This document shows positions 1 through 50,504 of a DNA stretch of 50,504 nucleotides, in pieces. The translations under genes were made by a program, and so were the position numbers. Source of the DNA: Salibacterium aidingense DSM 18341 (GTDB taxonomy: Bacteria; Bacillota; Bacilli; Bacillales; Marinococcaceae); the NCBI RefSeq assembly GCF_000429685.1, contig NZ_AUCI01000024.1, positions 1 through 50,504 of the forward strand, read 5' to 3'. The notes under the pieces were generated by a model. It saw nothing but the letters and a program-made list of their open reading frames with translations. It had not been told where the DNA came from and made no database searches. Each line of letters opens with the position of its first letter. The first letter of the stretch is position 1.

Positions 1-263
1 AAAATCGCCAGTTCTTCTTCTTTATCCGCCAGTTCCTTTTCTTTGGCTTTCAACTGGCGTTCCAGGTCTTTGACGTGTTGGTGGTCGACAACCGGTTCGT
101 CGTCAAATTCGCGGTATTGCTTCATCCATTCATACAACGCGCTTCGAGGAATCTGTAAGTCCTCGGCAATGTCGGTGATGTTTTTCTGTTGTTTGTGCTG
201 CTGGACATAACGGACCGTGTCCTTTTTAAAAGCTTCGCTGTACTGTTGACGCTGTTCACCCAT
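1..263 (-). CDS. IS3-family transposase OrfA (helix-turn-helix), partial
   Basis: Reading the minus strand from ATG at 263, with a GGAGGG ribosome site just upstream, gives 87 codons before the window ends. The product starts MGEQRQQYSEAFKKDTVRYV and continues with a helix-turn-helix (ITDIAEDLQIPRSALYEWMK), then a charged, probably coiled-coil stretch (VKDLERQLKAKEKELADKEE). This is the usual layout of the IS3/IS150 OrfA protein, which binds the IS ends and is fused to the OrfB integrase by frameshifting. OrfB is not in the window. The family assignment is from motif recognition; the exact IS group is not determined. Confidence 0.75.
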   Translation of the reverse strand, partial: MGEQRQQYSEAFKKDTVRYVQQHKQQKNITDIAEDLQIPRSALYEWMKQYREFDDEPVVDHQHVKDLERQLKAKEKELADKEEELAI

Positions 264-317
264 GGGGGAACCCTCCTTGTTGGTTTTATCATGCCATGTC
301 CATGAAGAAGGTGTCCA
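1..317 (-). mobile_element. 5' end of an IS3-type insertion sequence, cut by the window edge
   Basis: The transposase start lies at 263 and reads off the left edge. The outer end of the element is probably near 317, where the minus strand begins TGGACACC, about 54 bases before the start codon; a short untranslated leader like this is usual in IS3 elements. The terminal inverted repeat and target duplication cannot be confirmed because the other end is outside the window. A similar end, TAGACACC, appears in opposite orientation at 50430. Confidence 0.6.
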
Positions 318-744
318 CTTTTTATTCTAAATTTATTTGTTCCGCTATCCGGGCTCTGGGGCTGTTTTTTTACACTCTAAAGGGGGAATAACGGAACAGA
401 TGTCCGATCCCCCCTTCAAAATGGGAAAAACCGAAGAAATAACGGAATAAATGTCCTCGGCTAGCATGGTTTTTCAATTCAATACCAAAGAGAACTGGGA
501 CAATCAACTTTCCAAGGAGGGCATACACTGCCGTCAGACGCTTTCACTTCAAAGCACAAGAAGCGGCATCGGCTCCCAGCGGGTCACCGGCAGCGCCACC
601 GCTTATGATCGGCTGCTGCTGCTTCGACGAACAGGAGGTTCTAGTGCCAGCATCTGCCACAGGACGTGACCGGTTTTAGCTGGCGAACCACTGAATGTCT
701 TCGCTTTCCTGCTCCTGCCCCATGCGTTTCATCTTTAAGGCAAA
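318..744. other. Gene-poor stretch with short repeats between the IS and the mannitol operon
   Basis: About 430 bases with no convincing gene. It holds copies of a short repeat with consensus TAACGGAAYARATGTCC, at 389-405 and 440-456, and a degenerate inverted copy near 333-347. A 72-codon plus-strand frame at 451-669 starts inside the repeat, lacks a ribosome site and has no recognisable domain. The minus strand at 676-762 could encode a short transposase-like tail but cannot be supported. Confidence 0.5.
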
Positions 745-779
745 GAAAAGGAGCTGTACCTTTTATACAGCCCCTTTCG
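745..779 (-). terminator. Rho-independent terminator of the mtl operon
   Basis: Arms 747-758 and 766-777 pair over 12 bp with one G-U, around a 7-base loop. On the minus strand the stem is followed by a T-rich run. It sits just past the mtlD stop. Confidence 0.8.
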
Positions 780-781
780 AG

Positions 782-1912
782 TTAAAGTGATAATACTTTT
801 TTTATCAAAGGATGGCCGGCGGGCAATCCTGTATAGGTTGTTAGTGCTCCTTCTTTTCCATTTTCCTGAATCTGCTGCTGCAGTTCGACGGCTTCCGGAT
901 CCTGTTCATACTGGAAATCGAGGCAGGCAGCGATGGTACCAGCCAGCGCCTCTGGTTCTTTGTTAAGCTCCATCAGTTCTAATGCCGGCCGGACCAACCT
1001 ATCTTTAGGTCCCAATTTTCGTATAGGGCCTCTCCCGACTCTTTCCACTGAATCCGAAATATAGGGGTTACGGAAACGCTCGGTGATTTTAAAGCGGTAC
1101 TGTTTCATATCCTCTGCGGAAAATCCGTGCTTGCTTTCGAGCAAAATGCTGGTCTCTTCTAACACCTGTTTAAATTTTTCATAAACCGCCGGGGTTTCTA
1201 CGGCCTCTTTAATCGTTGGAAGACCTGCCGCGTATCCATGATAAGCGAGGGCTGCATGTCCTGTATTTACAGTAAACAGCTTTCGTTCAATATACGGCGT
1301 TAGATCTTCCACGAATGTAACAGTTGGCACATCAGGCCGGTCTCCTTTTAAGGAAGGAGTTTCCACCGCCCATTCGAAAAAAGGCTCTACCGTCACTGCT
1401 AACTCATTTTCGGGAGGCTGTTCCGGTACGATACGATCCACGGCTGCATTGGCAAACCCAACGAACATATCAGCCTGCTGTTTTTCTTCCGAAGTGAGGT
1501 GTTCTTTGATATAGGACTTTAATTGATCGGTGGCCCCAGCCATGTTCTCACAGGCAATGATATTTAACGGCCTGGAATGCTCCCGCCATCTTTTTTGCAG
1601 GCCTTTGGCCAGAGCCGGAGCAATGCTTTTCAGAACATTAGGGCCGACCGCAGTGGTGATCAGGTCTGCTTCTGCGATTCGTCCCAGCAGTTCCTCTTCC
1701 TGATGCATACTGTGAACCGCTTCGACATTCTCCACGTCTATCCCTTGTTTCTCTTCCCCCGCTAGCTCCACACGGTAGGCTTGTCTGTTCTGCAGCTTTT
1801 TAATCAAGTCGTCGTTGATATCAGCAAAACACAGCTCATACCCGGCTTCTGACAAAAGCTGACCAATAAAACCTCTCCCAATGTTACCGGCACCTATCTG
1901 CAGGGCTTTCAT
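782..1912 (-). CDS. mtlD: Mannitol-1-phosphate 5-dehydrogenase
   Basis: Oxidises mannitol 1-phosphate from the PTS to fructose 6-phosphate with NAD+ in the cytoplasm. The 376-aa protein is normal length for MtlD. It starts MKALQIGAGNIGRGFIGQLL, a nucleotide-binding GxGxxGRG motif, and carries the family's conserved KLFTVNTGHAALAYHGYAAG segment, including the catalytic-type lysine and NTGHA. The start follows directly on the mtlF stop, with a GAGGTG ribosome site inside the mtlF end, so translation is probably coupled. It is the last gene of the mtl operon and is followed by a terminator. Confidence 0.96.
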   Translation of the reverse strand: MKALQIGAGNIGRGFIGQLLSEAGYELCFADINDDLIKKLQNRQAYRVELAGEEKQGIDVENVEAVHSMHQEEELLGRIAEADLITTAVGPNVLKSIAPALAKGLQKRWREHSRPLNIIACENMAGATDQLKSYIKEHLTSEEKQQADMFVGFANAAVDRIVPEQPPENELAVTVEPFFEWAVETPSLKGDRPDVPTVTFVEDLTPYIERKLFTVNTGHAALAYHGYAAGLPTIKEAVETPAVYEKFKQVLEETSILLESKHGFSAEDMKQYRFKITERFRNPYISDSVERVGRGPIRKLGPKDRLVRPALELMELNKEPEALAGTIAACLDFQYEQDPEAVELQQQIQENGKEGALTTYTGLPAGHPLIKKVLSL

Positions 1913-2347
1913 TTATTTCACCTCATTAAACTGAGCCAGCAGCGACGATTTATCAGGGGCCTGCAGCATTTTCGTAATGTTTTCTTCTTCAGAACAGATT
2001 AAGGCGATTTTCTGCAGAATTTCCAGATGTTCATTTTCTTTTCCGGCAATGCCGATAAGTACTTTGACCGTATTGCCGCCAAAATCAACCCCGTCCGGCA
2101 CCTGCACAACAGCCAGGCCGGATGCATTAATTCGATCTTTGGACTCCTCTGTCCCATGCGGGATAGCCACATAATTCCCCATATACGTGGAGGTCAATTC
2201 TTCCCGTTCCAGCATTGCATCAATATAAGACTCTTCTACATATCCCTGATCTACTAAAATTCTCCCTGTTTCACGTATAGCTTCTTCTTTCCCGGAAAAG
2301 GCTGCGTTCATTTTAATATTTTCTTCCTGGAGAATAGGTTTACTCAT
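1913..2347 (-). CDS. mtlF: Mannitol-specific PTS EIIA component
   Basis: Carries phosphate from HPr to the EIIB domain of MtlA. The 144-aa single-domain protein fits the EIIA-Mtl family, and the phosphorylated histidine is seen in AIPHGT at about residue 64. An AGGAGTGG ribosome site precedes the ATG. It lies between mtlR and mtlD, the order mtlA-mtlR-mtlF-mtlD known from Geobacillus. Phosphorylated EIIA/EIIB also controls the activity of MtlR in this family. Confidence 0.95.
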   Translation of the reverse strand: MSKPILQEENIKMNAAFSGKEEAIRETGRILVDQGYVEESYIDAMLEREELTSTYMGNYVAIPHGTEESKDRINASGLAVVQVPDGVDFGGNTVKVLIGIAGKENEHLEILQKIALICSEEENITKMLQAPDKSSLLAQFNEVK

Positions 2348-2367
2348 TTTGCTCCACTCCTATCCTT

Positions 2368-4464
2368 TTATAATTTTTCTTTTAACCATTCACGAAAAGC
2401 GGAGCCCATATGCGCCTTGATCCGCTTTTCCTCTGCGGAAGCGAACACTTCCATGGCCTCGTCATCTGCGATCAGCTGTTCACTGATGGCACTCAGCACT
2501 TCGTACGTTTCTGCCGGATCTTCTTCCGGGGCCAGCAGTATTAAGAAATGCTCCACATCCGTACTGGTGCTGTCCATCGCCAGCAGGGGGATAGAACGGG
2601 CGAGCGGCTGAATATAAAAACAGGGACTCTTTACTTCCTTCGTTCTGGAATGAAATAACGCAAGCCGTGATTTCGGCAGGGCAATGCCGCCGCGCTCATA
2701 CCTTGTCCATAACCCTTGCACTGCTGCTTCAGCATCATTCAGCAGTCCTGCTTTTTTTATTTGGATGCCGGCCGATCTCAGTACTTGATAGGCGTCTGCG
2801 TCCTCCGCCAGGGGCAGCACTTGAAATCTTTCCAGCAGCGTTACAATGATTCCGCTGTAACGTTGTATTCCATTTAATACCTGAATAGAATCTCTGCTGG
2901 ATGTCCCTGTAGAATCCTCCGCAGGAGATGGGGTTTTTTTCCCTGCCAGCTGTTTAATAAAAAACCTGACCTTGTCCACGTCTTGATGGGTTAAAAAAGG
3001 GTTCACCACAATATTTGGAAAATCTTCACTGTTCAGCTCCAGTGTCGAAATGACGACATCGTATTGATCCTTATTTTCTTCTAGATCCATCATGGAAATA
3101 TTTTTCAATTCCTTGATTTCCGGAACTTCTTTCCGCAGCCGGGTAACGAGCATTTTCGATGAACCGATACCGCTGGAACAAACAACAAGCGCATTTACTT
3201 TTCGGTGATGTTGTATCTTCTCCAGGGCAGACCCAAAATGGAGAGCTAAATATCCAATTTCTGATTCCGGCAGCTTCAGCTCCGGGAGCGCGTTTTCCGC
3301 AGCCTTTTTCACCAGAAGAAATAGTTCTTGATAATCTTTTTTTATTTCTTCCAATAATGGGTTGTGGATACGCATATTTTCCTGAATCCGGTATAAAGCA
3401 GGATCCAGATGGGCTACCAGTCCCTGATACAGCGATGGATCTTCTTTCAACGGTTCTCCTGTTGCGTTTTGCATATAGGCTATTAATGCTTTGGCGTGAA
3501 CTGCAGAGGATAAGTGATCAAGATCAGGCAGATGATCTTGATCTTCTCTTATTTTTGCTCCTCGAAGGTGCATGGTAATATAGCCGATCTCGGCTTCTGG
3601 AATTTTGAGCTGAAATACTTTTTCCAGTCTCCATATCAGGGCCTGAGCCATCTCATATTCTTTCGTGTCCTTTAATGTTTCCAGATACGTTTCATTTATC
3701 TCAATGTTTTCTCCCTGGGATATGCGTTCTATCGCCAGCGTCAGGTGAACCACGAGACCGATATAGGCGCTGTCGGCGAAATAATAAGGAAGTTCCTCTC
3801 TCATATCCGCGAGGATTTTTTCCACAGTCAGCCATTTATCTTTTTCTACCAGACCAAGCAGTCTTTCTGATATCGTTCCGGAATCCGTACTGGAGGCTTT
3901 ATTCTTAATATTTTCCCGCATGACACGAAATAAATCTGCTTCTGCAAAATTTTCCGCAATCAAACTGCTTATGGCTGCCCGCTTTGCAGATTCACTGCCT
4001 TGCACGATGACACCGAAGCCTCTTCTTCTATCCAGGCGGAGGTCAGTGGTTGTGAACCATTCCTCCAGCCTGTCGAGATCATAGCTGATGGTAGCTGTGG
4101 TGACCTTAAGCTCCACCGCCAGCGTATTCAGTTTTATCGGCTCCGTGCGTTCCAGCAGCTTACAAAGGATTAACGTCCTTCTTTCTTCACCTGAGTATTC
4201 GACCACAGAAGGCTGGAGCAGCGTTAATTCCAGGTCTTGTTTTTTACTTTCAGGCCCCTGGATTTTCACGCCTTTTCCTGTTGATTTTTTTAGTTCAAGG
4301 CCGAATTGCTGAACTGTTTTTTCCAGTCCTTTTAAATCCCGGTGGATCGTCCGGGAACTGACGTTCAAGGCTTCTGCCGCAACAGCGACCGGGGTATCGT
4401 CTTCCTGTTTTAATAAATAACGCAGCAATTCCCTTTCTCTTGCGGTGATATAGTCCATAGTCAA
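2368..4464 (-). CDS. mtlR: MtlR, PRD-type transcriptional activator of the mannitol operon
   Basis: A 698-aa DNA-binding activator controlled by PTS phosphorylation. Order seen: N-terminal HTH domains (about 1-150), two PTS-regulation domains (about 190-395), a GatB-like EIIB domain (NALVVCSSGIGSSKMLVTRL, near 420) and a C-terminal EIIA-Mtl-like domain (from about 545). The EIIB-like domain keeps the cysteine. In the EIIA-like tail I do not see a clear HG phosphorylation motif, so that site may be lost or shifted. The TTG at 4464 is spaced 7 bases after GGGGGG and is the better start; ATG at 4458 is the alternative. It follows mtlA and precedes mtlF. Confidence 0.93.
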   Translation of the reverse strand: MTMDYITARERELLRYLLKQEDDTPVAVAAEALNVSSRTIHRDLKGLEKTVQQFGLELKKSTGKGVKIQGPESKKQDLELTLLQPSVVEYSGEERRTLILCKLLERTEPIKLNTLAVELKVTTATISYDLDRLEEWFTTTDLRLDRRRGFGVIVQGSESAKRAAISSLIAENFAEADLFRVMRENIKNKASSTDSGTISERLLGLVEKDKWLTVEKILADMREELPYYFADSAYIGLVVHLTLAIERISQGENIEINETYLETLKDTKEYEMAQALIWRLEKVFQLKIPEAEIGYITMHLRGAKIREDQDHLPDLDHLSSAVHAKALIAYMQNATGEPLKEDPSLYQGLVAHLDPALYRIQENMRIHNPLLEEIKKDYQELFLLVKKAAENALPELKLPESEIGYLALHFGSALEKIQHHRKVNALVVCSSGIGSSKMLVTRLRKEVPEIKELKNISMMDLEENKDQYDVVISTLELNSEDFPNIVVNPFLTHQDVDKVRFFIKQLAGKKTPSPAEDSTGTSSRDSIQVLNGIQRYSGIIVTLLERFQVLPLAEDADAYQVLRSAGIQIKKAGLLNDAEAAVQGLWTRYERGGIALPKSRLALFHSRTKEVKSPCFYIQPLARSIPLLAMDSTSTDVEHFLILLAPEEDPAETYEVLSAISEQLIADDEAMEVFASAEEKRIKAHMGSAFREWLKEKL

Positions 4465-4494
4465 GGGAAATCCCCCCTTTCAACTACCCTACCA

Positions 4495-5934
4495 TTATTC
4501 CTGATCCGCCTTCCAGCGATCTACAAGTTCATCGTACTTGTCGCTGCCAAGGAAATTGTCGACCGATACATGTTCTGCATCGGGACGTTTGGCTTCCGCC
4601 CGTTCCGTCAAATCTTTATGGGTAATAATCACATCGGCATCCTCCGGAATTTGATTGATCGCCGAATTTGTCACTTCCATATCAAGGCCGGCTTTTTTCA
4701 CTTTATCTTTCAGGACAGAGGCCCCCATGGCACTCGATCCCATCCCGGCATCACAGGCAAACACCACTTTGTTAATGTCGTGTGCGGAAAGCTGGCCCGG
4801 CTTTGCTCCCTCTTCCTTCAGTCCGGATGTCACACTGCTTTCTTTGCCTTTCATTTCTTCCATTTTAGAAGCAGCGGACCCGAGATCTTCTTCTTCGGCT
4901 TTGCTGAAACGCAGAATCGCAGAGGCAATAGCAAAGGAGACGGCAGTTGCGATAATGATACCTAATGCGACACCGACATAGTTTCCGGGGGGTGTCATAG
5001 CAAAGTAGGCGATGATGCTTCCTGGAGAAGGTACCGCACGCAGACCAGCATCAAATAATACAAACGTAAATACACCGCTCATTCCGCCACCGATAACGGC
5101 AAGTAGCAATTGTGGTTTCATCAGAATGTACGGGAAGTAGATTTCATGAATTCCACCCACAAAATGAATAAGAGCTGCACCAGGTGCCGAGCTTTTTGAC
5201 ATCCCTCTGCCGAATACCCAATAAGCCAAGAGCACCCCAAGGCCCGGACCAGGATTGGTTTCCAGCATAAACAGTATGGACTGCCCGGTTTCGCTAACTT
5301 CATTGGTACCAAGCGGAGTCAAAATTCCGTGGTTGATAGCATTATTTAAGAACAATACTTTTGCTGGTTCAATAAAGATACTGGCCAGCGGCAGCAGACC
5401 GGCATTTACGATAGCTTCCACACCGGCAGCAAGGATATTGTTGAATCCTGCTACAAACGGGCCAATCGCGTAATAACCAATAATCGTCATCGCGCCGCCG
5501 ATGATACCGGCGGAGAAATTGTTCACGAGCATTTCAAAACCCTGGCGGATCTTTCCATCCACCGCGTCATCAAATTTCTTGATCAGGTAGCCGCCAAGCG
5601 GGCCTATCACCATAGCCCCAAGAAACATTGGAATGTCTGCCCCAACAATGACACCCATGGTGGCAATGGCACCGACGACCCCGCCGCGGGTATCGTGGAT
5701 CATCTTACCACCGGTATACCCGATTAACAGCGGCAGCAAGTAATTGATCATCGGATCCACCAACGAAGCCAGATCTTCATTTGGTGTCCATCCGTCCGGA
5801 ATGAACAGAGCGGTAATAATCCCCCAGGCAATAAACGCCCCGATGTTCGGCATAATCATGCCGCTTAAATAGCTTCCGAAGCGCTGGACTTTCGCCCTGA
5901 TCGAGCCGGATTTTTGGTTTTCTTCTGCACTCAT
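4495..5934 (-). CDS. mtlA: Mannitol-specific PTS EIICB permease
   Basis: Membrane permease that imports mannitol and phosphorylates it. The 479-aa product has an N-terminal EIIC domain with many membrane segments (FGSYLSGMIMPNIGAFIAWG onward, to about 345), a charged linker, and a C-terminal EIIB domain with the phosphorylated cysteine in VVFACDAGMGSS (about Cys394). EIIA is separate (mtlF). I chose ATG at 5934 because GGAGGAGGGG lies 6-7 bases upstream; the ATG at 5964 has no ribosome site and would add ten residues. It is the first gene of the operon. Confidence 0.95.
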   Translation of the reverse strand: MSAEENQKSGSIRAKVQRFGSYLSGMIMPNIGAFIAWGIITALFIPDGWTPNEDLASLVDPMINYLLPLLIGYTGGKMIHDTRGGVVGAIATMGVIVGADIPMFLGAMVIGPLGGYLIKKFDDAVDGKIRQGFEMLVNNFSAGIIGGAMTIIGYYAIGPFVAGFNNILAAGVEAIVNAGLLPLASIFIEPAKVLFLNNAINHGILTPLGTNEVSETGQSILFMLETNPGPGLGVLLAYWVFGRGMSKSSAPGAALIHFVGGIHEIYFPYILMKPQLLLAVIGGGMSGVFTFVLFDAGLRAVPSPGSIIAYFAMTPPGNYVGVALGIIIATAVSFAIASAILRFSKAEEEDLGSAASKMEEMKGKESSVTSGLKEEGAKPGQLSAHDINKVVFACDAGMGSSAMGASVLKDKVKKAGLDMEVTNSAINQIPEDADVIITHKDLTERAEAKRPDAEHVSVDNFLGSDKYDELVDRWKADQE

Positions 5935-5964
5935 AGAGACCCCTCCTCCATTTAATGTTGACAT

Positions 5965-6088
5965 GATTTAAACGAATTATGACAAATGCCTAAGATGAAT
6001 GACCTACACTTTTATAATAAAGCGTTGCCATTAGCGCCATCAATAGAAGGAAAAGAGGAATAAGGCAACAGCGATGTTGACAATATTT
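5965..6088 (-). promoter_or_regulatory. Probable mtlA promoter region
   Basis: The upstream region of mtlA on the minus strand has an AT-rich TTATTATAAAA that could hold a -10 box near 6017-6027, but no good -35. That fits an activator-dependent promoter such as those driven by MtlR. A loosely cre-like sequence (around AAAGCGTTGCCA) overlaps it. I could not identify an MtlR operator with confidence. Confidence 0.35.
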
Positions 6089-6126
6089 AAAAAGGGGGAC
6101 TGTCCTCATGAACAGTTCCCCTTTTT
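6089..6126 (-). terminator. Terminator after the second PTS operon
   Basis: Arms 6089-6103 and 6112-6126 form a 15-bp stem (AAAAAGGGGGACTGT and its near-complement) with an 8-base loop. A- and T-rich ends make it potentially bidirectional. It follows the EIIA gene, which ends at 6133. Confidence 0.85.
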
Positions 6127-6132
6127 ACCTCC

Positions 6133-6582
6133 CTATATTTTCGAAACAATGTCGACGATCTGTTTTTTCGTGTCCGCCCCTTTTAACGAGTCACGGAATG
6201 TTTCATCCATCATCTTCCTCGACAACTGCTGTAAAATCTTTAAGTGATCATCTCCTGCGTTTTCTTCCGGCACGGCGATCAGGAATATCACTTCTACCGG
6301 CTTGCCGTCCAAGCTTTCCCATTCAAGGCCTTCTTCTGTTTTTCCAATCGCTATTGCCGCCTGTTGGACCCCGTTTGATTTACCGTGTGGAATGGCAAAA
6401 CCAAACCCGATTCCGGTGCTTCCTTCCTGTTCGCGTTTTTGGATATCTTCCAGGCATTGGTTTTTGTCTTGAAGTGCGGATGCGGGCAGTAAATCCACCA
6501 TTTCTTCCAATGCCTCTGCCCTGCTGGTGCTTTTTAATGCTACACTTACCGCGTCTTCCTGTACTAATGTGTCTATTTCCAT
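6133..6582 (-). CDS. PTS EIIA component, fructose/mannose type (EIIA-2)
   Basis: Phosphate carrier for the EIIBC permease encoded just upstream. The 149-aa protein is a single PTS_EIIA_2 domain, with the active histidine in GFAIPHGK (His66). I start it at ATG 6582, 8 bases after GGAGGG; the frame is open six codons further but without a ribosome site. The EIIBC stop TGA at 6586-6584 is separated from this ATG by one base, so the two are translationally coupled. The substrate cannot be fixed from sequence; fructose or mannose is likely. Confidence 0.9.
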   Translation of the reverse strand: MEIDTLVQEDAVSVALKSTSRAEALEEMVDLLPASALQDKNQCLEDIQKREQEGSTGIGFGFAIPHGKSNGVQQAAIAIGKTEEGLEWESLDGKPVEVIFLIAVPEENAGDDHLKILQQLSRKMMDETFRDSLKGADTKKQIVDIVSKI

Positions 6583-6583
6583 C

Positions 6584-8005
6584 TCAGGATCCCTCCACAA
6601 CTGGTTTCTTTAATACATTAGCGAGCAGGGCTGTCACAATCGTTCCTATGACAATAGCAATAAAGAACATGATCACGTTGTCTATCGCCCCAAATACGGC
6701 AACGACCGGACCTCCGTGCGGGACATGATCGGCGACGCCTCCCAGCATAGCAATAGCGCCGGCTGTCATTCCGCCTGCCATAATACTTGGGATGACGCGG
6801 AACGGATCCGCTGCGGCCAGAGGAATGGCTCCCTCTGTTATGCCGACAAGCCCCATGGCCACTGCTGCTTTCCCTGCTTCACGCTCGTCTTTTTCAAATT
6901 TCTTTTTAAACAAAAGGGAAGCCAGTCCCATGCCGAGCGGCGGTGTGCAGATAGCTGCGGCAATCGCTCCCATCACTTCCGGCTGCCCCTGCGTAATCAG
7001 GGCAGCACCGAATAAAAAGGCGACTTTGTTGAATGGTCCGCCCATATCAAAACTAATCATGGCACCGAGTATGATACCAAGCAGAATCCGGCTGCCGCCT
7101 TCCATTCCTTCCAGACCATTGGTCATTGCTTCCATTAATCCTGCGATCGGAGCACCTAATACGTAGATGAATATCAAGCCAACAGCCAAAGAAGCCAGAA
7201 TAGGAATAATCAAAATCGGCATTATGGGCTGAATCATTTCCGGGACCTTTACCTCTTTAATCCACTTTGCAATATAACCGGCCAGAAATCCGGCAAGAAT
7301 TCCTCCGATAAAACCGGCTCCGGCTTCACTGCCGTAAAAACTGCCATCGTTTGCGATGAAACCGCCGATCATCCCCGGCGCAAGTCCGGGCCGGTCCGCG
7401 ATACTCATGGCGATGAACCCGGCTAGAATCGGCACCATAAAATTAAATGCCGTGCCGCCAAGCTGGTTGATCGCACTCCAGAACGTACCTTCCGGAATGG
7501 CAAGGCCGTCTTCCGTCGGTTCTCCACCCAGGCTTAGGGAGATGGCTATTAACAGACCGCCTACCACCACAAACGGAATCATGTAGGACACGCCGTTCAT
7601 CAGATGGCGGTAAACCGGGTTCTGCTTTTTCTTCTTCTTCGCTTTATCTTCCTCAATTTTTTCCTTCGCCTTCTCTTTGCCGGAACGTTCGGAATACGTC
7701 GCTACCTCTTTGTTTTCAAACTGGGCAAGCAATTCGTCCGCTCTTCTTATGGCATCCGATGAAGCGACTTCAAGTACCGGCTTCCCTTCAAAACGTGATT
7801 TTTCTACTGTTTTATCAGCAGCTATAACAACTCCATCTGCGCTTTCTATATCTTCTTCCGTCAGTTCATTTTCTACTCCAATAGACCCTTGAGTTTCTAC
7901 TTTTATATCTATACCCTTTTCTTTAGCAGCTTTATTCAGATTTTCTGCTGCCATATACGTATGGGCAATCCCATTGGGACAAGACGTAATTCCAACAAGC
8001 TTCAT
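6584..8005 (-). CDS. PTS EIIBC permease, fructose/mannose type
   Basis: Imports and phosphorylates a hexose. The 473-aa protein has an N-terminal EIIB-Fru domain with the phosphocysteine in TSCPNGIAHTYMAA (Cys9), a lysine-rich linker (EEDKAKKKKKQ, near 120), and an EIIC-Fru domain with 8-10 hydrophobic segments (YMIPFVVVGGLLIAISLSL onward). Its ATG overlaps the stop of the regulator gene as ATGA at 8005-8002. Known relatives are FruA, ManP and FrwBC. The adjacent PRD activator makes a ManR/ManP-like system the closest analogy, but here EIIA is a separate gene. Confidence 0.9.
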   Translation of the reverse strand: MKLVGITSCPNGIAHTYMAAENLNKAAKEKGIDIKVETQGSIGVENELTEEDIESADGVVIAADKTVEKSRFEGKPVLEVASSDAIRRADELLAQFENKEVATYSERSGKEKAKEKIEEDKAKKKKKQNPVYRHLMNGVSYMIPFVVVGGLLIAISLSLGGEPTEDGLAIPEGTFWSAINQLGGTAFNFMVPILAGFIAMSIADRPGLAPGMIGGFIANDGSFYGSEAGAGFIGGILAGFLAGYIAKWIKEVKVPEMIQPIMPILIIPILASLAVGLIFIYVLGAPIAGLMEAMTNGLEGMEGGSRILLGIILGAMISFDMGGPFNKVAFLFGAALITQGQPEVMGAIAAAICTPPLGMGLASLLFKKKFEKDEREAGKAAVAMGLVGITEGAIPLAAADPFRVIPSIMAGGMTAGAIAMLGGVADHVPHGGPVVAVFGAIDNVIMFFIAIVIGTIVTALLANVLKKPVVEGS

Positions 8006-9909
8006 TCTGAAACCTCCTTTTTCTGTAAGTACCCTAAAAACTCTTCATACGTTTTTGCTTGTTTCACTTTTTGTGTGAATGTTTTCTGCTCCGATAACTG
8101 AAATAATTCCTTAAACAGAGCTTCTGCCTCCCCCGAAGATTCATACTCCACAGCAATAAAAAAGATCAGGGAAATGGTTTCTCCTTCCCATTCCACCGGA
8201 TGTTCCAATATCCCTATGGCAATAGCGGAAGTCTTAACATCCTCTGCATGACCATGCGGAATAGCTATTTCCGGGGAAATAGCCGTGCTTCCCATTTTTT
8301 CCCGTTCCAGGGCATGTCTGCAAAGAGATGGAAAAGCAAACCCTTTCTCTGCCAATTCCCCTGCCAGCTTTTCAATCGCCTGTTCTCTGGAATCGGCTGT
8401 GAAGGCCGGGAAAAACAAAGAGGGATCACAATATTGAGCAATCGCAGGCCAGCCATCTTCTTTATCGTTCATCCAATGTACAAGAGCTTCTTGATCCTCT
8501 TTTGAAAAGACAGGGGAGATTTGGAATACTCGTTCATCGTCGATGGTTACCGTTGACAGTATTAAATCCGGGTGGAAATGCTGCTCTTTGAGTTTCCAGT
8601 TATGAACAGAGGAGACTTCCGTTTCCCTTATGCCCGGGAACAGGTTATTGAACTTTTCTTTGATTAAATAGGCCGTACCCATCCCGGTTTCACAGACAAC
8701 TAACACTTTGCGCACGGGTTCGTTCATCTGACGGTGTCTCTCAATTGCCGATTGGAGGTGGATAGCCAAAAACCCAATTTCATCTTCCGGCACCTCTTTC
8801 AGCAAAGGTTCATCCACTGTCTGTGTCCAATGCCTTACCCATTCAAAGGAAGAAGCATATTCTTTTTTTGTTTCCGCCAGCATCGGATTATCCACTCTAA
8901 GCTGATAACGAAGCCGGTGCAGGGTGGTTTGAAAATGAAGCACCAGTGCTCTTTTAAAATCATCATCATAGGCCATATCCGAAGAAAAATCCGATGCTAC
9001 CGCTTCAATAAATTTTTCCATAATGGACACGGCGTCGTTATCGAGCAGTTTCCAGGAGTCCAAGGTTTCTTTTTCATTCATTCTTTCACGCTTACTTCCC
9101 AACAGGTGCAAAGCAAAATAATCTGCCTCCTGCGCCGGTATAGTTATCTGGAAAACCTCGGAAATCCCTTGGACAAATTGAACGGCCAGCTTATACTCCG
9201 GATGATCGTTTATTTTTTCGTGAATGTCCGTTGTCGTTTTCTCAATCATTTTTCCTAAACGGAGACGCTGAATAAATATCAAAGTATGATATAACAAATT
9301 ATTGCGGGCTCTATCGGTCAAAGGGAAACGAAGTGCTTGTTCCATTTTTATAAATTCCTGGAAAACGAGTTGAAAATCATAATCAAACGACGCGGGACGT
9401 TCCGTCTCTATGGAAAGATCCTTCATCATTCTACGAAGATTCCATTCATCTCCGCTTATCCGAACTCCTTTCGGCTTCCTCCGCTCCAGGTCCAGACCGT
9501 AATGCCGCAGCCACAGCTTTGCCTCGTCCAATAATTGAACAGCTTTGGAGCGGCTGACAAAATAGGTATTCATGATATCCTGTAACTGGATAAATTTACG
9601 GCGCCCGGATAATTCTAAAATCAATTCCCGTAAAGGTTCACTTAAGGTATGGGGTTTTGGCTCTAACGCCATTTTTATAATCTGGGCGGTTTTAATAGAC
9701 GTTCTGAGCTTGATTCCTTCGCTTGGTTTCCGTACAACTTCAGCGTCAAGCTGCCATTCTTCCAACACAGCAGCAATACGGTCCGCATCATTTCGCACCG
9801 TCCGGGAGGTCACTTGAAAATGTTCTCCAATGGATTGCGAGGTGTGAAACCCCTCGTGGTTCAATAGAAATAACAACAGTTCTGTCTGCCGGTGATTTAA
9901 CTGTTCCAC
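8002..9909 (-). CDS. PRD-domain transcriptional activator of the adjacent PTS (ManR/LicR type)
   Basis: A 635-aa PTS-controlled activator. Seen in order: N-terminal HTH (HTSQSIGEHFQVTSRTVRND, about 21-40), a second HTH-like region, PRD1 (about 170-280), PRD2 (about 290-395), an EIIB-Gat-like domain (RKVLVVCETGMGTAYLIKEK, near 405) and a C-terminal EIIA-2 domain with an intact AIPHGH histidine. The architecture is that of ManR, MtlR and LicR. It is the first gene of the three-gene unit and its stop overlaps the EIIBC start, so it probably activates its own operon when the substrate is present and EIIB is dephosphorylated. Confidence 0.88.
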   Translation of the reverse strand: MEQLNHRQTELLLFLLNHEGFHTSQSIGEHFQVTSRTVRNDADRIAAVLEEWQLDAEVVRKPSEGIKLRTSIKTAQIIKMALEPKPHTLSEPLRELILELSGRRKFIQLQDIMNTYFVSRSKAVQLLDEAKLWLRHYGLDLERRKPKGVRISGDEWNLRRMMKDLSIETERPASFDYDFQLVFQEFIKMEQALRFPLTDRARNNLLYHTLIFIQRLRLGKMIEKTTTDIHEKINDHPEYKLAVQFVQGISEVFQITIPAQEADYFALHLLGSKRERMNEKETLDSWKLLDNDAVSIMEKFIEAVASDFSSDMAYDDDFKRALVLHFQTTLHRLRYQLRVDNPMLAETKKEYASSFEWVRHWTQTVDEPLLKEVPEDEIGFLAIHLQSAIERHRQMNEPVRKVLVVCETGMGTAYLIKEKFNNLFPGIRETEVSSVHNWKLKEQHFHPDLILSTVTIDDERVFQISPVFSKEDQEALVHWMNDKEDGWPAIAQYCDPSLFFPAFTADSREQAIEKLAGELAEKGFAFPSLCRHALEREKMGSTAISPEIAIPHGHAEDVKTSAIAIGILEHPVEWEGETISLIFFIAVEYESSGEAEALFKELFQLSEQKTFTQKVKQAKTYEEFLGYLQKKEVSE

Positions 9910-10062
9910 CTCATCACCCCCTCTCTTCTGTAACCCCTTACACTATTATTGTATGATGAAAAAAATCCTATAACGTACATACCTTCTTCCGCAATATGTG
10001 GAAATGGACAGAGAATCGAAATACGAGGTTGAAGAGGATAAAATCAGAACGTCTATCATCGC

Positions 10063-10569
10063 TTACAAGAACAAGGTCATATACTCTTCATCCCAGTAAA
10101 CCCCATTGTGCTTCAAGGCTGCTTTTTCCACCCCGTAAGTCTGAAAACCAAAAGAGTGATAAAACGCTTTGGCTTCCTGATTGGAAGAGACAACGGCGAG
10201 CTGCAGCTGTTCCAAATCCCAGATACGAGCCTGAGCAAATACAGCCTGCATCAGAGCCCTTCCAACCCCGGAGCCGCGATATCTTTTTGTTACATACATG
10301 GCTTCAATATCTGCTTTATGCCTCATTTTCTGAATCGATTTTTTCCAAACCATGACCGTTCCCACCAGCTGATCCTCATAAAAACTTCCAAATGTAACTG
10401 CATCCCGGCAAAGGAGGCGCTGCTGAACTTTTCCCATAAAATCGCCATCTTTCACTTCTTCCTGGTAAGTGGAAGCAAAAGCTTCCGGGCTGTCTGCTAA
10501 AGCTTCTTTTCGTAACGAAGCACAGGAAGGGGCATCTTCCACTGTTAGTCTTCTTGTCTGGCCTGTCAT
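10063..10569 (-). CDS. GNAT-family N-acetyltransferase
   Basis: A 168-aa GCN5-related acetyltransferase that transfers acetyl from acetyl-CoA to an unknown amine. The acetyl-CoA-binding motif A is clear: IEAMYVTKRYRGSGVGRALM (R/Q-x-x-G-x-G/A pattern), followed by the C-terminal NQEAKAFYHSFGFQTYG motif B. The start at 10569 (MTGQTRRL) is chosen because GAAGGAG lies 7 bases upstream; a longer frame to 10596 lacks a ribosome site. It probably shares transcription with the GNAT gene just upstream. The substrate is unknown. Confidence 0.85.
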   Translation of the reverse strand: MTGQTRRLTVEDAPSCASLRKEALADSPEAFASTYQEEVKDGDFMGKVQQRLLCRDAVTFGSFYEDQLVGTVMVWKKSIQKMRHKADIEAMYVTKRYRGSGVGRALMQAVFAQARIWDLEQLQLAVVSSNQEAKAFYHSFGFQTYGVEKAALKHNGVYWDEEYMTLFL

Positions 10570-10615
10570 TCTTGAACTCCTTCTTTTTTCCACCATCGTT
10601 AAGAGGAGGAAATTG

Positions 10616-11065
10616 TCATATTTTCATAAAATGAGTTGCAAATGGGTAATCTGCGCTTTCCAGAAAGCCATGGGCCATGTAAAACCGGGAAGCTCGTTCC
10701 GTATCCGCGAATAAAACGAGCCACTCATAATAAGATTCGGCGTAACGAATCATTTCAGCAAGCAGTCTGGCGCCCACCCCATATTGGCGATAGTCCGCCG
10801 ATACATAAAAACGTCTGATTCTCCCCGTTTCTTCTATATCGGAATAGGAATCCTTGGTGATGCCGCCGACAGCAATTAATGTGCCATCTTCCAGGCATGC
10901 CCCAAAAAGCGCTTCGCCTTGTTCTCCGGACGTATTCTCCCCAATCGCATACTCCCGTTCTAATCGTGTCAAAAAGCGAAGGTCCTCTGCTCTGCTTTCA
11001 GCGCAGAGACGATCCCATTCCACCTTATCCATCGTATCAATACGTCTTATCGAAATACGGTCCAT
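10616..11065 (-). CDS. GNAT-family N-acetyltransferase
   Basis: A 149-aa acetyltransferase. Motif A reads RRFYVSADYRQYGVGARLLA, and the C-terminal helix and strand (ADTERASRFYMAHGFLESAD) match the GNAT fold. The start is ATG 11065 after a GGGGGG site; a TTG codon directly in front is possible. It lies 46 bases upstream of the other GNAT gene on the same strand. The two proteins share only the general fold, so this is not a recent duplication. Substrate unknown. Confidence 0.83.
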   Translation of the reverse strand: MDRISIRRIDTMDKVEWDRLCAESRAEDLRFLTRLEREYAIGENTSGEQGEALFGACLEDGTLIAVGGITKDSYSDIEETGRIRRFYVSADYRQYGVGARLLAEMIRYAESYYEWLVLFADTERASRFYMAHGFLESADYPFATHFMKI

Positions 11066-11200
11066 CAATACCCCCCCTTTTCGTCTGTTTCTTTATACCT
11101 CCTTCTATTTTCCTAAAAATGTTATTTCAGCTACATTTATAAAATAATTGATGATATCATTGAAAAAGTAATTATACCAAATTCAGGCAGGCGGTTGTAT

Positions 11201-12505
11201 ATGAAACAGGCACTTCTTTCACGGTCTTTGCTCCTCCTTCTATCTATGTTACTGCTTGCATCTATTTTTCTTTCCTTCCTTTTTGACGAATACCGTTTTT
11301 ATACCGGAATGGGAAGTGATGCAGCTATCGCACCTCAGGACAGCGGAATCGCTGTTTCTTATTATATAAACGGGAGTACCTATCTGTACACTGCCAACAT
11401 GGACGGCAGTCATGCGGCCCGGGTTACCAATGCTGCCAGTGCAGACGAGACCAACCCGGTTTTTTCTCCCGACGGGGAGGAATTGCTTTTTTTAGATGAA
11501 ACCAAGGAGCAGATCCATTCTTTATTTACGGTCCGGCTTGGAGAATCGGAACCACAACGTTTAACCGGGGACGACCTCCATATCCGGGATGCTGTTTTTT
11601 CCCCGAACGGTACGACGATATATGCCATTGGAATTCCAACGGAAGATTGGATGGCTGAAGACAGCACATCAGCGGGCAGTTTTGATATTTATGCGATAGA
11701 ACGCGGGTCTGGGGAAACAGAGAAAATAACAAACAATGATTACTTTATCATGAGCCACTTATCCATTTCTCCGCAGGGAGAATATCTGCTTTTCAATATC
11801 ACCGAGGAAAATAAGGAAGAAATACGTACTTATCCTTTATCGGAGACGAGTGATATTCCCGCCTCCTATAAACAATTTCCAACCGGAATCTATGGAGCGG
11901 TCCTTGCTCCGGATGGACAGCAGGTGGCTTACAGTGCCATATCAAACACTGCCGCAGCGGAGAAGACAAATCAATATGATCTTTTTCTGTTTAATAATGA
12001 AACGGGGCAGAGTGAACGATTAACCGCGGACAGCAGTAATATAGAATCCCCGTCTTTCTATCATAAATCCAACCAAGTGATGTATGTAGAAGATGAAAAC
12101 TGGCCCGACCAGCCGGAGTCCTATAAACTTCGTTCCATGGATCTTGCCGATAAAGAAGCCACCACGATTGAGCTCGATGTTCCCAATCATTCTCAGCAGA
12201 GATGGCTTAGCTCGACGGCGCTCTTTCTCATGAATCCTACTACGACGCTCATCCTGTATGCGCTGCTTGGAGGTTTCGCAGCATTCAAACTGCGGCGCTT
12301 TCCGAAAGCCATTTTCCTGCCGGCGTGTGGAAGCGCCCTGTTAAGTGGTGCTGCGTATGGCATGAACTATTTTTATCCATGGACCTATCAGGATATTGTT
12401 ATTGCCCTTGGCCCACCGGCTTTCAGTCTCCTTCTCTGTGCTGGACTCTTTTGGTTGTTAGGATTTAGCTTACGAAAACTGCCTAATAAGAAAAATCGTG
12501 GTTAA
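11201..12505 (+). CDS. Membrane-anchored TolB-like (PD40) beta-propeller protein with C-terminal membrane helices
   Basis: A 434-aa protein with no assigned reaction. An N-terminal hydrophobic segment (about 5-30) anchors or exports it. Then come PD40/WD40-like blades marked by FSPDGEELLF, FSPNGTTIYA, ISPQGEYLLF and LAPDGQQVAY, as in TolB and DPP-IV propellers. Three hydrophobic segments end the protein (NPTTTLILYALLGGFAAF; AIFLPACGSALLSGAAYGMN; LGPPAFSLLLCAGLFWLLGF). The propeller would face outside if the first helix spans the membrane. ATG 11201 is preferred; TTG at 11195 would add two residues. It stands alone, divergent from the GNAT genes. The family is recognised, but the function is not. 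Confidence 0.7.
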   Translation: MKQALLSRSLLLLLSMLLLASIFLSFLFDEYRFYTGMGSDAAIAPQDSGIAVSYYINGSTYLYTANMDGSHAARVTNAASADETNPVFSPDGEELLFLDETKEQIHSLFTVRLGESEPQRLTGDDLHIRDAVFSPNGTTIYAIGIPTEDWMAEDSTSAGSFDIYAIERGSGETEKITNNDYFIMSHLSISPQGEYLLFNITEENKEEIRTYPLSETSDIPASYKQFPTGIYGAVLAPDGQQVAYSAISNTAAAEKTNQYDLFLFNNETGQSERLTADSSNIESPSFYHKSNQVMYVEDENWPDQPESYKLRSMDLADKEATTIELDVPNHSQQRWLSSTALFLMNPTTTLILYALLGGFAAFKLRRFPKAIFLPACGSALLSGAAYGMNYFYPWTYQDIVIALGPPAFSLLLCAGLFWLLGFSLRKLPNKKNRG

Positions 12506-12805
12506 GACGATAGACCGTGCAGGGATAGGATAGTAGGGGAGGACAGTACAGCATCATTATTTGGAGCTAATGTGTTCCATGCAAAGGTTGGAGAACAGTA
12601 AGATTTCATGTTTATCTTTTAGTGTCTTCCAGGAGTATTTGGAGTACACTCCATCTCCTTATCGTTTTTCTAGCAAGCTCAAAAGCCACTTTGGAGAAGA
12701 ATAAGAGCTGAAATTCGTTTGTTCCAGTTCTCCATAGCTGCCGCCTCCCTTCTTATGTGCCTTCGAGCGTTCGGGGGCTGGATACTTTTTGAACTTAGAA
12801 CAGTA
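12506..12805. other. Intergenic stretch with no recognised gene
   Basis: Three hundred bases between the TolB-like gene and the lutR terminator. There is an imperfect hairpin around 12630-12658 (GGAG/CTCC repeats) that may terminate the TolB-like gene, but no T-run follows it. No open frame with a ribosome site was found. Confidence 0.4.
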
Positions 12806-12841
12806 AAAAGCCGAGGCAACTTTCTTTTGACTCGGCTTTTC
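12806..12841 (-). terminator. Terminator of lutR
   Basis: Arms AAAAGCCGAG (12806-12815) and CTCGGCTTTT (12831-12840) pair perfectly. On the minus strand the stem is followed by a T run, just past the lutR stop. Confidence 0.85.
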
Positions 12842-12851
12842 CAGTGTAGTT

Positions 12852-13562
12852 TCAGCTTAGACTCTTTATTAATGTTTGCTCCACATTAGCCAAATGATCG
12901 AGCATGGACGTCCGGGCAGCAGAAGGATCACGATCGGCAATGGCCTGGTAAATATTCTCGTGTTCTTCGTACAGCCGCTGCAGGGTTCTTTTTTCCGAGA
13001 ACAGCCATACCCGGCGGCTTTCAAACATTGTTTTTCGCAGCGTATCAGAGAGCTGATCCATCATATCAACCATCAGGGTGTTACAGGATGCTTCTGCAAC
13101 GGCCATATGGAAAGCAACGTCTGCCGCTTCGCCGACATTATCTTCCCCGGAAGCAATTCCCATTTCCTCCAATGCCTTTTTCATCTCTGCCAGTTGGGCT
13201 GTAGTATGCTTTTCCGCCGCCAGCTCCGCGGCCCCGACTTCCATGATTTTTCTGATTTCAAATAGCTCCAGCATTTCTTTTTTTGATATAATTCGTTCTG
13301 GTTTCATCGGGTCCAGTACTTCAGAGAAATCGTAATTATTCACAAACGTTCCTTCCCCCTGCTTTATCGTAACGATACCCACTGCCCGGAGTGCACTGAG
13401 CGCTTCGCGGACAGCGGAGCGGCTGACCTGAAACTGGTCGGAAAGGGAGACGACGGAATCCAGTTTATCTCCCGGCTGAATGTCTCCTTTTTTAATCATC
13501 TCTTCAATTTGTTCACGTACAATTTCAGAGATTTTCTTTGTTTCGATTTGTTTATACGTCAT
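12852..13562 (-). CDS. lutR: FadR-subfamily GntR regulator, probable LutR
   Basis: A 236-aa repressor. The N-terminal winged helix (SVVSLSDQFQVSRSAVREAL, about 40-60) is typical GntR. The C-terminal helical FCD ligand domain (about 90-225) contains LFEIRKIMEVGAAELAAE and HMAVAEASCN, with the conserved Asp/His metal-binding positions of lactate/glucuronate sensors. It lies directly downstream of lutC on the same strand with its own TGTTATAAT extended -10. In Bacillus subtilis the equivalent LutR represses lutABC, and the lutA upstream region here carries a palindrome that could be its operator. Lactate as inducer is by analogy. Confidence 0.82.
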   Translation of the reverse strand: MTYKQIETKKISEIVREQIEEMIKKGDIQPGDKLDSVVSLSDQFQVSRSAVREALSALRAVGIVTIKQGEGTFVNNYDFSEVLDPMKPERIISKKEMLELFEIRKIMEVGAAELAAEKHTTAQLAEMKKALEEMGIASGEDNVGEAADVAFHMAVAEASCNTLMVDMMDQLSDTLRKTMFESRRVWLFSEKRTLQRLYEEHENIYQAIADRDPSAARTSMLDHLANVEQTLIKSLS

Positions 13563-13584
13563 ACGGCGTTCTCCTTCATGACCT

Positions 13585-13600
13585 ATTGGGATTCATTATA
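13585..13600 (-). promoter_or_regulatory. Extended -10 promoter of lutR
   Basis: The minus strand reads TGTTATAATG upstream of lutR, an extended TGn-TATAAT box; the -35 is weak. It would let lutR be expressed apart from lutABC. Confidence 0.5.
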
Positions 13601-13620
13601 ACACAGGCTTGCCGCAGGCA

Positions 13621-14325
13621 TTATCGGTCATCAAATAAAATGTACGTAGCACGTATCGGCCCGTGCACCCCCACCACCAGGTCCAGTTCAATATCCGCAC
13701 TGTTGCTTGGCCCGGAGATAAAGTTAATACAGGAAGGAACGCGGCGCCCTGCTTCTGCTTCTTTATGAATGCTCCTGGTCACCTGGCTCATTCTTGGAAC
13801 TATTGTACTCAGCGGAATTAATCCGATGTAATAGGTAGGCAGAAGACTGACCGACTGACCTTTGCCAACCCCGTTCATCAGTACTACAGTACCGGATTCT
13901 GCCAAGGTGTAATCCGCAAATGTGATGCCGAGGTCTGCCTGTTCCGAAATGCGGATGTTTTCCCGTCCGGGAGCTTCTCCCCAGATGTCAACGTCTTCCC
14001 GAACAAGGAAGGAATCCAATCCAAAAGCTGAAAAACGCGGGTCGTCCCAGACTACAGCCTTTTCTGCCCCGTATTTTTTTAGGACCGAATCGATAACAAT
14101 TGGCAGCTTCTCCATTGTGGTTTCTTCCACGTCCGTATGGATAACCTCACATTGTTTCTTTAATACATCTACCAGTTGGTCCGTGGAGTAGTCCGCCATC
14201 ACGTCCCATTGTGGCTGTGTCTCATATATCGGCCGGGTTACACCGGACCGCTTCCGCTCTCTCCCCAGTTTGGCGGCAATGTTGTTTAAAAAGGCTTCAC
14301 GATTGTACATGGTTCCTTTTGTCAT
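13621..14325 (-). CDS. lutC: Lactate utilization protein LutC
   Basis: Third subunit of the LutABC L-lactate oxidation system. The 234-aa protein belongs to the LUD family. Recognisable parts are [20 protein letters not shown] and the C-terminal [19 protein letters not shown]. Its ATG overlaps the lutB stop (14325-14322, ATGA), and GGGGAG lies 6 bases upstream. LutC is needed for growth on lactate in B. subtilis, though its chemical role is less clear than that of LutA and LutB. Confidence 0.95.
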
Positions 14326-15755
14326 GACGAGCTCCCCTTTTTGCTGCGGTTTTTAAACCAGTCTCTAAACCTTTCTTTTTCCGGTGCGGGAAAGCTGCGG
14401 ATTTCTGTCCAGCCGCTCATCATACCCGGTCCCTTTTCAATAGCTCCCTCTTTTGTTAGAGGAGAAAGCATATAAGGAGCTGTTTTCGTTGCCATCTGAA
14501 ACAACCCGGGAGAACTGGCGGCAAGCCCGAATCCTTTCATGGCATAGGCCTCCCCGAGAGACGTTTTCTTTTCTTCTTCCGCAATAATTTTCCGGTGCTC
14601 AATTAAATGTTCATGAAGCGGTATTTTGACAGGGCAGGCATCCGTACAGGCTGCGCATAAGCTGGAGGCGTATGGGAGATCCTTATGATCTTCATACCCT
14701 TCCAGAAGCGGAGTGAGGACCGCCCCGATCGGACCTGGATAAATTGATCCGTAAGAATGCCCTCCCACGTGCCGGTATACCGGACACACATTGATACAGG
14801 CCGCACAGCGGATACAGTGCAGAGCGGATTGAAAAGCTGTTCCCAGTATGTTGGATCGCCCATTATCAAGGACGACAAGGTGGAACTCTTCCGGACCATC
14901 CAGATCATCTTCTCCCCTGGGTCCCGTCAACCCGGTCACATAGCTTGTAAGCTTCTGGCCTACCGCGCTGCGGCACAGCATACTGACCATGATATCAAGT
15001 TCTTCCCACGTTGGTACAATCCGCTCCATCCCCATCACAGAGATCTGGGTTTTTGGTATGGTGGTTGCCAGCCGCGCATTCCCTTCATTAGTTACCAGCG
15101 CGACACTCCCTGATTCAGCCACGGCAAAGTTGCACCCGGTAATTCCAATATCAGCTTCCAGAAATTCCTCCCGCAGCTGCTCTCGTGCAAACTGTGTCAA
15201 TTCTTCCGGTTTCGAGGATTTATCGTATCCTTTTAGCCGTTCAAAGGTGTCCCGAATTTGTTCCTTATTTTTGTGCAGAGCTGGAGCCACAATGTGTGAA
15301 GGGGGGTCATGGTCGTCAACCTGCAGAATGTATTCCCCCAGATCCGATTCCACTACTTCGATTCCTATTTCCTCGAGGGCCTCATTCATACTTGTTTCTT
15401 CCGTAACCATTGATTTGGACTTAATAATTTTTTTAGCTTCTTTTTCAGCTGCTACCTTTTTCACATATTGATTGGCTTCTTCGGGGGTCTGGGCAAAGTA
15501 TATATGCCCTCCGTTTTTCACGACATTATCGCTCAGCTGCTCCAAATAATAATCAAGATTTTCAAGTGTATGGGAACGAATTTGCTCGGATAACGTGCGC
15601 CACTCCTCCCAGTGCCCCAAGTCGTTTTCTGCTTTGGATTTGTTTGTATACAGCCGCTCCTGCGCAGACCGGACTGTTTCTCTCATGTAGGAATCATCCA
15701 GTCCTGTCTGGACACGCTCATTAAATGTTTGTTCCGGCGCGATTTTCATCGGCAT
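14322..15755 (-). CDS. lutB: Iron-sulfur lactate utilization protein LutB
   Basis: Electron-transfer subunit of lactate oxidation to pyruvate. The 477-aa protein has an N-terminal LUD domain (with [20 protein letters not shown] near 200) and two 4Fe-4S clusters near 310-370: [20 protein letters not shown] and [20 protein letters not shown]. Length is normal. GGAGGAG precedes ATG 15755, inside the 3' end of lutA, so the genes overlap by 35 bases. The order is lutA-lutB-lutC. Confidence 0.95.
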
Positions 15756-16494
15756 AGTCTTCTCCTCCTTCCTGTATTTCTCTGTGGTTTAATACTTGTG
15801 CGATATGCATCACTTTCACCTTTTTATTCCGGCGGTTCATCCGGCCCCCGATATTCATGAGACAGCCGCTGTCTGCCCCGATTAAGATTTCTGCTTCCGT
15901 CTCTTCTACGTGATCGACTTTTTCATCGACCATCTGCTCGGAAATCGGCGTCATTTTCACCGAAAACGTCCCACCGAATCCGCAGCAATCCTGTCTATTC
16001 GGCAAGTCTCTTAAATCAAGACCTGTCACATTCTCCAGCAGCTTATAGGGGGCTTCTTTTTCCCCAAGAAGGCGCATCATGTGGCAGGAAGAGTGGTACG
16101 TGGCTCTGGCATGCAATACTGCCCCTGTATCTGTAACTCCCAGTTCTCGGTACAAAAACTGCGTAAGCTCATAGGTTTTTCCTGCCAGTTCTTCTGCACG
16201 TTTTCTCCATTTCGGTTCCTCTTCCAGCAGACCGGGATATTCTTTCAGCATCCCCGCACAGGATCCGGATGGGGTCACTACTGCTTCCGCCTCCTCGAAC
16301 GTCTTAATCATATGCTTTGCGACTTTTTTTGTATCGGAATGATAACCGCTGTTAAATGCCGGCTGTCCGCAGCATGTCTGCTCTTCCGGAAAATCCACTT
16401 CACAGCCGTGTCTTTCCAGCAGTTCTACCATGTCTTTGCCTACGCCGGGATAAAACATATCCCCGAGACATGTGATAAATAAGGATACTTTCAT
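15721..16494 (-). CDS. lutA: Lactate utilization protein LutA (CCG-domain Fe-S protein)
   Basis: First gene of the lactate operon. The 257-aa protein has two CCG (cysteine-rich) domains: [20 protein letters not shown], then [16 protein letters not shown], and in the second half [15 protein letters not shown] and [14 protein letters not shown]. These bind a 4Fe-4S cluster, as in heterodisulfide reductase and GlpC. It acts with LutB and LutC. The upstream region holds a palindrome and a cre box (separate entries). Confidence 0.95.
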
Positions 16495-16530
16495 CGGTTG
16501 TCAGGCCTCCCATGTTTCGTTAAAGATATG

Positions 16531-16543
16531 GTCATCTGATGAC
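16531..16543. promoter_or_regulatory. Candidate LutR operator upstream of lutA
   Basis: GTCATCTGATGAC is a perfect 13-bp palindrome placed between the probable lutA promoter and the lutA start. Short palindromes of this size are usual for FadR-type GntR repressors, and lutR is linked. Assignment is by position and symmetry only. Confidence 0.55.
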
Positions 16544-16570
16544 TTATGTTATGATAAGACTACCAAACTT

Positions 16571-16584
16571 TGTTACCGTTTACA
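16571..16584 (-). promoter_or_regulatory. CcpA cre box in the lutABC promoter
   Basis: The minus strand reads TGTAAACGGTAACA, matching the consensus TGWAANCGNTNWCA at 14 of 14 positions. It overlaps a TTGTAA-N17-TAGTCT promoter candidate for lutA, so CcpA binding would block polymerase in the presence of glucose. Confidence 0.8.
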
Positions 16585-16605
16585 ATACGAATTACATTTA
16601 TACAT

Positions 16606-17040
16606 CTATAAATTCCAGTCCATTTTCCATTGTTCCGGGATGTGAATACCTGCCTGTTGAAAGGCGATATAATACTGGCCCTGATGGATTCCTTCATGCT
16701 GGATAGCTGTATGCAGAAGCTCCTCCGGGGCAATATAATCCTGATACATTCTAATTTCAGAAAGATGCGTATTTTCAAAAGATTGAGCCATCTCCTCTGT
16801 GCTCCGGCGAAGTTCCTGATGCAGATTAGCTTCATCTGCCACAAGGTAGCCGGGAAACTCAACTTTTCCTGTGACAAACGCGCTGCTGTACACACCCCGC
16901 ACGCGGATGATATGCCTGAAGAGCTGGCGCACCGTCCCGACTTCATCAATCAGCGGTTTATCCCATAATGGTTCCGGCAGTTCTTCCGCCAGCTGATTGG
17001 TCATATCTGCCGCATAAGTAAATCCATCACTTTTCATCAT
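16606..17040 (-). CDS. DinB-family protein
   Basis: A 144-aa four-helix-bundle protein of the DinB/YfiT superfamily, putative metal-dependent enzymes of mostly unknown or thiol-transfer function. Seen: a histidine in the RQLFRHIIRVRGVY helix and the C-terminal motif IQHEGIHQGQYYIAF with two histidines, the usual metal ligands. Either of two adjacent ATGs (17040 or 17037) could be the start. It is monocistronic. The region upstream has a 9-bp direct repeat, CAGCGTTTT, and AT-rich inverted repeats that could be regulatory. No role can be assigned. Confidence 0.75.
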   Translation of the reverse strand: MMKSDGFTYAADMTNQLAEELPEPLWDKPLIDEVGTVRQLFRHIIRVRGVYSSAFVTGKVEFPGYLVADEANLHQELRRSTEEMAQSFENTHLSEIRMYQDYIAPEELLHTAIQHEGIHQGQYYIAFQQAGIHIPEQWKMDWNL

Positions 17041-17202
17041 TACTCACATCCTTTCCTACTTTTTCTGCATAGATAGAAAAATTCCTTTAAAAACGCTGAA
17101 TATTGTTTTGAATATTATCATATCAAAACGCTGTATTTTTCTATTTCTTTGTTATGGAAGATCCCCCTTGGTCCGCTTTCAAAAAAACTTACATACGCAC
17201 GT

Positions 17203-17237
17203 GTACGGTCACTATAGACGCGTCTTAGTGACCGTAC
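17203..17237. repeat. 35-bp near-perfect palindrome
   Basis: Arms GTACGGTCACTA (17203-17214) and TAGTGACCGTAC (17226-17237) are exact reverse complements. The centre AGACGCGTCT (17216-17225) is itself a perfect palindrome. Only one base, T17215, is unpaired in the 35. It lies between the 3' end of an iclR gene and dinB. There is no T-run directly after the stem on either strand, so it is not a typical terminator. Confidence 0.8.
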
Positions 17238-17270
17238 CAGCGAAGCTCTATTACAGCAGATTCTGGCTTG

Positions 17271-18038
17271 TTATGAATGGAAGCCCATTTTTTGGGATAT
17301 TTTGTTTCCCCCTTCATGAATAAGTTCCTTAACAAGATCCATTTGGTCTTCGATATAAACGGTAGGACCAAGTGCACCAATGGCAGCAATAACTTCTCCG
17401 TTCATGTCAAAAACAGGGGCCCCAACCCCTGTAACTCCCAGAGTTGTTTCGTCTGATTCTACATACAGTTTTGTTTCACGAATACGTTCCATCCGCTTCC
17501 GCATGACGCTGTTATCTGTCTCTGTTTTTGTTGTATAAGAGGCCCTCGGCTTTTCTAAGATTCGGTCACTCTCCGTTTTCGGCAGGAAAGCCAATATGTT
17601 CGGACCGAGCACGCCATAAGTATAAGGCCGGCGCTGTCCGATCGATGATGAAAATTTAAGACCGTGGTTTTTTTCCTTTTTATATACATAGATAATTTCA
17701 TCCCCATCCGGAACAGCCATAATAATCGTCTGGCCAGTTTTCTCGTATATGTCTTCTAAAATTTCTTCTGCTTCCTCCCTTACGTCTAATGCGTATGGCG
17801 TAAGGGATCCTAAAGCAAAGAGCTGCACCCCGGGTTTATACTTCATCGTAGATTCATTAAATTGCACCAAACTTCTTCGTTCCAAGGTACACAGGATTCG
17901 ATAAACGGTGGAATTTGGAATTTGTGTAATTTCTGATAATTCGTCGATATTTAATTCATATTTATCAGCCGAGAAGGCCAATAATATATCAACTGCTCGG
18001 TCCACAGATCGGATCGGATTCATATTTACAGTACGCAT
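17271..18038 (-). CDS. IclR-family transcriptional regulator (paralog 1)
   Basis: A 255-aa regulator: N-terminal winged HTH (INELDELSEITQIPNSTVYRILCTL region, about 25-60) and C-terminal IclR effector domain with GLKFSSSIGQRRPYTYGVLG and TTLGVTGVGAPVFD. It is clearly paralogous to the IclR at 21801, sharing NPIR-V-R, NSTVYRILCTLE/RSTVYRILCTLE and the QRRPYTYGVLG block. It faces away from the TRAP operon. Its start follows GGAGG by 5 bases. A palindromic half-site pair lies in its upstream region and the shared operators lie in front of the catabolic operons, so it is the leading candidate for the local repressor and may autoregulate. Confidence 0.88.
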   Translation of the reverse strand: MRTVNMNPIRSVDRAVDILLAFSADKYELNIDELSEITQIPNSTVYRILCTLERRSLVQFNESTMKYKPGVQLFALGSLTPYALDVREEAEEILEDIYEKTGQTIIMAVPDGDEIIYVYKKEKNHGLKFSSSIGQRRPYTYGVLGPNILAFLPKTESDRILEKPRASYTTKTETDNSVMRKRMERIRETKLYVESDETTLGVTGVGAPVFDMNGEVIAAIGALGPTVYIEDQMDLVKELIHEGGNKISQKMGFHS

Positions 18039-18114
18039 AAATACCTCCAGGAATAATTTTTCAATTTTAACTCTTTATTTATTCTAACAGATTTTCCGAT
18101 TAAATAAGAAGTAA

Positions 18115-18131
18115 AACTCACTGAGCGAGTT
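18115..18131. promoter_or_regulatory. Palindromic IclR-type operator upstream of iclR paralog 1
   Basis: AACTCACTGAGCGAGTT is an imperfect 17-bp palindrome built from the same CTCA/GAGT half-sites that occur in the operators of the catabolic promoters. It lies 77 bases upstream of the iclR start and about 60 bases from the TRAP-operon -35, so it could serve both directions. Confidence 0.6.
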
Positions 18132-18191
18132 ATTATGACAACACACTGCCCTCCACTGCCCTTTGTTCTTTTTCCTAAATATTAATTCATA

Positions 18192-18220
18192 TTGACTGTT
18201 ATCTGAAAAGTTGCTATACT
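18192..18220 (+). promoter_or_regulatory. Sigma-A promoter of the TAXI/TRAP operon
   Basis: TTGACT (18192-18197), a 17-base spacer, then TATACT (18215-18220). Transcription should start near 18227, immediately before the operator at 18233. Confidence 0.8.
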
Positions 18221-18230
18221 TTCATTACTA

Positions 18231-18260
18231 AATGAGTTAGTAATCTCACTAAGCGAGTCA
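18231..18260. promoter_or_regulatory. Three-half-site IclR operator, TRAP operon
   Basis: TGAG at 18233, CTCA at 18245 and a variant CGAG at 18254: the pattern TGAG-N8-CTCA-N5-TGAG shared with three other promoters in this region. It lies just downstream of the -10 box, a blocking position. Confidence 0.75.
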
Positions 18261-18297
18261 GAAATGATAATTTTTACTAAACAAAGGGGGTTTATAG

Positions 18298-18354
18298 ATG
18301 ATTATAAATAATAAATCGACTCATTTACATATTTTGAAAAATTCAGAAATCTAG
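18298..18354 (+). CDS. Possible 18-codon leader peptide in the TRAP operon leader
   Basis: ATG at 18298 follows a strong AAAGGGGG site by 7 bases and runs 18 codons (MIINNKSTHLHILKNSEI) to TAG at 18354. It lies in the long 5' leader, between the operator and the solute-binding gene. The composition is not strikingly biased, so classic amino-acid attenuation is not indicated. Whether it is translated is unknown; the ribosome site is the only positive evidence. Confidence 0.4.
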   Translation: MIINNKSTHLHILKNSEI

Positions 18355-18371
18355 TTTTATTTTTTGACTTA

Positions 18372-18385
18372 TGAAAGCGCTATCT
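18372..18385 (+). promoter_or_regulatory. CcpA cre box in the TRAP operon leader
   Basis: TGAAAGCGCTATCT matches the cre consensus TGWAANCGNTNWCA at 13 of 14 positions. It sits about 145 bases downstream of the predicted start, where CcpA could act as a roadblock. A sibling, TGAAAGCGTTATCT, lies before the hydrolase/LLM operon. Confidence 0.7.
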
Positions 18386-18423
18386 TATTACTAAAAACAC
18401 ATTCTATCATAAGAGGTGAAAAT

Positions 18424-19563
18424 ATGAAAAAAATTTTGCGAAGGTTATTGATTACAGGAGGAGCTTTTCTTCTATTATCTGCATGCGGGGAAGGAAGTGA
18501 CGCCGGTAACAGCGTAGAAGGGGGGACGGACCAACAAAACGGAGAAGAAGCAGCAGGGGGTGAAAGTGAACCATTAGAGGAAGGTCAAACACCAGATGAA
18601 AGTGGAGATACTTATAGTTTCGCTACTTCTCCTCAGGGAACTTCTGTTAATGCTATCGGAAATGGTTTGGCCAGCATGATTAATCAAAACTCTGATGTTT
18701 CCACTTCTATCCAGCCCTATGCCGGTATAAACGCATGGCTTCCACTATTAAATGAAGGGGAAATTGATTTAGGTGTAGACAGCGCACCAGATATGATCTT
18801 TGCTTATCAAGGAAACGAAGAAGTTGGTTATGATGAATCTCTTGATGAATTACGTCTTATCGTCCGGGGAAATTTTATCAAAGCAACCGGCTTAGCTGTT
18901 CGAGAAGACTCTGATATTGAAAGCGTTGCTGATTTGGAAGGAAAACGTGTCGCTTCGGACTTTTCTGGAGCAACAGTAGCTCAGCTTATATCCGAAGCAA
19001 CCCTCTATGCCAACGGTCTTTCCTGGGATGACGTAAACGAAGTGCCTGTTCCTTCCATTGACCGAGGCGTCGAAGGGCTTCAGAACAATCAGCTTGATGC
19101 TACATTTGCACTTGTGCCATCTACGCCGTTAATGCAGGAAGCGCACAGTACTACCGGGCTGAAAGGCTTTGATTTTTTGGATGATTATGGACCGGATGAA
19201 ATTGATAATGTTCCGGATGATGTGTTTAACGAAATTAAAACCCGTATACCTGCGGCACAGATGACCTCCGTTCAACCAGAGGGGTACCTGTCTGAAGAAA
19301 CAACAGCCATCCAATATCCAAATTACCTTGTCAGTTCTACCCATATGAATGGCGAAGATATTTATGAAATGTTGGAGGCGTTATGGGAGCATCACGAAGA
19401 ATTGTATGATGTTCATCCTTGGTTAAAGACCTGGAACCCTGAACAGATGTTTGATGAATCGCCCGAGATTCCATACCATGAAGCAGCTGTTGAATTCTTC
19501 AAGGATCAAGGTATTTGGACGGATGAAGCACAAGAAGCACAAGATGAGTTAACAGGAAATTAA
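18424..19563 (+). CDS. TAXI-family TRAP transporter solute-binding lipoprotein
   Basis: Extracytoplasmic receptor that delivers substrate to the TRAP permease encoded next. The 379-aa precursor has a lysine/arginine-rich start (MKKILRRLL), a hydrophobic segment and a lipobox LLLSAC, then a Gly/Glu-rich tether. The mature part has TAXI features: YSFATSPQGTSVNAIGNGLA at the N-terminus, then GEIDLGVDSAPDM and VADLEGKRVASDFSGA. I start it at 18424, where AGAGGTG precedes the ATG; the frame is open further upstream without a ribosome site. Known TAXI substrates include glutamate and other carboxylates; this one is not known. The context suggests an aromatic or heterocyclic acid. Confidence 0.9.
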   Translation: MKKILRRLLITGGAFLLLSACGEGSDAGNSVEGGTDQQNGEEAAGGESEPLEEGQTPDESGDTYSFATSPQGTSVNAIGNGLASMINQNSDVSTSIQPYAGINAWLPLLNEGEIDLGVDSAPDMIFAYQGNEEVGYDESLDELRLIVRGNFIKATGLAVREDSDIESVADLEGKRVASDFSGATVAQLISEATLYANGLSWDDVNEVPVPSIDRGVEGLQNNQLDATFALVPSTPLMQEAHSTTGLKGFDFLDDYGPDEIDNVPDDVFNEIKTRIPAAQMTSVQPEGYLSEETTAIQYPNYLVSSTHMNGEDIYEMLEALWEHHEELYDVHPWLKTWNPEQMFDESPEIPYHEAAVEFFKDQGIWTDEAQEAQDELTGN

Positions 19564-19594
19564 CTTTCATCTACTTACTAATATGGGGCTTGTC

Positions 19595-19642
19595 AAGGCT
19601 GATACATGGAAGCGGTAACCAGCCGTTTCCATGTGTAGCCTT
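19595..19642 (+). other. Intercistronic hairpin between TRAP receptor and permease genes
   Basis: AAGGCT...ACATGGAA...CGG pairs with CCG...TTCCATGT...AGCCTT around a short loop. There is no T-run. A hairpin after a receptor gene commonly protects its mRNA and gives more receptor than permease. Confidence 0.6.
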
Positions 19643-19677
19643 CGATTCCAATATTAAAGTGGGAGGTCATCATTCTT

Positions 19678-21711
19678 ATGGCAGATAATCATTCTCAACA
19701 TTCAACCTCCAGCCCACCTAAAGAAGCAAATCCTGAACAAAAAAGATATCGAACGTTCGATAATACATTCATGAAGATATTAGTGAACTGTTCTTTATCC
19801 TTAATACCCATTGTCGGTATATTATTCGTACTGAACATCCATCAACAACTAGGGCTGGTCTTTTTTAACGAACAATATTTTGGTTTGTTTTTTGCGCTTA
19901 TTTTGTTCGGAATATTTCTAGTCATTCCAGCAGCAAAAAATGCTTCCTTGACCAAAGTTCCTTGGTATGACTGGCTGCTCGCCTTAAGCGGACTTGTCGT
20001 CGGAGGTTATCTTCTGATTTATTACCCGGATATTATGTTAATGATCGGCCAGGTTACCACGGAACGCTTCATTTTATGTGTCATTGCTGTACTTCTTGTT
20101 TTAGAAGCGATACGCCGTATGCTGGGGATTATTTTATTATCGATTGTTGCTGCCTTTATTTCCTATGGTTTTCTGGCCCCATACTTACCGGGAGTCCTAA
20201 GAGGAAGCGGCACGGCGCCGGATCAACTATTCAATTATTTATACCTAGATCCTAATGCCATGATGAGTATGCTCGATTTAGCCTCCACCATTGGTTTAGT
20301 CTTTATCCTGTTTGGACAAATTTTAATTTACATGAAGGGCGGGGATATTTTAAACGATATTGCCTTATTCCTCTTCGGCCGGTTTCGCGGCGGACCTGCT
20401 AAAGGATCCATTCTCGGTTCCACCTTTATAGGCTCTGTCACTGGTAACCCCGTTTCCAACGTCCTGCTCACAGGAAATGTAACGATCCCTTTGATGAAAC
20501 GTAACGACTTTAATGGCACCCAGGCAGGAGCGGTAGAATCGGTAGCTTCCACCGGGGGACAGATCATTCCTCCCGTTATGGGGATTGCAGCATTTATCAT
20601 AGCAGAAAGTTTAGGGGTCCCTTATGTAGAAGTGGCTATTGCAGCCATTATTCCAGCTATTCTTTATTATTTATGTTTATTTTTACAGGTGGACTTTATT
20701 GCTGCGAAACGAGGGCTGGATGGGTTAAAGTCTTATATGCTCCCTTCCTTAAAGGGAATCTTAAAAGTCGTTTGGCTCATCATCCCTTCCTTTGGTTCGT
20801 TAGTATATTTCCTGTTCATCGTGGGCTACACTCCTGCATTATCAGGTATGTACGCTTCTATCATCGCTTTCTTCACATTGGGGGTTTTCCAATCCTACAT
20901 CCGTAAACAGCTGTTTACGAAGTTGTTTGACATCCTTTTTGGGACCGGAAAGTTAATGCTTGAAATTACGATTGTATTAGCTGCTGCCGGCATAGTTATG
21001 GGAGTAACTGGTATTACAGGGTTAGGTTTCAATATTGGCATGCTCTTGCAGGGGCTAGCTGATTATGGATTGTTGACTCTTCTTATCGTAAGTGCTGGCG
21101 TTTGCATCATACTAGGCATGGGTATGCCCTCTGTTGCGGCATATGCCGTTGTTGCTGTGCTAGTAGCACCTACTCTCATCGATTTAGGGGTGCAGCCATT
21201 AGCAGCTCACCTTTTTGTCTTCTATTTCGCGATTGTGTCAAACTTCACGCCCCCTATAGCCGTGGCCTGTTTTGCAGCTGCTCCTATTGCTCAGGAAAGT
21301 CCGCATAAAATTGGTTTCCGTGCTATGCAGCTGGGTTTAGTGGCTTATATTGTGCCATTCCTGTTTGTATTTGCTCCAGAACTATTAATAAGTGTAGATG
21401 GGAGCCAATCATGGACTGCCACCGGAATCACATTAGTAACTGCAGCATTTGCCTGCTATCTGCTTGCCATGGGTGTGGAAGGGTATTTATTTGATCACTT
21501 GACCACCCCTAAAAGATTGTTCCTGTTCGTGATTGCAGGTTGTTTATTTTTCCCTTATTCCATTTGGGAATATAGTTGGATTTTGAACTATTCTGCTTTC
21601 ATTATTGGAATTCTTTTCATTATTAGTGAGTGGAAATTCAGAAATAAAGAAAAAGACTATCAACCGGCCGATCCCTCTGAAAACTATGGTCTCCAAAAAG
21701 ATCAGCCATAA
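19678..21711 (+). CDS. Fused TRAP transporter permease (DctQM fusion, TAXI type)
   Basis: Integral membrane permease of the TAXI-TRAP system. At 677 aa it has the small 4-helix DctQ-like part (about 30-175) fused to the 12-helix DctM part, as is usual for TAXI transporters. DctM landmarks are GGPAKGSILGSTFIGSVTGN, STGGQIIPPVMGIAAFI, LGMGMPSVAAYAVVAVLVAP and FYFAIVSNFTPPIAVACFAA. Transport is expected to be ion-coupled (Na+ or H+). GGGAGGT lies about 10 bases upstream of the ATG. It follows the receptor gene and is followed by a second iclR. Confidence 0.92.
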   Translation: MADNHSQHSTSSPPKEANPEQKRYRTFDNTFMKILVNCSLSLIPIVGILFVLNIHQQLGLVFFNEQYFGLFFALILFGIFLVIPAAKNASLTKVPWYDWLLALSGLVVGGYLLIYYPDIMLMIGQVTTERFILCVIAVLLVLEAIRRMLGIILLSIVAAFISYGFLAPYLPGVLRGSGTAPDQLFNYLYLDPNAMMSMLDLASTIGLVFILFGQILIYMKGGDILNDIALFLFGRFRGGPAKGSILGSTFIGSVTGNPVSNVLLTGNVTIPLMKRNDFNGTQAGAVESVASTGGQIIPPVMGIAAFIIAESLGVPYVEVAIAAIIPAILYYLCLFLQVDFIAAKRGLDGLKSYMLPSLKGILKVVWLIIPSFGSLVYFLFIVGYTPALSGMYASIIAFFTLGVFQSYIRKQLFTKLFDILFGTGKLMLEITIVLAAAGIVMGVTGITGLGFNIGMLLQGLADYGLLTLLIVSAGVCIILGMGMPSVAAYAVVAVLVAPTLIDLGVQPLAAHLFVFYFAIVSNFTPPIAVACFAAAPIAQESPHKIGFRAMQLGLVAYIVPFLFVFAPELLISVDGSQSWTATGITLVTAAFACYLLAMGVEGYLFDHLTTPKRLFLFVIAGCLFFPYSIWEYSWILNYSAFIIGILFIISEWKFRNKEKDYQPADPSENYGLQKDQP

Positions 21712-21800
21712 AGAGATGAATTTTTAACCCGGCCCTTGTTTCCTTTTGTTAAGCTGCCGTGCTTATATTATATACCAAACCTGGCAGAGGGTTGATCAAA

Positions 21801-22607
21801 ATGAGAGAAATCAATGCAAATCCCATACGTGCTGTAGAGCGGAGTATCACCGTTTTAGAAGCTTTTACGATGAATAAGGGAAAATTGAGCTTAGACGAGG
21901 TGGTTTCTTTTACCAATATTCCAAGGTCTACCGTATATCGGATTTTATGTACCTTGGAAATCAATGGGATGCTGGAGTTTGACGAAGAAGACCAACGTTA
22001 CCGGCCAGGCCTTAAGCTTGTTGAAATAGGAGTCTTCCTTTCGTCATCTTTAGATATTTATCAAGAGGCTGAAGACGTTTTGTTAAAGCTTCAGACAGAT
22101 ACGGAACAGACAGTTGTTATGGCACTAGGGGATGAAAAAGACATTATTTATGTTTTTATTAAAGAAAATAATGAAGGCTTAAAATTCTCTTCAGTTGTCG
22201 GACAACGGCGCCCTTATACTTATGGCGTACTCGGCTATACCCTTCTCGCTTTTGAAGACAAAGAAAAAATGGAACGAATTTTGCGTGAAGAAATATCCAA
22301 ACGGACTCCTTACACAGTGACCGACAGAAATGAAATGAAGCACCGTTTTGAAAACATTCGAATTCGCGGACTCTTTACGGAAACGGACGAAACAACCGTC
22401 GGAGTGACCGGTGTGGGGGCCCCAGTGTTTGACAGAAAGAAGAAACCTGCTGCGGCCATTGGAATTGTTGGTCCTTCCATACAATTAAAGGACACTAACC
22501 TTATAAAAGCTGAGAACCTATTATTTCAAGCAGCAGAAGAGATTTCTAACCGTATGGGCTATAAGGGGAATTTCTTCGTGAATAAATCCGTAAAGAAAGA
22601 TAATTAA
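21801..22607 (+). CDS. IclR-family transcriptional regulator (paralog 2)
   Basis: A 268-aa regulator encoded inside the TRAP operon. Winged HTH near 30-60 (VSFTNIPRSTVYRILCTLEI) and IclR effector domain (GLKFSSVVGQRRPYTYGVLG; TTVGVTGVGAPVFD). It is a paralog of the divergent regulator at 17271-18038. ATG 21801 follows AGAGGG; an upstream in-frame start has none. Being inside an operon that carries the shared operator, its level should rise on induction, so the pair could form a feedback loop or recognise different ligands. Which paralog binds which site cannot be told. Confidence 0.88.
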   Translation: MREINANPIRAVERSITVLEAFTMNKGKLSLDEVVSFTNIPRSTVYRILCTLEINGMLEFDEEDQRYRPGLKLVEIGVFLSSSLDIYQEAEDVLLKLQTDTEQTVVMALGDEKDIIYVFIKENNEGLKFSSVVGQRRPYTYGVLGYTLLAFEDKEKMERILREEISKRTPYTVTDRNEMKHRFENIRIRGLFTETDETTVGVTGVGAPVFDRKKKPAAAIGIVGPSIQLKDTNLIKAENLLFQAAEEISNRMGYKGNFFVNKSVKKDN

Positions 22608-22624
22608 TGGGAAAGGAGTCTATC

Positions 22625-23656
22625 ATGAAAGCCATACGTAAAGTAAAACGGAAATATGGCGGGATTGCCATAGAAAATGTCCCTCCTCCCTCTCCTACAG
22701 ACGAGGAAGTATTGATAAAAATAAAAACCGCATCCATTTGTGGGTCAGACCTCCATGCTTACACCTATTCTCCCACTCATCATTACATTACTACCCCAGT
22801 AACAATGGGCCATGAATGTGCTGGAGAAATAATAGAAGCAGGCTCCCAAGTGAAAGATTATCGGATTGGCGACCGGGTAGTGGTAGAGGCAATATTATAT
22901 TGTGGAACGTGCAGCTCCTGCATGGAGGGAAATACCCATTTATGTGATGAATTTGAAGTTCGTGGGATGAAAAGAGATGGCGTATTCACTGAACAAATTG
23001 CCATCCACCCAAAATACCTGCATAAAATACCGAATGATTTACCATTTGATCAAGCCTGCTTGACGGAACCTTTAGCTGTTGCCGCTCATGCAGCTATAGA
23101 CAATAGCCGCATCTCCCCAGGAGACCTTGTTTTAATTACCGGCCCCGGTCCAATAGGCATGTTAGCTTCTTATATAACCAAAGCAATGGGGGCTGTTCCA
23201 ATCATTTCAGGAATAAGTTCGGATGAAGAAGTCCGTCTTCCCTTATTAAGAAAAAGTGGGTTTCATACTATTAACAGCGAAAAGGAAGATATACGTTTCG
23301 TCCTCCATCATTACTTTGACACCAACCATGTCGATGTCGTTTTAGAATGCTCGGGAACCTCTCAAGTTATCCAACCATCTCTGGGAGTGTTACGTAAAGG
23401 CGGGACTCTCACTCTTGTGGGATTATATTCAAAAATCGCTCAAGTCGACTTGACTCAGGCCGTGCGAAAAGAGATTACTATAAGATCCAGTTGCGCCTAT
23501 AAATGGAAAAATTTTGAACAATCTTTAAAGCTTTTAGATTCTAATACATTGGATATCGATAACATCATTGCTCACTACTCAGCAGAGGATGCAGAACAAG
23601 CATTTGAAGATGCTGTAAACAAGAAAGTACCAAAACCAATTTTTCAAATTTCCTAA
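22625..23656 (+). CDS. Zinc-dependent alcohol dehydrogenase (MDR family, sorbitol/threonine dehydrogenase-like)
   Basis: NAD(P)-dependent oxidation of a secondary or benzylic alcohol. The 343-aa protein has the catalytic zinc ligands in ICGSDLH and GHECAGEI, the structural zinc motif CGTCSSCMEGNTHLC, and a GPGPIGML nucleotide-binding loop. I chose ATG 22625 because GGAAAGGAG precedes it by 7 bases; the frame starts at 22607 but that ATG overlaps the iclR stop. It lies between iclR and an SDR gene and probably belongs to the same operon. The substrate is unknown; its place suggests a pathway alcohol. Confidence 0.88.
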   Translation: MKAIRKVKRKYGGIAIENVPPPSPTDEEVLIKIKTASICGSDLHAYTYSPTHHYITTPVTMGHECAGEIIEAGSQVKDYRIGDRVVVEAILYCGTCSSCMEGNTHLCDEFEVRGMKRDGVFTEQIAIHPKYLHKIPNDLPFDQACLTEPLAVAAHAAIDNSRISPGDLVLITGPGPIGMLASYITKAMGAVPIISGISSDEEVRLPLLRKSGFHTINSEKEDIRFVLHHYFDTNHVDVVLECSGTSQVIQPSLGVLRKGGTLTLVGLYSKIAQVDLTQAVRKEITIRSSCAYKWKNFEQSLKLLDSNTLDIDNIIAHYSAEDAEQAFEDAVNKKVPKPIFQIS

Positions 23657-23676
23657 ATTATTTGAGGGGGGATATA

Positions 23677-24516
23677 ATGTCAAACCTACAAGGACAAGTG
23701 GCCTTTATAACAGGCGCTGCACATCCTCTTGGAATTGGACGTTCGATTGCCAATCATCTTGGATCTCAGGGAGCAAAAGTTATTATTGGTGATATTGATA
23801 AAAAATATTTAGAAAGTGCGGTTTATGACCTAAAGAAGCAAGGTATCGAGTCTGATTGTTATGATATTGATGTCAGTCGTTTAGATGAAGTTCAGACTGC
23901 GGTAGAGAAAATTATAAAAGCAGAAAACAAAATTGATATTTTAGTAAACAACGTTGGAGGAACAAGCAAAACAAACAGGGAAAGTGTCTCCGGCGGTGAA
24001 GATACCACCGCAACTTCAAGCAGCACTCCGGTTTTAGGAGTTTCCAATGCCACGCCGGAACAGTGGGAAAAAATTATAAATGTTAATTTAAATAGTGTGA
24101 TTTATTGCTCACAGGCTGTGCTGCCTCATATGAAAAAACGGCAGTACGGACGTATAGTTAATTTCGCATCTGTGGCGGGCCAGCGCGGGGTAAGTAAAAT
24201 TGAATCCTTTACGTCCGGGCCTTACTCTGTTGCCAAGGCAGCTGTTATCGGCCTTACACGGCAGCTTGCTATAGAAAATGCAGAACATGGTATTAATGTA
24301 AATGCTGTCTCGCCAGGATTCGTAAAATCAGCCCGCGGGCAGGCTTTAGATGACTTACCGGAAGAACATAAACAAGCGTTGCTCGAATCAATTCCACAAG
24401 GACGGTTTGCAGAATCAGACGAAGTTGCCAGTGTGGTTCTGGGGCTTTGTACCAGCCAATTTCAATACGTCACAGGACAAACGATTAATGTAAACGGTGG
24501 GATGTATTTCAGCTGA
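23677..24516 (+). CDS. Short-chain dehydrogenase/reductase (SDR)
   Basis: A classical SDR of 279 aa using NAD(P). Seen: cofactor motif TGAAHPLGIGRS (a TGxxxxxGIG variant with an insertion), DID acidic switch near 63, NNVGG, the catalytic Ser in NFASVAGQRG and YSVAKAA (Tyr/Lys), then SPGFVKS. A Ser/Thr/Gly-rich insert (about 105-130) follows NNVGGTSKTN and is longer than usual. GAGGGGGG precedes ATG 23677. It is the last gene of the TRAP operon, followed by a terminator. With the alcohol dehydrogenase it may interconvert alcohol and carbonyl intermediates of the pathway. Confidence 0.88.
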   Translation: MSNLQGQVAFITGAAHPLGIGRSIANHLGSQGAKVIIGDIDKKYLESAVYDLKKQGIESDCYDIDVSRLDEVQTAVEKIIKAENKIDILVNNVGGTSKTNRESVSGGEDTTATSSSTPVLGVSNATPEQWEKIINVNLNSVIYCSQAVLPHMKKRQYGRIVNFASVAGQRGVSKIESFTSGPYSVAKAAVIGLTRQLAIENAEHGINVNAVSPGFVKSARGQALDDLPEEHKQALLESIPQGRFAESDEVASVVLGLCTSQFQYVTGQTINVNGGMYFS

Positions 24517-24528
24517 GCACTTCTATAG

Positions 24529-24568
24529 AGGCTGTTCCTGAGGTTTGCCGCAGGAACGGCCTTTTTTA
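24529..24568 (+). terminator. Terminator of the TRAP-iclR-adh-sdr operon
   Basis: AGGCTGTTCCTG (24529-24540) pairs with CAGGAACGGCCT (24551-24562), one G-U, followed by a T run. Confidence 0.9.
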
Positions 24569-24572
24569 TTTA

Positions 24573-24586
24573 AGATAACGCTTTCA
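24573..24586 (-). promoter_or_regulatory. CcpA cre box before the hydrolase/LLM operon
   Basis: The minus strand reads TGAAAGCGTTATCT, 13 of 14 matches to the cre consensus and one base different from the cre at 18372. It ends 9 bases before the -35 box of this operon. Confidence 0.7.
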
Positions 24587-24595
24587 ACACATATA

Positions 24596-24624
24596 TTGAC
24601 AACGCATAACATCCATGCTAAGTT
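24596..24624 (+). promoter_or_regulatory. Promoter of the hydrolase/LLM monooxygenase operon
   Basis: TTGACA (24596-24601), 17-base spacer, TAAGTT (24619-24624). The operator follows directly. Confidence 0.65.
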
Positions 24625-24635
24625 AAAAGTGAATA

Positions 24636-24668
24636 AAGTGAGATGGTCATTCCATCTAGTGAGATGAA
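24636..24668. promoter_or_regulatory. Three-half-site IclR operator, hydrolase/LLM operon
   Basis: TGAG at 24639 and 24660, exactly 21 bp apart, with a degenerate middle half-site TCCA at 24651. This is the most divergent of the four sites. It overlaps the predicted 5' end of the transcript. Confidence 0.6.
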
Positions 24669-24680
24669 AGGAGAAGATAA

Positions 24681-25445
24681 ATGACTACGGCAGCCAGTTA
24701 TGACGAAAAAACGATTGAAGTAAAAGGCATCAATGTTCGAGTATTGCGGAAAGGAAAAGGGGAACCCCTGCTTTGGTTACACGGTGCAAACGGGGGAGGT
24801 TGGAATCCATTTTTAGAAGAATTATCCGAACATTATGACGTTATCGCGCCAGATCACCCTGGTTTTAACCAGTCGGACGTCTCTAAACAGATTGATTCAT
24901 TTGATGATATGGCTTTTCACTACCGGGATTTTCTCGACGTTCTTCATTTAGAAAGCGTTAACATTATTGGCAGCTCTCTGGGAGCATGGATTGGCCTTCA
25001 ATTTGCTCTGACCCATCAGCACCGCGTCCGCAAACTTGTCCTCTGCAATGCCGCCGGTATTAATATCCCTGGCGTAGAATCCATTGATCCCTTTAATTTG
25101 ACTATTCATCAGCTGTCGGAACACTTATTTTATGACAAAGCTAGAGCCCCTGAAATGCCGCCGTTAGACAACATGCCGCTTGAAATGTTAAAAAACCGCT
25201 CCATGCATGCAAGACTTATGTGGGAAAAAGGCTACGATCCAAAACTTTTATCCCGAGCTGAAGGGGTGCACGTTCCAACCTTGATTATCTGGGGACGAAA
25301 TGATGAACTAATCCCATTAAAGAACGGAGAAAACCTGGAAGCGGCCATGCCAAACTCTACCCTGGTCGTATTTGACGAAACAGGCCACTTGCCTTACATC
25401 GAAAAACGCGAACAATTGATTGAGGAAATTTTAAATTTTATTTAA
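24681..25445 (+). CDS. Alpha/beta-fold hydrolase
   Basis: A 254-aa hydrolase. Oxyanion-hole motif LLWLHGANGGGWN near 30, nucleophile in GSSLGAW (Ser near 97), acid in WGRNDELIP and catalytic His in ETGHLPYIEKRE. It is the size of C-C bond hydrolases, the RutD aminoacrylate hydrolase and the NicD N-formylmaleamate deformylase, all ring-cleavage enzymes. Here it begins an operon with an LLM monooxygenase and a RutB-like amidohydrolase, so hydrolysis of a ring-opened amide, formamide or ester is likely. The substrate is inferred from neighbours only. Confidence 0.85.
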   Translation: MTTAASYDEKTIEVKGINVRVLRKGKGEPLLWLHGANGGGWNPFLEELSEHYDVIAPDHPGFNQSDVSKQIDSFDDMAFHYRDFLDVLHLESVNIIGSSLGAWIGLQFALTHQHRVRKLVLCNAAGINIPGVESIDPFNLTIHQLSEHLFYDKARAPEMPPLDNMPLEMLKNRSMHARLMWEKGYDPKLLSRAEGVHVPTLIIWGRNDELIPLKNGENLEAAMPNSTLVVFDETGHLPYIEKREQLIEEILNFI

Positions 25446-25460
25446 AAGGAGCGATATGTG

Positions 25461-26624
25461 ATGGTTCAAGTGTTTGGTTTTCATTTGATGCCTTATAAAA
25501 ATATGCCTGAAGACTTTAACGAAAATTACAACAGTGCGTGGGTTAATTTTTCGAATTCTCATTTTGACCCGGAAACAGCAAACGAACTGTATAACTCCTA
25601 CCTTGATGAGTTGGAATATTGCGAAAAAATGGGTTTTGATGGAATCGGGGTGAATGAGCACCATCAAACCGCATACGGGTTAATGCCTTCCCCTAACGTC
25701 ATGGCCGGCACTTTAGCACGACGAACAAATCGTGCAAAGATTGCCATACTGGGAAACGCGATTTCTCTTCATCAACACCCTCAAAGAGTGGCTGAAGAAG
25801 TAGCCATGCTGGATGTTATTACAAAAGGACGCATTATCTCCGGATTTGTCCGGGGCATCGGGGCTGAATCATATTCCTTCCGCTTAGACCCGACGAAATC
25901 AAAAGATCGGTTCTTTGAAGCCCACGATATTATTACGCAGGCATGGACAGAAGATGGACCAAGCGCCTATCACGGTGAGCATTACGATGCTTTTAATATT
26001 AACTGCTGGCCAAAACCCTACCAACAACCGCATCCGCCAATTTGGTGCCCATCGCAGGGAAGTAAAGATACGATTAAGTTCGCCGCCGAAAAACGATATA
26101 CCTATTTACAAACCTTCAGTTCGATTAAAAACGTTAAAAAATCTTTTGATGCTTACCGTGAAGCAGCAAAAGAAGCAGGATATACTCCGTCTGCCAGTCA
26201 GTTAGGGTGGTCTGTTCTTACCTATTGCGCTGATACAGATGAAAAGGCATACAGGGAAGCGGAAGAACATGCTGTCTATTTCTTTGATAAATTAATGGTT
26301 ATGCCAAGAGATTTCTTCTTCCCACCTGGTTACGTTCCACCAGAAGCAATGCAGCAGATTTTAAAATCAAAAGCTGGGCTCGGTACACCAGGTGCCTTAA
26401 ACTTTAGAGATCTTGTAGACGACGGATTTATTCTCGTTGGCTCGCCTGACACCGTAAAGAAAAAATTAAAAGAGTATCATAAAGAGCTCGGGTTTGGCGT
26501 TGTAAATATGAATGTTCAGTTTGGAGATATGACGCATGACAGAACGATGAACAATATTAAATTAATCGGGGAAGAGATTATCCCTATGCTTCACCAGCTC
26601 GAAGACCAACCGCAAACCGTATAA
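25461..26624 (+). CDS. LLM-class flavin-dependent monooxygenase (luciferase-like)
   Basis: Uses FMNH2 and O2 to oxygenate a substrate. The 387-aa protein shows the luciferase-like TIM barrel, with FDGIGVNEHHQTAYGLMPSP (about 55-75), TNRAKIAILGNAISLHQHPQ, VAMLDVITKGRIISGFVRGI and QPHPPIWCPSQGS. LLM enzymes open uracil (RutA), pyridine (PyrA) and trigonelline (TgnA) rings, or oxygenate sulfonates. This one looks like a different subgroup from RutA. An FMN reductase is encoded two genes downstream. Either ATG 25461 or GTG 25458 could be the start, both after AAAAGGAG. It is probably the key ring- or bond-opening enzyme of this island. Confidence 0.87.
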   Translation: MVQVFGFHLMPYKNMPEDFNENYNSAWVNFSNSHFDPETANELYNSYLDELEYCEKMGFDGIGVNEHHQTAYGLMPSPNVMAGTLARRTNRAKIAILGNAISLHQHPQRVAEEVAMLDVITKGRIISGFVRGIGAESYSFRLDPTKSKDRFFEAHDIITQAWTEDGPSAYHGEHYDAFNINCWPKPYQQPHPPIWCPSQGSKDTIKFAAEKRYTYLQTFSSIKNVKKSFDAYREAAKEAGYTPSASQLGWSVLTYCADTDEKAYREAEEHAVYFFDKLMVMPRDFFFPPGYVPPEAMQQILKSKAGLGTPGALNFRDLVDDGFILVGSPDTVKKKLKEYHKELGFGVVNMNVQFGDMTHDRTMNNIKLIGEEIIPMLHQLEDQPQTV

Positions 26625-26628
26625 TCAT

Positions 26629-26659
26629 AAGAAGGAAAAGTCCAAAGCTTTTCCTTCTT
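26629..26659 (+). other. Intercistronic inverted repeat after the LLM gene
   Basis: AAGAAGGAAAAG and CTTTTCCTTCTT are a perfect 12-bp inverted repeat with a 7-base loop. No T-run follows, so it is more likely an mRNA-stabilising or partial-termination hairpin than a full terminator. Confidence 0.6.
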
Positions 26660-26697
26660 AATTTAAACATTTAAGGAGACTGAAGGGAGGATAGAGA

Positions 26698-27321
26698 ATG
26701 ACTCTGAAACCGAAGTCCGCTGCTTTGATTATTATTGATGTGCAAAATGACTTTTGTTCGAAAGAAGGGGTAATGGCGCAGGCAGGAAAAGACGTTTCCC
26801 TTGTAAACCGCATACTGCCAGCGATTCACACAGCGATTAATGCCGCCGCAGCAAAAGGCTTGACTATTATATTTGTCCAAACCACTCATGACCCTTTCAC
26901 CACCTCTTCTACATGGGCCGGCCGGGGGCGCAATATTGAGCAATTATGCAGCACCCATTGGGGAAAGGATTTTTACAACATTGATAAAGAGAAAGCAGAT
27001 GTCATAATTAAAAAAAACCGTTACGATGCTTTTATAGAAACGAATCTTGACCTCATCTTACGTTCCCAGAATATTGAGGAGTTAGCCTTTGCCGGGTGTA
27101 CGACAAATGTTTGTGTAGAGAGTACTGTACGGCACGGCTTCATGCTAAATTATGAAACTATTACTTTATCAGATGCTGTTGCAAGCTACACAATATCTGA
27201 ACACGATCACGCATTGTTCAACTTAAACCAGTATTTTGGAAAAGTCATGACGACCGAAGAATATACAGCGTCTGTCGTTAACGAAGTTATCCCGACATTG
27301 CCGGAAAGGAGAAAATCATGA
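26698..27321 (+). CDS. Isochorismatase-family cysteine amidohydrolase, RutB-like
   Basis: Hydrolyses an amide, ureide or carbamate. In the 207-aa protein the catalytic triad is visible: Asp in IIIDVQNDF (Asp14), Lys in KKNRYDAF (about Lys106) and Cys in TTNVCVESTVRHGF (Cys139). The NVCVEST-R-GF-L-Y block resembles RutB, which releases carbamate in the Rut pyrimidine pathway; NicF maleamate amidase is another relative. It lies between the LLM monooxygenase and an FMN reductase, and its stop overlaps the reductase start by 4 bases (ATGA). The gene set is Rut-like, but orthology is not claimed. Confidence 0.85.
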   Translation: MTLKPKSAALIIIDVQNDFCSKEGVMAQAGKDVSLVNRILPAIHTAINAAAAKGLTIIFVQTTHDPFTTSSTWAGRGRNIEQLCSTHWGKDFYNIDKEKADVIIKKNRYDAFIETNLDLILRSQNIEELAFAGCTTNVCVESTVRHGFMLNYETITLSDAVASYTISEHDHALFNLNQYFGKVMTTEEYTASVVNEVIPTLPERRKS

Positions 27322-27866
27322 AAATACTAGGCATCTCTGGCACAATTATTGGCAGTAAAACATGTGCCGTTTTACAAAGTGTCATGGCCAAAATCAAGGA
27401 TCTGTATCCGGAAGCTGAAGTGGAAATCCTGGATCTAAAAGACTACAACCTGCCATTCTGTGATGGCCGGGACCCTTCCGCCTACAGCGGTGATACACGC
27501 ATCGTTATTGATAAGATCACAGAAGCCGACTGCTATATTATAGCAACCCCCATTTTTCAAGCTTCCATTCCAGGAACATTAAAAAATCTATTTGACCTTC
27601 TCCCTGTGGATGCTATGAAACATAAAGTTGTTTCCTTTATCGCAACAAGCGGTACGTATCAACACTATCTTGTTGTTGAAAACCAATTAAAACCGATATT
27701 ATCCTATTTTAAATCCTATACCACTCCGTCTTTTGTATATATCCACAGGGATCATTTTGATACGAATAATAATATTATTGATGAAGAGATCCTAAACCGT
27801 CTACAACGCTTTATAAAGGAGACACTTACTTTTCAACTGACCCTATATAAGTATGAATTACAATAA
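27318..27866 (+). CDS. NAD(P)H-dependent FMN reductase (SsuE/flavodoxin-like)
   Basis: Supplies reduced FMN, probably to the neighbouring LLM monooxygenase. The 182-aa protein has the flavodoxin-fold start MKILGISGTIIGSKTCAVLQ (phosphate loop), ADCYIIATPIFQASIPGTLK and LFDLLP in the order typical of SsuE/MsuE reductases. Its ATG overlaps the amidohydrolase stop. With the LLM enzyme it makes a two-component flavin monooxygenase, as in SsuDE or PyrAE. Confidence 0.87.
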   Translation: MKILGISGTIIGSKTCAVLQSVMAKIKDLYPEAEVEILDLKDYNLPFCDGRDPSAYSGDTRIVIDKITEADCYIIATPIFQASIPGTLKNLFDLLPVDAMKHKVVSFIATSGTYQHYLVVENQLKPILSYFKSYTTPSFVYIHRDHFDTNNNIIDEEILNRLQRFIKETLTFQLTLYKYELQ

Positions 27867-27892
27867 TCCAAAAGCAGGGGGGATTGTTGAGG

Positions 27893-28240
27893 ATGGAAAA
27901 CCACCAATGCTCTGAGACAGAAGAACTCATTCACCTTCCCGATTTATTATTTGTCCGCTATTGTGAGACGGCAGGCTCTATTAACCGCGGTGTGTATAAT
28001 ACTATTGACCATTACTTTTATCAGTGCGGCAGAACCTCTATCATGGAACGCCGCCGGATGATCATTTTGTTTCTGGATGATTTAACTGAAAAACATAGCA
28101 TTCGTTCAAAGGGAAAAATAAACTTTGGGAAACAAGGACTCATCTCCCGACTGGAAACATTTAATCAAATATTTACTCAAGAATTATCCGGCTGCCGTGT
28201 TATTCAATCCAAGGAGGTAAGTGATCATGCCAGTTCATAA
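27893..28240 (+). CDS. Protein of unknown function, conserved in position within the LLM operon
   Basis: I do not recognise this 115-aa protein. It is soluble by composition, with no signal or membrane segment. Parts include DLLFVRYCETAGSINRGVYN, an aromatic stretch IDHYFYQCG and a basic middle (MERRRMIILFLDDL). Three cysteines are not in a CxxC pattern. ATG 27893 is preferred, about 10 bases after GGGGGG; TTG codons at 27884 and 27887 are possible. It overlaps the next gene by 14 bases, so it is tightly coupled to the RibBA-like protein and may work with it or with the monooxygenase. Confidence 0.6.
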   Translation: MENHQCSETEELIHLPDLLFVRYCETAGSINRGVYNTIDHYFYQCGRTSIMERRRMIILFLDDLTEKHSIRSKGKINFGKQGLISRLETFNQIFTQELSGCRVIQSKEVSDHASS

Positions 28241-29204
28241 AAACACAGCTTCTGACAAAAATCAGCTGTCAAAACCTATAGTGCTTTATGATGATTTACA
28301 TTCAAACGTCAGCTATATTATGGGCGGGGAAACGAATCTTGATAAAGAATTAATAAATTTCATGATAAAAAATGCCAAAGGGCTCGTCTCCCTGTGCATG
28401 GAACAAAACATGGCCGAGCATCTGAATCTTTTTCCCATAAAAAAAGATAAAAGAAGCGAGGACCGAAAAGAATTTACGGCTTCCATTGATCATACCGATT
28501 GTACAACCGGGATTTCTGCTTCCGAACGTTTCTACACCATTCATGCATTAACCAGAGAAGATGCTGCTGCTCGTGATTTTCAACGTCCGGGCCACGTTTT
28601 TCCTTTAATAAGTAAACCGAATAAGTTATTAGAACGCGAGGGAATTGCCGAAGCTGCGCTGGTCGCAGCTAAAATTAAAAATCTGGGGGCCTTGGCTGTC
28701 GTTTGTGACATTTTAAATGCACAAGGGGATATAGCCTCATTTCCTGAAGTCCAGCAATTAGCAGCCAGGCACCAAATAGAAATTTACAGATTCAGCTCGC
28801 TCCTTTCTAACCAAATATCCTCTACATCCTGGATTAAAGTGTTAAATGATGAAATAGTCGATAGTCAGCATCATATTGCAGTTTCTGAAATTAAACACAC
28901 TCATTATGGGGAAACATACAAGCTCTATTACAATTACCATGAAATACCTGTCCACCGAGAAGTGGTCTATTATCAACCATGCCAAATTGGAGATTTATTA
29001 AATATGGCTACTTGCTCGTGTAGTCAGCATTTTATAGACTATTATGAGCAACTGATAAAGGGACATATTGGAGCTATTGCATTTGGAAACTTTCATAAAC
29101 CCCAGGCAAAAAAGTGGAAAGACTGGTGCATTCAAAATGCTTTTACCCAGCAAGTCCAAAAAACAGCTGACAAAAAAATGACCGCTGTTCCTGTTTCAAC
29201 ATGA
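28227..29204 (+). CDS. Divergent RibBA-like protein with degenerate RibB active site
   Basis: The 325-aa protein resembles bifunctional RibBA. The first ~210 residues follow DHBP synthase (RibB): VLYDDLHSNVSYIMGGE, GLVSLCMEQN, TASIDHTDCTTGISASERF, RPGHVFPL and AVVCDILNAQG. But the catalytic acidic loop (normally DREDEGD or RENEGD) reads LHSNVS, and the HTEA histidine is replaced (GIAEA). The last ~100 residues resemble the start of GTP cyclohydrolase II. They keep the three zinc cysteines (PCQIGD, TCSC) but stop before the RGQEGRGIGL-type catalytic region. It is unlikely to make riboflavin precursors. AAGGAGG precedes ATG 28227. Its role in a flavin-dependent operon could be flavin binding, regulation or a new reaction. 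Confidence 0.7.
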   Translation: MPVHKNTASDKNQLSKPIVLYDDLHSNVSYIMGGETNLDKELINFMIKNAKGLVSLCMEQNMAEHLNLFPIKKDKRSEDRKEFTASIDHTDCTTGISASERFYTIHALTREDAAARDFQRPGHVFPLISKPNKLLEREGIAEAALVAAKIKNLGALAVVCDILNAQGDIASFPEVQQLAARHQIEIYRFSSLLSNQISSTSWIKVLNDEIVDSQHHIAVSEIKHTHYGETYKLYYNYHEIPVHREVVYYQPCQIGDLLNMATCSCSQHFIDYYEQLIKGHIGAIAFGNFHKPQAKKWKDWCIQNAFTQQVQKTADKKMTAVPVST

Positions 29205-29242
29205 GGTTTTGAGCTGAACCTTTTAAAAATTACCTGATAATA

Positions 29243-29271
29243 TTGACAATTGTCAAAATAGTTGCTAGAGT
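29243..29271 (+). promoter_or_regulatory. Promoter of the FAD hydroxylase gene
   Basis: TTGACA (29243-29248), 17-base spacer, TAGAGT (29266-29271). The GTTGCTA ahead of the -10 is also present in the TRAP promoter. Confidence 0.75.
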
Positions 29272-29278
29272 AATTTAA

Positions 29279-29310
29279 AATGAGATTGCCAACTCATTTA
29301 ATGAGATTAG
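29279..29310. promoter_or_regulatory. Three-half-site IclR operator, FAD hydroxylase promoter
   Basis: TGAG at 29281, CTCA at 29293, TGAG at 29302, matching TGAG-N8-CTCA-N5-TGAG exactly. It starts 10 bases after the -10 box. Confidence 0.8.
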
Positions 29311-29341
29311 TTTATTAAATTGAACAGTTGGGGGCATGGTT

Positions 29342-30568
29342 ATGTCTAATGAAACAGTAGTAATAGCTGGAGCCGGGCCTGTCGGAGTAACCCTCGCGGA
29401 AATTTTAAGTCTCAATGATATCCCTGTACTGCTTCTTGAAAAAGAAGCAGAGCCAAATAGAGAATGGCGTGCTTCCACCTTTCACGCCGGCACGATGGAG
29501 TTGTTAGAACAGGAAACCGGCGTCGTAAATCAAATGTTAGAAAAAGGATTCAAGGCATACAAAGTTCATTACAGGGACAGAAATGATGGTCTCTATGCTG
29601 AATTTGATTTTAGCAAGATTTCAGATAAAACGAATTATCCTTTTCGATTACAATGTTCACAGGCCACGTACGTAAAACTCGTATTCGAACGTTTGAAAGC
29701 GCGTTCAAATGTAGAAGTAGTTTTTAACTCTGAAGTTGTCAATTATGAACAAAACGAGAACGAAGTGAATGTAACTATCCGCACCATGGATGGTGAACAA
29801 ACCTTCACTACTCCATATCTTATCGCTGCCGATGGCGGCAGAAGTACCGTTCGTAAATTAACAGAAGTTGGGTTTGAGGGCTACACCCATGAAGAACGCT
29901 GGCTACTGGTCGGAACTACAGCAGATTTTCATGATTATATCCCAGATTTGGCTTACGTCAACTATATTTCCGATCCAGAAGAATTTTTGTTTATCCTGCG
30001 GGTGCCTGAAGCCTGGAGATTTTTATATCCTGTTGCTCCGGCAACTTCCGATGAAGAAGCGCTTGATCAGGATAACATTCAGAAAACCATTCAAAAAGCC
30101 CTGAATACATCTGATCATTTTCCCATCGTGGAAAATACGATTTATCGTATTCATCAACGAGTGGCAGATCAATTTTACAAGGGAAGGGTCGTCTTGGTTG
30201 GGGATGCCGCCCATTTAAACAGCCCAATGGGAGGGCTCGGCTTAAACAGTGGAATACATGATGCCGTAGATCTAAGCCGACGGCTCGTGCGCCTGTTTAA
30301 ACAAAGAACTGACCGAGAAGCTGAATTAAGGAAATACAGTGAAGCGCGCCAGCGTGTTGCTCTAGATTACGTCAAAGCAATCAGCGAAAAGAACACAAAA
30401 TTGGTAAAGGAACAGGATGAAACGAAGCGGAAGCAATTGCAAAAAGAACTTAGGGAAGTAGCAAATGATCCTGAAAAAGAAAGGGAATGGCTGATTAATT
30501 CTTCCCTGATTGCCAGTGTACAGGATCAGGGAATTGGAAAACCCCCAGAAGAAAAAACGAAAAACTGA
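29342..30568 (+). CDS. FAD-dependent aromatic-ring monooxygenase (flavoprotein hydroxylase)
   Basis: Hydroxylates an aromatic ring using NAD(P)H and O2. The 408-aa protein has the three class A hydroxylase fingerprints: GAGPVGVTLAEIL near the N-terminus, the DG motif AADGGRSTVRK near 165, and GRVVLVGDAAHLNSPMGGLG (GD motif) followed by LNSGIHDA. The C-terminus ends in a charged helical tail. ATG 29342 is preferred over 29336 for spacing to TTGGGGG. A gentisate dioxygenase downstream suggests that it makes gentisate, as 3-hydroxybenzoate 6-hydroxylase or salicylate hydroxylases do. The exact substrate is inferred. Confidence 0.87.
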   Translation: MSNETVVIAGAGPVGVTLAEILSLNDIPVLLLEKEAEPNREWRASTFHAGTMELLEQETGVVNQMLEKGFKAYKVHYRDRNDGLYAEFDFSKISDKTNYPFRLQCSQATYVKLVFERLKARSNVEVVFNSEVVNYEQNENEVNVTIRTMDGEQTFTTPYLIAADGGRSTVRKLTEVGFEGYTHEERWLLVGTTADFHDYIPDLAYVNYISDPEEFLFILRVPEAWRFLYPVAPATSDEEALDQDNIQKTIQKALNTSDHFPIVENTIYRIHQRVADQFYKGRVVLVGDAAHLNSPMGGLGLNSGIHDAVDLSRRLVRLFKQRTDREAELRKYSEARQRVALDYVKAISEKNTKLVKEQDETKRKQLQKELREVANDPEKEREWLINSSLIASVQDQGIGKPPEEKTKN

Positions 30569-30571
30569 GTC

Positions 30572-30606
30572 AGAAACAGCAAGGGTTTATCACTCTTGCT
30601 GTTTCT
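30572..30606 (+). terminator. Hairpin between hydroxylase and aldehyde dehydrogenase genes
   Basis: A 15-bp stem (AGAAACAGCAAGGGT against its near-complement, one G-U) with a 5-base loop ending in a TTTCTTCT tract. It may be a leaky terminator, as the aldehyde dehydrogenase gene 23 bases on has no clear promoter of its own. Confidence 0.55.
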
Positions 30607-30629
30607 TCTAATGAAAGGAAAGATCAACG

Positions 30630-32066
30630 ATGCGGCAAGCTCATATTTGGATTAATAACGAAAATCGCCAGACGGAATCCTATCAGCCGGTTTTTGATCC
30701 GGGTGATTTACAAAACTGTATCGGTGAAACGGCAGTTGGCACAGCACAAGACGTGGAAGACAGCGTAACCGCAGCTGCTGAAGCTTTTAAGCATTGGAAA
30801 CATACTTCATTAGAAGAACGGAAAAATGCATTACTTCAGGGAGTTGTTCATTTAAAGAAAAATATCAATGAACTTACGGAAATCGTATCGTTGGAGAACG
30901 GTGTTCCCTATCAAACAACGAAAGTAGAATTACAGCTTGCCATTTCCAGTATTTACAATTTAACTGATTTAGCTGACTCCTACTTTCAGCCGGAACATAT
31001 AGAAGATGAAGAAAGCTGGGTCCGGGTGGAAAAAGATCCTAAAGGCGTGATTGCAGGTATTGTTCCCTGGAATGCTCCTATCGTACTGACAATGCAAAAA
31101 CTTGTCCCGGCTGTATTAAGTGGCAATACGGCGGTGTTCAAACCTTCCCCTTTCGCCTCTATAGGAACAAGCTCTATTATTCAACTCATGGGGCTCCACT
31201 TGCCTAAAGGAGTGCTAAATGTCGTTCACGGCGATGGTGATGTCGGTGCTGCTTTAACTACTCACCCTCTCGTTCGTATGATTTCGTTTACAGGAGGCGG
31301 AAGAACAGCGAAAAGAATCATGAACACAGCGGCAGATTCTCTAAAAAACATTCATTTCGAGCTGGGAGGCAATGATGCTGCTGTTATATTAGATGATGCC
31401 GATGTAAAGGAAACAGCAAAAATGATTGTGAGAAGCAGCTTTCGAAAAGGCGGACAGTATTGTTTTGCTGTAAAAAGAGTCTATGTTCCCTCTTCCATTT
31501 ATGAATCTTTTTTTAGAGAACTTACCTTTCAACTTCAACAAATAAAAGTGGGCCACCAGTTAACAGAAGGTGCCTTTTTTGGACCAATGAATAATAAACA
31601 GCAGTACGACCATGTCAAAAAACTAATTGAAGAAGCCGAACAGGACGGGGCCACTGTTATCGTGAGCGGACAAAAGCTGCAGCCGGAACAGTGGGAGAAG
31701 GGATATTATCTCCTGCCTGCGCTTGTGAAAGATATAGCACATAACCACCGCCTTGTGGTAGAGGAACAGTTCGGACCGGTATTACCGATCATTTCCTACG
31801 ATGACCTGGACAAAGGCATTGATATGGCTAATGATACAGAGTTTGGTCTCGGCTCATCTGTTTGGTCCAGTGATCCAGATCGCGGCATTCAAACAGCAAA
31901 AAGACTGGAAGCGGGCTTTACGTTTATCAATGGGATTGCCCCATCAAAACTTGGTTTTAAGTACATGCCCTTTGGAGGTGTGAAACAAAGTGGGCTTGGA
32001 CACGAAAACTCTGAATTAGTTTTTCATGAATATGTAAACCACCATGCGATTCATCTTCATAAATAA
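30630..32066 (+). CDS. NAD(P)-dependent aldehyde dehydrogenase
   Basis: Oxidises an aldehyde to its acid. The 478-aa protein has family landmarks IVPWNAPIVLTMQKLVPAVL, FKPSPFASIG, SFTGGGRTAKRIM (cofactor loop), the general-base glutamate in FELGGNDAAVILDDAD, the catalytic cysteine in KGGQYCFAVKRVYVP, and EEQFGPVLPIISYDD. It lies between the aromatic hydroxylase and the ring-fission genes, where a benzaldehyde- or salicylaldehyde-type substrate, or a semialdehyde from ring opening, would make sense. AAAGGAAAG precedes the ATG. Confidence 0.9.
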   Translation: MRQAHIWINNENRQTESYQPVFDPGDLQNCIGETAVGTAQDVEDSVTAAAEAFKHWKHTSLEERKNALLQGVVHLKKNINELTEIVSLENGVPYQTTKVELQLAISSIYNLTDLADSYFQPEHIEDEESWVRVEKDPKGVIAGIVPWNAPIVLTMQKLVPAVLSGNTAVFKPSPFASIGTSSIIQLMGLHLPKGVLNVVHGDGDVGAALTTHPLVRMISFTGGGRTAKRIMNTAADSLKNIHFELGGNDAAVILDDADVKETAKMIVRSSFRKGGQYCFAVKRVYVPSSIYESFFRELTFQLQQIKVGHQLTEGAFFGPMNNKQQYDHVKKLIEEAEQDGATVIVSGQKLQPEQWEKGYYLLPALVKDIAHNHRLVVEEQFGPVLPIISYDDLDKGIDMANDTEFGLGSSVWSSDPDRGIQTAKRLEAGFTFINGIAPSKLGFKYMPFGGVKQSGLGHENSELVFHEYVNHHAIHLHK

Positions 32067-32157
32067 AACAGTCAAATTTGCCAAAAGTACAGCTCTTTGC
32101 TTATGGCCTTAATCCCGTACAAAGGAAAAGTTTATTAAAAATGAAAACCAAATATTA

Positions 32158-32187
32158 TTGACTCTACCAGTAGTTTTTTGGTAACCT
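32158..32187 (+). promoter_or_regulatory. Promoter of the FAH-gentisate dioxygenase operon
   Basis: TTGACT (32158-32163), 18-base spacer, TAACCT (32182-32187). Confidence 0.6.
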
Positions 32188-32197
32188 TAAGTTAATA

Positions 32198-32229
32198 AAT
32201 GAGTTGGCAATCTCATATAATGAGTTGGA
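32198..32229. promoter_or_regulatory. Three-half-site IclR operator, FAH-gentisate dioxygenase operon
   Basis: TGAG at 32200, CTCA at 32212, TGAG at 32221, an exact TGAG-N8-CTCA-N5-TGAG. It lies between the -10 box and the start codon at 32242. Confidence 0.8.
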
Positions 32230-32241
32230 GGGTATCAAACA

Positions 32242-33081
32242 GTGAAAATAGCTATTTTTAACGATTCAACACTTGGAATTGTACACAATGACAAAATTTA
32301 CGATGTAACTGATCTTGTATCCTGGGATAGAAAATATCCTCAGCAATCACTACTAACTCTTATGAATAATTATTCTGAGATAAAAGGAAAACTAGAAGCT
32401 AATTTAACAACTGAGCGGGCTCAAGATCTTGTAGATGTCAAATTAAATCCCCCCGTGCCGAAGGCCGGAAAAATTGTCGCAGCTCCCGTCAATTATTATT
32501 TGCATCAGGATGAAATGAATGAACAGTTTAATAACGCTGAATTCACGATTGAAAATTTAGGATTTTTCTTGAAAGCGCCTTCTTCCGTGATTGGTCCGGA
32601 CGATACTATTAAACTGCCATTCAAAGACCGGAGAACAGACCATGAAGCCGAGCTGGCCTTTATTGTCGGTAAACAGGCCAAAGACGTCCCTGCCTCCGAG
32701 GCCCATAAATATATATTCGGGTACTTTGGCTTAATGGATATTACCGTTCGGGGAAAAGAAGATCGGCCATGGCGGAAATCCTTTGATACATTCACTCCGA
32801 TTGGACCATGGATTGTAACAGCAGACGAGCTAGACAAGCCAAACGAAGTCGATCTCAACCTCTGGGTTAATGATGAAAAAAGGCAAGAAGCAAATACCCG
32901 GGATCTTATCTACGACTGCTATAAGTTTTTCGAAGCAGCTTCTCAAGTCATGACACTGGAACCGGGTGACATATTAACAACCGGCACCCCTCAAGGAGTA
33001 GGACCTATAACAGAAGGGGATATCGTCTCCCTTCAAATCGAAAGAGTCGGTAGATTTAAAGTCTCTGTCGAATACAAATAG
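32242..33081 (+). CDS. Fumarylacetoacetate hydrolase-family protein, probable maleyl-/fumarylpyruvate hydrolase
   Basis: Cleaves the product of gentisate ring fission to pyruvate and a C4 acid. The 279-aa protein has FAH-fold motifs: IVAAPVNYYLHQDEMNE, FFLKAPSSVIGPDD, metal-ligand region DHEAELAFIVGK, and the C-terminal LEPGDILTTGTPQGVGPITE. The next gene makes the likely substrate, which supports this role. No maleylpyruvate isomerase is seen, so it may act directly on maleylpyruvate, as some FAH-family hydrolases do, or an isomerase lies elsewhere. Confidence 0.87.
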   Translation: MKIAIFNDSTLGIVHNDKIYDVTDLVSWDRKYPQQSLLTLMNNYSEIKGKLEANLTTERAQDLVDVKLNPPVPKAGKIVAAPVNYYLHQDEMNEQFNNAEFTIENLGFFLKAPSSVIGPDDTIKLPFKDRRTDHEAELAFIVGKQAKDVPASEAHKYIFGYFGLMDITVRGKEDRPWRKSFDTFTPIGPWIVTADELDKPNEVDLNLWVNDEKRQEANTRDLIYDCYKFFEAASQVMTLEPGDILTTGTPQGVGPITEGDIVSLQIERVGRFKVSVEYK

Positions 33082-33093
33082 GAGGTTTTTTAC

Positions 33094-34206
33094 ATGATTT
33101 CTGACAATAAGAAAGATCTTGAGAAACTACACGAACAGCTGGAACAAGAGAACATGGGCCCCCTATGGTCCTCCATACATGAATTAAATACAATTGAACC
33201 AAAATCCAAACCGGTTCCCTATTTATGGAAAAGTGAATTAATCAAAAAACGACTCAAAGAAGCGGAAGAATTGTTAACCGTTGGAGACGGCGCCGACCGC
33301 CGCGCTGTATTTTTAATTAACCCCGGTATGAAAGACCTGGAACCGGTAGGCTGGGGCGGCGCCACCCAAACGCTGTACGCCGCTGTTCAAGCGGTAAAAC
33401 CTGGAGAAGTAGCGCCGGCACACCGTCATACCACCACCGCCCTGCGCTTTATTATTGACGGGCATGGCGGACAAGGGAGGGTAAATGGAGAAAGAATCAC
33501 CTTTGAACCTGGTGACTTTTTAATCACCCCAACCTGGACCTGGCACGACCATACAAACATCGACGACCAGGAAGTTATATGGATGGACTGCCTAGATGTA
33601 CCATTTACTAAATTCTTAGCCACCTGCTTTACCGAATTTCACGAAAAAAAGCAGCAGGATTTGCTGGTCGAAGACGATTACAGCATTAAACGCTACAATG
33701 GCGGCATGGTTCGCCCCGTGGATGATCGAGAAGAAAAAATAGCCCCGCTCGGACGCTATACCTGGGGGATGGCTAAAGATGGGATGGACGGCCTTGCACA
33801 AATGGAGCCAGATCCCTATGATGGATATGCCGTAGAATATATCAATCCTACCACAGGGGGAGATGCCAACGATCGGATCGGCAGCCGTATGCAACGATTA
33901 GAACCAGGGTTTAAAGGGAAAGCCCACCGCCATGTACACAGTACGATCTACCACATTTTTGAAGGTGAAGGCTATACGGTTATAGAAGGAGAGCGTTTTG
34001 ACTGGTCAAAAGGAGATTTTCTGGTAGTGCCTACCTGGTGCTGGCATGAGCATGTGAATACTTCAGATTCAGCAGACGCCCACCTCTTCTCCACCAACGA
34101 CTTACCAATAATGGAAGCCTTCAACTTTGAAGTTGTTGAAGCTTACAATGAAAACAACGGCCACCAGAAAATAGAAAGAATTTTCGAACCTATCATGTCT
34201 GACTAA
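33094..34206 (+). CDS. Gentisate 1,2-dioxygenase (bicupin)
   Basis: Fe(II) dioxygenase that opens gentisate to maleylpyruvate. The 370-aa protein has two cupin domains. The N-terminal one has the iron-binding pattern PAHRHTTTALRFIIDG with a later histidine in TWTWHDHTN. The C-terminal one keeps a similar pattern (AHRHVHSTIYHIFEGEG, then TWCWHEHVN). PVGWGGATQTLYAAVQ is also typical of the family. AGGAGG precedes the ATG, 12 bases after the FAH gene. Related cupins act on salicylate or 1-hydroxy-2-naphthoate, so substrate range is not fixed by sequence. Confidence 0.9.
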   Translation: MISDNKKDLEKLHEQLEQENMGPLWSSIHELNTIEPKSKPVPYLWKSELIKKRLKEAEELLTVGDGADRRAVFLINPGMKDLEPVGWGGATQTLYAAVQAVKPGEVAPAHRHTTTALRFIIDGHGGQGRVNGERITFEPGDFLITPTWTWHDHTNIDDQEVIWMDCLDVPFTKFLATCFTEFHEKKQQDLLVEDDYSIKRYNGGMVRPVDDREEKIAPLGRYTWGMAKDGMDGLAQMEPDPYDGYAVEYINPTTGGDANDRIGSRMQRLEPGFKGKAHRHVHSTIYHIFEGEGYTVIEGERFDWSKGDFLVVPTWCWHEHVNTSDSADAHLFSTNDLPIMEAFNFEVVEAYNENNGHQKIERIFEPIMSD

Positions 34207-34227
34207 TGCTCTTTGCCGAGGCTCGCC

Positions 34228-34269
34228 GGCTGTCCCCAAAAAGGGTTTCCCACTGGGGACAGCCTTTTT
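34228..34269 (+). terminator. Terminator after the gentisate dioxygenase gene
   Basis: GGCTGTCCCC (34228-34237) and GGGGACAGCC (34255-34264) pair perfectly and are followed by TTTTT. Confidence 0.92.
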
Positions 34270-34290
34270 GTCAGCCTGTACAGAGAGGTT

Positions 34291-35817
34291 TTATGACATA
34301 TTTTTAAAGCGGTCATACTTTTCCGGGGACATAGCTATATTAAACAAAGAACCTAATACAAAAATTCCTAAGACTAAGGAAGGAAGACCGCCTAAATTAT
34401 TCAGCATCTTCACTCCTCCAATATCGGCAAAACTGATCATGATCCAGGAGATCATGCTGATCGTAACACCCCAAATCATTTTGATGACGGCGGAGGGCTC
34501 GGGTGTTTCAGGAGAAATGCCTGTGGAGCTGATTCCGCTCATCGCACTATTATTGGAATCACATGCTGTAACGAAGGTAATAAAAGTAATAAAAACATAG
34601 AATGGTATTAATAGGCTGGCAAAGGGAAGACTGCCAAACACTTCGTATAAAACGGCTTGCGGACCGCTTTCGATTAAGGTTTCTGTCAAGCGGTTATCCC
34701 ATAGATCCAGGTAAATAGCGGTCCCGCTGAAAATACTAATCCAAATGACTCCAAAAAACGCAGGGAGCACAAAGTTAACTAAAATCATGGTTTTTATTTT
34801 GTAGCCATAGGCGATTCTCCCTAAAAAAATTGATGTGATCAGGGCCCATGCAAACCAACTGGCCCAATAAAAGGTAGTCCAGTCTCCCGGCCAGGGGTCT
34901 CCTTCCATTTCCCCGGTAAATAAACTCATTTGAAAGAAGTTCGACGCAAAGGTCCCAAAAGCTTCAGTTCCGGCGTTCAAAATGTAATGGGTCGGTCCCA
35001 GAAGAAAAAGGAACACCATCATCACAACAAAGATTTTCATGTTTACGTTCGAAAGCGTTCGTATGCCGTTCATCAGTCCTGTTGATGAGGAAATGACAAA
35101 CGTGAGCGTGACAACCGCAGCAATAACGGCCCACAAGAAGGGAGTACTCTCCACGCCCGTATAGTATTGAATTCCTCCCGATAGGTTCAAAATATTAGTT
35201 CCCATCGAGGCCGCCATCCCCAAAGCCAGTGTGTAAAGCGACACGATATCAACGATGGTTCCTGCTTTCCCCTGTGCTGTTTTCTCCCCTAACAACGGAA
35301 TGAGCAGCGAACTCAAGCTGTACGGTTTTCTCATATTATAGTAAACAAACGCAAATACAACAGCCGGCACCGTATAAATAGCATAAGGGGTTACGGTCCA
35401 ATGCAGGAACATAGACGAGAGCGAAAACATGGCAGCCTCAGGGCTGTTGGGATTTACTCCAATTGAATCAGCAGGATCGGATAATAGATAAACAGGTTCC
35501 ACCAAAGACCAAAATAACAACGTGGCAATAGTGGTAGTTAGAGTAATCGCAAACCAGCTAAAAAATCCTAACAAAGGTTCGGCATCTGGCCCTCCAATTC
35601 GGACCTCCCCCAGTCTCGAAAAATAAACGCTCACACAGGCAAAAACCATCAATAAAGCAGCGATACTGAATAACCAGCCCACATTTGAAATCACCCAGTC
35701 GTTCCCGGCAGTGGTAACTCTTACAAAGAATTCCTTATGTAGCATGCTAAGGACAGCTGCCCCTATAAACAAAAGGAACGGCGGCCAAAAGACGGAATGT
35801 TTAATATTTAAAAACAT
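34291..35817 (-). CDS. BCCT-family transporter (betaine/carnitine/choline type)
   Basis: Secondary transporter with 12 predicted membrane helices over 508 aa. The Trp-rich family signature is seen in TTFYWASWFAWALITSIFLG. Other typical segments are LFSIAALLMVFACVSVYFSR and TFVTACDSNNSAMSG. Charged N- and C-terminal extensions are short, suggesting substrate uptake rather than osmosensing as in BetP. GGGGGAGG precedes the ATG. It converges on the gentisate operon and is followed upstream by its own iclR gene, so it is likely regulated as a catabolic carrier. Known substrates are quaternary or tertiary amines, but other amino compounds occur. Confidence 0.9.
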   Translation of the reverse strand: MFLNIKHSVFWPPFLLFIGAAVLSMLHKEFFVRVTTAGNDWVISNVGWLFSIAALLMVFACVSVYFSRLGEVRIGGPDAEPLLGFFSWFAITLTTTIATLLFWSLVEPVYLLSDPADSIGVNPNSPEAAMFSLSSMFLHWTVTPYAIYTVPAVVFAFVYYNMRKPYSLSSLLIPLLGEKTAQGKAGTIVDIVSLYTLALGMAASMGTNILNLSGGIQYYTGVESTPFLWAVIAAVVTLTFVISSSTGLMNGIRTLSNVNMKIFVVMMVFLFLLGPTHYILNAGTEAFGTFASNFFQMSLFTGEMEGDPWPGDWTTFYWASWFAWALITSIFLGRIAYGYKIKTMILVNFVLPAFFGVIWISIFSGTAIYLDLWDNRLTETLIESGPQAVLYEVFGSLPFASLLIPFYVFITFITFVTACDSNNSAMSGISSTGISPETPEPSAVIKMIWGVTISMISWIMISFADIGGVKMLNNLGGLPSLVLGIFVLGSLFNIAMSPEKYDRFKNMS

Positions 35818-35870
35818 CGGCCTCCCCCATTTTTTTAAGTTGAAACGCTTGTCTTCATGCCTGAATTAAA

Positions 35871-35883
35871 TGTGTATGACACA
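35871..35883. promoter_or_regulatory. Inverted repeat upstream of the BCCT gene
   Basis: TGTGTATGACACA, a 5-bp-arm palindrome 54 bases upstream of the transporter start. It is a possible operator for the neighbouring IclR regulator; support is positional only. Confidence 0.35.
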
Positions 35884-35952
35884 AACGATCGAACATGCTA
35901 CAGATGAGAAGAAAAAATAAATGCCCCTTATCGTTTCTTGTCCGCAATATGA

Positions 35953-35986
35953 TTAAAAAAATGAGACTGTCCCTTGGAACAGCCCC
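35953..35986 (-). terminator. Terminator of the third iclR gene
   Basis: On the minus strand GGCTGTTCC and GGGACAGTC form a stem followed by seven Ts. It separates the iclR gene from the BCCT gene. Confidence 0.8.
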
Positions 35987-35991
35987 ATATT

Positions 35992-36759
35992 TTAAATATT
36001 ATATTTTTCTTTATCATATCCCAGACGGGAAGAGACGTTGGCTCCAGCTTCCAGAATCGGGTCCTTTAATTCATGAATTCTGTCTTTTTCCATTCGTATC
36101 GTCGGGCCGGAAATGCTGATGGCACCGGCAATTTCCTCTTTGAAATTAAATATAGGAGCAGCAATACACGTAATACCGACTTCGTTTTCTTCCCGCTCAA
36201 AACCATACCCTTTCTTCCGAATATCTTTCAGATGATCAAATAACTCCGATTCCTCTGTTATGGTATGTTCCGTGTGGGGAGGAAGTCCCCGCTCGTCCAT
36301 GACCTCCCGTGCTTCTTCTTCCGGCAGAAAAGCAAGTATCGTTTTTCCCGCGCTGGTACAATGCATCGGAGCCCGTTTTCCAACCTGGGAGTGCATACGG
36401 AGCGTTTCATTTCCTTCCAGCTTTTCAATGTAGACCGCATCTTTTTGGGAATAAATCACAAGATGAATCACTTCATTCGTTAATTCTTCCAGCTTCTTTA
36501 AGTAGGGAGCGGCTTCTTTTCGGACATCTATAGAATCCAGCAGTTTTGAACTCAGTTCTAAATATTGATAACCAAGCCGGTATTTCTTGGTTTCCGGATC
36601 CTGTTCAATAAACCCGTGATCAATTAAGGTAGATACAATCCGAAAAATGGAACTCTTATTTAAGCCCATTTGGGCGGCCAGTTCGGTTACACTAAACCCA
36701 TCTTTTTTTGCGCTCACTAATTTGACAATTGTCAACGCCCTGTCGATTGATTTAACCAT
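35992..36759 (-). CDS. IclR-family regulator (KdgR-like), third in the window
   Basis: A 255-aa regulator with winged HTH (FSVTELAAQMGLNKSSIFRI, about 22-41) and IclR effector domain (GKRAPMHCTSAGKTILAFLP; NEVGITCIAAPIFNF). It differs from the two paralogs at 17-22.6 kb: it has the common HCTSAGK motif instead of QRRPYTYGVLG. It therefore probably binds a different operator and ligand. GGAGGG is better spaced to the second ATG (36759). It lies upstream of the BCCT gene, on the same strand and with a terminator between them. Control of the transporter is likely but not shown. Confidence 0.88.
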   Translation of the reverse strand: MVKSIDRALTIVKLVSAKKDGFSVTELAAQMGLNKSSIFRIVSTLIDHGFIEQDPETKKYRLGYQYLELSSKLLDSIDVRKEAAPYLKKLEELTNEVIHLVIYSQKDAVYIEKLEGNETLRMHSQVGKRAPMHCTSAGKTILAFLPEEEAREVMDERGLPPHTEHTITEESELFDHLKDIRKKGYGFEREENEVGITCIAAPIFNFKEEIAGAISISGPTIRMEKDRIHELKDPILEAGANVSSRLGYDKEKYNI

Positions 36760-36802
36760 CATGTCCCTCCGCTTAGTTCCTGTCTCTTTCTTTATTATAA
36801 CA

Positions 36803-36841
36803 GAAAATAAAAAAGCTTTGCCCTGATCAGGACAAAGCCGC
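36803..36841 (-). terminator. Terminator of the 31-codon gene
   Basis: GGCTTTGTCCTG and its near-complement pair around GATC; on the minus strand a T-rich run (TTTTTTATTTT) follows. It lies 11 bases past the small gene's stop. Confidence 0.85.
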
Positions 36842-36851
36842 CGCCTCTATA

Positions 36852-36947
36852 TTAAAGTTTACTGTTATTGATACGTCTCTCTGCTTCTCGTTGAAGTTCA
36901 CTTGCTTCAACAAGGATATCACGTACGGTTCTGATGAACTTTCTCAT
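36852..36947 (-). CDS. Small protein of 31 aa, unknown function
   Basis: ATG at 36947 follows GCGGGGGA by about 6 bases and the frame runs 31 codons to TAA, directly before a strong terminator. The product begins MRKFIRTVRDILVEASELQR and ends REAERRINNSKL. It is highly charged and predicted as one continuous amphipathic helix, with no hydrophobic membrane segment. The ribosome site, single stop and own terminator support a real transcription unit. I do not recognise the family. Confidence 0.6.
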   Translation of the reverse strand: MRKFIRTVRDILVEASELQREAERRINNSKL

Positions 36948-37104
36948 GATAATCCCCCGCTTCCTTTATTTGCTGTTTTCATTATCTATGACTGGCTTTA
37001 AAATCGCAAAAACCAATGAAAACCATGAAAACGAAAACAAATTTTATGAAAGCGGTCCTCATCACCAGATTTCTCTCATTTTTAAAGAATTCCTCTTTTT
37101 TTCA

Positions 37105-37761
37105 CTATGATGTGATTTTCTTTTCTGAGGATTGAGTTAATAACGGCGCCTGGCGGCTGTAGGTATCATTATCAAGCTGCGCCAAAATAAACATGGCTAA
37201 ATCTTCACGGGATAACTTTGTCCGAAAATTGCCGTCGCCAAGAAATCCAGCTTTCACCATGTTATTCCCTGGCTTATTGGTTAGAAATGGAACACGCACT
37301 ATCGTCCAGTCTCTATCCGATTGACGGACGGCCTCTGCTGCATCAATGACATCATCTGTCTGCTCCTTTGTAAAAGCACGTTCTCCTGTTTTTATGAGTT
37401 TGTATTTCGCATCAAAGGCATCCTGTTTTTCTGTAATGCTTGGCGTCCCAACAGTAATGATTCGTTGAACATCGTGTTTTTCCATGCCCCGGAGCGTCCG
37501 TGTAATGGCTTTTGTAATAGGCTTTCCGGGAATCCTGCCGTGCGGGGCCAATAAACTAATGACTACATCCTGTCCCTGTACCGCTTTTTCAATTTTATCC
37601 TGTTCCATTAGTTCCCCTTGAATAATAGTCAACGCTTCCGGTCCCTGTTCTAATTTAGAAGGATCGCGGACATACACCGTCACATGGTGTCCCTGTTCCA
37701 GCGCTTTTCTGACTACAATTTTCCCAGTTCTTCCGGTTGCTCCAAAAATGAGCAGATTCAT
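37105..37761 (-). CDS. NAD(P)-binding NmrA/atypical SDR family protein
   Basis: A 218-aa protein with an N-terminal Rossmann motif MNLLIFGATGRTGKIVVRKA and the atypical-SDR segments HVTVYVRDPSKL, GQDVVISLLAPHG and DWTIVRVPFLTNKPG. This group includes flavin reductase-like BVR-B proteins and NmrA sensors; the canonical SDR Tyr-x3-Lys is present only loosely. GGAGGATG precedes the ATG. It is likely monocistronic. An oxidoreductase role is plausible but the substrate is unknown. Confidence 0.78.
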   Translation of the reverse strand: MNLLIFGATGRTGKIVVRKALEQGHHVTVYVRDPSKLEQGPEALTIIQGELMEQDKIEKAVQGQDVVISLLAPHGRIPGKPITKAITRTLRGMEKHDVQRIITVGTPSITEKQDAFDAKYKLIKTGERAFTKEQTDDVIDAAEAVRQSDRDWTIVRVPFLTNKPGNNMVKAGFLGDGNFRTKLSREDLAMFILAQLDNDTYSRQAPLLTQSSEKKITS

Positions 37762-37844
37762 GATATCATCCTCCTCTTTTTTCTATCCTTCCATAAAAAT
37801 ATACCCGTTTATGCTGGGATTAAAAAAACGAGTTGCATCTTTTA

Positions 37845-37985
37845 AAGGAGAAGGACTCCGATAGAGGCGGACGCTTTTTTGCGGGCACGGCTCCAAATAG
37901 ACGCTTCCTGCGGGGTCTCGAGACTCTGCTGTTCGGAGGTGAACCGCTGGAATCGCCACCTTCCGCTCCTTTCTTTCTCCAACAT
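37845..37985. repeat. Bacillaceae-type intergenic repeat element
   Basis: A roughly 140-base G+C-rich unit running from GGAGAAGGACTCCGATAG through GAGGCGGACGC, GCGGGCACGGCTCC and CTGCGGGGTCTCGAG to CGCCACCTTCCGCTCC. The ends are partly complementary. I recognise the pattern from intergenic regions of many Bacillaceae genomes, where it recurs with similar blocks. No open frame is convincing. This copy looks slightly decayed. Function is unknown. Confidence 0.6.
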
Positions 37986-38036
37986 TGGCGTTTATTCATC
38001 GAGAGTGCCAAAATTATATACTTTTCTATCTTCTAA

Positions 38037-38075
38037 TAAAAACACGAGCCTGAGAGGCGGCCCGCGTTTTCTTTT
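38037..38075 (-). terminator. Terminator of the Old Yellow Enzyme operon
   Basis: AAAACACGAGCC and GGCCCGCGTTTT pair with G-U wobbles around an 8-base loop; on the minus strand a T tract follows. Confidence 0.8.
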
Positions 38076-38077
38076 TC

Positions 38078-39199
38078 CTATTTTTGCCCTGTCGGTTCCT
38101 GGTCCAGTTCAAAGTCTTTTACATATGCTTTGGGCAGCATAATCTTTTCTTTGTCAAACTTGTCCAGCGGGAGTCCCTTTTGTACACGAATAGGGGTATC
38201 CGGATTGGCCAGGGCCTGGCGGGCAATCGCTGTAAAATCGGCAATATTATTCTCAATTAACGCAGCTGCCTTATCTGGATCCGCAAGACTTCCACAGGCA
38301 ATCACGGGAACATTGCCATACTTCTGGGCGGCTTCTGTCATCGTCATTGTATTTTCCCCAAAACCAGGAGTTGCGGCATCATCATCAGAAATATGAATAT
38401 AGTCCACTTCTGAAGCTCCAAGAGCGGAAAAAATAATCTTCGCGTCTTCCTCTCCGCCAGACCAGCGGTAATCCGGATCCGTTGCTTTTAACTGTGAAAT
38501 ACGAATGCCGAGAATCATATTGGTACCGATAGCTTTTCTGACCTCATGTATCGTTTCTAACAGCATACGGAGCCGGTTTTCCAGAGATCCTCCGTATTCA
38601 TCTTCTCTGACATTGATGGACTCCGATAAAAATTGGTCAAGCAGGTATCCATTGGCTGCGTGCAGTTCGATGCCGTCAAAACCTGCTTCCTGTGCTAGTA
38701 GTGACGATTGGACAAAGCCCTGCTTCACCTGATCAATACCTTCTCTTGATAATTCTTCTGCTGTTGGAAACGCGCCTTCTCCCCCGTATACCGAAACTTT
38801 ATCACCTGGCGGCTGAAAGAGGGACGGAGCGACAGATGTCTCTTTGTAATAATTACCCTGGGACTGGCCGCCGGCATGCATAAGCTGGGCAATCATTTTC
38901 GCGCCATGCTTTTGCACGTCTTTCACAATCGGCTTCCATGCTTCTTTATGCTTGGCTGTGGCAAGCCCGCCTTGATAATCGTACCCCTGACTGTATTCTG
39001 TATCCGGATAAACCCCTTCCGTAATGACAGTGGAGAACCCGCCGGCAGCAAATCGTTTATAATATTGATGAACCCGTTCGTTCGGCGTTCCATCCTCTTC
39101 AGAACTTACTCTGGTCATCGGCGCGACGATATAACGATTTTTTAAAATATGGTTACTGATATGCCCTTGTTCAAATAAGGTATTTTCATACTTGCTCAT
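38078..39199 (-). CDS. Old Yellow Enzyme-family NADH:flavin oxidoreductase
   Basis: FMN enzyme that reduces activated C=C bonds. The 373-aa protein has OYE landmarks: RYIVAPMTRVSSEEDGTPNE, IAQLMHAGGQS, GFDGIELHAANGYLLDQFLS, EYGGSLENRLRMLLE and the C-terminal ADFTAIARQALANPD. It is in the length range of single-domain OYEs such as YqjM and lacks the Fe-S domain of the 2,4-dienoyl-CoA reductase type. GGTGATTCG precedes the ATG. It lies 36 bases downstream of a quinone reductase on the same strand and both may detoxify enones. Confidence 0.88.
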   Translation of the reverse strand: MSKYENTLFEQGHISNHILKNRYIVAPMTRVSSEEDGTPNERVHQYYKRFAAGGFSTVITEGVYPDTEYSQGYDYQGGLATAKHKEAWKPIVKDVQKHGAKMIAQLMHAGGQSQGNYYKETSVAPSLFQPPGDKVSVYGGEGAFPTAEELSREGIDQVKQGFVQSSLLAQEAGFDGIELHAANGYLLDQFLSESINVREDEYGGSLENRLRMLLETIHEVRKAIGTNMILGIRISQLKATDPDYRWSGGEEDAKIIFSALGASEVDYIHISDDDAATPGFGENTMTMTEAAQKYGNVPVIACGSLADPDKAAALIENNIADFTAIARQALANPDTPIRVQKGLPLDKFDKEKIMLPKAYVKDFELDQEPTGQK

Positions 39200-39234
39200 C
39201 GAATCACCTGTCTTTCCTGAGTATTTGCCGCGGG

Positions 39235-40224
39235 TTATGAGTTTACCACATGAGCGACAATGTTGCCGCGGCTGTGCTTTTCTCTTATTTGTTTTAAAGC
39301 GTCTGGCACACCTTCCAGATGGACTTCTTCTTCGAGCATGGGTTGAAGGTGCCGTCCTGCTGCCAGTTCTCCCACTTCCTCAGCAATCCTCCCAAGATCA
39401 GCAATCTGCTCGTGATCATCCGAGCGGTAAACAAAACCTAACGCTATTTCGTGAATACTCGGTGCCAGGGTTTTGGGATCATACGCGTCAAAATCAGGGA
39501 GTCCTGTCACACATATTAAATGTCCATTGTATACTAAATAGTCAAAGGCTTCTGTTGCCGTTTCCGGTCCCACCATATCCATAACGATGTCGACTCCGCG
39601 GCCCTTTGTGTATTTATGCACCTCTTCCACCACATTTTCGTTGTGGTAATCAATCATTTTATGCGCGCCTAATTTTTGGACATACTCCTTATTTTCCGGA
39701 GAACAGGTGGTGATAATTGTTAATCCTGAAAGAGAAGCGAGCTGAATGGCAAACCCTCCGACAGCCCCCGCTCCTGCCTGTATCAAAATAGTTTGATTCT
39801 TACTCATTTGTATTTTTCGATGGAAGGCCTGATAGGCAGTAAAGGCCGGAGTGGGCAGGGTCGAAGCTTCCGCAAAGCTCCATCCTGAAGGAATCGGAGC
39901 TAACACTTCTTCGGAGGCGAGGATATATTCCGCAAAACCCCCTTGATGGGCAAGGCTTGCATGGAAATATACCCTATCCCCTGGGTTCCATTTTGTAACA
40001 TTACTTCCTGTTTTATCAATTTCACCAGCGACATCCAGTCCAGAAATATGCGGATACTTCCATTCGGGGAGACCGCCGCCTTCAATTAATTTAAAATCAA
40101 CCGGGTTCAGCCCTGTCGTATGCACTTTTACCCGTACTTCTTCCGGACCGGGACCGGGTGTTTCAATATCTATCATCTGCAGGTTATCTAGTGAACCGGG
40201 GCTATTTACCGCTAAAGCTTTCAT
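39235..40224 (-). CDS. Zinc-independent MDR oxidoreductase (quinone reductase type)
   Basis: NADPH-dependent reductase of quinones or enones. The 329-aa protein has a GroES-like N-terminus (TTGLNPVDFKLIEGG, PHISGLDVAGEI) without zinc-ligand cysteines, and a Rossmann part with QAGAGAVGGFAIQLASLSG. The ending KALKQIREKHSRGNIVAH-type (here DALKQIREKHSRGNIVAH) is usual for this group. GGGAGGG precedes the ATG. It is probably cotranscribed with the OYE gene. Confidence 0.88.
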   Translation of the reverse strand: MKALAVNSPGSLDNLQMIDIETPGPGPEEVRVKVHTTGLNPVDFKLIEGGGLPEWKYPHISGLDVAGEIDKTGSNVTKWNPGDRVYFHASLAHQGGFAEYILASEEVLAPIPSGWSFAEASTLPTPAFTAYQAFHRKIQMSKNQTILIQAGAGAVGGFAIQLASLSGLTIITTCSPENKEYVQKLGAHKMIDYHNENVVEEVHKYTKGRGVDIVMDMVGPETATEAFDYLVYNGHLICVTGLPDFDAYDPKTLAPSIHEIALGFVYRSDDHEQIADLGRIAEEVGELAAGRHLQPMLEEEVHLEGVPDALKQIREKHSRGNIVAHVVNS

Positions 40225-40365
40225 ACGTATACCCTCCCTTATTTTTCATAAGGCTATACCTCACAGAAGTATATTTCAAACAATACGGACGAAATCCTTC
40301 ATGGGTTCATAAAAAACGAGCATAAACAGCGTCTATGCCCGTAAGGAAAAATATGGGAGGTGGAA

Positions 40366-40456
40366 AATCCGGCGGGCGTACGGCCGTCCGCCCGGCAGGA
40401 AACACTATGAAGCCTGAACCAGGTAGGTAGTGTTCTCACTGTTTCTCAAGAAGAAA
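40366..40456 (-). terminator. Two hairpins downstream of glpD
   Basis: First, GGGCGTACGG|CCGTCCGCCC is a 20-bp near-perfect palindrome (one mismatch) near 40372-40393, with TTTT after it on the minus strand. Second, AACACTA and TAGTGTT flank CCTG-aac-CAGG at 40402-40435. One or both probably end glpD transcription. Confidence 0.55.
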
Positions 40457-40457
40457 T

Positions 40458-42134
40458 TTAGGCGTCTCCCTCAACTGATGCTCTTATTGGAACCACGGCA
40501 TCATGCAGCTGCTGTTCCAGCTCCTGCCGGAAGCGCTCGGTTTGTTCGCTGCTCCATTCCAGTTCCGCAGCCATAAAGGCCTGTACCGCCTCTTTCCATT
40601 CATGAACCCAGTGTATATCAAAATAAAGAGCGCCGGTACGCCTTGTAAAAAAGTCAAGCAGGGTTTCTGTCATTTCTTCCTCCAGTGCGTATTTTACCTG
40701 TGCGTAAACAAACGGGGGCAGCCCATATGGTTTTCTTTCTTCCGTCGACTCCTGCTGAATGATTTCATAGAGCCGGTCCACGTTGGAACCATAGGTGTCC
40801 GCCAGCTTGGATGCTTCTTCCGGGGAAAGGCCCGCTTCCTCTCCCAGCTTAGTTTTTTCTTTTACAAACGCCTGGAACGCACGGGCATCGCCGACATCCC
40901 CGCCGGAAAGTGTCCAATGCTTGGTCTGGCAGCGCTGAAAAATAAGCTCATACTCTTTCTGAAATCGTTCAGCCACTTTATCGACCACATTTTCCGCCAT
41001 TTTCCGATACCCGGTAAGTTTCCCGCCTGCAATGGAAAAAATGCCGGATTGGTGCTCCCACACCTCATCTTTCCGGGAAATTTCCGATGGATCTTTTCCT
41101 TCTTCTGCAATCAGCGGCCGCAGCCCGGCCCAGCTCGATTCGACGTCTTCTGCCGCCACATTCACATCAGGAAACATATAGTGGATAGCATCCAGCAGAT
41201 AATCTCGGTCTTCCTCTGTCATTTTAGGGTTGGCAATATTTCCTTCATACACCGTATCGGTTGTTCCGACATAGGTTTTGCCTTCCCGGGGAATCGCAAA
41301 AACCATCCGGCCGTCGGGAGTGTCGAAGTAAACAGCCTGGGTCAGCGGAAATATACTGTTATCAAAGACAAGATGAATTCCTTTTGTGAGTCTAAGGTGC
41401 TTATCTTTTTTGGCGTTGTCTTTTTCGCGTAGTTGATCCACCCAGGGGCCGGCCGCATTAATAATTTTACGGGCCCTTATCCTATACGTTCCCCCGTTCA
41501 ATTGATCCTCTGCTATCACGCCAACCGCCTTTTGTCCGTCATACACAAAATCAATGACTTTTGTATAGTTGAGAAGAGCGGCTCCGTTTTGGGCGGCTTC
41601 TTTGGCGGTTTCAATCGTTAACCTTGCGTCATCTGTCTTATATTCGACATAGTAGCCGCTGCCGCGAAGGCCTTCTTTTTTAATCAGGGGAGCTTTCCGA
41701 AGGGTTTCCTCCCGATTGAACATCTGCCGGCGTTCACTTCGTCTGACGCCGGCGAGAAAATCATAGACACGCAGGCCGAGGGAGGTGGATACCGGCCCGA
41801 AATTACCGCCTTTGTGGAAGGGAAGCATCATCCATTCCGGGGTGGTTACGTGCGGGGCATTTTGATATACAATCTCTCGTTCTTTTCCAACTTCCGCCAC
41901 CATTTTCACTTCAAACTGCTTCAGGTAGCGCAGCCCTCCGTGCACCAGCTTGGTCGAGCGGCTGGACGTTCCTGCAGCAAAGTCCTGCATCTCAACAAGC
42001 GCCGTATTCATCCCCCTCGTTGCCGCATCGAGAGCAATCCCGGAACCAGTGATCCCGCCTCCTATGACTAACACATCAAATTCCTCATTCTCCAGCTGCT
42101 GTTTTACTGTCTTTCGTTGTTTACTGGAAAACAT
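40458..42134 (-). CDS. glpD: Aerobic glycerol-3-phosphate dehydrogenase
   Basis: FAD enzyme at the membrane that oxidises glycerol 3-phosphate to DHAP and passes electrons to quinone. The 558-aa protein is normal length for Bacillus GlpD. Seen: FDVLVIGGGITGSGIALDAA (FAD), SSRSTKLVHGGLRYLKQFE, GPWVDQLR, TYVGTTDT and the C-terminal helical domain. I start it at 42134, where AAGGAGG lies 8 bases upstream; the 28 extra codons in the open frame have no ribosome site. It follows glpK on the same strand, with a strong terminator in the gap. Confidence 0.96.
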   Translation of the reverse strand: MFSSKQRKTVKQQLENEEFDVLVIGGGITGSGIALDAATRGMNTALVEMQDFAAGTSSRSTKLVHGGLRYLKQFEVKMVAEVGKEREIVYQNAPHVTTPEWMMLPFHKGGNFGPVSTSLGLRVYDFLAGVRRSERRQMFNREETLRKAPLIKKEGLRGSGYYVEYKTDDARLTIETAKEAAQNGAALLNYTKVIDFVYDGQKAVGVIAEDQLNGGTYRIRARKIINAAGPWVDQLREKDNAKKDKHLRLTKGIHLVFDNSIFPLTQAVYFDTPDGRMVFAIPREGKTYVGTTDTVYEGNIANPKMTEEDRDYLLDAIHYMFPDVNVAAEDVESSWAGLRPLIAEEGKDPSEISRKDEVWEHQSGIFSIAGGKLTGYRKMAENVVDKVAERFQKEYELIFQRCQTKHWTLSGGDVGDARAFQAFVKEKTKLGEEAGLSPEEASKLADTYGSNVDRLYEIIQQESTEERKPYGLPPFVYAQVKYALEEEMTETLLDFFTRRTGALYFDIHWVHEWKEAVQAFMAAELEWSSEQTERFRQELEQQLHDAVVPIRASVEGDA

Positions 42135-42314
42135 CGCTGAGACCTCCTTCATTAAAATAAGTAAATCTGTTTTCGTAATAAATAAATGACATTCTGTGAT
42201 GAATAAATTCTCTGCCACAAGAAGAATCCATCCCTTGCCGAGAGATGTATAAGCCCAAATAATGAAAAAACAAGGGGATACAATAAGGAAAATCCTGTAG
42301 AATTGTTTTCCCTA

Positions 42315-42370
42315 TTAAAAAAAACCAGAAAATCCCTTTTTTCTATTTTAAAAAAGGGTTTTCTGGTTTC
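42315..42370 (-). terminator. Strong terminator between glpK and glpD
   Basis: A 20-bp stem (AAACCAGAAAA, CCC, TTTTTT and complements, one bulged base) at 42322-42369, followed on the minus strand by eight Ts. It ends glpK. If glpD has no promoter of its own it would also be a control point for a GlpP-type antiterminator. Confidence 0.9.
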
Positions 42371-42404
42371 TCATGATCTCCAACCATCCTATTAACTTTT
42401 GTCC

Positions 42405-43973
<1,569 letters not shown>

Positions 43974-44023
43974 CTCAATATCTCCGTCACATCTATTAAC
44001 TTACCTTTAACCTACTACACAAT

Positions 44024-44037
44024 TGAAAGCGCCGTCA
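44024..44037 (+). promoter_or_regulatory. CcpA cre box in the glpK promoter
   Basis: TGAAAGCGCCGTCA matches the cre consensus at 13 of 14 positions. It overlaps a minus-strand promoter candidate (TTGACG, 18-base spacer, TAGGTT), so CcpA could repress glpK. Confidence 0.65.
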
Positions 44038-44158
44038 ATACTTTTGACGGACGTTTATGTTTTTTCTTGATAATACATTAAAACTTTCTACTTTCATTTT
44101 CCTAATGATAAATTATTTATAGACTACTCTTTCTATAGTTCCTGTTCTATACTGTTAG

Positions 44159-44341
44159 ATACAAATATTAGGTGAGCTTGAAAATGATCCGAACGTAACG
44201 GACAAAAAATTCCCAGGAAACCCAACACGCTCTTATAGGTCTAAATCGCCTTTGAAAATAATAGCTGAATTAAGTACATGGGAAAGACATTCCGAGGAAG
44301 AAATAAATCATATGCTTACCCTCTATAAAAACGTTACGTGA
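44159..44341 (+). pseudogene. Remnant of an unrecognised gene
   Basis: An open frame of 60 codons after an in-frame TAG has no ATG, GTG or TTG start upstream of its body but reads like real protein: GELENDPNVTDKKFPGNPTR, then SYRSKSPLKIIAELSTWERH and SEEEINHMLTLYKNV, ending at TGA. Balanced composition and lack of a start suggest the 3' part of a decayed gene. The family is not recognised. It could also be chance. Confidence 0.35.
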
Positions 44342-44493
44342 ACAAGGAAAGGCTGTCCTATACGATTAACCTTCAACAGCTGTAAAGTCATCATTTAAAA
44401 TAATTTTACAAATATTCACATCATGGCCTGGTTCCGGAATAAATTTGATATTTTTTTAAGTTATCACGACTCGAGGGAAGTGCCTCCTTTTTG

Positions 44494-44522
44494 TTGACAT
44501 AATGATAATGAAGCCATACAGT
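44494..44522 (+). promoter_or_regulatory. Promoter of lhgO
   Basis: TTGACA (44494-44499), 17-base spacer, TACAGT (44517-44522), 30 bases before the lhgO start. Confidence 0.75.
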
Positions 44523-44552
44523 TGCCTATAACAATGACGGGGAGAGATGAAA

Positions 44553-45734
44553 ATGTACGATTTTGTGATCATTGGCGGCGGGATTGTCGGGCTTGCGGCC
44601 GGGTATTCGATTCAGCAGAAAAAACCCAATGCTTCGATTCTAGTTCTGGAAAAAGAATTAGATTGGGCAGCCCATCAAACCGGCCATAACAGCGGGGTGA
44701 TCCATTCCGGCATCTATTACAGACCGGGGAGCTACAAAGCATCGTTTGCCCGGGCAGGCAATCAGTCGATGAAAACCTTTTGTGAAGAGCATAGCATTGC
44801 CTATGACGCCTGCGGTAAAGTGATCGTGGCGGCAGACGACAAAGAAATAACGCCTCTTGAAAACCTCTATCAGCGCGGCATTCAAAACGGGCTAGCAGTT
44901 GAAAAGCTTTCCACTGCGCAGTTAAAGGAAAAAGAACCATATGCCGCCGGAGCTGCCGCCCTTTACGTTCCTTCCACCGGGATTGTTGATTTCAAGCAGG
45001 TGAGCCAAACCCTGGCCGGCCTTCTCGAAACAGGGGGCGCCGTAATGAAACGGGGAACAGAGGTAACCGCTGTTACCGAAACGAATGAGAACGTCATAGT
45101 GGAAACAAACCGAGAGACATATGAAGCCGGCACGCTTATTAACTGTGCGGGGCTGCACAGTGACCGTATCGCCCGGATGGCAGGCTACCTCACTGATGTG
45201 AAAATCGTTCCGTTCCGGGGAGAGTATTACAAGCTGAAAGAACAGAGTCGCCACCTTGTAAAGAACCTGATTTATCCCGTTCCAAATCCTGATTTCCCGT
45301 TCCTCGGGGTTCATTTCACACGAATGATGGACGGGGAAGTGGAGGCCGGCCCTAATGCGGTGCTGGGCTTCAGGCGAGAGGGGTACCGCAAACGTGATAT
45401 GCATGCCCGGGATTTTTTCGAAGTGATGACCTACAGGGGATTCTGGAAACTGGCGGCTCAGTACAAAAAAGAAGGAGCGAATGAAATAATTCGTTCCCTC
45501 CGTAAAAAGAAATTCGTAGAAAGCATGCAGAAGCTGCTGCCGGCCATCAGCGCAGACGATGTGGAAACCGCACCAGCTGGTGTGCGGGCACAGGCGTTAA
45601 AAGCAGACGGGAGCCTGATGGATGACTTTCATATCATCCAGGGCCGCCGCAGCCTGCATGTATGCAATGCGCCATCTCCCGCCGCTACCGCTTCTCTCCA
45701 AATCGGTGAAGAAATTGCCTCCCGCGTTCTTTAA
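44553..45734 (+). CDS. lhgO: L-2-hydroxyglutarate oxidase
   Basis: FAD enzyme that oxidises L-2-hydroxyglutarate to 2-oxoglutarate, passing electrons to the respiratory chain or oxygen. The 393-aa protein has the DAO fold: MYDFVIIGGGIVGLAAGYSI, EKELDWAAHQTGHNSGVIHS, GIYYRPGSYKASF, and the C-terminal VCNAPSPAATASLQIGEEIA typical of LhgO. ATG 44553 is better spaced to GGGGAG than 44547. It converges on glcF with stop codons overlapping (TTAA at 45731-45734) and no terminator between. Both the lhgO and glcDF products act on 2-hydroxy acids. Confidence 0.92.
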   Translation: MYDFVIIGGGIVGLAAGYSIQQKKPNASILVLEKELDWAAHQTGHNSGVIHSGIYYRPGSYKASFARAGNQSMKTFCEEHSIAYDACGKVIVAADDKEITPLENLYQRGIQNGLAVEKLSTAQLKEKEPYAAGAAALYVPSTGIVDFKQVSQTLAGLLETGGAVMKRGTEVTAVTETNENVIVETNRETYEAGTLINCAGLHSDRIARMAGYLTDVKIVPFRGEYYKLKEQSRHLVKNLIYPVPNPDFPFLGVHFTRMMDGEVEAGPNAVLGFRREGYRKRDMHARDFFEVMTYRGFWKLAAQYKKEGANEIIRSLRKKKFVESMQKLLPAISADDVETAPAGVRAQALKADGSLMDDFHIIQGRRSLHVCNAPSPAATASLQIGEEIASRVL

Positions 45735-47032
45735 GATCTGGGACGCGGCTCCGCTTCCATGAGCAGGTCAACCAGGTGGACCGCCTGCATATCACCACCT
45801 TTTCCTTCCCGCTCCACGCCCAATTTCATCTGCAGCAGACAGCCCGGATTCGTGGTCACAATGGCTTCTGGTTCGGCCCGTTTCACGTCTGCCATTTTCA
45901 CATCTAAAATGTCCATCGAATCTTCATAGTTTACGATATTATAAATACCAGCCGACCCGCAGCAAAAGTCCGGGTTGTTCATTTCTTTCAATGTAAGCCC
46001 CGGTATGTTTTCCATTAACAACCGCGGCGGCTCCTTCACCCGCTGCACATTCGACATATGGCAGGACGGCTGATAGGTGATTTCCTTTGATACTTCCTTT
46101 GAAAATTCAAGATTATCAAGTTCGACCAGCACTTCCGAGATATCTTTCACTTTTTCTTTAAAAGCCAACGCTCGTTTGTGCCAGTCCGTGCCTTCTTCAA
46201 ACATATGATCATACTCGATCAGGCGCGCGCCGCAGCCGCCGGCATTATTTACGATGTAATCGACGTCTTCTTCTTCAAACGCCTTAATATTTTCCATCGC
46301 CTGCTCCCTTGCCATCTCAACCTTGCCGGAATGGGCATGCAGTGCGCCGCAGCATGTCTGCTTTTCCGGAAGAATAACTTCTGCTCCGGACAGGCGGAGC
46401 AGCTCCACTGTATTCTGATTCGTACGGAAAAACACACTGTCCATGACACAGCCGGTGAAAAATGCTACCTTTGCGGTTGAGGTTCCGTCCGGTTTCACCC
46501 GCCGGTTCCGCTGTTTTCGTTCTTTCGGTGACGGCTGCGCGGGAATTACCTTTTCAAATTCTCCAAGGTGCAGCGGTGCCATCGAGGTCATCCGAAGGGT
46601 ATTTGCCGCTTTCTGCAGCCCAGATACCTGATACAGCCAAGTGGCATTGCCAAGGCGGGTCATCCAGGAAGAAGAAGGAAAAAAAGAGCCAAACAGAAAG
46701 TCCTCTGTTTTCTGCTGCCGCTTCGATTTTGTCCGGTTATTCTCCAGCGTCTCTTTCGCGGCTTCTAGTAAGTCCCCATACTGCACATCGGTAGGACAGA
46801 CGGTGGTACAGGCCATGCAGCCGAGGCATTTTTCAATTGGTTCTTCCAAATCTTCAAGCGATGCCTTTCCTTCGGCGACCATCTTTATCATATTAATACG
46901 GCCGCGCGGGGAATGTGTTTCTTTTTCCATTGTTTCATAGGTGGGACAGGCGGGCAGACAGTAGCCGCACTGCACACAGTCAAATGTTTTTCCGTATTCC
47001 AGCGATTCTTTTAACGATTTTACCTCACTCAT
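45731..47032 (-). CDS. glcF: Glycolate oxidase iron-sulfur subunit GlcF
   Basis: Electron-transfer subunit of the GlcDF 2-hydroxyacid dehydrogenase. The protein (433 aa from ATG 47032) has two N-terminal 4Fe-4S motifs, CVQCGYCLPACPTYE and CLGCMACTTVCPTDV, and C-terminal CCG domains (KQTCCGALHAHSG; TYQPSCHMSNVQRV; PDFCCGSAGIYN). A GTG start at 47035 is possible. There is no clear ribosome site, but the start overlaps the glcD end, so it is probably translationally coupled. GlcE is absent, as is normal in Firmicutes. Confidence 0.93.
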   Translation of the reverse strand: MSEVKSLKESLEYGKTFDCVQCGYCLPACPTYETMEKETHSPRGRINMIKMVAEGKASLEDLEEPIEKCLGCMACTTVCPTDVQYGDLLEAAKETLENNRTKSKRQQKTEDFLFGSFFPSSSWMTRLGNATWLYQVSGLQKAANTLRMTSMAPLHLGEFEKVIPAQPSPKERKQRNRRVKPDGTSTAKVAFFTGCVMDSVFFRTNQNTVELLRLSGAEVILPEKQTCCGALHAHSGKVEMAREQAMENIKAFEEEDVDYIVNNAGGCGARLIEYDHMFEEGTDWHKRALAFKEKVKDISEVLVELDNLEFSKEVSKEITYQPSCHMSNVQRVKEPPRLLMENIPGLTLKEMNNPDFCCGSAGIYNIVNYEDSMDILDVKMADVKRAEPEAIVTTNPGCLLQMKLGVEREGKGGDMQAVHLVDLLMEAEPRPRS

Positions 47033-48431
47033 CACGTAACACCAACTTTGTCTGTCCTTTTTCAGGGAAGATTTTACCCGGATTCAAAATATTGCTCGGG
47101 TCCCAGGCTGCTTTAATCCGTTTCATCATGTCCACGCCGACCGGTCCAAGCTCCTGTTCCATAAAAGCGGACTTCATCGTGCCAATGCCATGTTCCCCGG
47201 ATAAAGTGCCGCCAAGATCAATGGCCGCTTCGAAAATTTCCGCCACCGCGTTTTCGACCCGTTCCATTTCTTCCGTGTCCCTTTTATCACACATGACATC
47301 GGGATGAAGGTTACCGTCTCCGGCGTGGCCGAATACGACAATATCTACATTGTACTTTTCCTTAATCGCCTGCAAACGGCCCATCATCGGGCCGATCTTG
47401 CTCCGCGGTACGGTGGCATCCTCTGACACTTTGGTTGGCTTAATCGTTGCGATGGCCGGAGATACAAGCTTTCTGGCCTGCCATATTTTCGCCGCTTCTT
47501 CTTCGGTCTCTGGAATTTGTGTTGCTGACGCTTCAAGTTCCTCCATAATTTTCTGGACCTGTTCTGTTTCCATTTGAATCGCTTCCGGATGGCCGTCCAG
47601 CTCAATAATTAAGATCGCGGCAGCTTCCACCGGGAGTCCGATCGGATTATAGTTTTCAACCGCTTTAATGCATTCCTGATCGACAAATTCCATTTTCGAC
47701 GGCAGAATTCCGGATGTAAGCGTTTTCGAAGTGGCTTCGCCTGCCAGCTCCACGTCATCAAACACAGCCATCAGGGTCTGTACAGCCGGTGGTTTTGGTA
47801 CAAGTTTTACCGTAGCTTCTGTAATCACCCCTAGTGTTCCTTCCGAGCCGATAATCAGTTTTGTCAGGTCAAAGCCGGTGACATTTTTAATGGTTCGCCC
47901 GCCGGTTTTCATGATCTCTCCTTCCGGGGTCACCACTTCAAGGCCGATTACGTAATCCTTCGTCACGCCGTATTTGAGGCCGCGCGGTCCGCCGGAATTT
48001 TCGGCAAGATTGCCGCCGATCGTGCATACATGAGCGCTGCTTGGGTCCGGCGGATACATCAAGCCGTGCGGTTCAACTGTTTTATTAATATCAGCTGTCA
48101 GCACACTTGGCGACACAATTGCAATGAGGTCATCCGCAAACACATCGATGGTTTCCGGCCACTGCGACATATCCAGTACAATTCCGCCTTTCACCGGAAG
48201 GGGCCCGCCGCTTAAACTGGTGGACTGTCCTCTCGGTGTAACCGGCACCATGTATTGGTTCGCGGTTTTCAAGACATGTACCGTTTCTTCTTTATTTTTT
48301 ACCTGCACCACGGCTTCCGGCAGATATTCTCCGAAGGAAGCGTCAAAACTGTAGCTGAAACGGTCTGCTGTATCTGTTAATATCTGCTTTTCAGGAATGT
48401 TCTCCTTGAGCTTCGTTATCCAACCGCTCAT
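47025..48431 (-). CDS. glcD: FAD-linked 2-hydroxyacid dehydrogenase GlcD
   Basis: Catalytic subunit oxidising glycolate or a D-2-hydroxy acid. The 468-aa protein has the FAD-binding PCMH domain (TPRGQSTSLSGGPLPVKGG, ENSGGPRGLKYGVTKDYVIG) and the C-terminal FAD-oxidase part (VVFGHAGDGNLHPD; LSGEHGIGTMKSAFM; AAWDPSNILNPGKIFP). AGAGGAG precedes the ATG. It overlaps both the upstream gntR gene and the downstream glcF, a tight three-gene operon. D-lactate or D-2-hydroxyglutarate are possible alternatives to glycolate. Confidence 0.93.
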   Translation of the reverse strand: MSGWITKLKENIPEKQILTDTADRFSYSFDASFGEYLPEAVVQVKNKEETVHVLKTANQYMVPVTPRGQSTSLSGGPLPVKGGIVLDMSQWPETIDVFADDLIAIVSPSVLTADINKTVEPHGLMYPPDPSSAHVCTIGGNLAENSGGPRGLKYGVTKDYVIGLEVVTPEGEIMKTGGRTIKNVTGFDLTKLIIGSEGTLGVITEATVKLVPKPPAVQTLMAVFDDVELAGEATSKTLTSGILPSKMEFVDQECIKAVENYNPIGLPVEAAAILIIELDGHPEAIQMETEQVQKIMEELEASATQIPETEEEAAKIWQARKLVSPAIATIKPTKVSEDATVPRSKIGPMMGRLQAIKEKYNVDIVVFGHAGDGNLHPDVMCDKRDTEEMERVENAVAEIFEAAIDLGGTLSGEHGIGTMKSAFMEQELGPVGVDMMKRIKAAWDPSNILNPGKIFPEKGQTKLVLRDE

Positions 48432-49131
48432 TGATATCTCCTCTTTTCATCGTAAAGTGTTCTTTCGCATTCGTGAGATGTTCATTCATGGCATTTTCAG
48501 CAGCGGACGGCTCCTGATTTTTAATCGCATCAAAAATTCTGTCGTGCTCTTCCAACAGCTGCGGCCGTTTCCCCGCATCCATCATATAATTCATAAGCAG
48601 AAACTTGATAGCTTTGCGGTGCAGCGTTGAAATATTCTCCATCGTCTGGATTAATACACTGTTATGAGAAGCTTTTGCAATTTCCCGGTGAAAAGCAATA
48701 TCTTCATCGTGCCCAATTTGGTCCTGGCGCTGCGAGGCACTTACAGACCCGAGCGCACGCTCAATGTTCTGCAGGTCCTCCATGGATCTCCTCTCTGCCG
48801 CAAGACGGGCGGCCCCGGATTCCACGATCAAGCGTGTTTCAAACACATGAACGATTTCTGCGGGATCGATAAACTCAAACGGTGTCTCTTCCAATAAGCT
48901 ACCTGCCGGAATGGACTGCACCACACTTCCGCCGCCCTGTTTTGAAACAATCAAGCCGCTTGCTTCTAAAATGCTAAGCGCTTCCCTAACCGGGGTCCTG
49001 CTCACGCCAAACATTTCCGTGAGCCTGCTTTCTGTCGGAAGCCTGTCCCCCGGCTGCATGTTCTCTGACTTCATCATCTCCTTTATGTAGTCAAAAATCT
49101 GGATGGACACTTTTTTCCGATCAATCTTCAT
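48391..49131 (-). CDS. FadR-subfamily GntR regulator of glcDF
   Basis: A 246-aa regulator first in the glc operon. The winged HTH reads LPTESRLTEMFGVSRTPVRE (about 33-52), and the FCD domain (about 90-230) has VHVFETRLIVESGAARLAAE and DIAFHREIAKASHN, with metal-binding Asp/His positions as in lactate and glycolate sensors. It overlaps glcD by 41 bases. A palindrome in its upstream region suggests autoregulation. ATG 49131 is preferred; TTG 49137 would add two residues. It resembles LutR in layout but is clearly separate in sequence. Confidence 0.85.
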   Translation of the reverse strand: MKIDRKKVSIQIFDYIKEMMKSENMQPGDRLPTESRLTEMFGVSRTPVREALSILEASGLIVSKQGGGSVVQSIPAGSLLEETPFEFIDPAEIVHVFETRLIVESGAARLAAERRSMEDLQNIERALGSVSASQRQDQIGHDEDIAFHREIAKASHNSVLIQTMENISTLHRKAIKFLLMNYMMDAGKRPQLLEEHDRIFDAIKNQEPSAAENAMNEHLTNAKEHFTMKRGDINERLDNEAQGEHS

Positions 49132-49158
49132 CTGCAAGGAACCTTCCCTTATAAAAAT

Positions 49159-49177
49159 TTGTATGATAAGTATACAA
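49159..49177. promoter_or_regulatory. Candidate operator of the glc operon
   Basis: TTGTAT (49159-49164) and ATACAA (49172-49177) are exact inverted repeats with a 7-base spacer, 28 bases upstream of the gntR start. This position suits a GntR operator with autoregulation. Confidence 0.6.
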
Positions 49178-49331
49178 TATTAAATAACACTCCAAAAGAG
49201 TTAATTTCTGATTTTTTGTTATATCAGTTGCAATAGGAGGGTACTTCTCTTTACAATGGAATATTGTAAGAAACCCGTATAAGCCTATACGCGTGTGTAT
49301 CTTGCAAATATAACACAGATAGGTGATGGAA

Positions 49332-50297
49332 ATGGAAAATAATTACCAGGTACTGCTTTATTACAAGTATGTCTACATCGACGATCCGGAGGCGTTTTCG
49401 ATCGAGCATCTTGACTACTGTAAAGAGCTCGGCCTGCGCGGACGGATTCTCGTGGCGCATGAAGGATTGAACGGCACTGTATCCGGTACGGTGGAACAGA
49501 CGAATCAATATATGGAAGACCTTCGGAAAGACCCTCGTTTTTCCGGCATTGAATTCAAAATCGATAAGGCGGACGGTCACGCCTTTAAGAAAATGCACGT
49601 ACGGCATCGGGATGAAATCGTCTCCTTCCGCCTCGAAGAAGACATTAATCCAAACGAACTTACCGGCAATTATTTAAGCCCGAAAGAGTTTTACAAAAAA
49701 ATGCAAGAAGAAAACACTGTTATTATCGATGCCCGCAATGACTATGAATACGACCTCGGTCATTTCCGCGGCGCCATCCGTCCGGACATCAATGCGTTCC
49801 GCGAACTTCCGGAATGGATTGAAGACCATAAGGAGGAACTGGAAGGCAAGCAGATCCTCACGTACTGCACCGGCGGCATCCGCTGTGAGAAATTTTCCGG
49901 CTGGCTGAAAAACAAAGGCTTCGACAATGTCAATCAACTTCACGGCGGTATTGTCTCCTATGGCAAAGATGAAGAAGTGCAAGGGAAGCTGTGGGACGGC
50001 CAGTGCTACGTTTTCGATGAAAGGATCAGCGTTCCAATCAACCAGGAAGAGCATGTTATCGTCGGCCGCGATCACTTTGACGGCCAGCCGTGCGAACGTT
50101 ACGTTAACTGCGCCGCCCCGGAATGCAACGACCAAATTCTCTGTTCGGAAGAAAACGAGCACAAATACCTGCGCGGCTGCTCCCCTGAATGCCGCATTGA
50201 TCCGGAAAACCGTTATATTATTGAACACTCCCTGACCCAGGACGAATGGGAAGAACGGTTAAACCTGATTGGGGAAAGCCTGAAACAAAGAGTATAG
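49332..50297 (+). CDS. trhO: tRNA uridine-34 hydroxylase TrhO (rhodanese-like)
   Basis: O2-dependent enzyme that makes 5-hydroxyuridine at the wobble position of tRNAs. The 321-aa protein has the N-terminal acylphosphatase-like domain ([39 protein letters not shown]), a rhodanese domain with the catalytic cysteine in [16 protein letters not shown], and a C-terminal cysteine-rich tail ([22 protein letters not shown]). ATG 49332 follows AGGTG at usual spacing; earlier GTG/ATG codons overlap that site. B. subtilis YbfQ is the known relative. It is monocistronic and unrelated to the neighbouring operons. Confidence 0.93.
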
Positions 50298-50351
50298 CCC
50301 CATTATGGGCCGGGCATCTCCGGTGTTTCCGCAGCGTATGGAAAGATGGGC

Positions 50352-50368
50352 GGACATTTATTCCGTTA
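50352..50368. repeat. Inverted copy of the 17-bp repeat seen at 440-456
   Basis: GGACATTTATTCCGTTA is the exact reverse complement of TAACGGAATAAATGTCC at 440-456. Confidence 0.75.
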
Positions 50369-50429
50369 AGGACCGATATTATGGGGTTTTGAAGGAAGAG
50401 ACGGACATATTGGATCTATGTCAAGAAAG

Positions 50430-50504
50430 TAGACACCCTTTTTTATGATTTGTCCGTTATAAAACGGAACGGACGCAGGTTTTTTCCCACCTGTCAGGAT
50501 AGAT
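50430..50504 (+). mobile_element. Possible left end of a second IS3-type element, running off the right edge
   Basis: From 50430 the sequence reads TAGACACCCTTTTTTATG, similar to the end of the left-hand IS read outward from 317 (TGGACACCTTCTTCATGG), and ATAAAAC follows at nearly the same offset in both. No coding part is in the window, so this is a tentative call. Confidence 0.4.

Follow-up and report, generated by a model that had tools for sequence, protein, structure and literature searches.

The third box of the PcaU operator is needed for binding, and the operator of TtgV differs from such a three-box site. Three-box sites of IclR-family regulators are already known for PcaU, PobR and HmgR, alongside 32 predicted orthologous groups (Suvorova and Gelfand 2021, PMC8222616). 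According to the same source, GenR of Corynebacterium glutamicum, a member of the IclR family, regulates 3-hydroxybenzoate and gentisate genes, and TtgV of Pseudomonas putida has a structure with DNA (PDB 2XRO) and described base contacts.

The window analyzed here, a stretch of 50,504 nucleotides, carries sites of this design. An earlier note on this DNA had read TGAG-N8-CTCA-N5-TGAG at four promoters, those of a TRAP receptor, a hydrolase/LLM operon, an FAD hydroxylase and an FAH-gentisate dioxygenase. The four transcription units are as it stated and the repeats are real, two of them exact and two with one or two mismatches. The predicted sites, and a possible fifth, are given below with their counterparts in other genomes (G handles; the own genome is G000).

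18233..18257 (+): predicted operator with three boxes for the TAXI-TRAP operon, TGAGTTAGTAATCTCActaagCGAG; G028, G155 and G150 have orthologous sites
24639..24663 (+): predicted three-box operator of the hydrolase/LLM operon, TGAGATGGTCATTCCAtctagTGAG; degenerate middle box
29281..29305 (+): predicted three-box operator of the FAD hydroxylase operon; counterparts in G028 and G155
32200..32224 (+): predicted three-box operator of the FAH-dioxygenase operon; counterparts in G028, G155, G778 and G593
18105..18131 (+): possible fifth, weaker site in the IclR1 leader; boxes 2-3 AACTCA-N5-CGAGTT at 18115-18131, box 1 degenerate (TAAG)

The window was scanned for TGAG-N8-CTCA-N5-TGAG with up to 2 mismatches and compared with 100 shuffles. 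The sites at 29281 and 32200 are perfect copies, that at 18233 has one mismatch (third box CGAG) and that at 24639 has two (middle box TCCA instead of CTCA). Ten matches were found against 3.06 expected (sd 1.61, shuffle maximum 7): the four named sites, three overlapping opposite-strand readings of them (18224, 29293 and 32191), and three more at 18105, in the IclR1 leader, and at 13787 and 24096, elsewhere. As the note had it, each of the four sites has its outer boxes spaced by 21 bp. Box 1 follows the -10 box by 12 (18233), 14 (24639), 9 (29281) and 12 nt (32200); the interval of 10-15 nt given earlier holds for three sites and fails for 29281. A matrix built from 8 sites of other families was run over the window, with the maxima of 100 shuffles as control (mean 11.8, largest 20.3). 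The top three ranks fell to named sites (33.0, 28.6 and 26.3), and the 18105 site took rank 4 with 18.9, under the largest shuffle maximum. A box 2-3 pair near the IclR1 start is also present in G155 and is not clear in the remaining four genomes. The site at 24639 scored 14.1, within chance when taken alone and below an unrelated match (15.0, position 22973) in the zinc ADH gene. We accept it as a site since one stands at the same place in the orthologous promoters of both G028 and G155; the middle box is intact in G028 and degenerate in G000 and G155.

In all, 16 sites were collected in six genomes (G000, G028, G155, G150, G778 and G593) from four families and two orders, a small sample with two genomes of one family. 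Their consensus is AAA-YGAGWT-N4-AWCTCA-Y-N3-R-YGAR. A refined pattern is exact in 13 of the 16, the exceptions being the hydrolase/LLM sites of G000 and G155 and the G150 site, which was located by eye once the IclR1 homolog had been identified, and has one mismatch. Scanned for exact copies of this pattern, 12 whole genomes returned 13 distinct sites, all adjoining an IclR1-type gene, and none elsewhere, just as the earlier note had predicted for genome-wide matches, namely that they would be confined to the island and its relatives. The note's own looser pattern, at one mismatch or fewer, was weakly specific in the own genome (11 matches, 3 in the island, control 5). The refined pattern was fixed after the sites of G000, G028, G155 and G150 were known, and the 12-genome scan was blind only for G778 and G593, whose sites were found before their promoters were inspected. 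The FAD hydroxylase site of G155 was another blind find, in a scan of 397 genomes, its promoter not having been inspected beforehand. In that larger scan the reversed control pattern gave 2 matches versus 3 non-island matches of the real pattern. One-mismatch matches outside islands numbered 43 in the 12 genomes, from which about 1.2 exact matches would be expected by chance (equal base frequencies).

Gene order varies among the genomes and the site remains attached to pathway genes. Between G000 and G028, compared without gaps, the operators keep 19, 21, 24 and 24 of 25 bases, and the 50 bases past the operator keep 19, 33, 15 and 20. The upstream 60 bases are also fairly conserved in two promoters (41/60 and 45/60), and the identity of the TAXI operator (19/25) is barely above that of its own upstream region. 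The distribution of the sites tracks the regulator gene: all six genomes with IclR1 have sites (exact in five, one mismatch in G150), and no exact site turned up in the other six genomes scanned, five of which do encode IclR genes. Four genomes with hydroxylase homologs of 56-59% identity (G782, G624, G616 and G558; L044-L047) had neither a three-box site close to that gene nor an exact one genome-wide. No site was seen in the short flanks of two further hydroxylase homologs (L042 and L043), and their genomes, G778 and G593, have sites further away. Related dioxygenase genes of Thalassobacillus (L020) and Alkalicoccus (L015) belong to genomes with no exact site; the L015 contig begins 132 bases ahead of the gene, short of the promoter. 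Homologs of the regulator at 37-42% in G648, G695, G548, G597 and G477 lay outside the refined-pattern scan. As five other bacteria have this site next to the same regulator gene, the shared-site regulon that had been proposed gains support; the sites, their geometry, their conservation and the link to IclR1 can be read directly from the sequences.

The earlier analogy with PobR/PcaU-type operators is apt, in that three boxes in alternating direction are described for IclR sites (PMC8222616), and both those and the window sites go with regulators of aromatic catabolism. The likeness to PcaU and PobR claimed here is confined to site design. The alternating layout at fixed spacing is seen in 16 of 16 sites (middle box degenerate in 2), a result favored by collection with fixed-spacing patterns, since variants with other spacing would escape. 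One pair of boxes resembles group 1 of that paper in its geometry and the other pair group 2 in its spacing. The box 2-3 core matches the 11-letter group 1 core YCRYW3RYGR exactly in 11 of 16 sites and with one mismatch in the other 5. The full group 1 consensus GKTYCRYW3-4RYGRAMC meets 4-7 mismatches of 17; the group 2 consensus TGRAACAN1-2TGTTYCA fits in spacing, with 4-9 mismatches over 16 positions. The outer letters of our sites are AWC-11-GWT, whereas the peripheral variants given for group 1 are TGT, GTT, WTT and NGT (PMC8222616). The box TGAGWT and the sister-regulator pair present in three of the six islands are further differences from the described three-box sites. The site is probably a further three-box IclR design with other outer letters, though it may coincide with one of the 32 predicted groups. 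GenR has the IclR family and gentisate catabolism in common with the island regulator, but its described motif, ATTCC-N7(5)-GGAAT, has two boxes versus three here.

Where two IclR paralogs had been reported, the window holds three IclR genes.

17271..18038 (-): IclR1, divergent IclR-family regulator (PF01614 and PF09339)
21759..22607 (+): IclR2, sister regulator encoded within the TRAP operon, with a conserved start near 21801 (PF09339 and PF01614)
35992-36762: IclR3, third IclR gene, which looks unrelated

IclR3 was rejected as the regulator: its recognition helix is different, an IclR3 query of the G028 island (L014, L024) matched only IclR1 and IclR2, and its nearest G028 relative lies elsewhere in the genome, outside the island. 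It is probably not involved. IclR1 and IclR2 match both domains above curated cut-offs, so an IclR-type HTH and a C-terminal effector domain are present in each, and IclR2 forms a clade with IclR1 (support 99/97) in a tree made without G593_C7 (stop codon) and including one misread row, G558_C21. Tree-placed IclR genes from the five site-less genomes that have such genes fall outside this clade. IclR1-type searches at looser cut-offs gave matches in 5/397 and 11/398 genomes, of which, as far as tree-placed, only G000, G155, G150, G778 and G593 are in the IclR1 clade; at E 1e-75 the family of G593 (39 genomes) and that of G150 (7 genomes) yielded no new IclR1 ortholog. IclR1 orthologs adjoin the sites in all six genomes, and IclR1 is most likely their cognate regulator.

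It is possible, though we lean against it, that IclR2 is the regulator, alone or with IclR1, the sisters reading the same operator with effectors of their own and acting as competitors or in mixed oligomers. The recognition helix STVYR[IL]LCTLE is common to both, and both are retained in all three islands having the hydrolase/LLM operator. TtgV, an efflux regulator unlike that of the island, has the same Ser-Thr-x-x-Arg in its recognition helix, as far as its described residues tell, and the shared helix, placed by hand without alignment, covers the positions of TtgV Ser48, Thr49, Gln51 and Arg52 (PMC8222616). Against this, the residue preceding the helix differs (N/K/H versus R), and IclR2 is present in only three of the six genomes (the islands of G000, G028 and G155). 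The loci of G150, G778 and G593 lack it and yet retain IclR1 and three-box sites, which makes IclR2 dispensable for the site; they also retain box 3, and the notion of box 3 as a feature serving IclR2 was rejected. A more elaborate version, which we consider doubtful, has the two sisters, with the same predicted DNA contacts and different effector domains, reading one three-box operator and using the overlapping dyads of boxes 1-2 and 2-3 as alternative registers; two chemical signals would thereby be integrated on a single 27-bp site at each of four promoters. Nothing to the point on paired IclR regulators was found among the literature matches listed.

We are confident, short of certainty, in the reading of the four sites as operators of one IclR regulon, with IclR1 repressing and a pathway aromatic inducing. 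IclR1, divergent to the TRAP operon, would bind three half-sites. Boxes 1 and 2 would make up the dyad YGAGWT-N4-AWCTCA. Box 3 would repeat box 1 in the same direction on the outer side, two helical turns (21 bp) away, and thereby form a second dyad, AWCTCA-N5-YGAGWT, with box 2. Since the site spans approximately the predicted transcription start to +30, IclR1 without inducer would block initiation or early elongation. The inducer, possibly gentisate or a gentisate precursor, would release IclR1, and uptake, oxidation and ring cleavage would be switched on jointly. What we infer from this arrangement is binding by IclR1, repression, the effector, whatever part IclR2 plays and the oligomeric state.

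The repression proposed in the earlier note fits sites that lie downstream of the -10 box. In a promoter search made without shuffled control, 15 of the 16 sites were 9-19 nt downstream of a SigA-like promoter with an extended -10; the G155 FAH site had no good promoter ahead. This position suggests repression, and as IclR proteins can activate too, the reading depends entirely on it. Repressors, activators and dual regulators are all noted in the family (PMC8222616), and GenR, by the title of a reference there, activates and represses gentisate genes. That the island regulator is instead an activator, like some IclR proteins, is nonetheless unlikely, all 15 promoter-bearing sites being downstream of the -10 box of promoters near the SigA consensus. 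Very improbable is a role in RNA, in which boxes 1-2 and 2-3 would form mutually exclusive hairpins in the 5' leader that work as attenuator or translation switch. The sites do lie downstream of the predicted transcription start, and each dyad can be drawn as a six-pair stem, with 87.5% (boxes 1-2) and 78.1% (boxes 2-3) of cells pairing. However, covariation was not above shuffles (134/500 for stem 1 and 79/500 for stem 2 reach the score), the outermost pair is disrupted in 5/16 and 7/16 sites, respectively, the distance from site to start codon varies, and Rfam gave no match at gathering scores in 17000-34500; the RNA switch was rejected on covariation and Rfam. A general AT-rich promoter motif, or repeats arising by chance, might be argued from the score of 24639 alone and from the weak specificity of the looser pattern, but have next to no probability and are contradicted for the regulon as a whole by the specificity of the refined pattern for IclR1 islands in whole-genome scans and by matrix scores above the shuffles.

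Under the IclR1-bound operators of the preferred reading, four gene groups probably import and degrade an aromatic compound.

18364..19563 (+): TAXI-type TRAP substrate receptor (PF16868), true start probably downstream of 18364
19678..21711 (+): TRAP permease DctM (PF06808)
24681..29204 (+): alpha/beta hydrolase, LLM monooxygenase, isochorismatase-like protein, FMN reductase, 118-aa ORF and RibB-like protein, presumed operon
29336..32066 (+): FAD hydroxylase and aldehyde dehydrogenase (PF01494, PF00171)
32242..34206 (+): FAH-family hydrolase and gentisate-type cupin dioxygenase (PF01557, PF07883)

The closest solved structures for the 29336..32066 genes are PnpA and HspB, and the dioxygenase matches NF049978 and TIGR02272, both under cut-off. 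Very likely the site switches a single small regulon on and off, which would define a compact regulon in Bacilli from transporter through ring cleavage; among the literature matches listed, none described an IclR operator for such a pathway in Bacilli. The regulator-operator pair is open to direct testing, and islands with IclR1 alone versus IclR1 and IclR2 offer a natural case for why some IclR sites have three boxes.

A separate feature of the probable TAXI leader is a match at 18371..18385 (+) to the CcpA cre consensus, one of 5 such matches in the window. G028, G155 and G150 likewise have a match in their TAXI leaders.

Four promoters in the window carry one three-box operator, its boxes (1 to 3) alternating in direction so that boxes 1-2 and 2-3 form two overlapping dyads. 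The gene groups downstream are parts of one catabolic island:

18233, operator upstream of genes for a TAXI receptor, TRAP permease, IclR2, zinc ADH and SDR
24639, operator upstream of genes for a hydrolase, LLM monooxygenase, isochorismatase-like protein, FMN reductase, 118-aa ORF and RibB-like protein
29281, operator upstream of genes for an FAD hydroxylase and aldehyde dehydrogenase
32200, operator upstream of genes for an FAH hydrolase and gentisate-type dioxygenase
17271-18038 (-), IclR1, a divergent IclR gene
21759-22607 (+), IclR2, its sister gene inside the TRAP operon

The earlier note had proposed that all four promoters share the pattern TGAG-N8-CTCA-N5-TGAG with outer boxes 21 bp apart. 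The spacing held at 4/4 sites, and the pattern recurred without mismatch at 29281 and 32200; it is off by one base at 18233 and by two at 24639. Additional letters (TGAGWT-N4-AWCTCA) are common to the three best sites of the island.

Fixed-spacing patterns, which spacing variants would escape, gathered 16 sites from six genomes. In their gapless alignment, cut to equal length, G2, A3, G4, T6, A11, C15, A16, G23 and A24 are invariant, position 17 is always a pyrimidine and position 21 always a purine, and AAA stands ahead of box 1 (15/16, 16/16 and 14/16 by position). A promoter with an extended -10 element (TTGACA or TTGACT, 17 or 18 bp, TG-n-TAnnnT) precedes box 1 by 9-19 nt at 15 of the 16 sites, in a search without shuffled control; the site therefore spans roughly the region from the predicted start of transcription to +30. 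The exception in this search is the FAH operator of G155, a genome of another family (L030:2500-2524), which lies in a short gap after an aldehyde dehydrogenase gene with no good promoter in front and is perhaps inside an operon.

The site accompanies the pathway genes though gene order varies between genomes. Bacillus sp. FJAT-44742 (G028; L014 and L024, same coordinates), of another genus in the same family, has the complete island and each of the four sites. All four are likewise present in G155, where the island is rearranged and the TRAP operon oriented oppositely. G150, from a third family, has one site, and its receptor, permease and aldehyde dehydrogenase genes adjoin an IclR1 homolog of 53% identity. 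The G778 site precedes FAH-dioxygenase-hydroxylase-aldehyde dehydrogenase genes; in G593 one site precedes an FMN reductase gene followed by hydrolase and LLM genes, and a second precedes FAH-dioxygenase-hydroxylase-TRAP genes. In an ungapped comparison of the window with G028 (order TAXI, hydrolase, FAD, FAH), the operators had 19, 21, 24 and 24 identical positions out of 25, against 41, 28, 25 and 45 in the 60 bases upstream and 19, 33, 15 and 20 in the 50 bases downstream. The operator exceeds its flanks clearly in the last two promoters (FAD and FAH), and less at TAXI.

In the genome-wide scan that the earlier note had called for, the loose pattern with at most one mismatch matched the 4.4-Mb genome 11 times, with three matches in the island, and the reversed control matched 5 times, so that the four-letter boxes alone are weakly specific. 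Across 397 genomes of the order, TGAGWTNNNNAWCTCANNNNNTGAG gave six matches in five genomes (reversed control pattern, 2). Two were the window's own sites, one in G155 stood directly before an FAD hydroxylase gene with 76% identity, two fell within open frames, and the last was located at the end of a contig. The refined pattern YGAGWTNNNNAWCTCRNNNNNYGAR, scanned across 12 whole genomes, gave 15 exact matches at 13 distinct sites, two G155 sites being readable on both strands. All 13 lie in islands adjoining an IclR1-type gene, which bears out the expectation that matches would be confined to the island and its relatives; among them are those of G778 and G593, two genomes from another order in which no promoter had been inspected beforehand. 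By hand count, 43 of the 46 one-mismatch matches fell outside islands; with one-mismatch words 36 times as numerous as exact words, assuming equal base frequencies, about 1.2 exact matches are expected by chance.

A matrix from eight sites of G155, G150, G778 and G593, applied to the window, scored 33.0 at 18233, 28.6 at 29281 and 26.3 at 32200, with position 18105, within the IclR1 leader, next at 18.9, against maxima in 100 shuffles averaging 11.8 (largest 20.3). Site 24639, at 14.1, is within chance and below a 15.0 match inside the zinc ADH gene (22973); it is accepted because two relatives have the site at the corresponding position. The IclR1 leader holds a box 2-box 3 pair at 18115-18131, as does that of G155, 48 nt ahead of its IclR1 start, and autoregulation is possible.

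IclR1 adjoins sites in 6/6 genomes, and IclR2 is present in 3/6. All three boxes are kept at loci without IclR2, and the third box is therefore independent of it. In a tree with one misread row (G558_C21) and one protein left out (G593_C7, stop codon), the two form one clade (support 99/97) and each its own (96/91 and 100/100). The recognition helix STVYR[IL]LCTLE is common to 9/9 IclR1 and IclR2 proteins; in the nearest other IclRs of that tree it is mostly KATxYRxLYT or KATxYRLLWT. At the positions of the TtgV base contacts Ser48, Thr49, Gln51 and Arg52, as given in PMC8222616, hand placement puts S, T, Y and R in both IclR1 and IclR2. The window encodes three IclR genes rather than the two first claimed; the third (35992-36762) adjoins a BCCT transporter gene, differs in its recognition helix (SSIFR) and is probably outside the regulon.

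The PobR/PcaU-type design suggested earlier agrees in geometry with the three-box sites of alternating direction that PMC8222616 predicts for 32 groups, citing PcaU, PobR and HmgR; PcaU binding is stated there to require the third box. The box 2-3 core matches the group 1 motif YCRYW3RYGR exactly in 11/16 sites and with one mismatch in 5/16, and boxes 1-2 are spaced as in group 2, but over the complete consensus the letters diverge, with 4-7 mismatches in 17 positions (group 1) and 4-9 in 16 (group 2), and the outer letters here, AWC and GWT, are absent from the four variants it lists. By its design the site probably works like a PcaU-type site. Among the titles and abstract openings listed in the literature searches, none reported this regulon.

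Neither the box 1-2 nor the box 2-3 stem showed covariation beyond shuffles, and no Rfam family matched at gathering scores in 17000-34500; these results agree better with a DNA site than with an RNA switch. Sequence comparison establishes the sites, their spacing, their conservation and their link to IclR1. Bound to this DNA site with a presumed stoichiometry, IclR1 would most likely repress by occupying the start region, and a pathway aromatic would most likely be the effector releasing it; IclR2 may also have a role. The CcpA cre consensus is matched at 18371-18385 (+) in the TAXI leader, and likewise in G028, G155 and G150, that is, in all four genomes having that promoter, which suggests carbon catabolite control on top of IclR control. 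The consensus is also matched at 24573-24587 (-), upstream of the hydrolase/LLM promoter; with five matches across the window, any single one means little.

Within the LLM/FMN-reductase group, 27884-29204 encodes the 118-aa ORF, which has no Pfam match, and the RibB-like protein (327 aa, DHBP synthase domain, scores below NCBIfam cut-offs); G028 and G155 share both. At 29243-29256 the FAD hydroxylase promoter has a -35 region that itself forms a dyad, TTGACAATTGTCAA, nearly kept in the same two genomes, possibly a second regulator site or a coincidence.
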